Shown here piece by piece: positions 1 to 64,000 of a stretch of DNA of 64,000 nt (position 1 is its first letter; every line of letters begins with the position of its first letter). This DNA comes from Erodium maritimum (taxonomy: Eukaryota > Streptophyta > Magnoliopsida > Geraniales > Geraniaceae): contig OY997589.1 in assembly GCA_963921825.1 (NCBI GenBank), forward strand, positions 48,494,638-48,558,637. The letters run 5' to 3'. Made by a program: the position numbers and the translations under genes. The notes under the pieces were generated by a model. The model did not search any database, was not told where the DNA came from, and was given only the letters and a program-made list of their open reading frames with translations.

Positions 1-102
1 AACCCTGTTGTAGTGAATATCATTTTCGTCACGGCCGTCTCCATGTTGTCTAACCGATTAATTTATATTATGATTAATTACCTTTTGTACCCCTCTTTTA
101 TT

Positions 103-1287
103 GGTAACGTACTTTTAGTACTCTTACGTTTTGTAACGTTCAAAAACAGTCCCTACATTTTGATAACTTGCATCTGTTAGTTTTTTCGACGAAATATATG
201 TTTTACCCCTCACTTTTCAAACAAACAACAAGTTTATCATTAAAAATAAATTAAAATTCAATTTAATTTAATATATATTTATGACGAAATTATAATTCGA
301 TTAATTTCTTAATCATTCCATCAAACAAAAGTTATATCATTAAAATCAAAATTAGTATCCTTAATTAACTGCTCACTTAAAGAAATTATTAATGGGTTGA
401 CTTATTCATTAATTAAAATTTTGTATTCAAGAAATCTTTCTTAATAAATCAATTTATTTTTTTAATTAATTAATTCTTAATTATCTTCTTCTTCATTTAA
501 TCAGTATCAAACTCTCAAACTCCAACAACTTTATCTTCTTCTTTCAATCCTACATGAATCAAAGACATAAGAACAAACCCACCTAAATCAAATAACAAAG
601 ACCAAAGAGCAAACACACCATCATCGTCTTCTACAACTCTACCCACCAAACACATCTCCGAACTCACCTCATCGACAAATCAGGGTTTGTCTGGTCGCTT
701 GAACGATAATGACCACCATTAGAGGGATAAGGAGAGGGCCAGAAGATGGGTTATCAAGTAGTTGTAGCCAAGCTTCACTTACTTCGAATTGACACTCTGG
801 AGGAAACTAGGGAGCCTCCGGCTGTGGTGGATCTGAACCCCATCAGTGGCGGGTCGATTTTGGTCATGGTGGGTATCGAAGGAATCGTCTTCTCCAATCA
901 AGATTGCTACATAAACATACAATTCTAGGCGTTTCTGAGGTGGGAATGGTCGCGATTGCGAAGATTGGGAGGTGTGTCGATGAAGAAATGGATATGGGAA
1001 GAAGAGGAAGGGAGGATGAGTGTGTAGATCTGTTTAGGAGAGATGAACAGATCTGTTTTAGGAATTAATTAGGTTAGTTTTTTATTTATTTATTTTGTTA
1101 TTAAAGAGGGGTAATCTTGTCATTTAGAAATATTTTTGAAATTTGTTTATTAAAATAGAACATTTTAGAATATTTTGTCAATTTTAACGGAATATTCTAA
1201 AATTTACATGGAAACAACGGTTACCAAAACATAGGGACTGTTTTTGAATGTTACAAAACGTAAGGATGCTAAATGTAAGTATTTAAC
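103..1287. mobile_element. TIR element, probably non-autonomous MULE
   Basis: The two ends are imperfect inverted repeats. The left arm around 128-165 (acgttttgtaacgttcaaaa, then acagtcccta) is the reverse complement of the right arm around 1233-1265. The core (about 540-1060) is more GC-rich and holds a 60-codon open frame at 746-928 with no domain I recognise. It could be a captured gene fragment, as in a Pack-MULE. I could not fix the outer ends or find a clean target-site duplication, so the limits are good to about 20 bp. Positions 1-102 before it hold nothing I recognise. Confidence 0.55.
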
Positions 1288-1499
1288 CCTTTATATTACT
1301 TCACCGGAGTAAACTAGTAATCTCTACCGATACGGTAAAAAAAACGGTCATGTAAAGACACATGACGAGCGTGTAAAGCACGCACCCCAGAGCGTTTTAG
1401 AAGCGCAAAGAAAGAAGGGGGCACTGTGGAATCTATACCGATCCAATCCTAACCGTTGAAAACTCTTATCCAACAGCAGCTGTACTTGAAGTTGTCGGC

Positions 1500-1661
1500 A
1501 AAACCGCCGCGGTGGCCACGCGCCTTCCCCTGAAAGTAGACCCCACACGCCATCGCGAGTCGTCCCTGCGCTTTCCAGACCCTAGAGAGAAGAGAAGAAT
1601 AAAAATACAATTATTATCGAGACGAGACCATAATTTTGGATACGTAGATCTGCCTCTCGAG
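1500..1661 (+). promoter_or_regulatory. ACER: Candidate non-coding leader exon of the ceramidase gene
   Basis: The ceramidase ATG lies at 3383 in an exon that appears to begin after an acceptor (tgtgcag, ending 3322). A leader exon further upstream is therefore likely. The stretch up to 1661 is GC-richer than its surroundings and ends at a plausible donor (ctcgag then gttggt). The transcription start was not located and no convincing TATA box was chosen. This is inference from splice-like signals only. Confidence 0.35.
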
Positions 1662-3322
1662 GTTGGTATTCTTTCATTCTCTTGTGTTTTTCTATCGTGA
1701 TGGCTGAATTGAACTAGTGATTTTGTGTGAAATTTGAAGTGAGGCAATGTTGCGGAGAGCTTGTTATTGATTATGTGAAAAGGGGGTTAAGGGTACTTCT
1801 GGTTCAGCATTGTTGCCGAGTATGGACTTGTCTGGATTAATGTTCTTAGCTAGTGTGTTGATGCTGCTATTATATTTGTTTCAGTGATTAGTTTTTGCAT
1901 TTCTAGTTGGAGAAACTTACTTCTCAGCAACACCTCAATACATGGTCCTTCATCTTTTGCTCAATATTTCTTGGGACAGTATAATATAGACCTCATTCGA
2001 GATTGATCAGGCTGTTGTAGTTGAATATTTTGTCATAAGTTAGAGGGTTTGTAAAGATTAAGTTCATATGATAGGTTTCTTAAATGGTTGACGCATATAA
2101 CTGATAAAATATGCAAATTTAGATTAGTTTTCTTATGCTTGTTTTATGGTTAAAGCCTGATTAGTTTCTAAATTTTGGGATTTTGTGGCTCGAGTATTAT
2201 ACTTTATTTTTGTATGATTTACCTATTAGACCACTCTTCTTTTTGCTCAATTGAAATAAGTTGCATTGCTTGCATTATTTAAGACAGTAATAGTATTTTT
2301 GAAATGTTGGCCAGTTATCAATCTATATTCTTTGTTTGTGTCATTTTGCATTCATAGGATGTTTTTGGTTAATGCATCCCTGGGGTTTATTGCTGATATA
2401 AATATCTTATATATCAATGCTAGGAGCAGACAATCCAGAGAAAGGGCTGTGCTTGACAAATATTGACAAATATTGACAAATTGTAAGATGAAAAAAACGA
2501 GCATTTCATTGTCTTCATTCTATAAGGAGTACCGGGGTTCTCTGATTCTAGATTCAATTTTCTTAGTATGATAGTTTTGTTATTAGTAAGTGGCAACAGA
2601 AAATGTAAGGCCTGTCTGTCTGGAGAAGATGTGTATGACTTTACTGCATTTTGACACTACGTGTTTGTGGTATCATTGCACAAATTAGTAAGGGGCTTAG
2701 TGTGATAATATAAGTTTTATTTGCAAACATTAATCAAGGTTCAACTTGGCACACAACTATATATAGAAACAAGGGCTAAAAGTGAATCTCCCGTTAATTT
2801 CATTGGCTGCTTTCAAGTTTTATCCAACCATATTTCAAGAATGTTTTTAATATATAATTAGGCTTAGTTTTCCCTCGGACACATATAGAAGCTTTATAAC
2901 ACCACCATTTCTGCATTGTGGAACATCTGTTATTTTGTGTTGCATGAGGTAGTATACCAGATAGTTTTTCTAATGATGAATCTTTTTTGTTCACGATTTT
3001 GCAGTTGTTCTCTTTGTTTCTAGGCGGGCACACTACAACAGAAATATATCATTGATTTTGTAATAAGTTGAAAGCTTTGTGAGAATATGACGTGTTATGC
3101 TTTTGGTTCTCCTGGCTCAGTTTAGGAGATAAAACTGTCATTTGTGTCTTCAAGTTGGTTGCAGTAAAGCAAATCTTTATTTACATGACCTTTCTGGTTA
3201 AGCATGTTGGAAGTTTGAGCTGATAGTTTGCAAATTATAAGATGTGAGTTATGAGTGCAAACAGTGTCTATTCTATGTGTTTTGTGCATGTTTATTATCT
3301 TGATTTTAGTGTATCTGTGCAG
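1662..3322 (+). other. Candidate leader intron / upstream region of the ceramidase gene
   Basis: T-rich plus strand with no protein family recognisable in any frame, as expected for a plant leader intron. It ends in a pyrimidine-rich stretch and the acceptor tgtgcag at 3316-3322. If the leader-exon model is wrong, this is simply 5' flanking DNA. I see no RNA gene or repeat structure in it. Confidence 0.35.
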
Positions 3323-3382
3323 ATTATATGAGGCTTAAAACATAATAATCATACGGCTTACCTTGGGCATAAACAGTGAAGA

Positions 3383-6300
3383 ATGGCGGGCGCAATATCA
3401 AGCTTCTGGGGCCCTGTCACATCTACCGACTGGTGTGAGACAAATTATGTCTACTCTTCTTATGTTGCTGAGTTTTTCAACACCATGTCAAACATCCCTG
3501 GCATTCTTTTGGCACTCATTGGCCTTACAAATGCCCTCCGGCAGCGGTTTGAGAAGAGGTTTAGTGTCCTCCACCTATCCAACATGATACTTGCTATTGG
3601 GAGCATTATATACCATGCCACTCTGCAACGCATGTATGTATTACGGTCTCATTGGTAACATCTTGTGCTTTTGGATGAATTAGCCAATTAATATTATGCC
3701 TGCATATATTTGTTTTCTGAATATTTTTTAGGGTTAATTGCTAAACACTACCAAAACTTGTGTCCACTTGCTAAAAATTACAGAGTTTAAAAGTGGACAA
3801 AAACATACGATAAGTATTGTCCAGTCTTCTGTTACAAGTAATGAACAAAATATTCTGTTCTGTTAACCCCTACAGGATATGTGGACAATACTTCTAGCTT
3901 TGAAAAGTATGGTGGTCAAAACATATAACACTGAAAGGTTCAGTGGTCAAAACACATTGGCCATGAAAAGTACTGTGGACAAAACATTTGGGCCAATACT
4001 TATCAGAACAGGATATTCTGTTCATTATTTTAATAGAAGACTGTGGACTATACTAATTGTATGTTTTTGTCCTCTTTTAAACTCGGTGTAGTTTTTTACC
4101 AACTAGGCAAAACTTTTTGTAGTATTAAGCAATTAACCCTATTTTTTATGGTAAATTCTTCTTACCTTTCGAATATCAAGAACTAGCATTTGCTAGTGCT
4201 TTTGTAGAGAACTTGTGTTTCTTGAAGTTTTTTGTACCTATTAAAGTATGTGCAAGGTCTGTCTTCACTCAGATCTTTCTGGACCTTTTCCCAACTTTTT
4301 TCACATGTCTTCCTTTTTTCTGATTTATCTAGACTTTTGTTCAAACCTGCTGTTTCGAGTGTTAAATTGAACGTTCGATTGATATTTCTTGTTGTTCAAT
4401 ATAATCAAGGTATCCCTTTACTTTATACAAGGATTAACTCTATACTAAATAGGAAATACAATATGCTTAGCAACATAGAAATAGGCAAGGCTAATAGGAA
4501 ACTAGGAATAAGAAACACTTGTAACTGGAAAAAAACTAAACTCTAACACTCCCCCTGACATGCAAGAATAAATTTTAACTCCATGTTGTAGCGTATCACT
4601 GTGCTGTAGTTGCCTAAAACTAATATTTAAGAATTTTTTTTAACTCAACACTCCCCCTCACGTCTAGTACTAGACATCTGCATAAAAGGGGATTCCAAAC
4701 AATAACTCCTTGCCCACCTTCTTAATCATATATTAATGATTGGGAAAGCAATAACTCTCTAAAATCTATATTTGGACTAATTATTATCGCCTCCTTTCAC
4801 AACTGGGCATGTGAATGATATCGTATGCATGCTACATAGTACATAGCTACATGGTACATATTCAGCGGGACAAGCACCATAGGTTTTGTTATTGATTATA
4901 TTCTTATATCATGTGAGTTTCTTTTTTCTGGGAGATTAATTGCTCAATAATCTTTACTAACAATCAAGGCATTTCCCTAACAATTTTGGTTGTGTGAATC
5001 GTAGAAAGAATTTTTTTTTTTCTCGTCAATAACTGCAAGTATGAGCACTAGAACTAGTGATCACATACTTATCATATGAGGGCCCACCATTACTCCTACA
5101 ACCCCAAAAAAAAGCATTTCACGACCTGCAACATTGGTTTTCATTGGTGTGTTCCTCGTGTGTATTGCCCCATAGAACTTCATTGTACTCAATGAAGTGA
5201 TCTGTAGAGCGAAGGAAGCTCTGGATCTGCAAGTGTGATACCATAGTACAAAGATGTGAACCCATCAGTGATGAGGAAACCTAAAAATAAACCCCCTGAT
5301 AAAGCTGCCTTAACCAACAAAGAATTATAGCGTACTCAAGGCATAGAGACTCCAAACCAAAACCAATGTAGTGCTTACTTATTTGTTTTTGTTCTCTTTT
5401 CTGTTTGCTTATCTTGTTAACTTGTAAAGTTATGTGTCGATCAGATGTTGCACCACTTAAGTGAACTTCCTTCTAGATAGACTGCATCTGTGATTATGAA
5501 TGATGTCAAGGTGAGCAAGAAAAAAAGTGAAGTCGAATAACAAATTCAAGTTCTGTAGGGCCCATTTACAATGGTTGCTGTTGACGCTGTTACTGCAAAA
5601 CATGGTTTTCCCATCTGTTTTGCTTCTCAGGAAGTTTATATTCCCAAATAGAATCTGTACTTATAGAATCTTTTTCTTCTTGGCAAGACCATTAAAATTT
5701 AGGCATTATTGCAAAAACTCACCATGTAATATGCATGTTTTGCAGTTCCTTACCCTCCTTGAAGTATCGTTGCATTTTGTTACCGTGTAGAAATTTTAAA
5801 TTGCAACGTTTGTTATGTCAAATGAAAAACACCACTTAAAGGCTCACGTGACTGGAATGTGAGACTTTTTTTAATAATGCCGAAACTAACCTTGAATGGG
5901 TATAGAAAACCATGTCTTCTCCCTGTGTTACAGCTATGGTGAGAGAACATGCGCCGAAATGGTGAGGACATATACTCATTGAAGGTTAGTTTTGTCATTA
6001 TTCAAAGAATTCGCCTCACATGCCAGCCACACGAGGCTTTAACTGGTGTTTTCTATCTGATTTAACAAACGGTGCAATTTAAAAATTCCGCACGGTAAGG
6101 AAATGCAACGATACTTGGAGGAGGGTAAGAAATTGCATAATACATGGTAAGTTATCGCATTTATCCCTTAAAATAAAATTAAGAAGAGGCCTGAACCATT
6201 GACAAAAGTGCCTTTTCTGGACTTGATAAATTGAATCTGATAATCACAAGACTGTCATAATGTAGAATTCAACACCTTGAACTTCACGAAGATCATATGG

Positions 6301-7012
6301 TGATCCCACTGGGGGCAATGTGTTAGTATTTCTGTATTGGAATATATGTTTCTTGCTGTACTAGAATTCATGTATTTCTGTGATTTTAAATTGTTTATGC
6401 ACTGTGTATTATTATCACGACGACCATGTGACAGTTTCTTAGTGGAGTTAACATACATTGATGCACGATAATGGATCTTGTGTATAATTGGTTTTCAGGC
6501 AGCAGCAAGGTGATGAAACACCAATGGTATGGGAAATGCTCCTATATATCTATATACTTTATTCTCCAGATTGGCACTATCGAAGTACCATGCCTACCTT
6601 CTTGTTCTTTTATGGTGCTGCATTTGCTTTTGTCCATGCTCTGGTCCGTTTTGGGATTGGCTTCAAGGTGCACTACATTGTTCTCTGTCTTCTATGCATT
6701 CCTCGGATGTACAAGTACTATATTTATACCAAAGATGTGGATGCTAAGCGGCTCGCTAAATTATACCTAGCCACCATAATAATGGGAAGTCTCTGCTGGC
6801 TCCTTGACAGAGTGTTCTGCAAGGAGCTCTCCAATTGGTACTTCAATCTGCAGGGTCATGCTTTGTGGCATATTTTCATGGGCTTCAATTCATATTTTGC
6901 AAACACGTTCCTGATGTTCTGTCGGGCCCAGCAACTGGGATGGAGCCCAAAAGTTAGCCACTTCCTAGGCTTGTTTCCTTATGTGAAGATCCAAAAACCC
7001 AAAACTCAGTAA
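3383..7012 (+). CDS. ACER: Alkaline ceramidase (ACER family), join(3383..3633,6499..7012)
   Basis: Membrane enzyme predicted to hydrolyse the N-acyl bond of ceramide or phytoceramide, giving sphingoid base and fatty acid, in the ER/Golgi. The two exons (251 and 514 nt) splice in frame at cat|gtatgt...ttttcag|gcagc and give 254 aa, the family's usual length. Residues aligned by family knowledge are all present: the calcium-site set D16, W17, E19, N21, E30; the active-site S74 and D89; and the zinc ligands H78, H204, H208. Several hydrophobic segments fit the seven-pass fold. The C-terminus KPKTQ fits a KxKxx ER-retrieval signal. The ATG at 3383 is preferred because the family's conserved N-terminus begins there; a longer overlapping frame at 3363 is out of phase. 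The 2865-bp intron is inflated by transposon remnants. No stop or frameshift is seen, so the gene looks functional. Confidence 0.95.
3731..4139. mobile_element. MULE-type MITE in the ceramidase intron
   Basis: A 409-bp element with inverted ends (gggttaattgctaaacacta at the left; its imperfect complement, agtattaagcaattaaccc, at the right). The inverted repeat runs inward through a gtggac/gtccac-rich region. It is flanked by a perfect 9-bp direct repeat, tatttttta, at 3722-3730 and 4140-4148, the Mutator-type target-site length. It has no coding capacity. Confidence 0.85.
4390..5600 (-). mobile_element. Decayed LTR-retrotransposon remnant in the ceramidase intron
   Basis: 4390-4547 reads on the minus strand like a short Ty1/copia-type LTR: it begins TGTTAGAG and ends AACAACA. 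It is followed on the plus strand by cactccccctgac, the complement of a purine-rich tract next to a 3' LTR. A second ccccct tract lies at about 4650. The remaining 900 bp are full of stops and show no recognisable pol motif. No matching second LTR or target-site duplication was found, so the right limit is approximate. Confidence 0.4.
5701..6168. mobile_element. Foldback mini-element in the ceramidase intron
   Basis: The plus-strand block around 5745-5805 (ccttaccctccttgaagtat, then cgttgcat) reappears inverted around 6090-6130 (atgcaacgatacttggagga, then gggtaag). The outer parts are also complementary (accatgta at about 5721; tacatggt at about 6140). Flanking ttaaaat sequences on both sides could be a degenerate target-site duplication. 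It is non-coding. Confidence 0.6.
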
Positions 7013-7912
7013 AAGATGTTGGTGCCTGATAAATGTTATCTCATATTTTGGTACAAGTATGGTTTTGACAGGTTAATACTAGCAATTACAATTCGTTTCT
7101 CTCGGAATTGGATGTACATGATAATTGAACGTAATGTGGTTTGTTTGCAACATTGTGTGTTTGCTTGTTTTGCTGAAAAGAAAGTTTCCCTCACACAGAA
7201 TTTTTTCGTCCAACCAACATTGATGTATATGTGAGCAGACCTAGTGAATATTATTTTTGTAGAGATAATATTTTGAAATGTATCTTTATGATTTGTTTGT
7301 ACTAATTTGGTACTGGGAGATCTTTTTTACTTTGTTATTTAGTATCTATTTAGTCAATTTCTTCCGTTTTCTTCATATCCTTGAATATTAAATTGACATA
7401 GATAGGTCAAGATTCTAAAAAACTAGATGTAACGGTGAGATCTAGATGAATTCGTGGTGGAATCCAACCACCGATTTCGAGGACTGAAACCGATAGAAAA
7501 ATAGGTCAACTTGTTCAAAGTGAGGCGAGTAGGGTGGTCAAATTTAACCGGCATTGATGAAACCGACCAACATCGGAAACATACAACCGACATAAATTGT
7601 GAAAAATCGGAGTGTACCGATTGGGGTTCGGTTTTGGAGAGAGAACAACCAGTAAAATCGACACCGGCAACCACTCTCCATTAATCCATAGTCCCACGCC
7701 CAACAATCTGCAGTTGCATCTCGTCTGCATTGTTAGAGAGGCAAACGATAAAAAAAAGGGCTAGAGTCTGTAACAAATTGATTGGTGAATTTGGGCTAAC
7801 AACCCCAATTTGAATCTTCCGGCAACCCGTTGTTATTAATTTACTAAACCTAGTTACCTAGCATTATATCTATCTATATACCTATAGTTCTTTGTTTACT
7901 TTCATTTATATG
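7013..7912. other. Ceramidase 3' UTR and flank, with a possible hAT scrap
   Basis: AT-rich sequence after the stop codon should hold the 3' UTR and poly(A) site; no single poly(A) signal stands out. From about 7530 (tagggtggtcaaatttaacc) to about 7740 the sequence is rich in accgac/cggtt motifs like those near hAT termini elsewhere in this window. I see no matching right end, so this is at most a fragment. No coding sequence is recognised. Confidence 0.35.
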
Positions 7913-10235
7913 AGCGTTAATTTCATCTCACTACTCTAACTTTTTATTGTGACATCTCATTACCCCAATTTTTTTCACTTTCATACTCGTCGTTAATTTC
8001 CATCCAATTTTGGATGGAATATGGTCATGTGACTAGCATATGACCCTACTTTTTCAGAAAATGACCATACTACCGTTGACTCCCTTAAAACCCTAATGCC
8101 TCATCTCTTATTCTTCTTCTCTCCTTTTGCTTTCAAACAATTCAGATCTCCAATTTCTCACATTCCTAACGGCCAGCTTCAACCCATGCTCCACCGTCGC
8201 CCTCTACGTTGTCGGCATGAAGCCTGACTCCTCCCTCCTCTCCATGGTCGTCCGCTTCCCCGCTCAAGCGGTCGATGGGGTTCTGGGTGCCAAGGCGATC
8301 TTAAGCCTCACCAGATCTCTCCCCCGTGAACGTGCCGAGCAACAGGGACTCGTCGGAGCATCATCGGCGTCGTCGACCTCGGTCCTCAGCACCAGAGCAC
8401 CCCTTTTCTGGTCTTCTCTTTCTTCTCTGGTCCGCGAACTCGTGGCTCCCCAGACCCCTTCAAGCTTTGGAGCAATGCGAGCGATCGAACTCGCCGGAGA
8501 ATAAGGCTTGACGCGTCGACGACAAGAGAACATCCTGAGAAGATAACCGCTGTAGATCTGGAGCTTCATATTTTTTCAATTTGTTCTTGAGATTTTTAAT
8601 TTGCTTGGTCAAAAATAATATATACACATTAAAATCTGTGTTATGATGTGTTCGGGGGGATTTGTGTGATTTTCATTTCTAGGTCTTGATGTGCTCTGTG
8701 TCGTTTTGGGTATAGATTTTGATGATTCTGTGTTCCATTCAATTTATTTAATACAAATCCATTCAATTTGTTGAGTATAGATCCATTCAATTTGTTCAGT
8801 ATATAAGCATTAAAAAAAAGGGGATGATTTTTTTTCCTCAAAAGCTCTCCACACACCTCCAGGTGAGGTACCTCCTACCCTACTTAGGGTTTACTGCCGC
8901 CGCCGCCGCCGTCCTCACACCACGCCGCCTCCCCTCTCATCGTCGTCGTCTTCCCCACCGTCGCTCTCCTTCGCAGCCTGCAATCATCCCTCGCTTTCAG
9001 AGATGGTCTCCCCAGTTTCACGCCGTCAACTTGGTGGTGCGAGCCCTAGGTCGCCATGGTCGCCGGAGGATCCTCCTCGACCTCGCCCCATCATTCTCGG
9101 CCATCTGCAGCGGCCTCCTGCCCCAGGGTCACCCATCGCCGGCATGACTCAGCTCCCTCGATGGATCTGGGATCCGGGAGGAGGGATGGTAGGCTGGGGC
9201 CTATTTCACCGGCATCCGAATTCGGGACTCTCAACCCCGAACAAGTTTTTGCATCATGGAGGTCTCGGGGAATCTGCACTAAAGGCTAATTCTCTAGTAG
9301 GTTTCACTGTTTTAGTTCGAATACTAGTTTGGCTCAATAAGTTTAGGACTTTGGTTTACTATTTTTTTGTAAGGTTGGATCGAGGAACTCTTGAGTTCGG
9401 ATTTGCGAATCAAAGCGGACTATATGTATGGAACCATGTGTGCCCGACGGGCTACGGCCGGTTGGGACAAAAAGCTGGTATCCGAGACTGTTATGTCCCT
9501 CCTTGTAAGCATGAGATGAAATCGTAATACAACTACCTCTTTCCCGTTTCAAAAAAATGGACAATGATGTGGAGTTTGATGGTTATGAAATTTTTAGAAA
9601 ATTTAAAGAATACATGAAAATAAAAAAATTCTAGAATTTTAATGTTAATAAAAATAATTTCAGAAAATAAAATTCAAAACTAATAAATCTGATTTTTTTT
9701 AAAATTATATTAAAATCTGATTTTTTTAAAAATTTAAACTAAAATCTGTTTTTTTTTAATTTAAATTAAAATCTTATTTTTGTACAAATTTAAATTAAAA
9801 TCTGATTTTTGTAAAAATTTAAATTAAAATCTGATTTTTTAAATATTTTTAAATTAAATCTGTTTTTTTAATATACTTTTAAAAATAAAAACTGGTTTTA
9901 ATAAATAAAACTACGTTTTATAAAATAAAAACTGATTTTATAACAACTGAAAAAATAAAAATTGAATTTTAAATAAAATCTGAATTTTAACAAAAAATAA
10001 AATGATTTTTATCAAATAAAAAACTGATTTTTAGAAGGTAAACAAATAAAAAGAAATTTTAAACATCAATGGCATGGTTTTGAAAAAATGACTATTAGAG
10101 AGGGGTAATTTTGGAATTTTTAAGTGTGTTGGATGGAAAAATAATGAAAAGTTGACGGCGGGTATGAAATTGGAAAAAGTTACATGTTAGGGTAATGAGA
10201 TGCCACTAAAAAATGTTAGTATAATGAAATAAAAA
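7913..10235. mobile_element. MULE-type TIR element with GC-rich, gene-like interior
   Basis: Both ends carry a long imperfect inverted repeat: the left around 7920-7995 (including catctcattacccc, and tttcatactcgtcgttaa) against the right around 10150-10230 (ttgacggcgggtatgaaatt, ggtaatgagatg). Between them lies GC-rich sequence at 8160-8510 and 8890-9300 with gcc/ccg runs. Open frames occur at 8127-8504 and 9003-9527, but I could not assign either to a family. An AT-rich stretch at 9660-10060 repeats a motif close to aaaatctgattttt. The layout resembles a Pack-MULE. Exact ends and target-site duplication are not resolved. Confidence 0.6.
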
Positions 10236-10318
10236 TAAGAATTTTTCAACAATTATGTTCTCCGACATCACCCAATCGTCATCAATCTCCAGGTACGTGT
10301 CATTATCGCCACGCTTTC

Positions 10319-10960
10319 GTGCTCTCGTATTGTTGTGCACTGATTTTTGAAGGTTTCGATGGCCAAGTTCATGGCTTGGAATTGCCGAGGTTTAGGATCG
10401 GACCAAAATCGACAGCAACCAAAGGTTTATCAACCGAACACTCGTATGAGCCGATTGAAGAAGACCTTGAAACAATCCAGACAGTGGGTTTGGGATCCGG
10501 GAGTGGGACGATAAAATGTGTATTGTTCCACGACACCCCAGATCGGGTTACCTCAACAAACGAAGACGAAGGATTTCCAATACAAAGACGCCACACCACG
10601 AAAGCTATGAGGTTCAAAAGAATTGGCATCATAGGCTCCCTAGTTCTGGTGTTCCACCGGTCCCATTGGCACACACCAGAAAAGGAAGAGAGCGATCGGT
10701 AGTTGACGGTTGTGTCATGGTTTTTTGTTGTTTGTTTTCTTAGTTGAGTTTATTTTGTTGTTTTGGACTCTTTTTATCTGGGCGGATGTGAGATCGTTTT
10801 TTTTTCTGTCTAGATTGCGAATTAGAGTAAGTCTACGGATATAAGAGCACTGCAAAATCTACGGGGTCTCGGATATTTTCTGGAATCCAGGGTCAATTAC
10901 CCAAATTGTGTTTCGTTTTGGCATGATTAATTCAAATTCTTTTTTGTCTATTTCAAAAAG
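10319..10960 (+). pseudogene. LINE fragment (endonuclease start fused to a 3' tail)
   Basis: At 10361 a short frame opens with the pattern MAWNCRGLG, the hallmark start of the endonuclease/exonuclease/phosphatase domain of plant L1-type ORF2. Stops follow within about 40 codons. The later sequence (10700-10960) is T-rich and looks like the 3' end of such elements. Most of ORF2 is missing, so this is an internally deleted LINE scrap. Confidence 0.5.
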
Positions 10961-11171
10961 AAAAAGCAAATAATTGAAAGAATGGTAGAGTAAATTATAT
11001 TTAAATATTTTGAATATACACCATACAAACACGACTGGTCTAATACATCCATAAAAGTGAGATATATAATTTAATGGTAAAAAGAAGGTCCTCTAGTTTA
11101 TGTTAGAACTTTGCTCATCACATTCGTATGAGTAACTTTCTGTTTACATAAATCTTCCTACAGTTTCACAC

Positions 11172-14100
11172 TTACAACTGTGTCCTCGGCATCATGACAA
11201 CCAACTGAAGCAGGCCTTGTTGGCATAACTTTGCTGGATTCTTGAACACTGAGATCTTCGACCCATTATTACCTGATAACAACACATGAGCAATGCTGAA
11301 AGATTCGCCGTTTTCGACAGCAAATTGCCATTCTCTCTTTGTTATATTAAACCAGTCTTTTCTTGCAGATGTAGTTGCTTTCACTTCAATATACTCTTTG
11401 TTCTTTCCATCCTCCACTATGACTATGTCATATGGTAACCCAGTCTCATTATCTTGATTCACCCATTTCACACCCTCACCAACTTTCTCTGAAAAGTATT
11501 TGAAAGCAATCGACTCACCTTGTCTCCCAGTCCGCATTGCTTGCTTCATATTCGGCGTGTTATCACACAACCGGTCCCTCTTGGAAAAACTATTTTTATC
11601 TACTTCAGACACAACATCTGCTGCATTGACTATAGGATCATGTGCAATATCCACAGTAGAAGCATGCTCACCCAGATCCTCCATACCTTCCGATTCTGGC
11701 AACCATACTGATGCCAAGGCTGGGGCTGAAAAATCTTCACTCCAATTCTTATCATCATCATCATCATCACCACCTCTAGTTTGTCCACTGCTACTCGGTT
11801 GTGTTGCGGGTTGAGTCTTAAAACCATTTTCACGAGCAAAACGAAAATCTGGTGCTGTTTTCCAATCTGCGGGAGGATAGTTTAGTGGTCCTGCTTTTCT
11901 TTTGAAAGCTGGAGGCAGCAGCTGCTGATTAGTAACTATTGCAGCTGAACCTTCTTCAGCTATCAAATCATTTCCTGCTAATGAAAGGGACCACACAGAT
12001 TCTTCATCAGGAAGCTGCCGCACCTTTTGGCTATTCACCACGAATAACTCCATTTGCTCCTCCGACAAACCTAATTTGTTCTTGTTAGTGATTGCATCAA
12101 GGAAATTTGCCATATGCAGTTCTGGAATTCCACCAAACAATAGGCGAGAGAGCTCCATATACAAGGAATGTGAATCTGCTTCCTCAGTTGAGTACAACAC
12201 CGTGTCCTGGAAAAAAAAATCATACACGAGTCAGATAATCTAAAACAAGATTTTTATCGAATGCTTCGATTCCCAGAAAGAACATACCTCCAAAAGACAA
12301 TCACATTCGTGTCGCTTTTTTGACACACAACCAGAACTTTTAATGACATTTCTGTAAAATAACTTGTCAACAGCAAGAACACGTAGCCTATTAACTTTAT
12401 CAAATCCAGACTGCTTCAGTTGAGTGTATTTTTCTGGGTGTAAACTCAACATGTAGCGCTGTGCATAAGGAAGAGCCCAGTTCACCATTGAAGCTTTCAG
12501 GTTACTGTTTGATGGACCATAATAGATCGCTTCACGAGTTACAGCCTGAATAAAGGAAATAAATGGGAAGGAAGATGAGACTCAAAACTAAAAGTTTTGA
12601 CCTAACAAGAGAGACATAGACAATGGTTTAAAAAAGGGTTGTACACTAGTAGTTCATGCAACTCATTCTGTACCTATCCATTAGTTGACTCGAAGCCATT
12701 ACTTATACATATACACTACCCAAACACAGAACAAATGACTTATTAACCATTAAACACACTAGTACTAGGAAGAAAAATCTATTGAAAAAGGAATAGAGAG
12801 GTGACCATACCAATGAAAGAACAGGAATCCCTAGTTTTTGCATGAGCACAGACATTTTTGTCTGAAGCATCTCTTTCTCATCATCGGTTAGTTCACCAAA
12901 GTAGAGGAAATCCATATTATCCGAATCCTTAAATTCCTTCTTCAGCTTTTCATCGTCACACCAGCACACAAGACCAAAGGAAGGGTGTAGAGAAACCCAC
13001 TTATCTAATCGAGTAGGCAGTACAGTGAAATCCAATTTCCTTAGGCATTCTTTCAAGGAGATGATATCTTCCAGACCCAGTTGTCCAGATTGCAGTCCTT
13101 CCGTCCACTTCAGAAATATTTGAAAAACCTAATTCAAAAATACAAATAACTTAATATGCATTTAAAAGTGGCAGCACTCATTTGAAAGTGAAGTGGCTTC
13201 GATTTGGCTACTCACTGATTTAGCTGCTTGGGAAGGTAAGGCAGCGGCTGATAATTGCTGCAAAATCTCAAGGTAACTATTAAATGGAGGGATCTCACAT
13301 ACTCCACACTCATTAACAAAAAAGTGATGAAGGCGTGGATAAACATGGCACAAGGTATTGTTTATGGGACGGTGAGCCATAAGAACAGAGCCATCTTGCG
13401 CATCATTCCCTTTCAGTAGATCCACAGAGCCGCTTGAATCGTGCCAATATACATCTTTTGGAGAGTATAATACTCCAGTAACTACATCCTCAGATCCAAA
13501 GCCAGATACAGATGGAACAAATATAAAAGGTTCTGAACAGAGCTCCTGAACAACATTTCTCTCTGAAACAGCTATTTCATTTGAAATGAAAGTGTACAGT
13601 CTGCACATTTGTGATACACTGCAAGGATAAGGTTAAGTATCATTTCTCTACATAACATGATATCATACATCTATAAATTCAAAAGCAAACAGAAGAGCAA
13701 TAGATGGTATTTGTGCATGGAATTATTCACTTTGCAGCATCTGTAATCAAAAAGCAAGCAACACAACATTCATCAATATACATGCAGGCAGATAATGTTA
13801 CACATAACAAATTAAAAAATAACATGTTCTGTAATACGCATTATAAAAATAATTAAAAAGAAAAGAAAAGATCTGGTACCTGGCTTCAAAAGAGTTCTGA
13901 GATCTCCACACTTTGAAGATTTCAATAAGATCATCAAGTGACACTCTAGTTTTAAACCCGAGATCGTTCACTAGTTTTTCATTCCTCACCTGTTCCAATA
14001 AGGCAAATATCACAAAATGAGCTTATTACAAATATACAGATCAACTGAGCTACACCCCTCAATTTCATGAGCAAGGATACATGAGCTTTATACAGCAAAG

Positions 14101-17100
14101 CATTAAATTTGAGATAGGATTTTGTTTACACTTCAGACAAGGCGATAAAAACCAGCGCCTTCTTTCTTTTTTAAAGCAAACTGGCTATATCACTGCAGGC
14201 AATCACATTCAAGGCATCAGACTAACCTTAGGAACAGCATATGGAGCCGAAGCACCCACGATCAAGCGCACTGCATCACAATCATAGAACAAATCCCTTG
14301 GAAAGTGAAGCTCATTATCTATGCTAGACACCACCCATTTAAAATCACAAAAACAGCTTACACATGAAGGCTTGAGAGGTTCGCTACCCTCACTAGCTAC
14401 AGAGCTGGAACAACCCGCCATTTTGTCCCTAAAATGATCATCCCATAATATGTCAACAACCTCCAAGAGATATTTACAGCTTTCCTGATTACCATTAGAG
14501 GACAAAAGTGATAATAATTTGACCAATTCTTGTGATTCCCAATCTTTGACAAGTGATCCAGGGGCATGAGCTATATCAACAACCTTATCAGCTTGAACTA
14601 TTTTCACAAAATCAGAGACACCTATTTCTTGGAGAAATTTTCTCCAATTCAGTAGTGCAGATGAGAGTGATTGAATGCTTGGATGCTTCACATAAGAGAT
14701 GTCAACCTCATGCCACTCAATACCTTCAACATTGATCAGCTTATGCATGTCAACGGGATTTCCAAACTCTTTGCTGAAATGAATTGGCACATCGACAGGA
14801 CATTTAAAACCATAATTTGTTAAGATGAACACCTTCCTTTGTAACTCTGTGAGTATGAACTCCCTTTCAACACGACAAGCAGGACAGGCAGAGTGTAGGT
14901 GGACCATGACAAAGCAAAGATATTCAATCATCAAATTTTTGTCCTTGCCAATCATTCTGCCATTTGTTAAAGCTGGCAAGATGTGCACCACAGTAATATC
15001 ATGTGAAGACAATTGCTGGACTCCTATTCGACGAAGCAATCCGATGAGGTTATCAGCTGAAATCATACTTTCACTTGATTGAGCAATTACAGGTGAAGTG
15101 GTAAAAAGGGCAGGACTCACAGTCCGAAGTTCAGCATATATATTTGGAAAATTTTCAGGCCCATCCTCGCCATCAAAGCTAGTGTCAATACCATAAGACC
15201 GTATCCAAATTCTACCTTCACTAATTGAGCTGTATGAACCATCTGAAAGAGGAATAAATGGAATTCCTTTAAGTCTGCTTATTTGATCAGACTGAATCGA
15301 CAAAGAATGAAGTTCATTTAACCAAGAAGATATCCAACCTAGGCCCATTGCTTTGAGATCATCTCCCTTACTACTCACAGAGTACATGAAGTCAACTAAA
15401 ATTTTGGGGGCATACTCTTTAATACCTAATGCAACTGCCAGTGTATCTGACAAAATTATATCTTTTTGCAGGAATCCAACAAGGCCAAGGTGCTCAAAGA
15501 GCAAACTTTCAGGTAGAAGACTGCGAGCTTGCTCATTCCAACCTCTTAGAACCTTGGGTGGACGAACCCATCTATTGTTGCCTCCTTCCAGGAATAAGCA
15601 ATCTGACGCCCGCAATTCGGAAATTATAAATCGTGGCAGGTTAATGAAAAATCCTTGCACCTCGCCACAAAGTGGAACAAAACTCATATAAGCTGTTATG
15701 GCCTTTCCAGGGTTGTCTTTGTAACAAGGGAGTGCGCAAAAGGATGTTTGTGCACTTACAAACAAACGAGGAAACTCAGACAACAAATGCTGATTCCAGA
15801 GACTATTTCCATCAACTTCCTCTCTGGATGAAGGCAGAACAAAATCACCCTGCAGTATAAATTTCAGACCGTACTTTCTTAGAGGAAGAAAAGCAAAAAC
15901 AGGCTGCTGATCTAGATGTGGAGAGTATTCCCCATTATCCAACTCCTGCAGTGTAAACGCTATGGCAATTTCTGTTGTTTTTACTCCACGATGAATGCTA
16001 TCCATCTTGACTTTTTGAGACACAACAAAGCAAGTCAGTTTCTTTTTCCCTCCTGAAATTCTTATGATGCCGTTACCTACTATTTCTTTTCTCATGACGA
16101 TGACAGAATCATTGACCATATCTCTAAATTTGATACACTGCAGGTGGTGAAGAAAGAGTAACAAAGAAGAATCCAGATCTGAAAACATAGTCAGAACACT
16201 GTTCAGTGCATTCCCTTTTGATAATTTTGATCTGAAAGGAAGCACAATGCAAGTATTCCAGCAACCATTAACAGTTGCATGACCGCCAGCAGATGCCAGA
16301 CTGCTATACAAGTCAATATTGCAAGGAGGCACCAATGTTGGCAACACAAAGCCAATCTCACCCTCGCTGATATCAAACTTGACATGGAACCCATTTGAAT
16401 GGATCTCTGGAGCATCTGTCACCTGTAGCAAGACCATAATTTTGATAGTAAGTCCAAACAGATCATTCACTGAAACCTGAATCATAAATGCTCACCTTCA
16501 TATCTAATTGCATCCAATGAAGGAAAAGAAATACTCAATGACAATGAAATCCTGTTCTTCACAAAATAAAATACTCAAAGGACTGCTGCACAACGTCTAC
16601 AATAACTTAAAATATTGTTATAAGTAATTGCACCTGAGACCAGGCAATGACTAAAGTATCACTAATATCCGTCAGTTAAATGCACCGGCACTTTTTCTCA
16701 GATGCCATAAATTTATTACTTTAAACTATTGGTTCTGATACCAGAACGCACTCAAAAGCAAATAATATTGGTTCAAGCACAATGGATGTTTGGTATGAGT
16801 GTGCAGAAAAAATAGTGATACATTTTGTTTTGCAAGGCAAATTGTGTACAAGTAAAGGTAGCAATAACCTTACTTATGATAAGTAAGAGAGCACCACACA
16901 CTTTATTCTTAATTATTAAGATTGATGTATCAAGGGCTTAAGAGCCACCTTTATGTAGAAAGGAGACATATTTTGCCACTTGACCCCAGATTTTGAGGGA
17001 GAGACCCCACAAGGGTTGAGAGAGAGAGGCCCAACAAGAGTTGGAAGATAATAGAAGTGGGTGAGAATACCGTTACTGGGACTTGAACCGTGGTCTCTAG

Positions 17101-20100
17101 GACCTAATCTCAAGTGCTTGACCAGTTGGACAAGCAAACTTAGTGGTACATTTTTAATCTGAGGAAAATACATTTTCTGTTTTCACTTGAAGTACATTTT
17201 GACTATACTTAAAGTACACTACCCTATAATGTACTTAAGTATATTCAAAATGTACTTTATGTAGACTCCAAATGTACTATACAAGTATAAAATCCTACTA
17301 GAACATTTTGTACTATTGAGGATATGAGAACTGCTTAAAACCACCCTAGAGTTACCTTTACATCATAGAACCTCCTACAGAAAAGGTGATGTCAGCTAGC
17401 AAATTCGACTGGAGACTTAGTATAGAGGATTAAGAGAATAACTAACAAATAATGATTCATAAAGAACAGAAGTTAACTTGATGATGACAATAACAAACTA
17501 ACTAACAGTAAAAAGCAAGAAGATAAATGAACTAAGCAAGCATAAATGAGATTATCAAAAAATACTTACCCGAAATACTGACTTGAAGCCAATACCTTTC
17601 TGCCCAATGTATCCAGCACCAGATCCTTTTTTTGTTGAGTTTCCAACATCGCAAAGTGCTCTTATGTTTTCAGCAGAGAAGCCGCGCTCATTATTTAAGA
17701 TGACAATTCCTTCCTCCAGAAGAATAAAAGATAGCGTTGGCTCCACATTTTTTGGATACATATTATCATCAGCATTTTGAACCTGAAGGAGCAATAAAAA
17801 CATTACAGAATCAAAATCTTGTCAGCAATTTGTTTAAGATAAAATTATAGATTACAAACATTAACTAAGGGCAAAAATAAACTCTAGTGAACCCCACAAA
17901 CCCTGTCTTCTCGCCAAATGAACAGCAAGCATAAAAGGCTGAAAGATCAGCACAGAGAGTTTAACTTCACTTCAGTAACTCTTTATCAAATGTGAAGTGT
18001 AAGATGTGGTTTTAAGTCTTTAGTTCTAGCTGAACTCTTCCCTTTCCCTAAATGTCTAAAGTTCAGTTTGCTTCATATACCACTGCAATATTCGTGCATT
18101 ACGATAAACTTAGGTTGCACAAAGGCCCTAAAATTAGATTAAAAATAGATTAGGGATTAGACTAGGAATTGCTGATTAAAAAAAAGTCACCAAAAAATAA
18201 TGTGGCTTACATGACACTAGAGTTCATGCATACTTTGTTCATAAATGCTTCAAAATATGTATCTTTCAAGCCATATAAATCGTTAGACACGAGATGAATT
18301 ATCATATTGTGCCGACAATATAAATATCATCAAGCATTTCTTGCATGAATTAATTTTATACTGTGACCCGTGTAGAGTTTGGGTTTCATATTAAATTCAA
18401 CATAAAGATATTGAATAACAAATCAACCTTAGATTTCCTAACATCTCCTTTATGTCCACATGGCCTTACTTTTACAGGAGGTATTTATTATAGTTACAGA
18501 CCTACCAATGTGTGGGCATCAGACAACCAAACATCCATCAATGACATGGTAAGAGTACACGACAATGACATAACACATATATGAATAAACAAGAACATAC
18601 AGCTAAATTTGATTAAAGCAAGCAATATTGAGATTCTCATTGAAAACAAGAGGAAAGCATTATTTAAATTTTTAAGTAATTATGCACACAAGAAGGGCGG
18701 CACTTACCAACTCAAGAAGGAAATGTGAATCCTGAGAATACAGTTCTTGGGAAAGACAATGAAGTGCCCTCCCCAGGCGGGCATGTTGTTTACTCAACAT
18801 GCTACTTTCCATATCTGGAAGATTTGAATCCAAACCGAATTCTTCTCTCCTGATAGATTCAATGACTAAAGTCGCGTCAATATTTTCTTCATGCTCAGAT
18901 AATAATGGTGTGCAACCACTGTAACTTATCTCAGTTGAGCCTTCTACATTATTACTTGAATCTGCCTCCACAGACACAATCATTTTCTCTTCAGAAGAGG
19001 GAAACCTATCAGTCACATCTTGCATGTTCCTGGAGTCTAAATCCGACCTAGAAGCTTTTAAGCATGAAGGATCAGAAAACGCAGATGAATCTACATTTCT
19101 TGCTTTAGAAAATTCATGATAATCATTGATCCATTCAACTATACCAAGGGCCATTCCAACATCGTGAAGCATTATACGCTGATCTAACTGGTTGCACTGA
19201 CACAAAATGGCAGAGTGGGCATCTTTAATAACATATCGCAACCCAGAAAGAAGCACATCAGCAGCGAATCTACGATGATAGGATGGGAAATAACTAAGAC
19301 AGTCAAGGAAAAATTTTGTTGCAACAGGCACTGCTTCCTTGCAAATCTGTTGCTTATTTGCATGTGTTAGAATATTCTGACAATTCTTCAAGATGACTTC
19401 AAATGCTTGTTGAGCATGGTCCTTAAGAAGGGAAAATCGGACATGTCTTTCACCCCCATCTGTACAATAGATAGATAGCAGTTCCACTGCAGTCTCAAAA
19501 GATGATCCTTTCACTGCAGCTTCCAAGAATGAATGTACAGTAGCTGAGGGATTAATCCGAATCACTTTTCCATCTTCTGTTAACAAACACCACAGGTCCT
19601 CCTTACTGACTTCCTTCCCCAACCATTCCACCAGAGCACCAAATGAGGGTGCAAATACTGTGTCCCAATGAGACCAGGATTTAAGGTCTGACAGCATGGG
19701 GGCCTTACATAGGACTTCAATTGCATCTTTAGATGTAACAGAATTGGAAGCTATAGCTTTGCTACCAATGTCAGTTCTTATATCAGTGACTTCCGATATG
19801 ACACTCTCATCATAACTCAATGGGTCTTTGTTAAAACATGATCCTAACAACGGTGCAGAAAACACCACACAATTAGAAATCACATTGTTTTTCTGCTTCT
19901 TAATAATATCTAGAAACTCTTCGAATGAACCATTTTGCTGTATCTTGAAACTGAACAATGGAAATTGCCTTGAAAGCAACACGGAAATCATTTGTTCGGT
20001 AACAGTTTCATTTCCAGATAAAGTATTTGAAGCTTGTGATACCAATTCAACTACTTGCTGGTCCAGCAGACAAACCTTCAAAGGGCAGTTGGCATATTCA

Positions 20101-23100
20101 TCACCATTCAAAAATTTCCAAAATACATTTGGTAGCAAAGAAGCTTGCTGCTCTAAGAACAAGAGAAAATCACCATGACCAAGGGACTTAAATTCCTTAA
20201 CACCAAATTTCTCGGCTACCCAAAATTCACAATTGCAAAGCTCTCTAAGTCCTGCAAGCTTATTTTCTATTGGTGATCTTCTGTTGCTATGGGTGTCATG
20301 ATCAAGCTCAAAATAGCTAGCAATCTTTTTAATGACATCTTCAACGCCTGCAAATTTTATATAGATATAACACATTGCATCAGAAACAAAAGTTGAATAA
20401 AGAAATAGAAGAAACAGAGTGAATAAGATACTCAGAAAGGTCATGAGAATTTTAAATCTGCAGGTGTAATAAGCCTATGCATTTATTTATTATCTTTTAA
20501 GTTATAGTGGTGTCAGATGAAATTCATGTCAGCATATCCTATTTCACCTAAATCTATCGAATTCGTCTGCGACATGGATCCACTGGGTTGTTTGAGCAGT
20601 CCAATAATGAAGAAGGATATGTTTTGGATTTGTGTACTTAATCTACCCTACTAAAATAATACGAATGAAAGCAAGCATTTTCATGAATAACAATAACAAT
20701 ACCATCAGTAGGTAAAGTATTCGTTCAAAACAGTACTTACAGCATTCCTGATCCACAATGTCAATAACAACTACTGATGCCTGCTTTTCAGTTCCCTTAG
20801 CGTCCGTGATCTCAAACTCAGGAGACTTCTCAGACTGGGAGTTGTTTAATTCATCTCGACTGATAGCATGCAAAGAATCATAGATGTTATCCCACAACCC
20901 GCATTTGATGGATGCTACCTGAAATGATATTAAGGGATCAAGTTAGCCATATGTAGCTAGATAATAATTCCACGTCAATGAACTAAAGACCCATGTAAGA
21001 AAGCTGCAAACTACAATCTATAAGCTGTCTCAATTAAGCAGAAGCTGTCTTTAATTGCATCGTCCTTTACAAGCTGACGGCAGGCAAAAAATTCATATAA
21101 TAGGACAAATATATTTTAACCCTGGCCACTTCCCTAATGTGCAGTAGTTTAGGTCAATGACTCAATAACTTTAGTCCTACCATTTCCTTCGCCATAGTAG
21201 AAATATACTTAACAAGGACAATAGCTAAAACTAGGGTGAGTTTATCCCTAAAAATCAAGGGAGAGCCATCTATAATTAGCAAATATTTCATGGCTAGTGT
21301 AATGAAACAATAATAACATGGGCACAGTAAACTCACAGCAACATTTAGTAATCCAGCAAATGGATCGGATGATAGCATTGATTTCATTCTCTTCCTTTGA
21401 CGAGCTTTTGTTTTATAGAATTCAAGCATCCTCTCAAAAACCTACAGGAAAATGAAACGCACAATCACATATGAACCTAATTAATAAAACAGACCATATC
21501 TGCATAAAAGGTTCAACTTTCCAAAAAGAATTAAGATATCAGGAATCAATATTTGAAAATGAAAGCATAGATATCTATTAATCACCAACACATAACAAGA
21601 GGAGATGTCACATTACTAAACAACTTGACCTGAAAAGACAGATCTAGTACATTGTAACATATGCAAGAATAATACAATGTATACATAAATTTCAAGGCCT
21701 TGAGCTGATGTTTGATTTATGTTCTTAAGCCAACCAGACTCTTTTTTAAGTTCACATCAATACAAATCCTAAAAACTTAGGCCAAAGAAAATACTTAAAA
21801 ACAGTTTTATTTTTTCAAACAGACTACAAAAGTATATTCATAAGATAGAAAAGAGAGTTCATGAGAAAGAACAACATAACATAAAGAAAACCAAATAGGA
21901 AAAAACATTAAAATGCCCATCCAATCCCTATAGAGTATATAGTAAAGAAATGTTAAATGTGGAATGTCATTTTCTTTCGAAGCAAATCAGCATTGGCAAA
22001 AAAAAATGAACAAGGAGTAACATCTTAAACAACAATGATGCACAAAATAAACCAAATACAATGCAAAAATAGCACAAGAAAAAATGTACACAAAACAGCA
22101 TTTAATTTTACAATCACGGCGTATGCCAAGCCAAGTGTGTAACATACTTCGGCTACAGTGCGCTCCCGACATGCCTCCTTCCAGGTTGTGATGAACATCC
22201 TTGTTGAATCGGTAACAAGAGGAAGACCAATCTCCTTACAATTAACCTCTTTGGTCTGATCACGACATTTCAATATCATATCCCCTACCTTATCCCTCTT
22301 AGCTTTCTTTTGTGGTGCAGTAAGGATGCCACTTACCTTTTCTGATCTCCGTTTCTTTCTAACTGGCCCGTTACTTTTACTGGACTTAGATCTGCCACTG
22401 GTAGCAGCCGGTTTATCATCCCCTTTAGCTTGTTGACTGTTTTGGGAAATTTCATGTGGTGTGTTTGAATGGCTAAGCTCCCCATTATCAGAGCAATTTG
22501 GACTACAAGTTGCATCACCCTTCAACCCAAGTCGTTTGATCTCTTCAGTTGCTGATGGATAAGGGCAGCTACTGGTTTTATCAACACTTCTCATACTTTG
22601 CGGGGTTTGAAAGTGACTATGTGCATCCTTATCATTCTTGTTGTCTTCATGCATGCTATCATCACTATCTTCCTCTCCTGAACTTGATGACACAAATTTT
22701 ATGTGCTTCCCGCTGAACTGCCTACATACTGAGGAAAATGGTTCAAAACGCCGTGAAATGGCACAAAAGCGATCATCTAGTTGCTCTTTCAAATCTGAAT
22801 AAACTATATTATGTTTTAGTCTTTCATTGGGTGACGGTTTCGCTGTAGCCGTGAATTTCTTCATATTGTCAATCTCTATTCTCTTAGCTTTCCGGATGCA
22901 AGAAATATGCCACCTACAATCATAAAGTTTACAAATACAATAAGGAAGGAATTTTATTTTCAATATGCTAATCACGGTTACAGATTCATAATCAAAGCAT
23001 GCCCTACTATACCAAAACCATGAATATGAGGAGCAGATAGGTTTTTTTTGTTTAGAAGGAGAAAAGTAAATGACACATACCCCAAGCTCTGCACTCGTAC

Positions 23101-23856
23101 ACCAAGAGATTCCCTACCAACAACTGAGCACTTGTTAGCAATAAACTCCAAAAGTTGTTCAGTGCTAATAATATCTTTCCTTGTATGAACATCCATGAGC
23201 TCAGCAAGACAAAGTATGACCTCCTCAGCTGTTATCTCATAAACTTGATTTGTAGCATGACTCACAGAAAAGTAATGAACAACAAGAGGGTGTCGCACCA
23301 GAGGGCCCAACTCCAAATCTTCAAACTCATCTATGCCCTCATTCTGGCATATGGCCATGTTCAAATCATACAGTGTGGTGATCCTCGAAACCCCAACAAA
23401 GCAATGAATAAAGGCATTTATCTAGACAACCAACAAGACAAGGTAAGAACAAATTGTAATGTCTTTCAACTATCACCTTACAAGAGAAAGTGAAGAAAGG
23501 GTCAATACCTTGCCTTCGATGGAGATATGATGGTTAAGAGACGGCACTTGCTGCATCCTCAGCCCCAAGGAGGTCCAGGAATCAACCTGCAGAGCCAAGA
23601 GCACAGCCTCGGCCACTTTCCAAGACGTGGCACTTTGTTTAGCAGCGACAAGATCGCGACGGGCCTTGACAACTGCACGGTCAACCTTCTCCACCAGCTC
23701 GTTAGGGTTGGGCCGAGCTGGGAACTGTGGGGGGAGGAAACCAGGGTTTTGGAACAAGGGAAGAACCTGCGGTTGGTTCGGGAAATTAAAATTAGGGTAA
23801 AACTGGCCATAGCCACCATCGGCGCCGCCAGGGCGAAGGTGAGGGCGTCGGGACAT
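11172..23856 (-). CDS. NOV: NO VEIN (NOV) protein, 13 coding exons
   Basis: Predicted join (minus strand): 23856-23509, 23421-23081, 22913-22148, 21441-21337, 20918-20741, 20347-18708, 17782-17570, 16422-14227, 13989-13880, 13618-13216, 13128-12811, 12545-12288, 12206-11172. All junctions are GT-AG and the exons total 7911 nt, 2636 aa plus stop, with frame kept throughout. Order of parts: Pro/Gly-rich N-terminus; conserved NOV-specific region (about 116-230); Ser/Lys-rich low-complexity segment with basic runs such as VRKKRRSEK (about 230-480), a plausible nuclear signal; HSP90/histidine-kinase-like ATPase box starting near residue 1120; a very long middle region; acidic stretch; C-terminal DUF3883 (about 2519-2636). 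In Arabidopsis NOV is a nuclear factor needed for auxin-dependent vein and embryo patterning (established). The ATG at 23856 is chosen because it is the first in-frame ATG in the exon. No broken exon is seen. Confidence 0.93.
11175..11528 (-). other. NOV: NOV DUF3883 domain, PD-(D/E)xK-like
   Basis: The last 118 residues begin GRQGE and contain LPYDIVI followed 14 residues later by EYIEVKAT. The spacing of D2552 and the pair E2566/K2568 is that of the PD-(D/E)xK nuclease fold seen in DUF3883 relatives, and all three residues are kept. Known: DUF3883 is the conserved C-terminus of NOV proteins. Inferred: the nuclease-like site may still bind or cut nucleic acid. Confidence 0.8.
16915..17145 (-). 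mobile_element. Candidate tRNA-derived SINE in NOV intron 7
   Basis: Read on the minus strand, the left part contains aactggtcaagcacttgag followed about 35 nt later by cacggttcaagtccc, placed like the A and B boxes of a Pol III promoter. A pyrimidine-rich body then runs to about 16915. The region cannot fold as an intact tRNA, so it is best read as a SINE relic inside the intron. I found no clear target-site duplication. Confidence 0.5.
17570..17782 (-). other. NOV: NOV exon 7: HSP90-like ATPase motifs
   Basis: This 71-codon exon (residues 1127-1197) carries the core of the GHKL-type ATP site. The N box LELVQNADDN straddles the exon 6/7 junction with its Glu and Asn. A G1-like box reads NNERGFS in place of the usual DNGxG. 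The G2 box is GYIGQKGIGFKSVF. The exon length is an exact multiple of three. Downstream exon 8 continues the fold. Whether the departure from DNGxG permits ATP hydrolysis cannot be told from sequence. Confidence 0.85.
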
Positions 23857-23894
23857 GGCGCGCAAACGGAGGAGAAAGACCAGGGTTTAACAAG

Positions 23895-23902
23895 TATTTA
23901 TA
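23895..23902 (-). promoter_or_regulatory. Candidate TATA box of NOV
   Basis: tataaata on the minus strand lies about 39 nt upstream of the NOV ATG. If used, the leader would be very short, so a more distal start inside the neighbouring mini-element is equally possible. Motif-based only. Confidence 0.35.
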
Positions 23903-23945
23903 CCACACATTGATTTTGGGTTTTTTTTCTCTATTTTTTTCTTGA

Positions 23946-24348
23946 TAAATTACAAATACTTACTCCAAACTTGTAGTGTGTAACTGATATCTACTTTAAA
24001 GTATTTTTTAAATTGATATCTACTCAGATGTTTGGTTATATAACAAATAGCTCAAGCCGTCAGTTAAAATGACGAAAATACCTTCAGTGTTTTTTTTAAA
24101 AATAAAATTGAAGTTATTTTTAAAATAAAACCGAAGTGATTTAATAAGTAAATATATATATATATATATATAACAAAAGTGATTTTTTAAATAATTATTA
24201 AAGTGTAGTTGAGGGTATATTCGTCATTTTAGTAGAAGGCTTGGGCTATATGTTATATAACTAAACATATGAGTATGTATCAGTTAAAAAAACTTTAGGG
24301 TATGTATCAATTAAAGGCTACAAGTTTGGGGTAGGTATTTGTAATTTA
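23946..24348. mobile_element. TIR mini-element immediately upstream of NOV
   Basis: The ends are inverted copies: taaattacaaatacttactc at the left against gtaggtatttgtaattta at the right. The homology continues inward (ccaaacttgtag / ctacaagtttgg; gttatataac; gacgaaaata / tattcgtcatttt). The middle holds a (ta)n run at about 24151-24172 and AT-rich repeats. There are no coding frames. It ends about 90 bp before the NOV start codon, so it occupies the promoter. A clean target-site duplication was not seen. Confidence 0.75.
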
Positions 24349-26190
24349 CCTTTTTTTTTCTTTTTCTTTGTGTGTTTCACGGCCTCTCAGTTACAAACAC
24401 GTCTCATATAGTTAGATTGATAAAAACGGTCTCACAACGAGGGAAAATTATCAAAAAGACATCTTCCTATGTTTATGTTTGCACCATAACTTTCCCTTTT
24501 TTTCTTCTTCTTTTTATATGTATTAATTTAAATCAAAATTCTTGAAAATACAATCTTACCCTGACTCTCTTAATTCTCTTTCCCTCCATCTTCTTCTATA
24601 CCCTTCGACTCTTCACTTCACAAACAAACTTTCTGACCTCCATCAAGACTTTCATCGATCAACGACAAAAGTCTCGAAAGTCGATCGATCGACGGATTAA
24701 TAACGAGTTGTGTACACCGGTCTTGATCGACTCCTTGACAATTACTTTGAATGAGGGTCATTGCAATCGTCGTCGATGAACGAAACAATACCATCGATCG
24801 ACGGATAATTGCTTTGAGCAATCGTCGATGCAATTTGCATTGTGTTGTGCATTGACCTTGCAGCTTTATGTTGTTCAATTATTTATTTGTTGTACCAAGC
24901 AATTTACAATAATGGCAAGAGACAAAGTCAAGACTACTCAAAGGCCAAAAGAAAAAGAGGCAGACACTCCATCATCAACTGCATTAGATGGTGCAATTGT
25001 AACAATGCCACCAACAAAAGTTTTAGTTTCATCAGTGTCACTACAAGAAGTTGGAGTTGATGAAACACAACTACAAGAGGCTGCAGTTTCATTAGTGCCA
25101 CTACTAGAAGGTACAGTTGCTGAAAGACAAATAGAAAAAGCAGTTAATGAAAGACAGTTACTAAAAGTTGTTGAAAAAGAGGGTAGTTCTTCCATTCCAA
25201 TTCCAAGTGCTACTAGTATAAAAGAACATGAAGCTAAACGGTTTCCTCAATTAACAACCATACTAATTGAAGAAGAGCAATTCGATAGTAGGGTTACTAT
25301 GAAGTGCAACTACAAATTGTTGAAACAACTACAAATAGATTTGAAGGATGATAAGACATCATTAAAAGCTATCAAAAATTGTCAATCAAGTGAGTTGTTG
25401 AATTTACTGAGCAAATTTGGCCACTCAAACAACATAATATGGGACCTTCTGGTCATAAGCTCAAACATTCCATGATCTTCAGAGATGTGGTTTGTCATAA
25501 AAATGACACCAATTAGATTGTCAATGATGGAATATGCATTGATCATTAGGTCGAACTGCTCAGCACCGGACGAGGAAGATGAAGAATTGATAAAGCAATT
25601 CAATTCAACAACTTCTAGCCAAAAGGTCAAGCAACGTGTTACTAAAAACATTCGATAGAAGAACCGGAGGAACGAAGCGAATGAAGAGATGTGCAAAATG
25701 GCGAACCTCTTATTCGTCACATCAGTACTGATCTCGAATAACAAGAAGGAAAAAATGATCGATCATAAATGGACGGAGTTAGTGGAAGACTTTGAGATGT
25801 TCAAGGAGTACCCTTGAGGGTGTGTCTCGTTTCAACATCTGAAGACACAACTTCATCTAGATTCGAAAAAGAAACGAAGTGACATGCAGCAAGCTAGAGC
25901 GAAGTGGACACATACACAATTATCAGTTATATCCATGCTCTAAATATAAGTAAAATAATAAATATCATTATGATTAGCATTGTAATATTTAATTTATGCA
26001 ATATCTCAACATTTATTTTATCTGTGTGTAGGTATTGACATTCGAGTGTATGCTAGATCTAGCAAAAATATTTGAAACTGAGAATAAAAAGTATACGGAA
26101 AATGAACCAAGAATTTGCAAGTGGATCATGTTATGGTGTAAGGCACCCAAGTTTCAGATGCACTTATTGCTTGCATGGTTATACAATTTA

Positions 26191-27627
26191 GGGAAAATTT
26201 CATTTTACCACCCTGGCAAACATTTAATTTCAGTTTGATATCCTAGCATAAACTTTTATCAGTTTCATACCCTAACCAAACTTTTAATTTCACTTTCATA
26301 CCCAGTCAGGTAAAATGTCCAAAATACCCCTAACTATTACTCAAATTTTCAAACTCATGCCATTGGTTCAGAATTTGAAAATAAGTGAAATGAAAATAAT
26401 ACCCTTCATTGTTAGGGTGTTCAAATAAAATTTTCACTACTTTTAAAATAAAATCAGTTTTTTTATAAATTCAATATTTATTTAAGAAATTTATTTTTAT
26501 TTTTAAAAATTCAGATTTTAATTTAAAAAATACATAAAAAATCAGATTTTATTTTTAAAAATACATAAAATTCAGTTTAAAAAATATATATATATAAAAA
26601 TCAGTTTTTTTATTTAATTAATATTTAATTACATTTGTTTTTTATTTTCATTTTTTCAATTTTTATTTTTCTACACACATTCTCTCTCCCCCTCCTCATC
26701 TTCCTATCTCTCTACCCAGATCCATTTGATGGCATGAAGTTGGAAAAAGGCACATTGATCTTTCTAACTCAATTAGTGATTTTTTGAGAGAAAGAACCTT
26801 GCCATAGCTGTTTAGGGGGATGGAGGTGTTGGGTCAGATGAGGAAGTCGAAGCCCTTGCCAGAGTCCCAACCAGCTTTCCGGTAGATGTTGATGACAAAT
26901 ACGGAGTTGAAGGAGGCCGCGACGGCGTCGTTCCAGAGAGTGAAGGGCTGGCGGTAGAAGATCTGGCCGGACTTGTTGTTTTTGTTGAAGGCGTCGTTGG
27001 TGGAGTCGGGAGTTAGTTGGAGGGCTCCGCCATCGATGGAGGAGGTGTCGTGCAATTTGTTGCTTGCTAAATTTTGTTATTGAATTTCATTTTTGCTAAT
27101 ACCCATGCTCTGAAATAGATCTAGGTAGTGAGATAGGAAGATGAGGAGGAGAGAGAGAGAAGATAAGGAGGAGAGAGAATGTGTATGAAAATGAAAAAAT
27201 GAAAATAAAAAACAAATATAATTAAATAAAAAATTGATTTTTATATACTTTTTTAAAAAACTTAGTTTTATGTATTTTTAAAAATAAAATCTGATTTTTA
27301 TGTATTTTTTAAAATAAAATCTGATTTTTTTAAATAAAAATAATTTTTATAAATAAAAACTGATTTTATTTTTAAAATAGTGAAATTTTCATTTTAATAC
27401 CCTAATAGTGGAGGGTATTATTGTCATTTCACTTATTTTCAAATTTTTAGTTCAATGGCATGAGTTTGAAAATTTGAGTAATAGTTATGGGTATTTTGGA
27501 CATTTTACCCGGCTGGGTATGAAAGTGAAATTAAAATTTTGGTTAGGGTATGAAACTGATAAAAATTTATGCTAGGGTATCAAACTGAAATTAAATGTTT
27601 TCCAGGGTGGTAAAATGAAATTTTCCC
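26191..27627. mobile_element. Pack-MULE with a captured lectin-domain fragment
   Basis: A 1437-bp element with TIRs of several hundred bp: gggaaaatttcattttacca at the left and the inverse at the right, with inverted homology extending inward to the AT-rich arrays. It is flanked by a perfect 9-bp target-site duplication, tacaattta, at 26182-26190 and 27628-27636. The arms carry AT-rich arrays of aaaatctgatttttt-like motifs at 26430-26600 and 27190-27370. The unique core (about 26700-27110) is GC-richer and holds a gene fragment. No transposase is present. Confidence 0.9.
26834..27055 (-). pseudogene. Captured legume-lectin-type (L-type lectin) fragment
   Basis: A 73-codon open frame on the minus strand reads SSIDGGALQLTPDS, then SGQIFYRQPFTLW, then SFNSVFVINIYR and GWDSGKGFDFL. 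This matches the beta-strand order of the N-terminal part of the legume lectin domain found in lectin-receptor-like kinases and seed lectins (G.L.LT, GrifY..P..LW, SF.T.F.F.I, GdGFAF). Only the first third of the domain is present, with no signal peptide or kinase. It lies in the core of a Pack-MULE, so it is a transduplicated fragment. The frame is open, which hints at recent capture or chance. Confidence 0.75.
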
Positions 27628-28899
27628 TACAATTTATGTATATTGAAAAAATATATTATATATCGTGTATATATTTATTTCATTTTTATGTATCTCGTGA
27701 ATTTTTGTTTTATTTTATTGTTTTATCTGTGTAGGAGATAAAAAGTATCATTCTCATTTAATCAGAAAATGAACTTCCTTATATTTGCAGTCTTAGATCT
27801 CTATTTAAAGCTCATCATAATGCCATGATAGAGAAAATAGTTGAAATCGTAGAACGTGGAGGCTCTATTCCATGGTGTGATGAGGAAGTGGGTGGAGAAG
27901 AAAGGGAACAAGCACAAGAGGAAAGGGAAGAAAGATTGGTTGGAGAAAAAATGGATCATGACATGGGTCAAGTCCAATCAAGCCGAGAATGTAAAGTTGA
28001 AGTTGAGAGGCCACGTTGGCAGTCCGAACAACCCATACGAGCTAATGAGGATGAAGCACCGACGACTCATTCAGTTGTTGGGATACATCTTGACATCCGA
28101 GTTGTACGGGCTGAAATAGTACGGACTGAAGTTCGAGTTGTACATGTTGATACCACAGCAATCCAGGTTAAAATCGAAGTAACACATGGAAATATACAAT
28201 CGATTGAGGAGGACATCGAAGTCATACGTAAAGAAAGAGGAGATCAACTTTTTGAGATCCTTATCTTATTTCGCGACCAGAGTGCGTCCCGTGAAGATGC
28301 CCCCGTACCATCCGAAAATGAGCCTCGTCGATCAGCTAGCGCCTCACCCCGTACATGTACTCGAGGAGGATGATAATGAAGAGCACAAACCAATAAGCAA
28401 GCAGGGGATAACTTTTCTATAACTATTCAAAGTTCTCATCTAGAAGGAGCTCGATCCACTTAACCAGAAGGACCTCAACCCACTCAATCGGCTCCTACAA
28501 CTTCAAGAAAGAGGAAGAGGGACACGGAGAACCTTGTGCAGGCGGTTACCAAATAGGATCCTCTATAGCGGTTACCAAGCGGAATGATTCGGTACGCCAA
28601 AAAGATAAGTAGCCCCTATCCATTCTCCACAACATATGGAATGCGTACAACCTATAATTTTTTGGAATTCCATAAAGAAGAAGTATGGGTGAATAGCGAC
28701 ATAAGTTTTAATTCTTTTTCTTATACAAGGTTTCATATGGAGCATTGTGCACGTAGGTATTGTTTTAATTGTTTTTAATTTATGCAACATGTGGAGGATG
28801 GTCTCTGTGGCATACAGAGGAGACAACGATACTTTTACTAAATTTTCGTACAAGACGTTGCTGTGTTGGATGAAGCATTCCACCAATTGGTTGTCGCTA

Positions 28900-29790
28900 A
28901 GTACAACAAAGGAAAGGAAGGTGTGAACTCACCCTTAAGGTTCGATTCCCGCTTTTTTGTTGCATGCACTCTCCATTTACAATTAGCACCAAAATATTTT
29001 TCAATATATAACACCTTTGAAGATTTGCCTCACTTTATCTGAAACTTAGCCTTCATTGTAATCTCTTTCAGATACTTTATCATTGTTTTCTAGCTCGAAA
29101 ACTCTTTACCAATTACTAAATTTGACTCATCTCTGAAACCGGTCTCGGTTTGTTCTACATCCATCATATCTAATAGAAACTACTGGTTTATGGAAACATA
29201 CTCCACCATTTGACTGTCCTCTTCGATATCATCCAAACTTACCAGTGGTAGCGTAGGAGATGATGTTGCTGCTTCCGATTGATATGCTATATGTTCACGT
29301 GAAAGAACGACATGTGTCCACTCTATACCACTACATATATCAAGGTTAAAATAATTATCATGTCCAACATTATCATGTTCAGCATAATCAACTTCAAGAG
29401 GTTCAACTACAACAGGTTCAACAACCAGCTGTTCATCTTCTGTACCACTGATATCTTTATTGATCAGCTCTACACATAATATGTTTTAGAACCGAGGTTC
29501 CCATTTTCCAACATTAAAGCCTGAACATCTCCATCATCTACAATCTCATTTGGCGGCATAACTATTATAAAATTGGGAACACAAGGTATGTAACTCAGTT
29601 TCAATGTTGTATCCTTTTCCGTCACTCCGATCTTACAATACAGTTTATCATTCAATATGTCCAATGTTGCATTGACATAATCTTCAACAATAACACTAAC
29701 AAGTTTATTGTTTGTTGATATCCAATTATATTTTCCATCATTTAACTTATATTTTCCACCGCAAGGATTATCACTTCTCCCATTCATGTA
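28900..29790 (-). pseudogene. MuDR-type MULE transposase, N-terminal fragment
   Basis: An open frame at 29787-29470 starts MNGRSDNPCGGKYK. Read further down with stops, it reaches segments near 29100-28950 reading IGKEFSS, TMIKYLKEI, and FGANCKWRVHATKK in shifting frames. That order, an acidic N-terminus then a region rich in K/F with a C.W..HA motif, is typical of the MuDR DNA-binding region (DBD_Tnp_Mut). The catalytic DDE part is absent. It is pseudogenised. Confidence 0.5.
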
Positions 29791-30750
29791 ACAATTACAG
29801 CCGGATAAACTTATGTAATTAACAATATAGCGGATTACTAAACAAACAAGTTCATGTAGGAATATGAAAAATCTCGATTGACGAAGTTCCTTGGTTCAAA
29901 ACCATCGACTGACGAAGTTTGTATGTGTAATTCGTTTATCGATAAAGGTCAACTTCCGATCGGTGACATGGGGACCATGGACTTAGATGTCAACCGTCGA
30001 TCGACGGGTTTGGGCTTCCGATTGAAGACATGGGACTATGGACTTAGATGTCAACCGCCGATCGACGGGTTTGAGCTGTTGATCAAAGAAGTTTTTCAAA
30101 AGGGGAGGCTCATTGTGAATCTTGATCAACCACAACATGTCGTCGATCGAAGACTAATCTTCATGCTACAATCCTTGGGAGATCAACCACACCAGTCTAA
30201 ATCGAGACTGGTGTCTACAATACGAAAAGCGCCAAAAATTACAAAAATATGCATCTATGATTCCCTTAAACCACATCATTCCAATCCTTTGTCAAATTCA
30301 CTAAGTTTATACACATTATGTGACAATATATCGTTTTCCACATCAACAATTCGAAAATCAAATCAAACGTAGAATTCAAAATCACAAATTGAAACTTGCT
30401 TACTTGGGCTTTACTTTAATGATCAACACGAAGACGATAAGAGCAGCTTGAAGATGAAAATAGCACGGTCGGAGAAAGGGGCAGTGGAAGGCGCATGGGG
30501 CTGTGATGGTTGGCGGTAAGTGGCGGTGTAAATCTCGTTTCCGAGCTTTTTTTCGATTTGTTAGGTTTAGACCAAACATATGGGGTGTAGTTGAAAAATG
30601 GGGTACTTTTCTAAAATGTAAAGGTAAAAATATGTATATGAAATATTCATTAAACATGGAGGTCGTTTGTCAAAATAATTTAAGGAGGAGGCCTTTTGTA
30701 AAAATAAAACATCAAATAAGGCAATTTTCAAAATTTACCCCTGGCAACTA

Positions 30751-31828
30751 TGTTAATTTAGATTTTTATTTCTAGCGAAAGAGACCATTCTTATTAAACT
30801 TTAATCATAATTAGGGAAAGAAGTGACTTTAAGAGACTGCAAAAATCTGTCTAGAGTTTTTAGGGTTTTGCCCTCCATCTCCTCCTTTCAACGCCACCAT
30901 TATCGCACTTCGCCACCCTGGCCTCGTCTTCTATTGTCGATGTCTTCCTCTCCACCTCCTCGATATCTGAATCCCGAGTTTCTCCTCATTTAAAACTAAG
31001 GTTAATGGTCAAAACCTACTATAAAATATTGTCCATGACTAAAAGAAGATCTTATTTTTTGTCCACGCTTTTAAGATGCATAAATTATTGCCCACCTTTA
31101 TTTTGTGTGAAAGAGCGAATTACGTTTTTTTTTATCATTTTTGATAACACTCATTATTTTGCAGTAGATTTGTGGACAATTCATAATGCATTTAATCTTT
31201 TTTTAGCGGGTAACGAGAGTAATCGATTAATAAAAGGAAATCTCCAGAGGTACAACCCCAAAATGGGTCACCTAGGAGAGACAACTAACAATTGAAATAA
31301 CTACAAGGAAACAAAATAAAAATCCACACATCGTGGGACAACTAATACTCTTTCAGCGAAGTGTTTCAAAGGGTGTTGATAGGAGAATATTGCGATAACG
31401 GCCGAGGCAACCGGTACAACGGATGAAGACTATGGAGTAGGGCCGAGTGAACCCTATGATCCGAAAAGGCACAAATCGACTTTGGACTGTACTCTAGTAG
31501 AAAATTGAAGCCCAAGAGTGAAGATCTAGGCAGCCTTGTAACTAGGGACTAAAATGGCTCAATTGGACTATGCATCCTCTCGAGGAGCCAGCTGACGTCG
31601 TCCCCCCCTCTGATGATAATGAGGGCCTTTAGAAACGTAAAATTACTGGTTCCCGATCTGATTGAAGAATATCGTGTCGATACTTGATAGAACCGATTTA
31701 ATAGTTTGTGGGCAATTTATAATGCATTTATTAGTTGTAGAAAATTCATAATACATTCAATAATTTACGGACAATTATATTTTTCTAGCAAACGACGATA
31801 GACAATATTTTATACACCTTGAAACATG
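30751..31828. other. Intergenic DNA left of the LINE nest
   Basis: No gene is recognised. 30860-30990 is a C/T-rich patch. 31015-31240 and 31690-31830 contain inverted, repeated motifs (tattgtcca, gtggacaattcataatgcat) suggesting an old foldback element. The block at 31560-31600 (cctctcgaggagccagctga) is GC-richer but has no sustained frame. Confidence 0.4.
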
Positions 31829-31842
31829 TACAAAAGAATAAG
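31829..31842. repeat. LINE target-site duplication, left copy
   Basis: tacaaaagaataag, identical to 63173-63186. It is followed directly by a T run (31843-31851) that is the complement of the LINE poly(A) tail. Confidence 0.88.
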
Positions 31843-31929
31843 TTTTTTTTTAATAAATGTTGCGGATTTTCATTATAAACCATGGTTCACGGTACACTAG
31901 AGTACATTAGGTACATGACCTAACCACTG

Positions 31930-33876
31930 AAGAATAGGCATAGAACGGGCATCCCTGGCAAGCTAGTGGGATACCTTGTTCGCAGTTATTTTTACAAATT
32001 GGAGGGTAGTCCGTCTTTGTTGAGAAATAAGCTCCCAAATATCCTTGATGAATGTCCCAATGGGTTAAACTGGCGGGTCGCCTTTAGCTATTAGATTAAG
32101 AAGAATATGGGAGTCCGAGCAGATAATGATATTAGGCCCCAAGGTTGGGACATTTTTCAGGGCTGTCGCCAGAGCACAAGCTTCGACCATTAGTGGCTCC
32201 CAGATCCCCGGAAGAATCCCATTTGCGACCATTTTGACTGATCCGGTATGGTCCCTAGCAGTAAGACCCCAAGCCGATTGTTGTGTATCCTGAAAGACAG
32301 CCCCATCTACATTGATAACAATGGTACCAGAGGGCGGACGTGTCCACTTTTCCGACCAGACATGAGGTATATGATTTGTCTTCGGGGAGGTGGCCTTTGC
32401 CCCCTTCCAGGCCTTCAAGTGTGCAACCGCCGATGAAATAACCCTCAAAGATGGTGGGGGCGTCCCTCTCCACTTGACCTCATTTCGCGCTTTCCAGATT
32501 TCCCATAGAATGGAAAGGATCTCTGCCATCTTCTCCTGGGTTCTCCCGCTCTCAACACTCTCCCACCATTGTACAAATGTCCCACCAAGGCCTGGCGGGA
32601 TAAGATCACCCGTTTGTGCCCAACACGTCTTAGCAAAGCCACACTCGAGAAATAAATGATCAATTGATTCAGAAGCACTCCCACATATATCACAGGTCGC
32701 CGAGATTGGGACAAACTTGCAGGTGAGATTGGTAGATACTTGCAGAGTGTCCGTCAGGCTTCTCCACAGAAAGATCAATGAGCGAGGAGGAGCCGGAATA
32801 GACCACATCGCCGACCAAGTTACCAATGTCGTCTGTTGCCGTGCAGCCTGCCTCGCCACAACCAAGACCCTATACCTGGACTTTGTAGTGTACATCCCAT
32901 GGCGGTCATCCGCCCAGTACCAAGTGTCCTTAGGCTGGAGCGCCGAGAGGGGTACCTGAAGGATGTTATTCAGTTCCTCAATGGAAAATACTTGCCTCAA
33001 GTCGGCCTCATCCCAACATAGCTGCCCTGGTTGCATAAGCCCCGCCACCCGAGCCCCCACCAATGTCGGATCCGAAGATGTTACTTCCAGGTTCGGCCTA
33101 AACAACCATGGGGTGGCCAATACAAGAGTATCTCTGCCATCCCCAATCGTTATCCGAAGGCCGTTCCTAAGTAATTCCTTGGTTGATAGAATGCTCTCCC
33201 AGGTGAGACTCGGCGCCGAACCAACTCCTGCCTCAAGAAATGTAACCTTCAGGAAATAGCTGGCCTTAAGCACTCGGGCCATCAGGGAATTAGGGAGATA
33301 GATAAGACTTCAGGCTTGCTTTCCCAGGAGTGCCTTATTAACGTCGCGGAGATGACTGAATGCCATACCTTAGCCTCCTTTGGCATACACAACTTATCCC
33401 AGTCCTGCCAAATAATCGGGTGCGCCGTCTTCCCACCCCACCAAAACCGAGCCAACGCCACATGTATCCGAGCAATAATCCTGGCAGGTATGGTAAAGAC
33501 AAACATGGCATAAATGTGGAGAGAGGTCAAAACCGACCGAATCATTACCTCCCGACCTGTCGGCGAGAGAAGTTTCCCGTCCCATGACTAGATCCGCTTA
33601 ACAACCCTATCGCCCAGGTATGCCACGGAAACATTCCTATTTCTCCCGACCATGTTCGGAACGCCCAGGTTCATCGACGCCGCTGCAGTTTCAGCTATAT
33701 GAATAACATGGCAGCAGTGTTGTTTGAAGGCCGGTAATGTGTTCTTACTAAACATAATCGATGACTTTTCCAGATTCAGAACCTGCCCCGAAAGAGTCCC
33801 AAACATACCGAGGATATCCGTAATTGTCTGAGCGTCCTCTAGTGTTGGCCGGAAAAAGATATAACAGTGGTCTGCG
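31930..33876 (-). pseudogene. LINE ORF2 3' part: RT tail, zf-RVT, RNase H
   Basis: From 33876 downward the frame starts in the RT active-site region, FFAD then HCYIFF; a His replaces the second Asp of the FADD box. It continues through LSGQVLNLEKSS (33588-33806) and a long open frame 33282-32065. That frame holds the zf-RVT pattern (WSAMWSIPAPP, then CDICGSASESIDHLFLEC) and an RNase H domain with catalytic-type residues in VDGAVF, VEACAL and CSDSH. A stop at 32065 cuts the last part of RNase H, whose C-terminal sequence (about 32040-31930) is still recognisable. Frameshifts separate the open frames. Confidence 0.88.
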
Positions 33877-35463
33877 TGTTAGTCTTAGTGCCCGTAGTTC
33901 AATCCTAAATGTATAAATGTATATATCATCGTTAGCAATAAAATTAAAGCACCTTTATATTACTTATGTGTTGGAGTAATATATCGATGTGTGCTCTGAT
34001 CTATGCCCACAATGCGAATAGAACCATAGATCGAGAGAGATCACACTCGATGGGTCCCTAGTCAACAAAGCTTCACTAGAAACGACTAGTTTGAAAGACG
34101 GCTCTTTATGGCTTACGTTCTGTTATTCATTGGAATGGAATTCCGGAGTCTGATCATATATATCATGTGGGACATGATATTGGACGACCCACCCTGAATA
34201 TGTGACATAGATTAAGTCATGAACATATTCAGTATCGTAGCTTGTCATGTATCCTTAGACCAAGGAGTCTTTGTGATCGCTATGTAGTCAACAACTGAGT
34301 TTGACCTGAGCCTAACGTTGTCCGTAACAGGGCTTCCATAACGGCCAGGATTGGCTTGGGGACGGGCTACATGAGTGACACGAAATACGGCTAAGGGATT
34401 TATCCTTCATATTGAGGTATGGGAAAGATATCGGTTCTCGGCCGCTTGATCGAGAGTGACTGAAAGAATAGCATGACCATGCACATGATACTGGGTATCA
34501 TATATTCAGTCATCTCACATATCAAGGAACAGTGATTGAGAATAATAAGGATGACGGCTCTGTGCCTTATCTCAATCAGGATATCGGAGATAAAAGGATA
34601 ATGACAGGGACGACGGAAAGGTTAGAATCGACAGGGTCGATTTGTTATGCAGTGTCAGGCAATACTAAAGTCTCGTTAGTTGCCACTTATATAAGATCAA
34701 GTAAAATGGGATTTTACGTTGATCTATTGACATGCATAAACCTAAGGGTCACACCGGAGGATGAAACTCATTGACACATTTATGGAGAATGGACAAAAGG
34801 GAGTTGTCTCGGGACATGACCAAAACTGGGTTTTGGGTCATGTGCTCGTAAGTGAATAGGACTTTACGGATCAAGACAAGGCTTGGAGTCTTGTGATTGA
34901 TCGCGTTGGATAATGTTGGACATTTCCGGTATGGAAGGCTTGGAGGCGATGAGCGAATCACGGATCTCATTGGAAATGGTCGCGGGCCATGTTCCAAGAG
35001 GCCCATGAAAGGCCCATGCAACCAAGGCTCATGGAACTAATTAATCAAGTCTTGATTAATTAGTACTAAGTAAGGAAGACAAAGATTAAGGTTTTGGTTA
35101 TTCACCACCTAACCCAATCTTGTCTAGCCATACTTTGTCCTATTTACACCTTATTTGTCACCATGCTTGTCCCATGACTTTAGTTGGACAAGTATGGGGT
35201 TTGTTATGTTTAAGTCATCTTTTTTCAACATAACAAACACAAGACAAGAATAGAAAACACAACTTCTCTCCCTCTCTCCCTACAATTTCGGGTTTAGCAA
35301 GCTCCCACCTCCATTTGTGTGTTCTTGAGTCCTCAAAGAGAAGAACTACGTGGCATTGATTCCCATGTGGATACGTAGACGTCTTGGAGACTCAAGCCAA
35401 TCATTCGTTAACCGGTGTTCTTGTTTTGTTGCTTCATCTCCAACCCTACCTCGAGACCCAACA
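33877..35463 (+). mobile_element. Solo LTR of the same family as the younger copia element
   Basis: Starts tgttagtcttagtgcccgta, ends tcgagacccaaca, and is flanked by a perfect 5-bp duplication ctgcg (33872-33876, 35464-35468). It is the reverse-complement match of the LTRs at 47252-48939 and 54025-55712, but 1587 rather than 1688 bp. It has no internal region, so it is a product of LTR-LTR recombination. It interrupts the LINE right at its FADD box. Short open frames inside it are not genes. Confidence 0.93.
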
Positions 35464-35625
35464 CTGCGAAGAACATACGCGACCAAGATGATGGGCCAGG
35501 GACAGAAGGACTGGCCAGTGGTCCGATGTCGTCACTCTAATATTTCGAAGGAAGAGAAGAAAAAAGAGCATTCAATACTAATGCTCTATCCAACCGAGAT
35601 TGTATCCGCGCGTCATGCCTGCGGC
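35464..35625 (-). pseudogene. LINE endonuclease C-terminal piece
   Basis: The minus-strand reading continues the endonuclease started at 57900-58301, with residues such as RLDRAL spanning the hAT insertion site and SDHWPVLL-like sequence. It ends beside the solo LTR. It also contains the internal deletion junction that joins the endonuclease to the end of the reverse transcriptase. Confidence 0.7.
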
Positions 35626-36106
35626 TAGGGGTGGGCATCAACCGTGGCCCGACAATATTTTCATTATCCGTAACCCAAACCGGGAGGACCAGTTACTTGA
35701 AATCCATAACCGTCACCACACCGAGTTCCAACGGGAAACCTAAAAACCGACCGTCACGGAGTCGACCGATTACGTTTTTTAACCGACACATTGGGATTTC
35801 TTTTGGGCCCTTAATTAAAGCCCAAAATAGAAAAAAAAACATCAATTTCTAAAAGAACTAGAACAATAAAATCAATTTACAACAAAAATACAATCAGTTA
35901 TTACTAGTAATTGACTATTAACCTATTACATCAAGAAAAAACATTTTTAAAAAAGTCTTTAATGGTGTCTAAAAACAAAAATCTTCAAGTTAAATGCATG
36001 CCACAAATAATAAATAAAGATTAAAATGTATGTTTATTTAAGTACAGCGATTTAAATCCAAGTTCATTACAATCATATAAACTTTGAACTTTAAAATTGA
36101 ATGAAT

Positions 36107-36374
36107 TGTTATGAATATTTGTTGGATGACCACACTGAATATTCTAGATAGGAGTTACAAGACTTTTGTGGGAGTTACAAGACTTTTGTATTTTGAATTC
36201 TATTATTTATGTAGTTCATTAAGGTTATGTCTCTATGATTATGAGCCTATAAATAGAGATCATTATAAAGGATGAAGTGATCAATAATATGTTGTTTTCT
36301 ACTTTCTCCATATTCTCTTGTTCTCTCTAGTTTTTGTTCTTTCATTCACAAGTATCGTTCTTACTTTCATAACA
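36107..36374 (+). repeat. 5' LTR of the older copia element
   Basis: 268 bp, TG...CA ends, with a plausible TATA-like tataaatagag at about 36246. It is directly followed by the primer-binding region. Confidence 0.93.
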
Positions 36375-36392
36375 CGTTATCAGCACGAACGC
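36375..36392 (+). promoter_or_regulatory. Primer-binding site region, older copia element
   Basis: cgttatcagcacgaacgc lies directly after the LTR. It is not the usual initiator-Met complement (tggtatcagagc) used by the younger element in this window. I do not assign the priming tRNA. Confidence 0.55.
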
Positions 36393-36947
36393 TCAACTTT
36401 TGTAAGTATTTAAGCTTACTTTATTTCTTTTAAGTTTATTTGTGTTTATGTATATTCGATATGTGTAACCTGAAGTTTACACAAATCATGATACTTTGAA
36501 CACAAAGTTTTATAATCGTCAAGAAACAAGTCTCTTGAACCCGTCGTTCAAGTTGTGTTAAAATTGTGACCCGAAGTTCACATAAAGACCTGAAGTTCTA
36601 AATTGATGATTCCTGCAAGATAAAATCAAAGAAACTATTTTCAAGCTTCATCATACTATTTATAATCGATAATTCTCTTCTCTACATTTCTTCCATTTAT
36701 TATGTTCCTGAAGTAGCATTTCCAAGAATACAAATTCATTTACAACTGCGATAGTATGCTCTGTGATCGTCAATGAAACATTTGATCTTTCGCATCAGAA
36801 ATTTGATGTTTATTATATACTTGTATTTTATTGTTGATATTGAAATTTGAGGTTTGTTGAAACCGAGGCATTTGAACCTGAAGTTCCAAGATGCATATGT
36901 TTATAGTATGAAACTAATACAGTTTATATTCATTTTATAGCTTTACA

Positions 36948-37942
36948 ATGTCGAACCTTACAAAGCTAGAGTTCAATGCCTTGGACATTTCTGGAAAAAA
37001 TTATTTGGCTTGGATTCTTGATGCTGAAATCAACCTCAATGCCATGAACCTTGGAGATACCATAAAAGAAGAAAATACATCATCTGAACAAAATAAAGCA
37101 AAGGCCATGATATTCCTCCGTCATCATATCCACGAGGGATCGAAAACTGAATACATGGCGGTTAAGGATCCCGCAATCCTTTGGAAAGATTTAAAGGAAA
37201 GGTACGACCACCAAAAAACGGTGATACTTCCTAAAGCTCGTTTTGATTGGCTATACTTACGTTTGCAAGACTTTAAAAGCGTATGTGATTATAATTCCAC
37301 AATGTTTAGAATTACTTCTCAAATGAAATTGTGTGGAGAAAATATCACGATAAAGATATGTTGGAAAAGACTTTTTCCACATTTCATGCCTCGAATATGC
37401 TCATGCAGCAGCAATATCGTGAAAAAGGTTTTACAAAATATTCTAAGCATATTTCATGTCTACTTGTTGCTGAACAAAATAATGAGCTCTTGATGAAAAA
37501 TCACAACTCTCGCCCAACTGGATCAACACCATTCCCTGAAGCGAATGTTGTAACTAGTAATGAGTTTGAGTCTAATGAACAAAATTTCCGCGGACGTGGT
37601 CGTGGAGAAATTTATGGACGTGGCCGCGATCATCATAATCAACATCGGTCGAATCTCAAGAATAAAGCCCACAACCACCTGAAGTGGAAACCAAAAGAAA
37701 ACATGCCATTCAAGAAGACCGATAGTACTTGTCATAGATGTGGAGGAAAAGGTCATTGGAGTCGTACTTGTCGTACTCCAAAACACCTTGTTGAGCATTA
37801 TCAAGCATCACTTAAAGGTGTCGAGACGAAGTTCACTGAACAAAAGGATCCTATGGATTTTACCCATTTGGAGGTTGGAGATTTCTTTGAAGATACCAAT
37901 GGAGAATTCGACAAATTAATCAGTGATGGAAAGATGGCTTGA
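36948..37942 (+). pseudogene. copia gag, frameshifted
   Basis: Capsid-type sequence starts at 36948 (MSNLTKLEFNALDISGKNYL) and runs to about 37350, where the frame shifts by one base; it continues in the next frame to 37942. The second part has an Arg/Gly-rich tract and a CX2CX4HX4C zinc knuckle (CHRCGGKGHWSRTC, about 37730-37771). The break is a small indel near 37345. Confidence 0.9.
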
Positions 37943-38100
37943 GAAAATGATGATTTTATGTTTCTTAGAAATGTTTAAGTGTTTGAGTTTATGTTTAAGT
38001 TTTTATATGTTTAAGTGTGTTTCGTAATTTGGTATCTTTCATCAATAAAATATTTGGAGTGTCTTATTTCTAATTTTATTTATTTATCTTATGACGAACT

Positions 38101-39250
38101 ATGGACAAAAGTCTATCTAATTATATTAAAAGCAACGAGGAATCACTTTGCTTGGTGGATAGTGCGACAACACATACAATTTTGAGAGATAGAAAATATT
38201 TTTCACATCTCGTGTTAGCTAAAGCTAAAGTGAACACAATATCTGGGTCATCGGATCTTATTGAAGGCTCTAGAAGAGCCAATGTAATGTTACCAAATGG
38301 TACACATTTTATTATCAATGATGCAATGTTCTCAACTAGATCAAAAAGAAACTTGTTAAGTTTCAAGGATATTCGCCGACATGGTTATCACATTGAGACA
38401 ACTAATGAAAATGACGTTGAATATTTACACATCACGTCCATGGTCTCGGGGAGAAAAGAAATTATGGGAAAACTCCCTTCATATAATTCTGGATTATACT
38501 ATACTTTTATTAATCCAATTGAATCCAATATGGTGATTAACCAAAAACCAATGGACCCATCAAATTTTATGATATGACATGATCGTTTAGGCCATCCGGG
38601 TTCCATAATGATGTGAAGAATCATAGAAAATTCACATGGACATACCTTGAAGAGTAAAAATGTCCTTTTGTCAAAAGAATACCCATGTGTTGCTTGTTTT
38701 CAAGGAAGATTGATTACAAGACCATCTCCGATGAAAGTTGCGACTGAATGTCCAACATTTTTAGAAAGAATTCAAGGAGATATATGTGGACCTATTACCC
38801 CGAAAAGCGGGCCATTTCAGTACTTTATGGTACTTATTGATGCATCGACACGTTGGTCACATGTTTCTTTATTGTTCACTCGCAATGTTGCTTTTGCAAG
38901 GCTCCTTGCTCAAATAATTCGATTAAAAGCACATTTTCCAGACCATGCGATAAAGAATATCCGTCTGGACAATGCCGCGGAATTTACATCTCAATCATTT
39001 AACGATTATTGTATGTCAATTGGAATCATGATTGAAAACCCCGTGGCCCATACTCATACCCAAAACGGGTTAGCATAATCATTTATTAAGAGGCTAAAAT
39101 TGATTGTTAGGCCCTTACTTATGAAAACAAAGTTACCGAATTCTGCTTGGGGACATGCAATATTGCATGCTGCATCGTTAATACGAGTAAGGCCGACTGC
39201 ATATCACAAATTTTCCCCGATGCAGCTTGTCACTGGCCAAGAACCAAATT
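38101..39250 (+). pseudogene. copia protease and integrase, with stops
   Basis: The protease signature VDSATTH is at about 38155. A GAG-pre-integrase motif (HDRLGHPG) follows a TGA at 38575, and a second TGA follows MM at about 38614. The integrase core keeps its first two acidic residues (GDICGP; RLDNAAEF), but the third, the catalytic Glu position 36 residues after the second Asp, is a TAA at 39076-39078. The sequence ends in a short duplication where a foreign LTR piece begins. Confidence 0.9.
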
Positions 39251-39280
39251 TTCCCCGATGCAGCTTGTCACTGGCCAAGA
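39208..39280 (+). repeat. 35-bp direct duplication at the foreign LTR junction
   Basis: 39208-39242 and 39246-39280 are identical 35-mers (beginning aaattttccccgatgcagct) separated by 3 bp. Immediately after the second copy the sequence switches from copia integrase to the truncated long LTR. The duplication looks like a repair or rearrangement scar rather than an integrase-type target-site duplication. Confidence 0.85.
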
Positions 39281-40055
39281 CTTCCGCTCCCAGCTCTTCA
39301 AGCTTCGAGGGTTCTCCTAGTCCGCCTCACGACCAGTACTTGCAGGAAAAGTAGTAGGGGGTGAGCACTTCGCTCACCGCCACGGATACCGGATTGACCA
39401 TGGCATACCCACAGAAATACCGGGAACACCGGCAACAACAACAACCTCGGGGACTACTACCCCAAAAACACAATTTAGACTGACGGTCACGCAATACAAT
39501 TGTTAAAAACTTCCCAACCATCTCAAAACCCGGACACGTAATGTAGACCCCAAATCAGAGACCGAACAACCATTCCATTAGTCACAACGACAAGGTAAAG
39601 CACAACCCTCACACGATCCTATATGCATTTACTTGTAACTTTCCGCAACCAAACCAGTATTTGCTACTCGTCCCTACCTTAGAGGCCTGCGGGAAAAGTA
39701 GTAAAGGGGATGAGCGTTCCGCTCACCTCCACGGATACCCATCCGATTATGGCATACTAGTAAAGCATCAACAACTTACCAACCTAAACAGGGAAAACAA
39801 CTACCTCAAGACCTGATACCAAACCGTCACAACTGCTCACGATATCAATACCTCAAATACTCACTCACGTAAGGGAAACCTCGAATGGGGATCATATTCT
39901 CAACTAAGCAAAACAATATTGCTCACCATATCAACACCCCAATTACCCGGTCACGTAGGGGAAACCTCAAAACGGGGATCACGTTCTCAACTAAGCAAGT
40001 CACTATTGCTCACAATATCAATACCCCAACTACCCGATCACATAGGGGAAACCTC

Positions 40056-40288
40056 AAACAACCCACTCACGTGAGGGAAACGTCAAACAGCCCACTCACG
40101 TGAGGGAAACCTTAAACAACCCGTTCACGTGAGGGAAACCTCAAACAACCCTCTCACGTGAGGGAAACCTCAAACCACCCGTCCACGTGAGGGAAACCTC
40201 AAACAACCCGTTCACGTGAGGGAAACCTCAAACCACCCGTTCACGTGAGGGAAACATCAAACGACCCGCTCACGTGAGGGAAACCTCG
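40056..40288. repeat. 29-bp tandem array with a CACGTG in each unit
   Basis: Eight consecutive units of about 29 bp built on cacgtgagggaaacctcaaa plus a variable caacccgtt-like tail. Each unit contains the palindrome cacgtg. Degenerate units extend leftward to about 39880. It lies within the truncated long LTR. Confidence 0.88.
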
Positions 40289-40540
40289 CTCGTACAGCGC
40301 CGCAACGCATCAACCCTAACCCCTCTCCATGGTGAGACCCTGACACAGAGGCGTTGTATCACCACCGTAGGTTATTGACGAGTCTCGAACCCAAGACCTC
40401 ACCCTTTAACACAGAACTTACGACCTTTACAAACAAACACAATCGTGAACAAAGTCACGCAATATCAACAATATCAACACACACAATGCACGCAAGATCA
40501 CAAAGGATCAACACACATACTGCATAACCACAAGCCTCAG

Positions 40541-40767
40541 CACTTTACCGATCGCGCGCCGGAAGGTACGACACACCTCACGGGGACCACAACCCTCGAC
40601 ACTTTACCGATCGCGCATCGGAAGGTACGACACACCTCACGGGCACAAATCAAGCCTCAACACTTTACCAATCGCGCACCGGAAGGTACGACACACCTCA
40701 CGGGGACCACAACCCTCGGCACTTTACCGGTCGCGCATCGGAAGGTACGACACACCTCTCGGGCACA
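40541..40767. repeat. About 60-bp tandem repeats in the truncated LTR
   Basis: Units begin cactttaccgatcgcgc at 40541, 40600, 40661 and 40720 and contain ggaaggtacgacacacctc. Two more units follow at about 43418 and 43477, on the other side of the solo LTR. The solo LTR therefore landed inside this array. Confidence 0.88.
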
Positions 40768-40772
40768 ACTCA

Positions 40773-43404
40773 TGTAAGACCCGCTTCCGGTCGAACCGGT
40801 GACTCCGGAAGCCACTCGGGACTTTTCCGGAACCCAAACGGATTAGCCATTATCACGGTTGACTTCAGGGGAGAAAACCCTTTCGTTTGAGTATAATATT
40901 GGATAAAGTCAATTTTGGTCAAAACGAGACTTTATATCGACTAAAGCTTCTTTTTTAAAAGTGCTGGAAAGTAATTTGGAAAATTAAATGAGCTAGAGGG
41001 ACACTTGTCCTCTTTTGGTTGAAGGAGAGAAAAATGGATGGTCATTGTCCCTTTTACCCTCCCAAAAGCTACTACAAAGGAATCTAGCTCAAGGACCTTT
41101 AGGTCTTTACTTCTTCTAGGTATTATATTGGATTGGAGAAGCAAAATCAAGTCATTTTCTTCTTGTTGTAGCCGAAACTTGGAGAGGAAGAGAGGAAGAG
41201 GAGCTCTCATGGAAGCTTGAAGGAGAATCAAAGAAGAAGGAACCATTTGGAGTCATCCTCTAGCCTTCCACCCTCAAAACCACTAGCATCCTCTTCATCT
41301 TCACATTCTAGAGGTAATGGAACTCTCTACTCATCTTTCCTCTTCATCTATTTTCTTGGGTTTTGGGTGAAAAGTGCTAGATGATGTTGGGTTTGAGTAG
41401 AGATAGTGAGAGATGATGTTGATGATGAACCTTGTTGGATTTTGGTTGAGAAATCAATAGTTGTTGGAGATTTTGAGGTGGGTTTGAGTTGATGAATCCT
41501 TGGAAACTTGTTTGTGTGTTGATTCCTACCATGGGTAAAGGAGTATTGAAGGATTTGGACTGTTTTGGGAGTTGTAAGGGGTAAATTTCTGGGTTTAAGA
41601 GTGGTTTTTCGGAGTTTTGGAGCTGGAGGTTGAAGAAGGGCGAAACTGCCCTGGTGCGCCACGGATCCGTGACGGATCCCGTGACGGGCGACGTCACGGC
41701 TCCGTGAGGGAGTCCGTGACGGCACTCGTCACAGCTCCGTGACGGTAACCGTGAGGGTTAGCGTCACGGATCCGTGACCAGGTCCGTGACCCACCAGAGT
41801 GAGGGTTTCTTGGGGGTTTTTCGAAGTGTTTACACCTTGGTTTTGAGCTGAACTTTGGAAGGGTTTTGGGGGTCTTTCTTGCTGTTTAAGTGGAGCCTAA
41901 TTAGTGTTTCTTTGTGTCCAAGACCTTGGGGATCGAGCTAGAGAAGCAAGGATCACACCGAGGCCCGAGGGAAGAGCGAGGTGGTGATCACCGGACTTCA
42001 CCAAAGCGTTGAAGAGGAGGACCTTGAGGTAGGGAAAGCCTTAACCATCCATTTATGGTGCCTATTATGCATGATAAGTAATAAAATTGGAAAAGGTCCT
42101 AGACATGCATATAGGATGCGAATAACTAGCTTTATCGTCTTTCAATTGCTAATAACCTGAGAGTCTAGTGGTGACCGATTAGGATGCCAATCACTAGTGT
42201 AATTCGCTTTCAATACTTGGGATATGATTGTCTGGTAGAGGAGCCATGGCAAAGCCCTCGGATTAGTTGCGTGATAGGATCACATGCTTGGTTGTTGATT
42301 GCTTAGTAGATAGGCTAAAGAGTCTAATGAAACTAGCGAAATTGCATGCTTGAATGCTACTTTGAAGGCTTTATGTTTTGGTTGATCATACTCGCTTTTG
42401 CTCGTTGATTGTATTCGAATGATTACTTGATTTACTTGATTGGTTGTTGGGAGTATCGAGTATGACTGGCTGTGCCGAGCGGTGCAATCAGGTGATCGAT
42501 GCCCCGGTGGTTCGAAACTGGTAAGTGAACGGTAAGTTAGGATTGTGTATTTGGTGTGCTACGGTTGCGTGATTCGTGTGCTATGTGTTGTGGTGAATTG
42601 GTGATGGTTGAGCCGTGTGTGGACTTGGGTTGGTGGTTATTGAGTTTGTATTACTTCGAATTTCTGTTGAGTGCATTATTCAATTATTAACTGCTTATTA
42701 TGAAATTGCCCACGTGTGCGCTTCCTATGGGAGTATGGCCCTGGGCTCCCGATGACCTAAAATCCCTTGGAGACGTTTCTGAGACTTCCGATGATATGTG
42801 CCCAGAAGGGTGTTTCCGATAGTCTCAATGATATGCGTCTCCTCCGGATTGGAGGGAAAATCCGAGAGGACACGTAAGACGTGGATCGGAGGGTGGTGAC
42901 CTCATGTACCACGGCATTGTTTGGTTTATCTATTGTCTCCAATTGTTACGAACTTCTTGGTAACTTTATTAATGAATTTATTGGTGATGTTATGGACTAC
43001 CTTGTGGAATGTTCTGTGAATTGTGGATCTTGTGGCATTACCGTCGATTCTTTGGAGTTTAAGGTTCACTATGTTATGTGTTTTCCCTACTGAGCGTGAG
43101 CTCACCCCTATGTTTCACTGTTGTGTCTACAGGCTTGATTGAGGAGTAGAAGCTTGGGCGCTTCTCGGCGGGGTACTTATTAGAAACTTCGGACCTTACT
43201 GTTTATGTTTTGAACTAAACTGTGGAAATTATTATTATTACACCCCTTGAGGGTTATTTCATGTTTGAGCTACGTATTGATGGATTCGAGTTATGGTAAT
43301 GGAGTTTATGGATTTGATTTAGTTGGTTTTCTCCTTTATTCGTTTTTATTTTATTTTATAGTCATGCCTCGAGTCCGGGCAAGAACCGGATTTGGGGCGT
43401 GACA
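40773..43404 (+). mobile_element. 2.6-kb solo LTR, gypsy-like
   Basis: Starts tgtaagacccgcttccggtc, ends gatttggggcgtgaca, and is flanked by a perfect 5-bp duplication actca (40768-40772, 43405-43409). Near its 3' end it has the same gagcg..gctcacccct / gcttg layout as the LTR at 59758-62609, so the two are relatives. Frames inside (for example 41348-41725) have no recognisable domain. Confidence 0.9.
41655..41805. repeat. Palindromic cgtgacg/cgtcacg cluster in the solo LTR
   Basis: Within 150 bp the motif tccgtgac or its complement gtcacgg occurs about a dozen times (for example ggatccgtgacggatcccgt). The stretch is strongly self-complementary and GC-rich in an AT-rich setting. Confidence 0.8.
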
Positions 43405-43873
43405 ACTCAAGCCTCATCACTTTACCAATCACGCGTCGGAAGGTACGACACACCTCACGGGGAACACAACCCTCAGCACTTTACCGGTCGCGCATCGGAA
43501 GGTACGACACACCTCTCGGGCACAGCTCATCCATGTATCACCAGAACAATCACAATCACAACCAAATATCACACAATACTCCGCAAATAGCAAATTTAAC
43601 ATCACGACTAACTACCACTCAACAAGTCAGTCAACAACCATACAGGTTCAACACCTCACAGGCACTCATGGCCATACTGTGGAACCCTTTATCGATGGCA
43701 AGTCGACAGGCGGGCCAAAGCTCCATGCCAATCACACAAATCATACGAATGCTCAACAACCAGCGAAAATAACATAATGACTAGCTACCACTCAGCAAGT
43801 CAGTCAATAACCATACATGTTTAACACCCCACATCCACTCATGGCCACACACAACCACAATCAGTTCATTAAC

Positions 43874-44075
43874 CCTACGACACCACCAAGTGCCACATGC
43901 ATTTCTATTATTCGACAGGTTCACTCAACCTACGACACCACCAAGTGTCACATGCATTTCTACTATTCGACATGTTCACTCAACCTACGACACCACCAAG
44001 TGTCACATGCAGTTTTATTATTCGACAGGTTTACTTATCCTACGACACCAATAGTGTCACATGCATTTCTACTGA
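43874..44075. repeat. 55-bp tandem repeat, four units
   Basis: Units start cctacgacaccaccaagtg at 43874, 43929, 43984 and 44039, and include cacatgca and tattcgacaggttcac. The last unit is slightly degenerate. It lies within the truncated long LTR. Confidence 0.88.
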
Positions 44076-45504
44076 TAACTTTCTCTAGTCAAGGCCGATA
44101 TCCGACTACTTTTCCTTACCTCTTGAAGCGTGTCAAATCCGATGCTCGCGCTCCGGCAATGCTCCAGATTACCCGCTTAGCCTCCTCTTTCCACGGTCGG
44201 CGACACGGTCTACAACGATCACAATTAACACACTTTTTAAATAATCAGGTGAAACCGAATTTAATGAAATTGACGCCCAAACGCAACCCCGACAATGCCG
44301 ATCACTCCCAAACTTCCCAATTACTCGACATTGTCAACAATGGGCCCGGAAAGCCCCGATTCGCCCGGCTCGGCGAACCTGCCCGGGATCGGAAAACGCC
44401 CTTCCAAGGCTCCGAAAATTCCCGTTTTCGTTTCTACGATCCTAAAATAATTCAAGTGTTCCAACGCAATCGACGAAACCAAATTCTGACGTCCGAGAGA
44501 TTTAATTTGCGTTTAACGTTTCTAAACCCGATAATTCCGATTTTCCCAATTTAATTCCATAATTTTATACGGGTTCAAATTATCGACTCGGGGATCGTCC
44601 AAGACCACCCGAACTCGAAAAACCCGACACCCGAGCACGTGGGCCCCACCCGACCACACCGGAAAACGCTCATTTTTGCCCCAAAACGTTCCTAATGACC
44701 TCTAAACCTCAACCGTTCATCATTTAATCAATTCTAAACGAACGCTTAGAAATCAAACACGTCGAAACGAGGAAAAGTCGGGTTCTTACCATAGGCAACG
44801 ACGAGGGAGTGACGATTACGCAAGAACAATCCCGATCCAACTGTCGGATCGTCGTCGATCTTCAAAATTCTCACACTTTTTCTTATTTTCTCTCTTCTCC
44901 TTCTCTCTCTTCTTTCTCTCTCTATTTCTCTCTTTTCTTTTCTGTTATGGCCGAAACACACTCCAACCTTTCCTTTTTAATTTGTTTTAACAACACAATC
45001 AAACAAAAAGACCACATTACCATCCCTTTTCATTTTGTCTTTTCCATAAAGTAAAGGGCACAATTGTCAATTCACTCCCAACCACCACTTTCATGACAAG
45101 TGTCATGTGGGTCCCACTAGTTTGAAAAATATCTTAGTAGATATTTTTCAATCAGATTCGCGAAATTTGGCCGTTTCAGACCCCGTACGGGCCCATTTTC
45201 CAAGAATTTATGAAACTTCGCGTTCTACAGGAAAACGGCCCAACTAAGACTGCTGTAACGACGGCTAAGCTTTTTGGATCCAAATCGGGCCTCGAACGGA
45301 CCAAAACGTCGCTCGGTTGACTTTTTTGGCAAAAAGTCAACTTTTCCCGAACTGGCCAAAAAGTTGCCCTGAGTCACCCAGAACTCACTTTGGTCGATAT
45401 CGAGGTCAACTTAAGTCCGATATGACCCTCGGGGTCAATTTTTAGGTTCATTTAGGTGTCTGTCCCAAAATTTTAAATTTTTCCAACCGTTTTTCCATTT
45501 TTGC

Positions 45505-46609
45505 GTTAGATATTTCAAAAGAAAACGAAAATCGTGAACCAAGATCGGTCAGTGAATGTCGACGAAGAAATGATTGGCCGAAATGGAAAAATGCCATTGA
45601 GACATAATTGAATTCACTCAATAAACGCCAAGTATTCGGACCTGTAGTCCAGACACCTGAAGATGTCAAACCCGTAGGATATAAATGGGTATTTGTGCGC
45701 AAAAGAAATGAGAAAAACGAGGTCGTAAGAAACAAAGCTCAACTCGTCGCACAAGGATTTTCACAACGACCAGGAATTGATTATGAAGAGACATATTCAC
45801 CGGTCATGGATGCAATCACATTCAGATTTTTACTTAGCATGTCAATTTTAGAAGGAATCCAAATGAACTTGATGGATGTTGTGACCGCATATTTATATGG
45901 GTTGCTTGATGATGACATTTGCATGAAAGTCCCTAAAGGACTAAAAATGACAGAAGTATTCATCTCAAAACCTCAAGAAATGTACTCAATAAAGCTCCAA
46001 AGATCTTTGTATGGGCTAAAACAATCTAATCGAATGTGGTATAATCGTCTCAGTGAATACCTTTTGAAAGAAGGATACATCAACAATAAAATATGTTCAT
46101 GTGTTTTTATTAAACGGACGAAAACCGGATTTTCCATCATCGCGGTTTATGTTGATGATTTGAACATTATTGGAACACATGATGAACTTGTAGAGACGAT
46201 GGAATACTTGAAAAGTGAATTCGAAATGAAAGACTTGGGAAAAACAAAATTTTGTCTCGACCTTCAGATTGAACATTTGTCGAAGGAGATTTTTGTTCAC
46301 CAGTCATCATACATTGAGAAGATTCTTAAAAGATTCAATATGGATAATTCACATCCTTTGAGTTCCCCCATGGTTGTTCGATCACTTGATGTGAAAAAGG
46401 ATCAATTTCGCCCCCGAGAAGAAGGAGAAGAACTCCTTGGTCCAGAAATACCATATCTTAGTGCCATTGAGGCACTAATGTATCTTGCTAATTGCACCCG
46501 TCCTGATATAACATTTTCTGTTAATTTGCTAGCAAGATTTAGTTCCTCTCCGACTCGAAGACACTGGACTGGTGTTAAAATTTTTTTAGATATCTTCGAG
46601 GAACATTAG
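45505..46609 (+). pseudogene. copia reverse transcriptase, interrupted
   Basis: The RT domain resumes just after the foreign LTR piece. A stop at 45606-45608 precedes the long open frame. That frame contains QGFSQRPGIDYEETYSPV, the first catalytic Asp region (LMDVVTAYLYG) and an intact YVDD box (about 46148-46159). The frame is lost near 46580 in a T-run, where RNase H continues in another frame. Confidence 0.93.
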
Positions 46610-47145
46610 ATATGGGGTTATTTTACTCAAAAGACTCGAAGTCTGAATTGGTTGGATATGTTGATGCCGGATATTTATCTGATCCCCACAAAGCGCGGTC
46701 ACAAACTGGGTATGTATTTACATATGGTGACACCGCTATATCTTGGCGCTCAGCAAAACAGACACTTACAACCACTTCTTCAAATCACGCTGAATTGATA
46801 GCTCTTCATGAAACAAGTCGTGAATGTATATGGCTAAGGTCCTTGATCCATCATATCCGAGAGTCATGCGATCTTTCAATAAATAAAGGAAGTCCAACTG
46901 TCCTATACGAAGATAACACGACTTGTATAGCTCAGATCAAAGGAGGCTACATCAAAGGAGATAGAACGAAACGCATTTCTCCTAAGTTCTTTTTTACTCA
47001 TGAACTTCAGAAAAGGGGAGATATCGATGTTTGTCAAATTCGTTCATGTGACAATTTTGCAGATTTGTTCACTAAAGCGCTTCCTACAGCTTCCTTTGAA
47101 AAGTTGGTCTACAAGATCAGCATGAGAAAAGTCTGTGATTTATGA
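46580..47145 (+). pseudogene. copia RNase H
   Basis: Open from 46612 with GYVDAGYLSD, SWRSAKQTLTTTSSNHAEL and LYEDNTTCIAQI, the usual Ty1/copia RNase H blocks. It ends with DLFTKALPTASFEKLV and a stop at 47143-47145. Its start is in a different frame from the RT. Confidence 0.92.
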
Positions 47146-47251
47146 GGAGATGTTGTAATCAGGGGGAGAAATACGTGTTACACTCTTTTTCCCTTGCTTT
47201 AGTTTTTATCCCAATGGATTTTCCTAACAAGGTTTTAATGAGGTAACTACT

Positions 47252-48939
47252 TGTTGGGTCTCGAGGTAGGGTTGGAGATGAACCAACTCGCAGCGGAAAA
47301 TCAATGAAAACCAAGAGACAATTAAAACCATGAAACAACTAACAAAGAATGGATTAACAAGAGAAAAATTCAGCACTAGTTCTTACCAAAACAAGAACAC
47401 CGGTTAACGAATGATTGGCTTGAGTCTCCAAGACGCCTACGTATCCACATGGGAATCAAAGCCACGTAGTTCTTCTCTTTGAGGACTCAAGAACACAAAC
47501 ATGGAGGTGGAAACTAGCCAAACCCGAAATGGCCATGGAAGAGGGAGAGAAAATGTGTTTCCTATTCTTGTCTTGTTTTTGTTATGTTGAAAAAAGATGA
47601 CTTAAACATAACAAAACCCATACTTGTCCAACTAAAGGCATGAGACAAGTATGGTGTCAAGTAAGGTGTAAATAGGACAAAGTATGGCAAGACAAGATTG
47701 GGTTAGGTGGTGAATCACCAACACCTTAATCCTTGTCTTGCTTACTTAGTACTAATTAATCAAGACTTGATTAATTAGTTCAATGGGCCTTGGTTGCATG
47801 GGCCTTTCATGGGCCTCTTGGAACATGGCCCGTGGCCATTTCCAACGAGGTCCCGTGATTCGCTCATCGCCTCCATGCCTTCCATACCGGAAATGTCCAA
47901 CATTATCCGACGCGATCAATCCCAAGACTCCAAGCCTTGTCTCGATCTGTGAAGTCCTATTCACTTACGGGCACATGACCCAAAACCCAGTTTTGGTCAT
48001 GTCCCGAGACAACTCCCTTTTGGCCATTCTCCATAAATGTGTCAATGAGTTTCATCCTCCGGTGTGACCCTTAGGTTTATGCATGTCAATAGATCAATGT
48101 AAAATCCCATTTTACTTGATCCTATTTAAGTGGCAACTAACGAGACTTTAGTATTGCTTGACACTACATAACGAATCGACCCTGTCGATTCTAACCTTTC
48201 CGTCGTCCCTGTCATTATCCTTTTATCTCCGATATCCTGATTGAGATAAGGCATAGAGCCGTCATCCTTATTATTCTCAATCACCGTTCCTTGATATGTG
48301 AGATGACTGAAGATATGATACCCAGTATCATGTGCATGGCCATGCTATTCTTCCAGTCACTCTCGATCAAGTGGCCGAGAACCGATATCTTTCCCATACC
48401 TTAGTATGAGGGATAAATCCCTTAGCCGTCTTTCGTGTCACTCATGTAGCCCGTCCCCAAGCCAATCCTGGCCGTTATGGAAGCCCTGTTACGGACAACG
48501 TTAGGCTCAGGTCAAACTCAGTTGTTGACTACATAGCGATCACAAAGACTCTTTGGTCTAAGGATACATGACAAGCTACAACACTGAATATGTTCATGAC
48601 TTAATCTATGGCACATATTCAGGGCGGGTCGTCCAATATCATGTCCCACATGATATCTATGATCAGACTCCGGAATCCCATTCCAATGACTAACAGAACG
48701 TAAGCCATAAAGAGCCATCTTTCATACTAGTCGCTTCTAGTGAAGCTTTGTTGACTAGGGACCCATCGAGTGTGATCTATCTCGATCTATGGTTCTATTC
48801 GCATGGTGGGCATAGATCAGAGCACACATCGATATATTACTCCAACACATAAGTAATATAAAGCCGCTTTAATTTTATTGCTAACGATGATATATACATT
48901 TGGACATTTAGGATTGAACTACGGGCACTAAGACTAACA
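47252..48939 (-). repeat. 3' LTR of the younger copia element
   Basis: 1688 bp. On the plus strand it starts tgttgggtctcgaggtaggg and ends aagactaaca. The short open frames inside are duplicated exactly in the other LTR and are not genes. Confidence 0.95.
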
Positions 48940-48951
48940 ATCTCCCACTTG
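48940..48951 (-). promoter_or_regulatory. Polypurine tract, younger copia element
   Basis: aagtgggagat on the minus strand, directly adjoining the 3' LTR, is the normal position and composition for the plus-strand primer. Confidence 0.8.
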
Positions 48952-49090
48952 CCCTAGTTCCAATCTAAACTCCAATATGTCCCCATCGACTTTACATGTC
49001 TAACATGTTCAGGCAGTGACACTGCCTTAGTCAAAGGGTTGGCTATGTTATCATCTGTTGCAATATCGGTTATCTTCACTTCACCTCAGT

Positions 49091-51838
49091 TCAGTATTTA
49101 TCTGATGAGGTGGATACGCCGCAGTACATGTTTGGATTTGTTATGCGATCTAGGCTTTTAGCTTGCGCAATGACCCTTGTGTTGTCGCAAAATGGATTCA
49201 CCAGACTGGATGGGTTTTTAATTACACCCAGCCCTGCCATGAATTTCCAAATCCACATAGCCTCCTTAGCTGCCTCTGCAGCATCCATGTACTTGGCCTC
49301 TGTCGTAGATTCGGCAATGGTATCTTGCTTTACGCTTTCCCAGCTAAAGCTCTGCCATTCAGCGTAAACACATATCCTGATTGACTTCTAAAGTCATCTG
49401 GATTTGTCTTGGAAAACTAGCGTCTACTCATCCTTCGACGACTAGTTCAGCATCATCTTTCCCCCGGGTTAGAATGATGTCTACTGGTACAACATAAGGC
49501 TTACGAGACGTCTGGTCTCATACATGTCATGGCATATATGATCGATCCTGCCCCCAGGCGCATAAGATTCTCATCATCCTTTTCAGCTCATCAGGTGTCT
49601 TAGGACACTGAGCCTTGCTGAGATGAATGCCATGACTAGTGGGTAAGAGTCCTTTCTTTGAATCGAGCATTAAGAACCTACTCAATGCCTTGTTCACATA
49701 GGTTCCCTGACTTAAATCCAAGACCCTCTTGGTGCGATCTCTACATATCTTAATCCTTAAGATATGAGAAGCATCACCTAAGTCCTTTATTGAAAAACAC
49801 TTCCTCAACCAAGCTTTAGTCTCGTGCAAGGTTGGGATGTCGTTTTCAATGAGAACCAGAAAGGTAATATTGCTCCCACTAGCCTTCTTATAAACGCAAG
49901 ATTCATCCTCGTTCTTGATTAAGCCAAATTCAATTACAGCTTCATCAAAACGAAGGATCCAACTCCGAGAAGTTCGTTTCAATCCAGAAATGGATTTCAA
50001 CAACTTATAAATCTTTCCTTTATTCTTCGGATCGTCAAAACCTTTGGGCCGAGACATACAAACGTACTCAGTCAAATTTCCATTTAGGAAAGCGGTTTTG
50101 ACATCCACTTGCCATATCTCGTAATTATGATACGCAGTTATGTCAAGAAGAATTTAGATCGATTTTGACCATAGCCACTAAGGAGAAGGTTTCCTCATAG
50201 TCAATCCATTGGATCTGCCTATAACCTTTCGCCACCAGTTGAGCTTTGTAGGTCAGAGGGTTGCCGTCCATGTCCATCTTCACCTTGAAGATCCATTTGC
50301 ATCCTATGGTCCTCACACCATTGATGGGATCAACCGCTTCCCAGACTCGGTTGTCCGACATGGATTGCATTTCCTCCCTCATGGCTCCCAGCCATAACTC
50401 GGAGTTGGGCCCATCCACGACTTCCTGAAAGGTGGGTGGATCATCGTGATCCACCATGACTTCATTGTCACCTCCGGATACCATATCTTGGAGGTGGAAG
50501 ATTGATCCTTTCAAATCGCCTTGGACCTTCCAGAATTGTAACAGGAATTGGTTCTTACTCTACGACAATCTCTGGCTCCTTTCTACTGGGTTGCCAATTG
50601 GTTTAGACAGATCTGTACCATCATGAATTTCTTCGAGATGCATAGTCCTCCCAATGACGTCTTTGGAAACAAAACTTCTTTTCCATAAAGACCCCACCCA
50701 AGCGACGAACACCATGTTCTCACTGGGATTGTAGAAATAGTATCCCCTTGTTGCTTTGGGATACCACACGAAGGTGCATATCTCAGATCTTGGTTCGAGC
50801 TTAGTCGAAACCAAATGTTTCACATAAGCCTCGCAACCACAAATCTTTAGGAAGGACAAAGCGGGCATCATCCCGTACCATTTTTAAAATGGTGTCCCTT
50901 CCACACCATTCGTCGAAGCCCGATTCACTATGAATGTGGTCGTCTCTAGAGCAAAACCCCTAAAAGAGATTGGGAGATCAGTCCAACTAATCATGGAACA
51001 GACCATTGTCTAACAATGTCCGATTTCTCCGTTTGGCTACACCTTTAAACTATAGTGACCTAGGAGGAGTCCATTCCAAAAGGATCCCATTCTCTTTTAG
51101 ATGATCTAATAACTCTGTGGTCAAGTATTTTCCACCTCGATCCAATCGAAGTGCCTTAATACCTTTGTCGAGCTGGTTTTCTACTATAGTCTTAAACTCT
51201 TTGAATTTATCAAAAGCTTCAGACTTATGTCTCACCGAATAGACATAACCATATTTACTATAATCATCAGTAAATGTGATAAAGTAGCTAAAACCCCTCC
51301 TGGCAAGTGAACTTATTGGTCTACACACATTCGAGTGTATCAGCCCCAATAATTCACCCGCCTTTTCATCGCGATCGATAAAGGGCACTTTAGTCATTTT
51401 GCCCATCAAACAAACCTTGCACCTATCGATCGAATGGAATTCGAATGAACCTGAAAGCCCGCACTTCTGAAGTGCTGATAGGCGCTTCTTGTTTATGCGA
51501 CCCAAATGACAGTACCATAACAGAGTTAGGTTTAAATCGTTGGATTTAGACCTCTTGGTATTAACGGAATATATAGAACTTGAGGCATTGTTACCCATAT
51601 CTAATATGTACAATCCTCCAACCATGTCAGTACTGGTATAAAACATATCATTGCATAGAACATTGAAAACTCCATTTTCAATATTAACATTATATCCTTC
51701 CTTGTCAAACACGGATACAGATATAATATTCCTACTAAAAGTAGGTATGCAATATACATTATACAATACTAAGACAAGGCCTCTTGGCAAAGCAAGACTC
51801 ATGGATCCTACAGCAGTTGCCACAACTCTGAGGTCCAT
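49091..51838 (-). pseudogene. Degenerate copia pol lacking the YVDD box
   Basis: In minus-strand order: GAG-pre-integrase and integrase core (51838-51050; CHLGRINKKRL, DDYSKYGYVYS, RLDRGGKY), connector (50871-50560), RT N-part (50514-50143; EAMREEM-like and CKWIFKVK), RT C-part (50108-49527; DVKTAFLNG kept), RNase H tail (49288-49091; EAAKEAMWI, CDNTRVIAQAK). At about 49855 the sequence passes from FLVL straight to IENDIP: the catalytic YVDD box is missing by an in-frame deletion of roughly eight codons. Stops and frameshifts separate the frames, and part of RNase H is deleted at about 49380-49530. Confidence 0.9.
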
Positions 51839-52467
51839 TTCGTGCTTTCCAAATCTCTCCTACTTTCAGCCACCATATATTAGTGCATGTGTGAGATTCA
51901 GTCATGGTATCTAATACCCATGAATCTTTGGAAGTAGAGAGATGTAGCTCTATAGAGTTAATACCGAATGAAGGCACGATCCCACCGCCCTTCCTTAGAT
52001 CATCCAGGTTTCCTGATGAAGGCGCAGTCCTACTGCCCTTCTTCAGATCATCCAGGCTATTTGATGAAGGCGCAGTCCCACTGCCCTTCTTCAGATCAGC
52101 CGTGAACTTCCTGTAATCCCGGTTCCAATGACCAGGCTGTTGGTAGTAGAAGCATACATTCTCAGGTGTCTCATCTTTCCTGCCAAGTGCGCATGGGCCC
52201 AGCCCTTGCCACTTCCAATTCCCTTGTTGACCATCAGAATATCCTTGGATCCCAGATCCCTGAGATATTCTTCTCAGTAGCTGATGACACTTCATGTAAC
52301 TCTGATATGGTCTTAGAGACAGCCTTGTCAAGGACATATTCTTTGCGTTCAGACTTGAGGACTATCCTCAAAATTCTGTACCAGTCCAAATAGTTTGTCC
52401 CATTTAGCTTGACCCTGTCAAGAATGGTTTTTAATGACAAACTATTAATGTTCACTGAATTTTCCAT
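51759..52467 (-). pseudogene. Degenerate, shortened copia gag
   Basis: The N-terminus at 52467 (MENSVNINSLSLKTILDRVK) keeps the NGTNYLDW motif of plant copia gag. A frameshift and a large deletion then lead to a zinc-knuckle relic in which two cysteines are tyrosine (CFYYQQPGHWNRDYRKF). After it come three 16-residue repeats, described separately. Confidence 0.88.
51958..52101 (-). repeat. 48-bp tandem repeat in the gag tail, three units
   Basis: The minus-strand peptide repeat DDLKKGSGTAPSSNSL (16 residues) occurs three times with small changes. The period of 48 bp is visible in agatcatcc at 51997 and 52045 and agatcagcc at 52093. Confidence 0.85.
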
Positions 52468-54011
52468 TTGATCTACAACAGATAAAATTCAATCAGTAAA
52501 CTGAATAAATTTTATGAAGATCAAGCTTAAACACCAACAATCAATTCTAAACCTTTAGAATCTGAAACCAAGATCCTTGATTCACTCGATTAAGCTGAAC
52601 TAATGCTCACCACTTAATCGAGCTATGTAGGTAGGACTCCATCCAATCACATCCAATGTAACTCTTGGCTAGGGTATGTACTTATGTACACGACTTACCC
52701 TATCTGTTACCCTAGCTCAACCTCAGGCCGAGAATCGTAGTCGGGTCCACCAATTTTCAACTATGGCTCGTCACTATGTAGGTGCTCCGCTAATGCGCAC
52801 GACACCCACATATGTCGTCCAAACCTACTACCCCGCTTCCCCATGGATGCTCCGCTAATGCGCACGACAACCATAGGACGGGGAGGTAGTAAGGTGTTGA
52901 TGATTGGGAGGTATCGGACATGACCCGCTTTTACTTGTCCAGTTGTGTTCAAAACTTTGGCACATCCTAGATGCGATGAGCACATCAACTACATTCCAAA
53001 TGCAATGATGCCTCAAATTACATCCAATGTAATTCTTCCTTTGAACCCGTCAACTACATCCAATGCAATGACGGTTCTAAGGGTTCACACACAAGGATTA
53101 AAAGTCCAATTTTATCTTTGCATGTGAGGTGATATGCTCGGTAAATAAAGTTAAGCATGCAATTCTAAAACACATATAATTAATCATGCATAAACTAAAC
53201 CAAGCATAAAGCGATAAATGTGCACATAATAGCCCCCTAAACTAACTCCCACTAGCTTCTTGAGCTCCACCGACTCCAAGTCGATGCCAACACCCGAAAA
53301 GCCACCAAATGACTTTTTCGCCCTTTCTTCGTCTTGAGTAAAATATTACAATTTAATACACGACTCGCAGGTCGGTAATAAATAAATATTACAAACAAGT
53401 GGTTCGACGACCACACCTTGAAAGAATAATTACACGTTAACTCTAACGGCTCGCAGGCCGTGAAAAGCGATAAATAATTAAATTGAGCTCGGGGCTATTA
53501 TGTACACCATGCCAACATCACATCACACATCGTGTTATCAAACAAGCATGTTATCAAACATCATGTGATTTTCCGGTTTTAATTAATAGCCAAGTTTCGA
53601 AATTTTTTTGATGCTCGGTTTATCGAAACCGTTCAAAAATGAAACTTTTGAACATTTGATCTTCGAGTTCATCATGACGGTTCCAAACTCGTCATAACTA
53701 ACAGAACGGTTTAGCCTTGTCATATCAACCATCCAATGGTCATGCTTGGCCTAGCTCCGTCCAACGGAGCCCCGTTCGGTCCCGGTTTCGGCTCCCCGAG
53801 AGTCCCGCTTCCGAGACCCGAAAAATCAAATTTTTTTCAAAATTTCCAGATTTGAAATAATTTTCAAAAATTCATTTTACATGCATTAAATCCATAAACA
53901 ATAATTTAAAACATGTTATCAAACAATTTAGCAAAACAACATGCCAAAAACGAAACTTTCAAGCAAAACCGAAACTTTGAACACCGTCTTGTGAATCCCG
54001 AAGGTAGCACG
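52468..54011 (-). other. Untranslated leader of the younger copia element
   Basis: About 1.5 kb between the primer-binding site and gag. It includes short repeats of tccaatg, catccaatgta and gctccgctaatgcgcacgac (52783-52865). No coding potential is seen on either strand. A leader this long is typical of large-LTR copia lineages. Confidence 0.6.
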
Positions 54012-54023
54012 GCTCTGATACCA
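54012..54023 (-). promoter_or_regulatory. Primer-binding site, younger copia element
   Basis: tggtatcagagc on the minus strand, one base from the 5' LTR, is complementary to the 3' end of plant initiator methionine tRNA, the standard primer of Ty1/copia elements. Confidence 0.95.
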
Positions 54024-54024
54024 C

Positions 54025-55712
54025 TGTTGGGTCTCGAGGTAGGGTTGGAGATGAACCAACTCGCAGCGGAAAATCAATGAAAACCAAGAGACAATTAAAA
54101 CCATGAAACAACTAACAAAGAATGGATTAACAAGAGAAAAATTCAGCACTAGTTCTTACCAAAACAAGAACACCGGTTAACGAATGATTGGCTTGAGTCT
54201 CCAAGACGCCTACGTATCCACATGGGAATCAAAGCCACGTAGTTCTTCTCTTTGAGGACTCAAGAACACAAACATGGAGGTGGAAACTAGCCAAACCCGA
54301 AATGGCCATGGAAGAGGGAGAGAAAATGTGTTTCCTATTCTTGTCTTGTTTTTGTTATGTTGAAAAAAGATGACTTAAACATAACAAAACCCATACTTGT
54401 CCAACTAAAGGCATGAGACAAGTATGGTGTCAAGTAAGGTGTAAATAGGACAAAGTATGGCAAGACAAGATTGGGTTAGGTGGTGAATCACCAACACCTT
54501 AATCCTTGTCTTGCTTACTTAGTACTAATTAATCAAGACTTGATTAATTAGTTCAATGGGCCTTGGTTGCATGGGCCTTTCATGGGCCTCTTGGAACATG
54601 GCCCGTGGCCATTTCCAACGAGGTCCCGTGATTCGCTCATCGCCTCCATGCCTTCCATACCGGAAATGTCCAACATTATCCGACGCGATCAATCCCAAGA
54701 CTCCAAGCCTTGTCTCGATCTGTGAAGTCCTATTCACTTACGGGCACATGACCCAAAACCCAGTTTTGGTCATGTCCCGAGACAACTCCCTTTTGGCCAT
54801 TCTCCATAAATGTGTCAATGAGTTTCATCCTCCGGTGTGACCCTTAGGTTTATGCATGTCAATAGATCAATGTAAAATCCCATTTTACTTGATCCTATTT
54901 AAGTGGCAACTAACGAGACTTTAGTATTGCTTGACACTACATAACGAATCGACCCTGTCGATTCTAACCTTTCCGTCGTCCCTGTCATTATCCTTTTATC
55001 TCCGATATCCTGATTGAGATAAGGCATAGAGCCGTCATCCTTATTATTCTCAATCACCGTTCCTTGATATGTGAGATGACTGAAGATATGATACCCAGTA
55101 TCATGTGCATGGCCATGCTATTCTTCCAGTCACTCTCGATCAAGTGGCCGAGAACCGATATCTTTCCCATACCTTAGTATGAGGGATAAATCCCTTAGCC
55201 GTCTTTCGTGTCACTCATGTAGCCCGTCCCCAAGCCAATCCTGGCCGTTATGGAAGCCCTGTTACGGACAACGTTAGGCTCAGGTCAAACTCAGTTGTTG
55301 ACTACATAGCGATCACAAAGACTCTTTGGTCTAAGGATACATGACAAGCTACAACACTGAATATGTTCATGACTTAATCTATGGCACATATTCAGGGCGG
55401 GTCGTCCAATATCATGTCCCACATGATATCTATGATCAGACTCCGGAATCCCATTCCAATGACTAACAGAACGTAAGCCATAAAGAGCCATCTTTCATAC
55501 TAGTCGCTTCTAGTGAAGCTTTGTTGACTAGGGACCCATCGAGTGTGATCTATCTCGATCTATGGTTCTATTCGCATGGTGGGCATAGATCAGAGCACAC
55601 ATCGATATATTACTCCAACACATAAGTAATATAAAGCCGCTTTAATTTTATTGCTAACGATGATATATACATTTGGACATTTAGGATTGAACTACGGGCA
55701 CTAAGACTAACA
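54025..55712 (-). repeat. 5' LTR of the younger copia element
   Basis: 1688 bp, partner of 47252-48939. Ends are tgttgggtc...actaaca on the plus strand. Confidence 0.95.
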
Positions 55713-55824
55713 CTACTATACGTATTGTACAAATTATGTACTCTTTTTCCTTCTAATATTTTTCCCATTGAGTTTTTCTTAGAAATGTTTTAACGAGGCA
55801 TAATAATATATGTACATGTCATCC

Positions 55825-55834
55825 AAAGGGGGGG
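55825..55834 (+). promoter_or_regulatory. Polypurine tract, older copia element
   Basis: aaaggggggg immediately before the 3' LTR at 55835. Confidence 0.85.
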
Positions 55835-56102
55835 TGTTATGAATATTTGTTGGATGACCACATGGAATATTCTAGATAGGAGTTACAAGACTTTTGTGAG
55901 AGTTACAAGACTTTTGTATTTTGAATTCTATTATTTATGTAGTTCATTAAGGTTATGTGTCTATGATTATGAGTCTATAAATAGAGGTCATTGTAAAGGA
56001 TGAAGTGATCAATAATATTCTATTTTCTACTTTCTCCATATTCTCTTGTTCTCTCTAGTTTTTGTTCTTCCATTCACAAGTATCGTTCTTACTTTCATAA
56101 CA
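55835..56102 (+). repeat. 3' LTR of the older copia element
   Basis: 268 bp, same length as the 5' LTR with no length change. About 11 substitutions were counted by eye. Confidence 0.93.
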
Positions 56103-56285
56103 TAAATTCATTAATACATACTAGTGTCAACATTTAATTTATTTTAACTTGAATAACCAACTTACTACATGATTGTTTATAGGAAAATTTATGATTAAAA
56201 GTAAACTAATCTTCTATATTTACCTCAGTTACACTGTTAATCTAATACTAGTTTGAACATTTAATTTAAACCTCTTGTAATACTA

Positions 56286-57647
56286 GAGGAGAAATCTAAT
56301 ACAAACCATGTCTTAACCTAAGAACCGTGAGAACCAATCTAAGTCGTCTATTTTAAGAATGGAGGGATGAGATACAATTGAGTTGTTGACTGCAAAAAAA
56401 CAGTTTTTTTTAGTAAGTGAGAAGGACTTTTTAGTAAAACTATCATATTACTTTTTTTTACCAATTCACTAATTTAATTTTTCCACTGCGTTTGAACTCC
56501 GATTGGCTTCAAACTTGCGCCATTAGTTTTGTTTTTTCAAGGGTTTTCTATCGAGATCACTCATGAATATATTTTGAAGCATGATTTTTTTTTATTTTGG
56601 GGATGATTTAAAAAAAAAATTATACATGAGTAATTTTTATCAACACTTTGCTCTGGTTTTATCAACACTTTTACACTGGTTTTATCAACACTTTACACTG
56701 GTTTTATCACCTCATTTCCAAAACTGATCATGATTTTATCACATCATCACGTGCTTTTTATGAACCTTAGTTTTATCAACACCAAACACTAGGTTTATCA
56801 TTAAATTACATGTGTTTTATCACCCCCATCACTTGTTTTTTTGAAGCACGAAAAAAAGAATTATTTTGGGGCTGATTTTAAAAAAAATTATATCTGGGTA
56901 ATTTTTATCAACACTTTATATTGGTTTTATCAACACTATACACTGGTTGTATCAACACTGAACACTAGTTTTATAACCTCATTTTCCAAAACCGAACATG
57001 ATTTTTATCACCTCATCACGTGTTTTTATGAACACTAGTTTTATCAACACTAAACACTATGTTTATCATTAAATTACATGTGTTTTTATCACCCCATCAC
57101 ATGTTTTTTTATCAATGATAAACTCTAGTTTATCCCACTTATTATCAAAATTGAACATGATTTTTATCACCTCATTATTTGTTTTTTATCACCTTAGTAC
57201 ATGTTTTTATCAACATTTAGCACTAGTTTGATACCTCCGATATAAAACATTTATTAGTGAAGATTTATCAAAACTCAACATTATTTTTATCACCCCGATA
57301 TACCTTTTTATTTTTGTGCTTCAAAATATATTCGTGATTGATCTTGATTTAAAGACCTTGAAAAAATAAAAATATCGGCGCAAGTTTGAAGCTAATCGGA
57401 GTTCAAACGAATCAGAAAATATTAAATTAGTGAATTGGTGAAGAAAAAAAATGGACACTTGTCCACATGGCACCATGCTATTACAATTATGCCCTTACTT
57501 GTGTGAGAAAGGATGAATGTGGCGTGAATTTGAGTGGAATTAGGGTGATGATGTGGCATCATGGTGAATGTTGGATCTTAGGTGTGTGTGGCTAGGATTG
57601 GTTCTCACGGTTCTTAGGTTAGAGTGGTTTGTAGCCGATTTAACCTC
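56286..57647. mobile_element. Foldback MULE with internal satellite-like core
   Basis: 1362 bp. The outer ends are inverted (gagg..aaatc..tacaaacca, then taacctaagaaccgtgagaa). A second inverted block lies deeper (tttgaactccgattggcttc at 56491; its near-complement at about 57377-57407). Flanks carry a 10-bp direct repeat tgtaatacta (56276-56285, 57648-57657), in the Mutator size range. The core has no gene, only degenerate repeats. It sits in the hAT element. Confidence 0.8.
56625..57290. repeat. Degenerate short repeats in the MULE core
   Basis: The phrases tttatcaacactttacactg, ttttatcaccccatca and aacatgatttttatcacctc recur every 25-40 bp about twenty times, with two larger half-repeats around 56570 and 56850. 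Non-coding. Confidence 0.75.
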
Positions 57648-57899
57648 TGTAATACTATAACCATCAAATTAGTAAAACAAAACATAAACATTTTTATATA
57701 CACACCTAAATTCGGTCGGTCGGTTTTTTACAGGTTTGGAAGATAAAAAACCATACCCACCCAAAATGCTTCCGGGTTGGTATTTTTTTAACTGTAACCG
57801 TCGCCGGCAACACCGGTTCGGGTGATTTCGATGATGAGGATGACCGGTGACGGTCGGTTTTCGGTGATGGCCGGATATTTGCCCAGCCCTACCTGCGGC

Positions 57900-58301
57900 C
57901 CTTAAACCATGTATACTGGTGGCCCGTCATGGGGACATCTACTAGGCGGAGGTCATGCATCAGTGAGTTAAAATCGTCCATAAGGCTAATAGGTACGATC
58001 CCCCCGTAGTTTCGTCAGCATCCAGGATACCATTGAAGTCTCCTATAAGGATCCAGTTGGGGCTTGTTGGAGTATGGAGACTTCAAATCATTTTCCAGGT
58101 CCGGTGTCTCCTATCCCGTCGGGGCTCCCTATAGATTCCTATTAGCCTGAGGCCATCATGTCTTGGCACTACGACCTCAACATCAATATACCGGTCAGAG
58201 GAGGCCCTGAATGTCACCCCTGCACCCGACACCCAGAACAGAGCCAGGCATCTTTGGTTTGCCACGATCTCCGACCCCCTAACATAGGGGACACAAATAT
58301 G
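57900..58301 (-). pseudogene. LINE endonuclease, middle part
   Basis: The minus-strand frames contain GAGVTFRASSDRYIDVEVV and, after a shift near 58080, a GDFNGILDADE-like catalytic block of the endonuclease fold. The sequence continues across the hAT insertion into 35464-35625. Confidence 0.8.
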
Positions 58302-59464
58302 TAGGGTTGTGCAAAAAGTCTGAATAACCCGACCCACCCGAAAAAACGCTCGGCCCGCAGCCCGCTTTTTACAAATCCGTGGGTGTCGGATCGGATTTCG
58401 GGTCAAAAAAATCCTGATCCGCGTTTACTTGGACGGATTGCGGGTCTTGGATCAGGGATCCGCGGGTCATCCGATTTGCCCGCAACCCATTTTGTCTTCT
58501 GTTTTAAACTGTTAGATCTTGTAAGAGATGGACTTTCCTAATCTAATGATGTTGATGTAAACAAGTGGTGCTCTACTCACCACCCACATGTAGACCCATT
58601 ATCTCATTCGCCTATATATCACGATTGAGGCTCCCAACTCCCTAACCTTAATCCTCTTTCTTTTTAGTTTTGCCTCTCTCTCTTCTTTGCTTCTAGTTTT
58701 CAATTTTCTAAATCTTTGATTTTGTTTTTTGTTTCTCACTCCTTCTTCGAATCTTTCACTCGCTGGATGTGCTCCATCGGAAAATCTCCTCTTTCAGTTC
58801 AGATCCTGTTTGAATCGAAGTCATGTTTCTTCACCGGTTAATATCTTTACTAAGGTAATGGATTGTTTTTTTTCAATATTCTTTGCTGCTATTACCATGT
58901 GTTTGCTGGGACAAAAACACACTTAGTTAACATATTTTACAATAACAATCAGAGTTTTGGTATGGGATTTTATGTGAAGTAGATTAACTGGTAGTCTTTT
59001 TATACGTTTTTGTTTCATTAATTTTGTGTTCTAATATCTTCATTATAATTTTCTTATATTACAGGAACAATGATGAAAGGATGAGCAACAGACTCTTTGA
59101 ATAATTAATTATTGTAAAAGTGAACCTAAAGATATGTATGGATCTATAATATTAAGGACAATATTTGTATCGACCATCCGTTGAACATGATAACTAATTG
59201 GATTGAATATTAATTTGTATATTAAAACCTTGAACATTGGCATTCAAATGGACATGAAGGAAATTTAATTGCAAAAGGTACAAAACCGTATCATCAGATT
59301 TTGGAATGAGCTTTTTACCAGATCTAACAGTCCAGTGTTGAGGTTTGATCTGTGTAATTACGGGTTTCAGTTTTAGACCCGATCCGACCGAGATCCGATC
59401 AGATGGATCCGCACATGATACATCGGATTGATGGGTAGATTTGAAGTGGAATTGATCTGATCCG
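58302..59464. mobile_element. Insertion flanked by an 8-bp duplication, hAT-like
   Basis: LINE coding sequence is interrupted between 58301 and 59473 with an 8-bp direct repeat caaatatg on both sides (58294-58301, 59465-59472). The left end tagggttgtgcaaaaagtct has hAT-terminal character, but the right end (gatctgatccg) is not its inverse, so one end may be lost. gatccg/cgggtc-rich subterminal motifs occur on both sides. The interior has a c/t-rich leader-like part (58640-58860) and no recognisable transposase. Confidence 0.6.
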
Positions 59465-59472
59465 CAAATATG

Positions 59473-59757
59473 GTCCTGAAAGTCCAACGATCTGGACAAT
59501 AAGGCACAGTTCTGGGCATCCAATAACGTTTCCGAAAGGAACAAGAGATGGGGTCGATGATCATGAAACATCTGATTGAGTTGCTGCTTATGGAGCCCCG
59601 TACCCATCCCCCGACAGTTCCAAGAAAGAACTCGCAGATTCGGCTTCAAGCGTGACGACAAGTGTCTGAGACCCAGGTCCCAATTGCTATAGGAAGAATG
59701 CGCAGATGGAGCCGATGGGGATGAAGATTCCTGAGACGGAATATGGACCCTAGACGG
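59473..59757 (-). pseudogene. LINE endonuclease N-terminus
   Basis: The minus-strand frame reads NLRVLSWNCRGMGTGLHKQQ, then HRPHLLFLSETLLD, the start of the plant L1 ORF2 endonuclease with its catalytic-type Asn and Glu. The frame stays open beyond the insertion junction by chance, to 59194. Confidence 0.88.
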
Positions 59758-62609
59758 TGTAAGAACCACTCCCGGTCAACGCTAGTCAAATCTGCGAAAA
59801 ACGGGAAAATTTAAAATTTTTAAGCAGACACTTAAATGAACCTAAATTTGACCCCGAGGGTCATACCGGACTTAAGTTGACCCCGATATCGACCAAAGTG
59901 AGTTCCGGGGAACTCAGGGCAACTTTCTGACCAATTTGGGAAAGGTTTACTTTTTGCTCGAAAAGTCAACCGAGCGACGTTTTGGTCCATTCGAGGTTCT
60001 TTTTGGATCCAAAAATCTTAGTCGTTGTCACAGCGGTCTTAGTTGAGCTGTTTCCTTGTAGCCCGTGAAGTTTCGTAATTTCTTGGAAAAAGTACCCGTT
60101 CGGGGCCCGAGACGGCCGAATTTCGCGAATCTGATTGGAAAATATTTAGAAGATTTTTTCCAAAAAGGTGTGGGACCCACTTGCCACATGTCAAATATGT
60201 GGTGGTATTAGGTATTTTTGAAACAAGACAAGATGAGTGGTGTAGGGGGTTCGGCCATAGTGTGAATTTTAGGGCTTTTTAGAGAGAGAAAGAAGATAGA
60301 AGGAAGAGAGAAAAGGAGAGAAAAAGAGAAGAGGGTTGGGGGTTTTGCCACTATTCACGAGCATCAAACCGTTGGATCGTCTCAAAGCTAGAAGAATCAA
60401 GCTCACACCGTCATTCTCTACGGTGAGCATCTAACCGATTTTCGTTTTGTTAAGTTTGAAAGTTAGGCGGTTTGAAACTAGTAGTTTATGGTGGTGTTGA
60501 GGTGTGGGGCTCGTTGGAGACGTTTTGGAGCGAGATTGGGACGTTTTCCGGTGACCGAAGGCTCGGGGGAGCTCCGGCCACCGTGTAGGGTGGCTGGCCG
60601 GCCTTGTAGGGTGGCTGGCCGGAGCTAGGACCGGCCACCACCATGGTGGACCGGCCCAAAACCGGCCCTAGCCACCCACGACCAAAGGGGGTCGCATGGG
60701 GCCCACATGCTCGGGTATTCGGGTTTCGTGTTCGGGTGGTTTAGAACATTCCCCAAGTAATTAATCCACACCCGGATCGAAATTTGGAATTAAATTGTAA
60801 AAGTTGTAATTGACGGGTTTAGAAACTTTAAACGCGAATTAAATTACTCGGAAGTCGGAATTTGATTCCGTCAAGTGCATAGGAACTCTTGAATTATTCT
60901 AAGACTGTAGAAACGAAAACGGGAATTTTCGGAGCCCCGGAAGGGCGTTTTCAAAACCCGGGCAGATTCGCCATGTCGGGCGAATCGGGCCTTTCCGAGT
61001 CCATTATCGACAATGTCGAGTAATTGGGAAGTTTGGGAGTGATCGACATTGTCGGGGTTACTTTTGGGCGTCAAGTTTATTAAATTTCAGTTTATGCCTG
61101 CAAGCTTAAAAGGGTTTTAAATTTGTGTTCTTATTAGATCGTGCCACCAACAGAGGAAAGGGAAAGCTAGGCGAGTGATCGAGATCACGCCGGAACTTGA
61201 TTGTGAGCTTTTGGAGAAAGCATACGAGGTAGGGAAAAGTAGCCGGATCTCGGCCCTGACTAGGGAAAGTTAACTGTAGAAATGCATGTGATACTTGGGT
61301 GTCGTGGGTTAAGTACGTTTGAACTTATTGATATTAGAATTACTGGAGGCATTTGGTTATGCCCGGAGGTTGATTTGTTTAGTTTGTGTCTTGGGTGGCC
61401 ATGAGAGCCCGTACTTTACTGTTGGTGTGTCTTGGGTGACCATGAGTGCCCGTGGGGTTGTTGAACCCGTGTCTTTACTGTTGGTGTATCTTGGGTGGCC
61501 ATGAGTGCCCGTGGGGTTGTTGAACCCGTGTCTTTACTGTTGGTGTGTCTTGGGTGGCCATGAGTGCCCGTGGGGTTGTTGAACCCGTGTTGTTACTGTT
61601 GGTGTGTCTTGGGTGGCCATGAGTGCCCATGGGGTTGTTGAACCCATGTCTTTACTATTGATGTCTTGGGTGGCCATGAGTGCCCGTGGGGTTGTTGAAC
61701 CCGTGTTTTACTGTTGGTGTCTTGGGTGGCCATGAGTGCCGATGGAGTGTTGAACCTGTGTTGTTGCTGGTTGTTGAACTTTGTTTGTGATTGTGATTGC
61801 GTGGAGGTTGGCTGGCTTGCCTGACAGGATCGGTAAAGTTGAGCATTCTTTGGCTAGCCTTGCCTGACAGGGATCGGTAAGGTTGAGCATTCTTCGGCGA
61901 TGGAGGGTTGCTCCCCTTCCGACTAGCTATCGGAAAACTAGCTCGGTACATATCGCTAACAGGTCGACCGCCTGGCCTGACAGGGATCGGTAAAGTTGCG
62001 TGGGGCAGGCTCGAGCCCAGCCGGTTAGCAACCGGCACTGAGCAGCTGGAGTGCGATCCTTTGTGATCTTGTTTGGTGTGCGATCCTTTGTGATCTTGGG
62101 TGTTGCGTGGTTGTCTTTTGTGTCTTTTGTGGAGGTCATAACCGCTGTGTCGGGTCTACATTACGTGTCCGGGTGTTGAGTCAGTTGAGGAAAGTAACAG
62201 TTCGTGTGTCCGTCGGGTTACTTGAGTTGGGGAATAGTAGTCCCCGGTGTTGGATTGTTGTTGGTGTTACCGACATTGTCTGCTAGTATGCCGTAGTCAT
62301 TCTGTTATCAGTGCTGGTGAGCGAACGCTCACCCCTAGCTGCTTTTCCTACAGGTACTGGTCGCGGGACGGACTAGGTGAGCTCTCGAAGCTTGAAGAGA
62401 TAGGAGCGGGAGTCCGGGTTTCCTTTTGAGTCTAGCGACGTATGCCTTGTATTTTGTCCGCTTGTTGGGACGTACTTTTGAGTTGTAAATTATTATTTTG
62501 ATTAACTAAATGGTGGTTTTAAAGTGATTTATTTAAAAGGTTTGAAAATGTTTTATTGTCTTAAACGTTCGCGTTCCGAGTTCGGTTTTACTGAAATTGG
62601 GGCGTGACA
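59758..62609 (+). mobile_element. 2.85-kb solo LTR, gypsy-like
   Basis: Starts tgtaagaaccactcccggtc, ends aaattggggcgtgaca, and is flanked by a perfect 5-bp duplication gacgg (59753-59757, 62610-62614). It carries a g/a-rich block at 60280-60345 and a tandem array. No primer-binding site, gag or pol follows, so it is a solo LTR. It is homologous to the inverted piece at 39281-45495 and more distantly to 40773-43404. Assignment to the gypsy superfamily rests on LTR length and ends only. Confidence 0.88.
61391..61760. repeat. About 59-bp tandem repeat, seven units
   Basis: Units contain cttgggtggccatgagtgcc then cgtggggttgttgaacccgt then ctttactgttggtgt. Unit starts at 61391, 61432, 61491, 61550, 61609, 61665 and 61721 show length changes between units. 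Confidence 0.88.
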
Positions 62610-62614
62610 GACGG

Positions 62615-63172
62615 TGACCATCCTTTGGATCCAATCTCATCCAACCCCACATCTGCGATAGACACACGCTGTCCAATATCCCGGGGCAGTGGCACGGGTT
62701 GGGGCGAGGGTCCTAATTCCGGCGACACCCTCCCGTTCCCCAACAAGGTGGAATGACGTGGTGTGGACCGAGCTCGTTTAGAGGAGTGAGATCGCCGGCG
62801 AGAGCCGGATACAGATTTCCCAGACCCAATATGTCCCAATCAGGGTGCCCGCGAATTTGGTGAGGCAAGAATCGGTGGGAGACAGCCAATAACCGGGGCC
62901 GAGATCGTACTATCCAAGGGTGGAGCAGGTAGGTCCAGCGTCACTAACATTGGCCCACCCCCCGGATTGATGATTCTGAGAAGACCACATCCGCCTGGGC
63001 GGTTGCAGACAACGACGTCGATCCGAGAAGGAGGTATGGGACCCAATCTAGTACAACCCACAAGCCAGAGAAGTCGACGAGGGAAGGGTCGAGGGTGGGC
63101 GGTCCGAGGGAGATGGAATCATACCGGACCGTCGCCGGAAGGAAAGGTATTGATGTTGACGGCATAAATCTT
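62615..63172 (-). pseudogene. 5' end of the truncated LINE, ORF1-tail-like
   Basis: Minus-strand frames (63165-62944, 63061-62840, 62839-62588) are Pro/Ser-rich with basic stretches, like the tail of L1 ORF1 ahead of ORF2; frameshifts separate them. The piece starts abruptly beside the 14-bp duplication, as in 5' truncation. No zinc knuckle was identified. Confidence 0.55.
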
Positions 63173-63186
63173 TACAAAAGAATAAG
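63173..63186. repeat. LINE target-site duplication, right copy
   Basis: tacaaaagaataag, identical to 31829-31842. Confidence 0.88.
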
Positions 63187-63649
63187 GTTTTTGTTAGCAT
63201 GAACAATACTAAAATATATTTTGGTGGTTAACTTTTAAATTAATTAAAATAAATAAATCAAATAGAGGTAACATCAGGAAGAGAGAGTGCACGTTTCAAA
63301 AATAGAAAAGAAAAAGGAAGAGAGAGTGCAAAATCCTGGTGCTAGCCGATAGCAACGTTCACACTCTTGCTCTTTCCTTTCTTCAGTTAAGAAAATGCTC
63401 TTTCCAGAATTTCATTAACACTGTCCATCGTTCTCTTCTCGGTCGATTAGCTGACAGATTCGTAATCAATTTCCGTTCACGAACCAGATCGAATATCCTA
63501 ATCTTTCTCTTCCGTCCCTGTAACAATGAGGAGGTACTACCCGTGTTTGTTTCCCTGAAAATCACTTCGCTTAACTCTTGGCAAGGGTTTTTCGTTTTGT
63601 TTGTGGCAGGGCGGGGCATCACAGACCTCATGCGAAGCTAGGAGGACCG
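63187..63649. other. Unidentified stretch, possible 5' part of a gene
   Basis: AT-rich to 63250, then ga-rich with repeated aggaagagagagtgca (63276, 63317). Mixed-composition sequence follows with a 100-codon open frame at 63339-63641 and an overlapping minus frame. No domain is recognised. The composition fits a 5' UTR or first exon whose remainder would lie beyond the element at 63650, but this is a guess. Confidence 0.25.
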
Positions 63650-64000
63650 CAGGGGCGGAACTAGGTATAGCTTAGGGTATTCCATGGAATACCCTAAACA
63701 TATATGCTTCTAATCTAATGGTATAAGGCTTCATAATTTGTACTAAAGATCTTGTGTTCGACTTACTGTTGGAACACCCTCAATTTTCCTTTCCTTTTTT
63801 CACTTCTCCGTTGGGCTTTTCTATTTGGGCTTGATTTAAGAGCTTTCTAAATCAACATTAAATAACAACATCACTTTGGTAAAGCCTTTTGGTAAACAAA
63901 TTTTCACTTTCTGGTTTGGGCTTTAAAGCCTTTAAATCAACATAAAAAAATAACCACTTCAGTTACTGAAACTATTTTTTTTTTTCTCACGGTCCTACAA
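63650..64000. mobile_element. hAT-like element, cut by the window end
   Basis: caggggcggaactaggtata at 63650 resembles the terminal repeat of plant hAT elements (cagggg-cgg start). AT-rich sequence follows without coding potential to the window edge. The right end and target-site duplication lie outside, so this rests on the terminal motif alone. Confidence 0.5.

What the first reader, a model, noticed from the sequence alone, without database searches (positions are those of the whole stretch)
31829..63186. A single LINE insertion carries a five-layer transposon nest resolvable to the base
A 14-bp duplication (tacaaaagaataag) encloses 31 kb. Inside, separate elements each have their own duplication: ctgcg, cctgcggc, tgaat/taaat, actca, ctact, tgtaatacta, gacgg, caaatatg. 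Removing them in order leaves about 3.4 kb of collinear LINE. The order LINE > hAT > copia > long LTR > solo LTR is a dated record of activity by at least four transposon classes.
Basis: seen in the sequence. Interest (0 to 1): 0.8.

Follow-up and report, generated by a model that had tools for sequence, protein, structure and literature searches.

The report
Nested transposons inside one plant LINE
A 31-kb block of plant DNA is one old, damaged jumping gene into which eight other elements and one repair patch were later inserted; the nest is real and readable to the base, but nests like it are ordinary in plants.

Summary
A minus-strand plant L1-type LINE (31843-63172, 14-bp duplication) was split by four direct insertions, one of which, a small hAT, holds a copia element with further insertions. 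Five LINE pieces (3,436 bp in all) are collinear: six relatives elsewhere in the genome match the pieces in order, with one target copy where the window has an insertion.

Three corrections. (1) The LINE is not whole: a 1.3-kb internal deletion not seen in relatives (2-bp microhomology, 17 bp from a solo-LTR site) and about 40 bp off its 5' end. (2) The fourth layer of the deepest chain ("long LTR") has no duplication. It is an LTR fragment lacking both ends, replacing about 730 bp of copia, with a templated repeat at one junction: probably a break-repair patch, not a transposition. (3) The right "caaatatg" is not a plain duplication: relatives run on 64 bp to the true hAT end, so the end was lost, probably between two identical 8-mers.

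Only two layers can be dated: copia LTRs differ at 11 of 268 sites, those of the inner copia-type element at 0 of 1,688; the order agrees. Nests of up to 8 layers are published (wheat 3B). Ordinary in kind; low interest.

The parts
31829..31842 (.). Left 14-bp duplication of the LINE (tacaaaagaataag)
63173..63186 (.). Right 14-bp duplication of the LINE
31843..33876 (-). LINE piece P1 (3' part: end of RT, zf-RVT, RVT_3, poly-A); includes one ctgcg copy
   Evidence: Pfam zf-RVT 1.3e-15 and RVT_3 4.4e-07; 88-89% to two full copies
33877..35463 (+). Solo LTR A, TSD ctgcg, same family as the copia 2 LTR (about 95%), opposite orientation to copia 2
35464..35625 (-). LINE piece P2 (end of endonuclease region), with one copy each of ctgcg and cctgcggc; carries the junction of the 1.3-kb internal deletion about 17 bp from solo LTR A
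35626..57891 (.). Non-autonomous hAT, about 893 bp without inserts, TSD cctgcggc
   Evidence: two relatives with exact 8-bp TSDs and the same ends
36107..56102 (+). Copia-type element 1 inside the hAT; LTRs 36107-36374 and 55835-56102 (K2P 0.042); TSD tgaat/taaat
39245..39280 (+). Second copy (36 of 38 bases) of a templated tandem repeat of the copia edge, array 39207-39280
39279..45496 (.). LTR fragment (gypsy-type by recall) without either LTR end and without TSD, in reverse to the LTR at 59758, replacing about 730 bp of copia 1; read as a break-repair patch
40773..43404 (.). Solo LTR (TGTAAGACCC...GCGTGACA), TSD actca, inside the patch (deepest layer)
   Evidence: unbroken site 43/46 in the one relative examined
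47252..55712 (-). Copia-type element 2 inside copia 1; LTRs 1,688 bp each, identical; interior pol broken; TSD ctact
56286..57647 (.). MULE-like non-autonomous element inside the hAT, about 54-bp TIRs, 10-bp TSD tgtaatacta
   Evidence: empty site in 2 of 2 hAT relatives
57900..58301 (-). LINE piece P3 (endonuclease by eye)
58302..59464 (.). hAT2: non-autonomous hAT with left end and left TSD caaatatg intact, right terminal 64 bp lost
59465..59757 (-). LINE piece P4 (start of endonuclease by eye)
59758..62609 (.). Solo LTR (gypsy-type by recall), TSD gacgg
   Evidence: empty site in 7 of 8 LINE relatives
62610..63172 (-). LINE piece P5 (5' region, about 40 bp short of the 5' end of relatives), with one gacgg copy

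Best explanation
One L1-type LINE inserted on the minus strand by target-primed reverse transcription (14-bp duplication). It later took four direct insertions: solo LTR A, a small hAT, hAT2, and another solo LTR. The small hAT took a copia element and a MULE-like element. The copia element took a second copia-type element and, separately, suffered a break that was repaired with a 3.6-kb piece of another LTR; that piece later took a solo LTR. Two further losses by end joining are visible: 1.3 kb inside the LINE (2-bp microhomology) and 64 bp at the right end of hAT2 (8-bp identity between the duplication and an internal motif). Shown: edges, collinearity, empty sites, missing segments, LTR identities. 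Inferred: the insertion and repair mechanisms, the relative order of sibling insertions, and absolute ages. The confidence given is for the nest and its collinearity; for the patch as one repair event it is about 0.7.
For: LINE pieces P1, P3 and P5 searched apart hit the same loci. In the six copies mapped piece by piece, P5, P4, P3 and P2 lie in order on one strand and abut, apart from those copies' own changes; P1 follows at 1,439-1,503 bp in 17 of the 21 relatives that could be paired. Empty sites: gacgg 7 of 8, caaatatg 7 of 8, cctgcggc 8 of 8, ctgcg 2 of 8 loci; taaat and tgtaatacta in 2 of 2 hAT relatives; actca in the one LTR relative examined. Deletion: the 1.3-kb segment occurs in whole or part in 18 of 20 relatives and gave no match in the window. 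Patch: 38 of 39 copia relatives stop matching at 39249, 38 of 41 match rows start at 45501, and 29 of 39 have 720-734 bp between. Dating order: copia 1 LTRs 11 differences in 268, copia 2 LTRs 0 in 1,688.
Against: The LINE's own empty 14-bp site was not seen. At the ctgcg site only 2 of 8 loci gave the right match (40 and 39 of 55), the 5' half being altered by the deletion. Nine of 39 copia relatives had no listed partner on the other side and one had 4,010 bp between. 18 of 39 P3 relatives had no listed P1 match, as only 40 of 909 candidates were scored. The L1 target motif is not evident at the nick (AATAAG|GTTTTT, + strand) by the recalled consensus TTTT/AA.
Confidence: 0.93

Rival explanations
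1. Layer 4 was an ordinary LTR-element insertion that became a solo LTR and then lost both ends, with flanking copia, through two separate deletions.
For: Both missing parts are LTR ends (about 197 and about 37 bp); two solo LTRs with duplications and of similar type lie in the same nest.
Against: Needs two independent deletions, each crossing an LTR end into copia; the templated repeat at the left junction and the single about 730-bp copia gap fit one repair event better.
Confidence: 0.25
2. The five LINE pieces come from different LINE copies brought together by chance.
For: LINE copies are numerous (909 first-look candidates), and identity to one relative differs among pieces (about 79-88% to the C4 copy).
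Against: Pieces abut in the same relatives with the target sequence present once.
Confidence: 0.01
3. hAT2 is a complete element with an aberrant right end and a true 8-bp duplication caaatatg on both sides.
For: The duplication is perfect and of hAT size; LINE relatives hold one copy of the motif or a variant.
Against: All seven near-full relatives run on past this point (CAAATATG, CAGATATG or a variant), and in five of seven the script found the end 64 bp further on with ...CCCTA and an exact 8-bp TSD. The 8 bases after the break are the same in the two 95% relatives; for a duplication that would be a chance match of about 1 in 65,536.
Confidence: 0.06

Closest known systems
Nested transposon clusters of plant genomes (wheat 3B: 30,199 nested insertions, up to 8 layers, PMC4290129, passages read)
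   Same: Younger elements inside older ones, resolvable by boundaries; several classes mixed
   Different: Here the outermost element is a LINE and one layer looks like a repair patch; no deeper than that published case
Nest-resolving methods such as REANNOTATE (PMC2672092, abstract and outline read)
   Same: Defragment, order, and date by LTR divergence, as done here by hand
   Different: Here relatives were used to test empty sites, which exposed two false boundaries
Break repair with deletions and filler DNA around DNA transposons in rice (PMC4423477, abstract and passages read)
   Same: Deletions, microhomology and filler at breaks
   Different: Fillers there were 1-123 bp; here the patch is about 3.6 kb of LTR in a copia element, and no excision was shown

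Membership tests
Plant L1-type LINE | RT-linked zinc-binding domain and RNase H-like domain near the 3' end | tested here: met
   zf-RVT 1.3e-15, RVT_3 4.4e-07
Plant L1-type LINE | Endonuclease upstream of RT | tested here: inconclusive
Plant L1-type LINE | Poly-A end and variable-length target duplication | tested here: met
   run of 9 T at 31843 on the + strand beside a 14-bp TSD
hAT (35626-57891) | 8-bp TSD and family-wide ends | tested here: met
   cctgcggc; 34 of 39 relatives scored start at its first base; two relatives with exact 8-bp TSDs
hAT (35626-57891) | hAT transposase | tested here: not met
   about 893 bp, no frame of 120 aa or more in its pieces: non-autonomous only
hAT (58302-59464) | 8-bp TSD and both ends | tested here: not met
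   right 64 bp lost in this copy; 5 of 7 relatives meet it by script
Ty1/copia LTR retrotransposon (36107-56102) | RVT_2, copia-type gag, integrase, LTR pair with TG...CA | tested here: met
   RVT_2 5.1e-56 and Pol_BBD above cut-off; gag_2 (23.7 of 27 bits) and rve (31.9 of 32.6) below the curated cut-off; LTRs
Ty1/copia LTR retrotransposon (47252-55712) | RVT_2, integrase, LTR pair, 5-bp TSD | tested here: met
   RVT_2 4.3e-25, rve 1.1e-08; LTR pair and ctact
Ty3/gypsy (patch 39279-45496 and the LTRs 40773-43404, 59758-62609) | gypsy-order pol between LTRs | not tested
   Only LTR sequence is present; 'gypsy-type' rests on the look of the LTR and is recalled, not tested
MULE (Mutator-like), 56286-57647 | TSD of about 9-11 bp, terminal inverted repeats starting GAG | tested here: met
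   10-bp TSD, 54-bp TIRs at 85%; with the edges allowed to shift by up to 8 bp, 9 and 10 bp TSDs in L078 and L079, 8 bp in L075 and L077, none in L076
MULE (Mutator-like), 56286-57647 | MuDR-type transposase | tested here: not met
   1.36 kb, no frame of 120 aa or more: non-autonomous only

The most novel reading that the evidence does not exclude
hAT2 did not lose its end after insertion but was inserted one-ended: the left end was joined by transposase and the right junction was guided by an 8-bp identity between its subterminal motif and the target. If so, apparent perfect hAT duplications can come from microhomology capture and mislead automated annotation.
Probability: 0.08. Interest if true: 0.4.

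Novelty: new member of a known kind. Interest (0 to 1): 0.2.

Why it matters
It is a well-resolved worked example, not a new kind. Its use is methodological: two of the features that a reader, or a tool that trusts duplications, would take as clean insertions (hAT2's right edge and the 'long LTR' layer) look like repair scars, and this showed only when relatives' empty sites were compared. It also shows how plant break repair can reshape a nest besides transposition.

Tried and rejected
Empty 14-bp site by paralogy: the right flank 63187-63660 has no second match in the genome (the tool warns that this does not prove it rare; the left flank was not searched). The exact 14-mer occurs 19 times, about as often as its reversed control, 17, so it is not telling alone. 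L1 target motif: not evident, not pursued. TSDs of the full-length LINE relatives: an 8-base match (GTGTCTAA) for the C4 copy, none for the C2 copy. A possible strand bias of copia 2 copies (36 of 39 relatives on +) was set aside: only 40 of 1,327 candidates were scored and ties may be ordered by strand. The C6:61.34 Mb LINE copy seemed to share the internal deletion (extrapolated distance 310 bp), but its segment is present (L014). The species was not identified. Papers: search listings; only PMC4290129, PMC2672092 and PMC4423477 were opened, as stated.

Full report
What is there. A NO VEIN C-terminal domain in its left half (Pfam NOV_C) points to a plant; that this family is a plant one is recalled. 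The LINE runs on the minus strand from its poly-A at 31843 to its 5' end at 63172, between 14-bp duplications.

Is it one LINE? Three pieces were searched separately against the whole genome. P3 (57900-58301) gave 40 matches with 40 of 176 candidates scored, P5 (62615-63172) 24 match rows from 21 candidates, all scored, P1 (31843-33876) 44 rows with 40 of 909 candidates scored. High-ranking places coincide: C2 33.57, C4 49.59, C8 48.82, C7 32.68, C1 53.16 and C3 66.48 Mb. In these six copies P5, P4, P3 and P2 follow each other on one strand and abut. Exceptions look like the relatives' own changes: in C3 P3 is split by about 0.9 kb, in C2 some 40 bp at the P4/P3 joint are missing or unlike, in C8 a few bases there, and in C1 P2 is matched only from base 40. 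P1 was read directly in the C4 and C2 copies and in part (193 bp) in C1; for C8, C7 and, in part, C3 it rests on coordinates. Joined 52-55-base flanks find the unoccupied site in 7 of 8 (gacgg), 7 of 8 (caaatatg), 8 of 8 (cctgcggc) and 2 of 8 (ctgcg) loci. The misses are L022 (not aligned so far 5'), L018 (its own change at the site) and, for ctgcg, six loci; of these, L017 and L018 show the one-copy site at their very end.

What the LINE lacks. In 17 of the 21 relatives that could be paired, P3 and P1 are 1,439-1,503 bp apart; the window has about 149 bp. The other four are 310 (extrapolated from a partial match), 3,756, 6,395 and 7,134; 18 of 39 could not be paired. The missing segment was found in whole or part in 18 of 20 relatives (16 over 1.1 kb or more) and not in the window; L011 and L020 gave no match. 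By eye the junction shares 2 bp (TC) with both sides and lies about 17 bp from solo LTR A. The 5' end is about 40 bp short of the start shared by the C4, C2 and C7 copies (by eye). The full C4 copy is about 4.74 kb by coordinates.

hAT and what lies in it. The small hAT has family-wide ends: 34 of the 39 relatives scored (of 411 candidates) start at its first base, and two read in full are 0.88-0.89 kb with exact 8-bp duplications. Its three pieces are collinear in both. Those two read taaat at the copia site, so the left tgaat is probably a later change. The MULE-like element has 54-bp TIRs, 5,286 first-look candidates and duplications of 8-10 bp in 4 of 5 relatives read, with small shifts of the edges allowed.

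The layer without a duplication. Copia 1 relatives match up to 39249 (38 of 39; 40 of 763 candidates scored) and resume at 45501 (38 of 41 rows; 40 of 731 candidates scored); 29 of 39 have 720-734 bp of copia between, one has 4,010 and nine were unpaired. In the window that stretch is replaced by a templated tandem repeat of the copia edge (39207-39280, period 38) and a reversed LTR fragment. In one search the rows that reach this side mostly end at 45495-45497, some at 45481-45484. One relative read at both sides shows about 197 bp and about 37 bp of LTR beyond the fragment's ends, the LTR edges being placed by likeness to the LTR at 59758-62609, and an unbroken actca site (43 of 46; a second repeat unit gives 42) where the window has the inner solo LTR. 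I read this as a break repaired with a captured LTR piece. The deepest chain is thus LINE > hAT > copia 1 > patch > solo LTR: five layers, four of them transpositions. The label gypsy-type for these LTRs is recalled, not tested.

The false duplication. hAT2 (58302-59464) was searched whole (all 25 candidates scored). In all seven near-full relatives the sequence runs on past the window's right edge (CAAATATG, CAGATATG or a variant); in five of seven the element ends 64 bp later at ...CCCTA with an exact 8-bp duplication. By eye a sixth (L073) also agrees after a 2-base shift; L072, whose left end does not match, does not. So the window's right caaatatg is both the target and an element motif, and 64 bp were lost between them. 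An 8-bp duplication left of an intact end is what hAT insertion gives, so I favour deletion after insertion.

Dating. Copia 1 LTRs differ at 11 of 268 sites (K2P 0.042; 1.6-3.0 My with recalled rates of 1.3e-8 and 7e-9); copia 2 LTRs at 0 of 1,688. The inner element is younger, as nesting requires. Copia 2 has 93-99 stops per frame in its 5.1-kb interior, part of it non-coding, with pol split over several open frames; yet the 39 other copies listed are 99% identical over 1,312 bp of it (40 of 1,327 candidates scored). This fits a recent burst of a defective family, presumably mobilised in trans. Solo LTR A is about 5% diverged from its LTR. No other layer carries a clock.

Known or new. Nests of up to 8 layers are published, their computer ordering and dating since at least 2008, and deletion with filler around transposons is documented. 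The locus is a new instance of a known kind.

Noticed in passing
window 47252-55712: Copia-type element with identical 1,688-bp LTRs but a broken interior; 39 further copies listed at 99% over 1,312 bp of the interior (40 of 1,327 candidates scored): looks like a recent burst of a non-autonomous family.
   Followed up: partly
window 33877-35480: The 1.3-kb LINE deletion ends only about 17 bp from the solo LTR A insertion site; whether the two events are linked is open.
   Followed up: partly
window 56592-57110: The MULE-like element holds a 268-bp tandem duplication rich in 'TTTTATCAACACTTTACACTGG' units.
   Followed up: no
window 63187-64000: The nest ends a few hundred bases upstream of what may be a gene start (ATG at 63526, guessed by eye), followed by another repeat-like stretch.
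   Followed up: no
window 11172-20474: Minus-strand open frames, one with a NO VEIN C-terminal domain (Pfam NOV_C 8.3e-23); a ceramidase-like frame at 6488-7012 (1.7e-30).
   Followed up: partly
LINE relatives L012, L017, L018: The full-length C4 relative is only about 4.7 kb, with roughly 0.7 kb before the endonuclease (by eye), so a usual-sized ORF1 seems absent or reduced in this LINE family.
   Followed up: no
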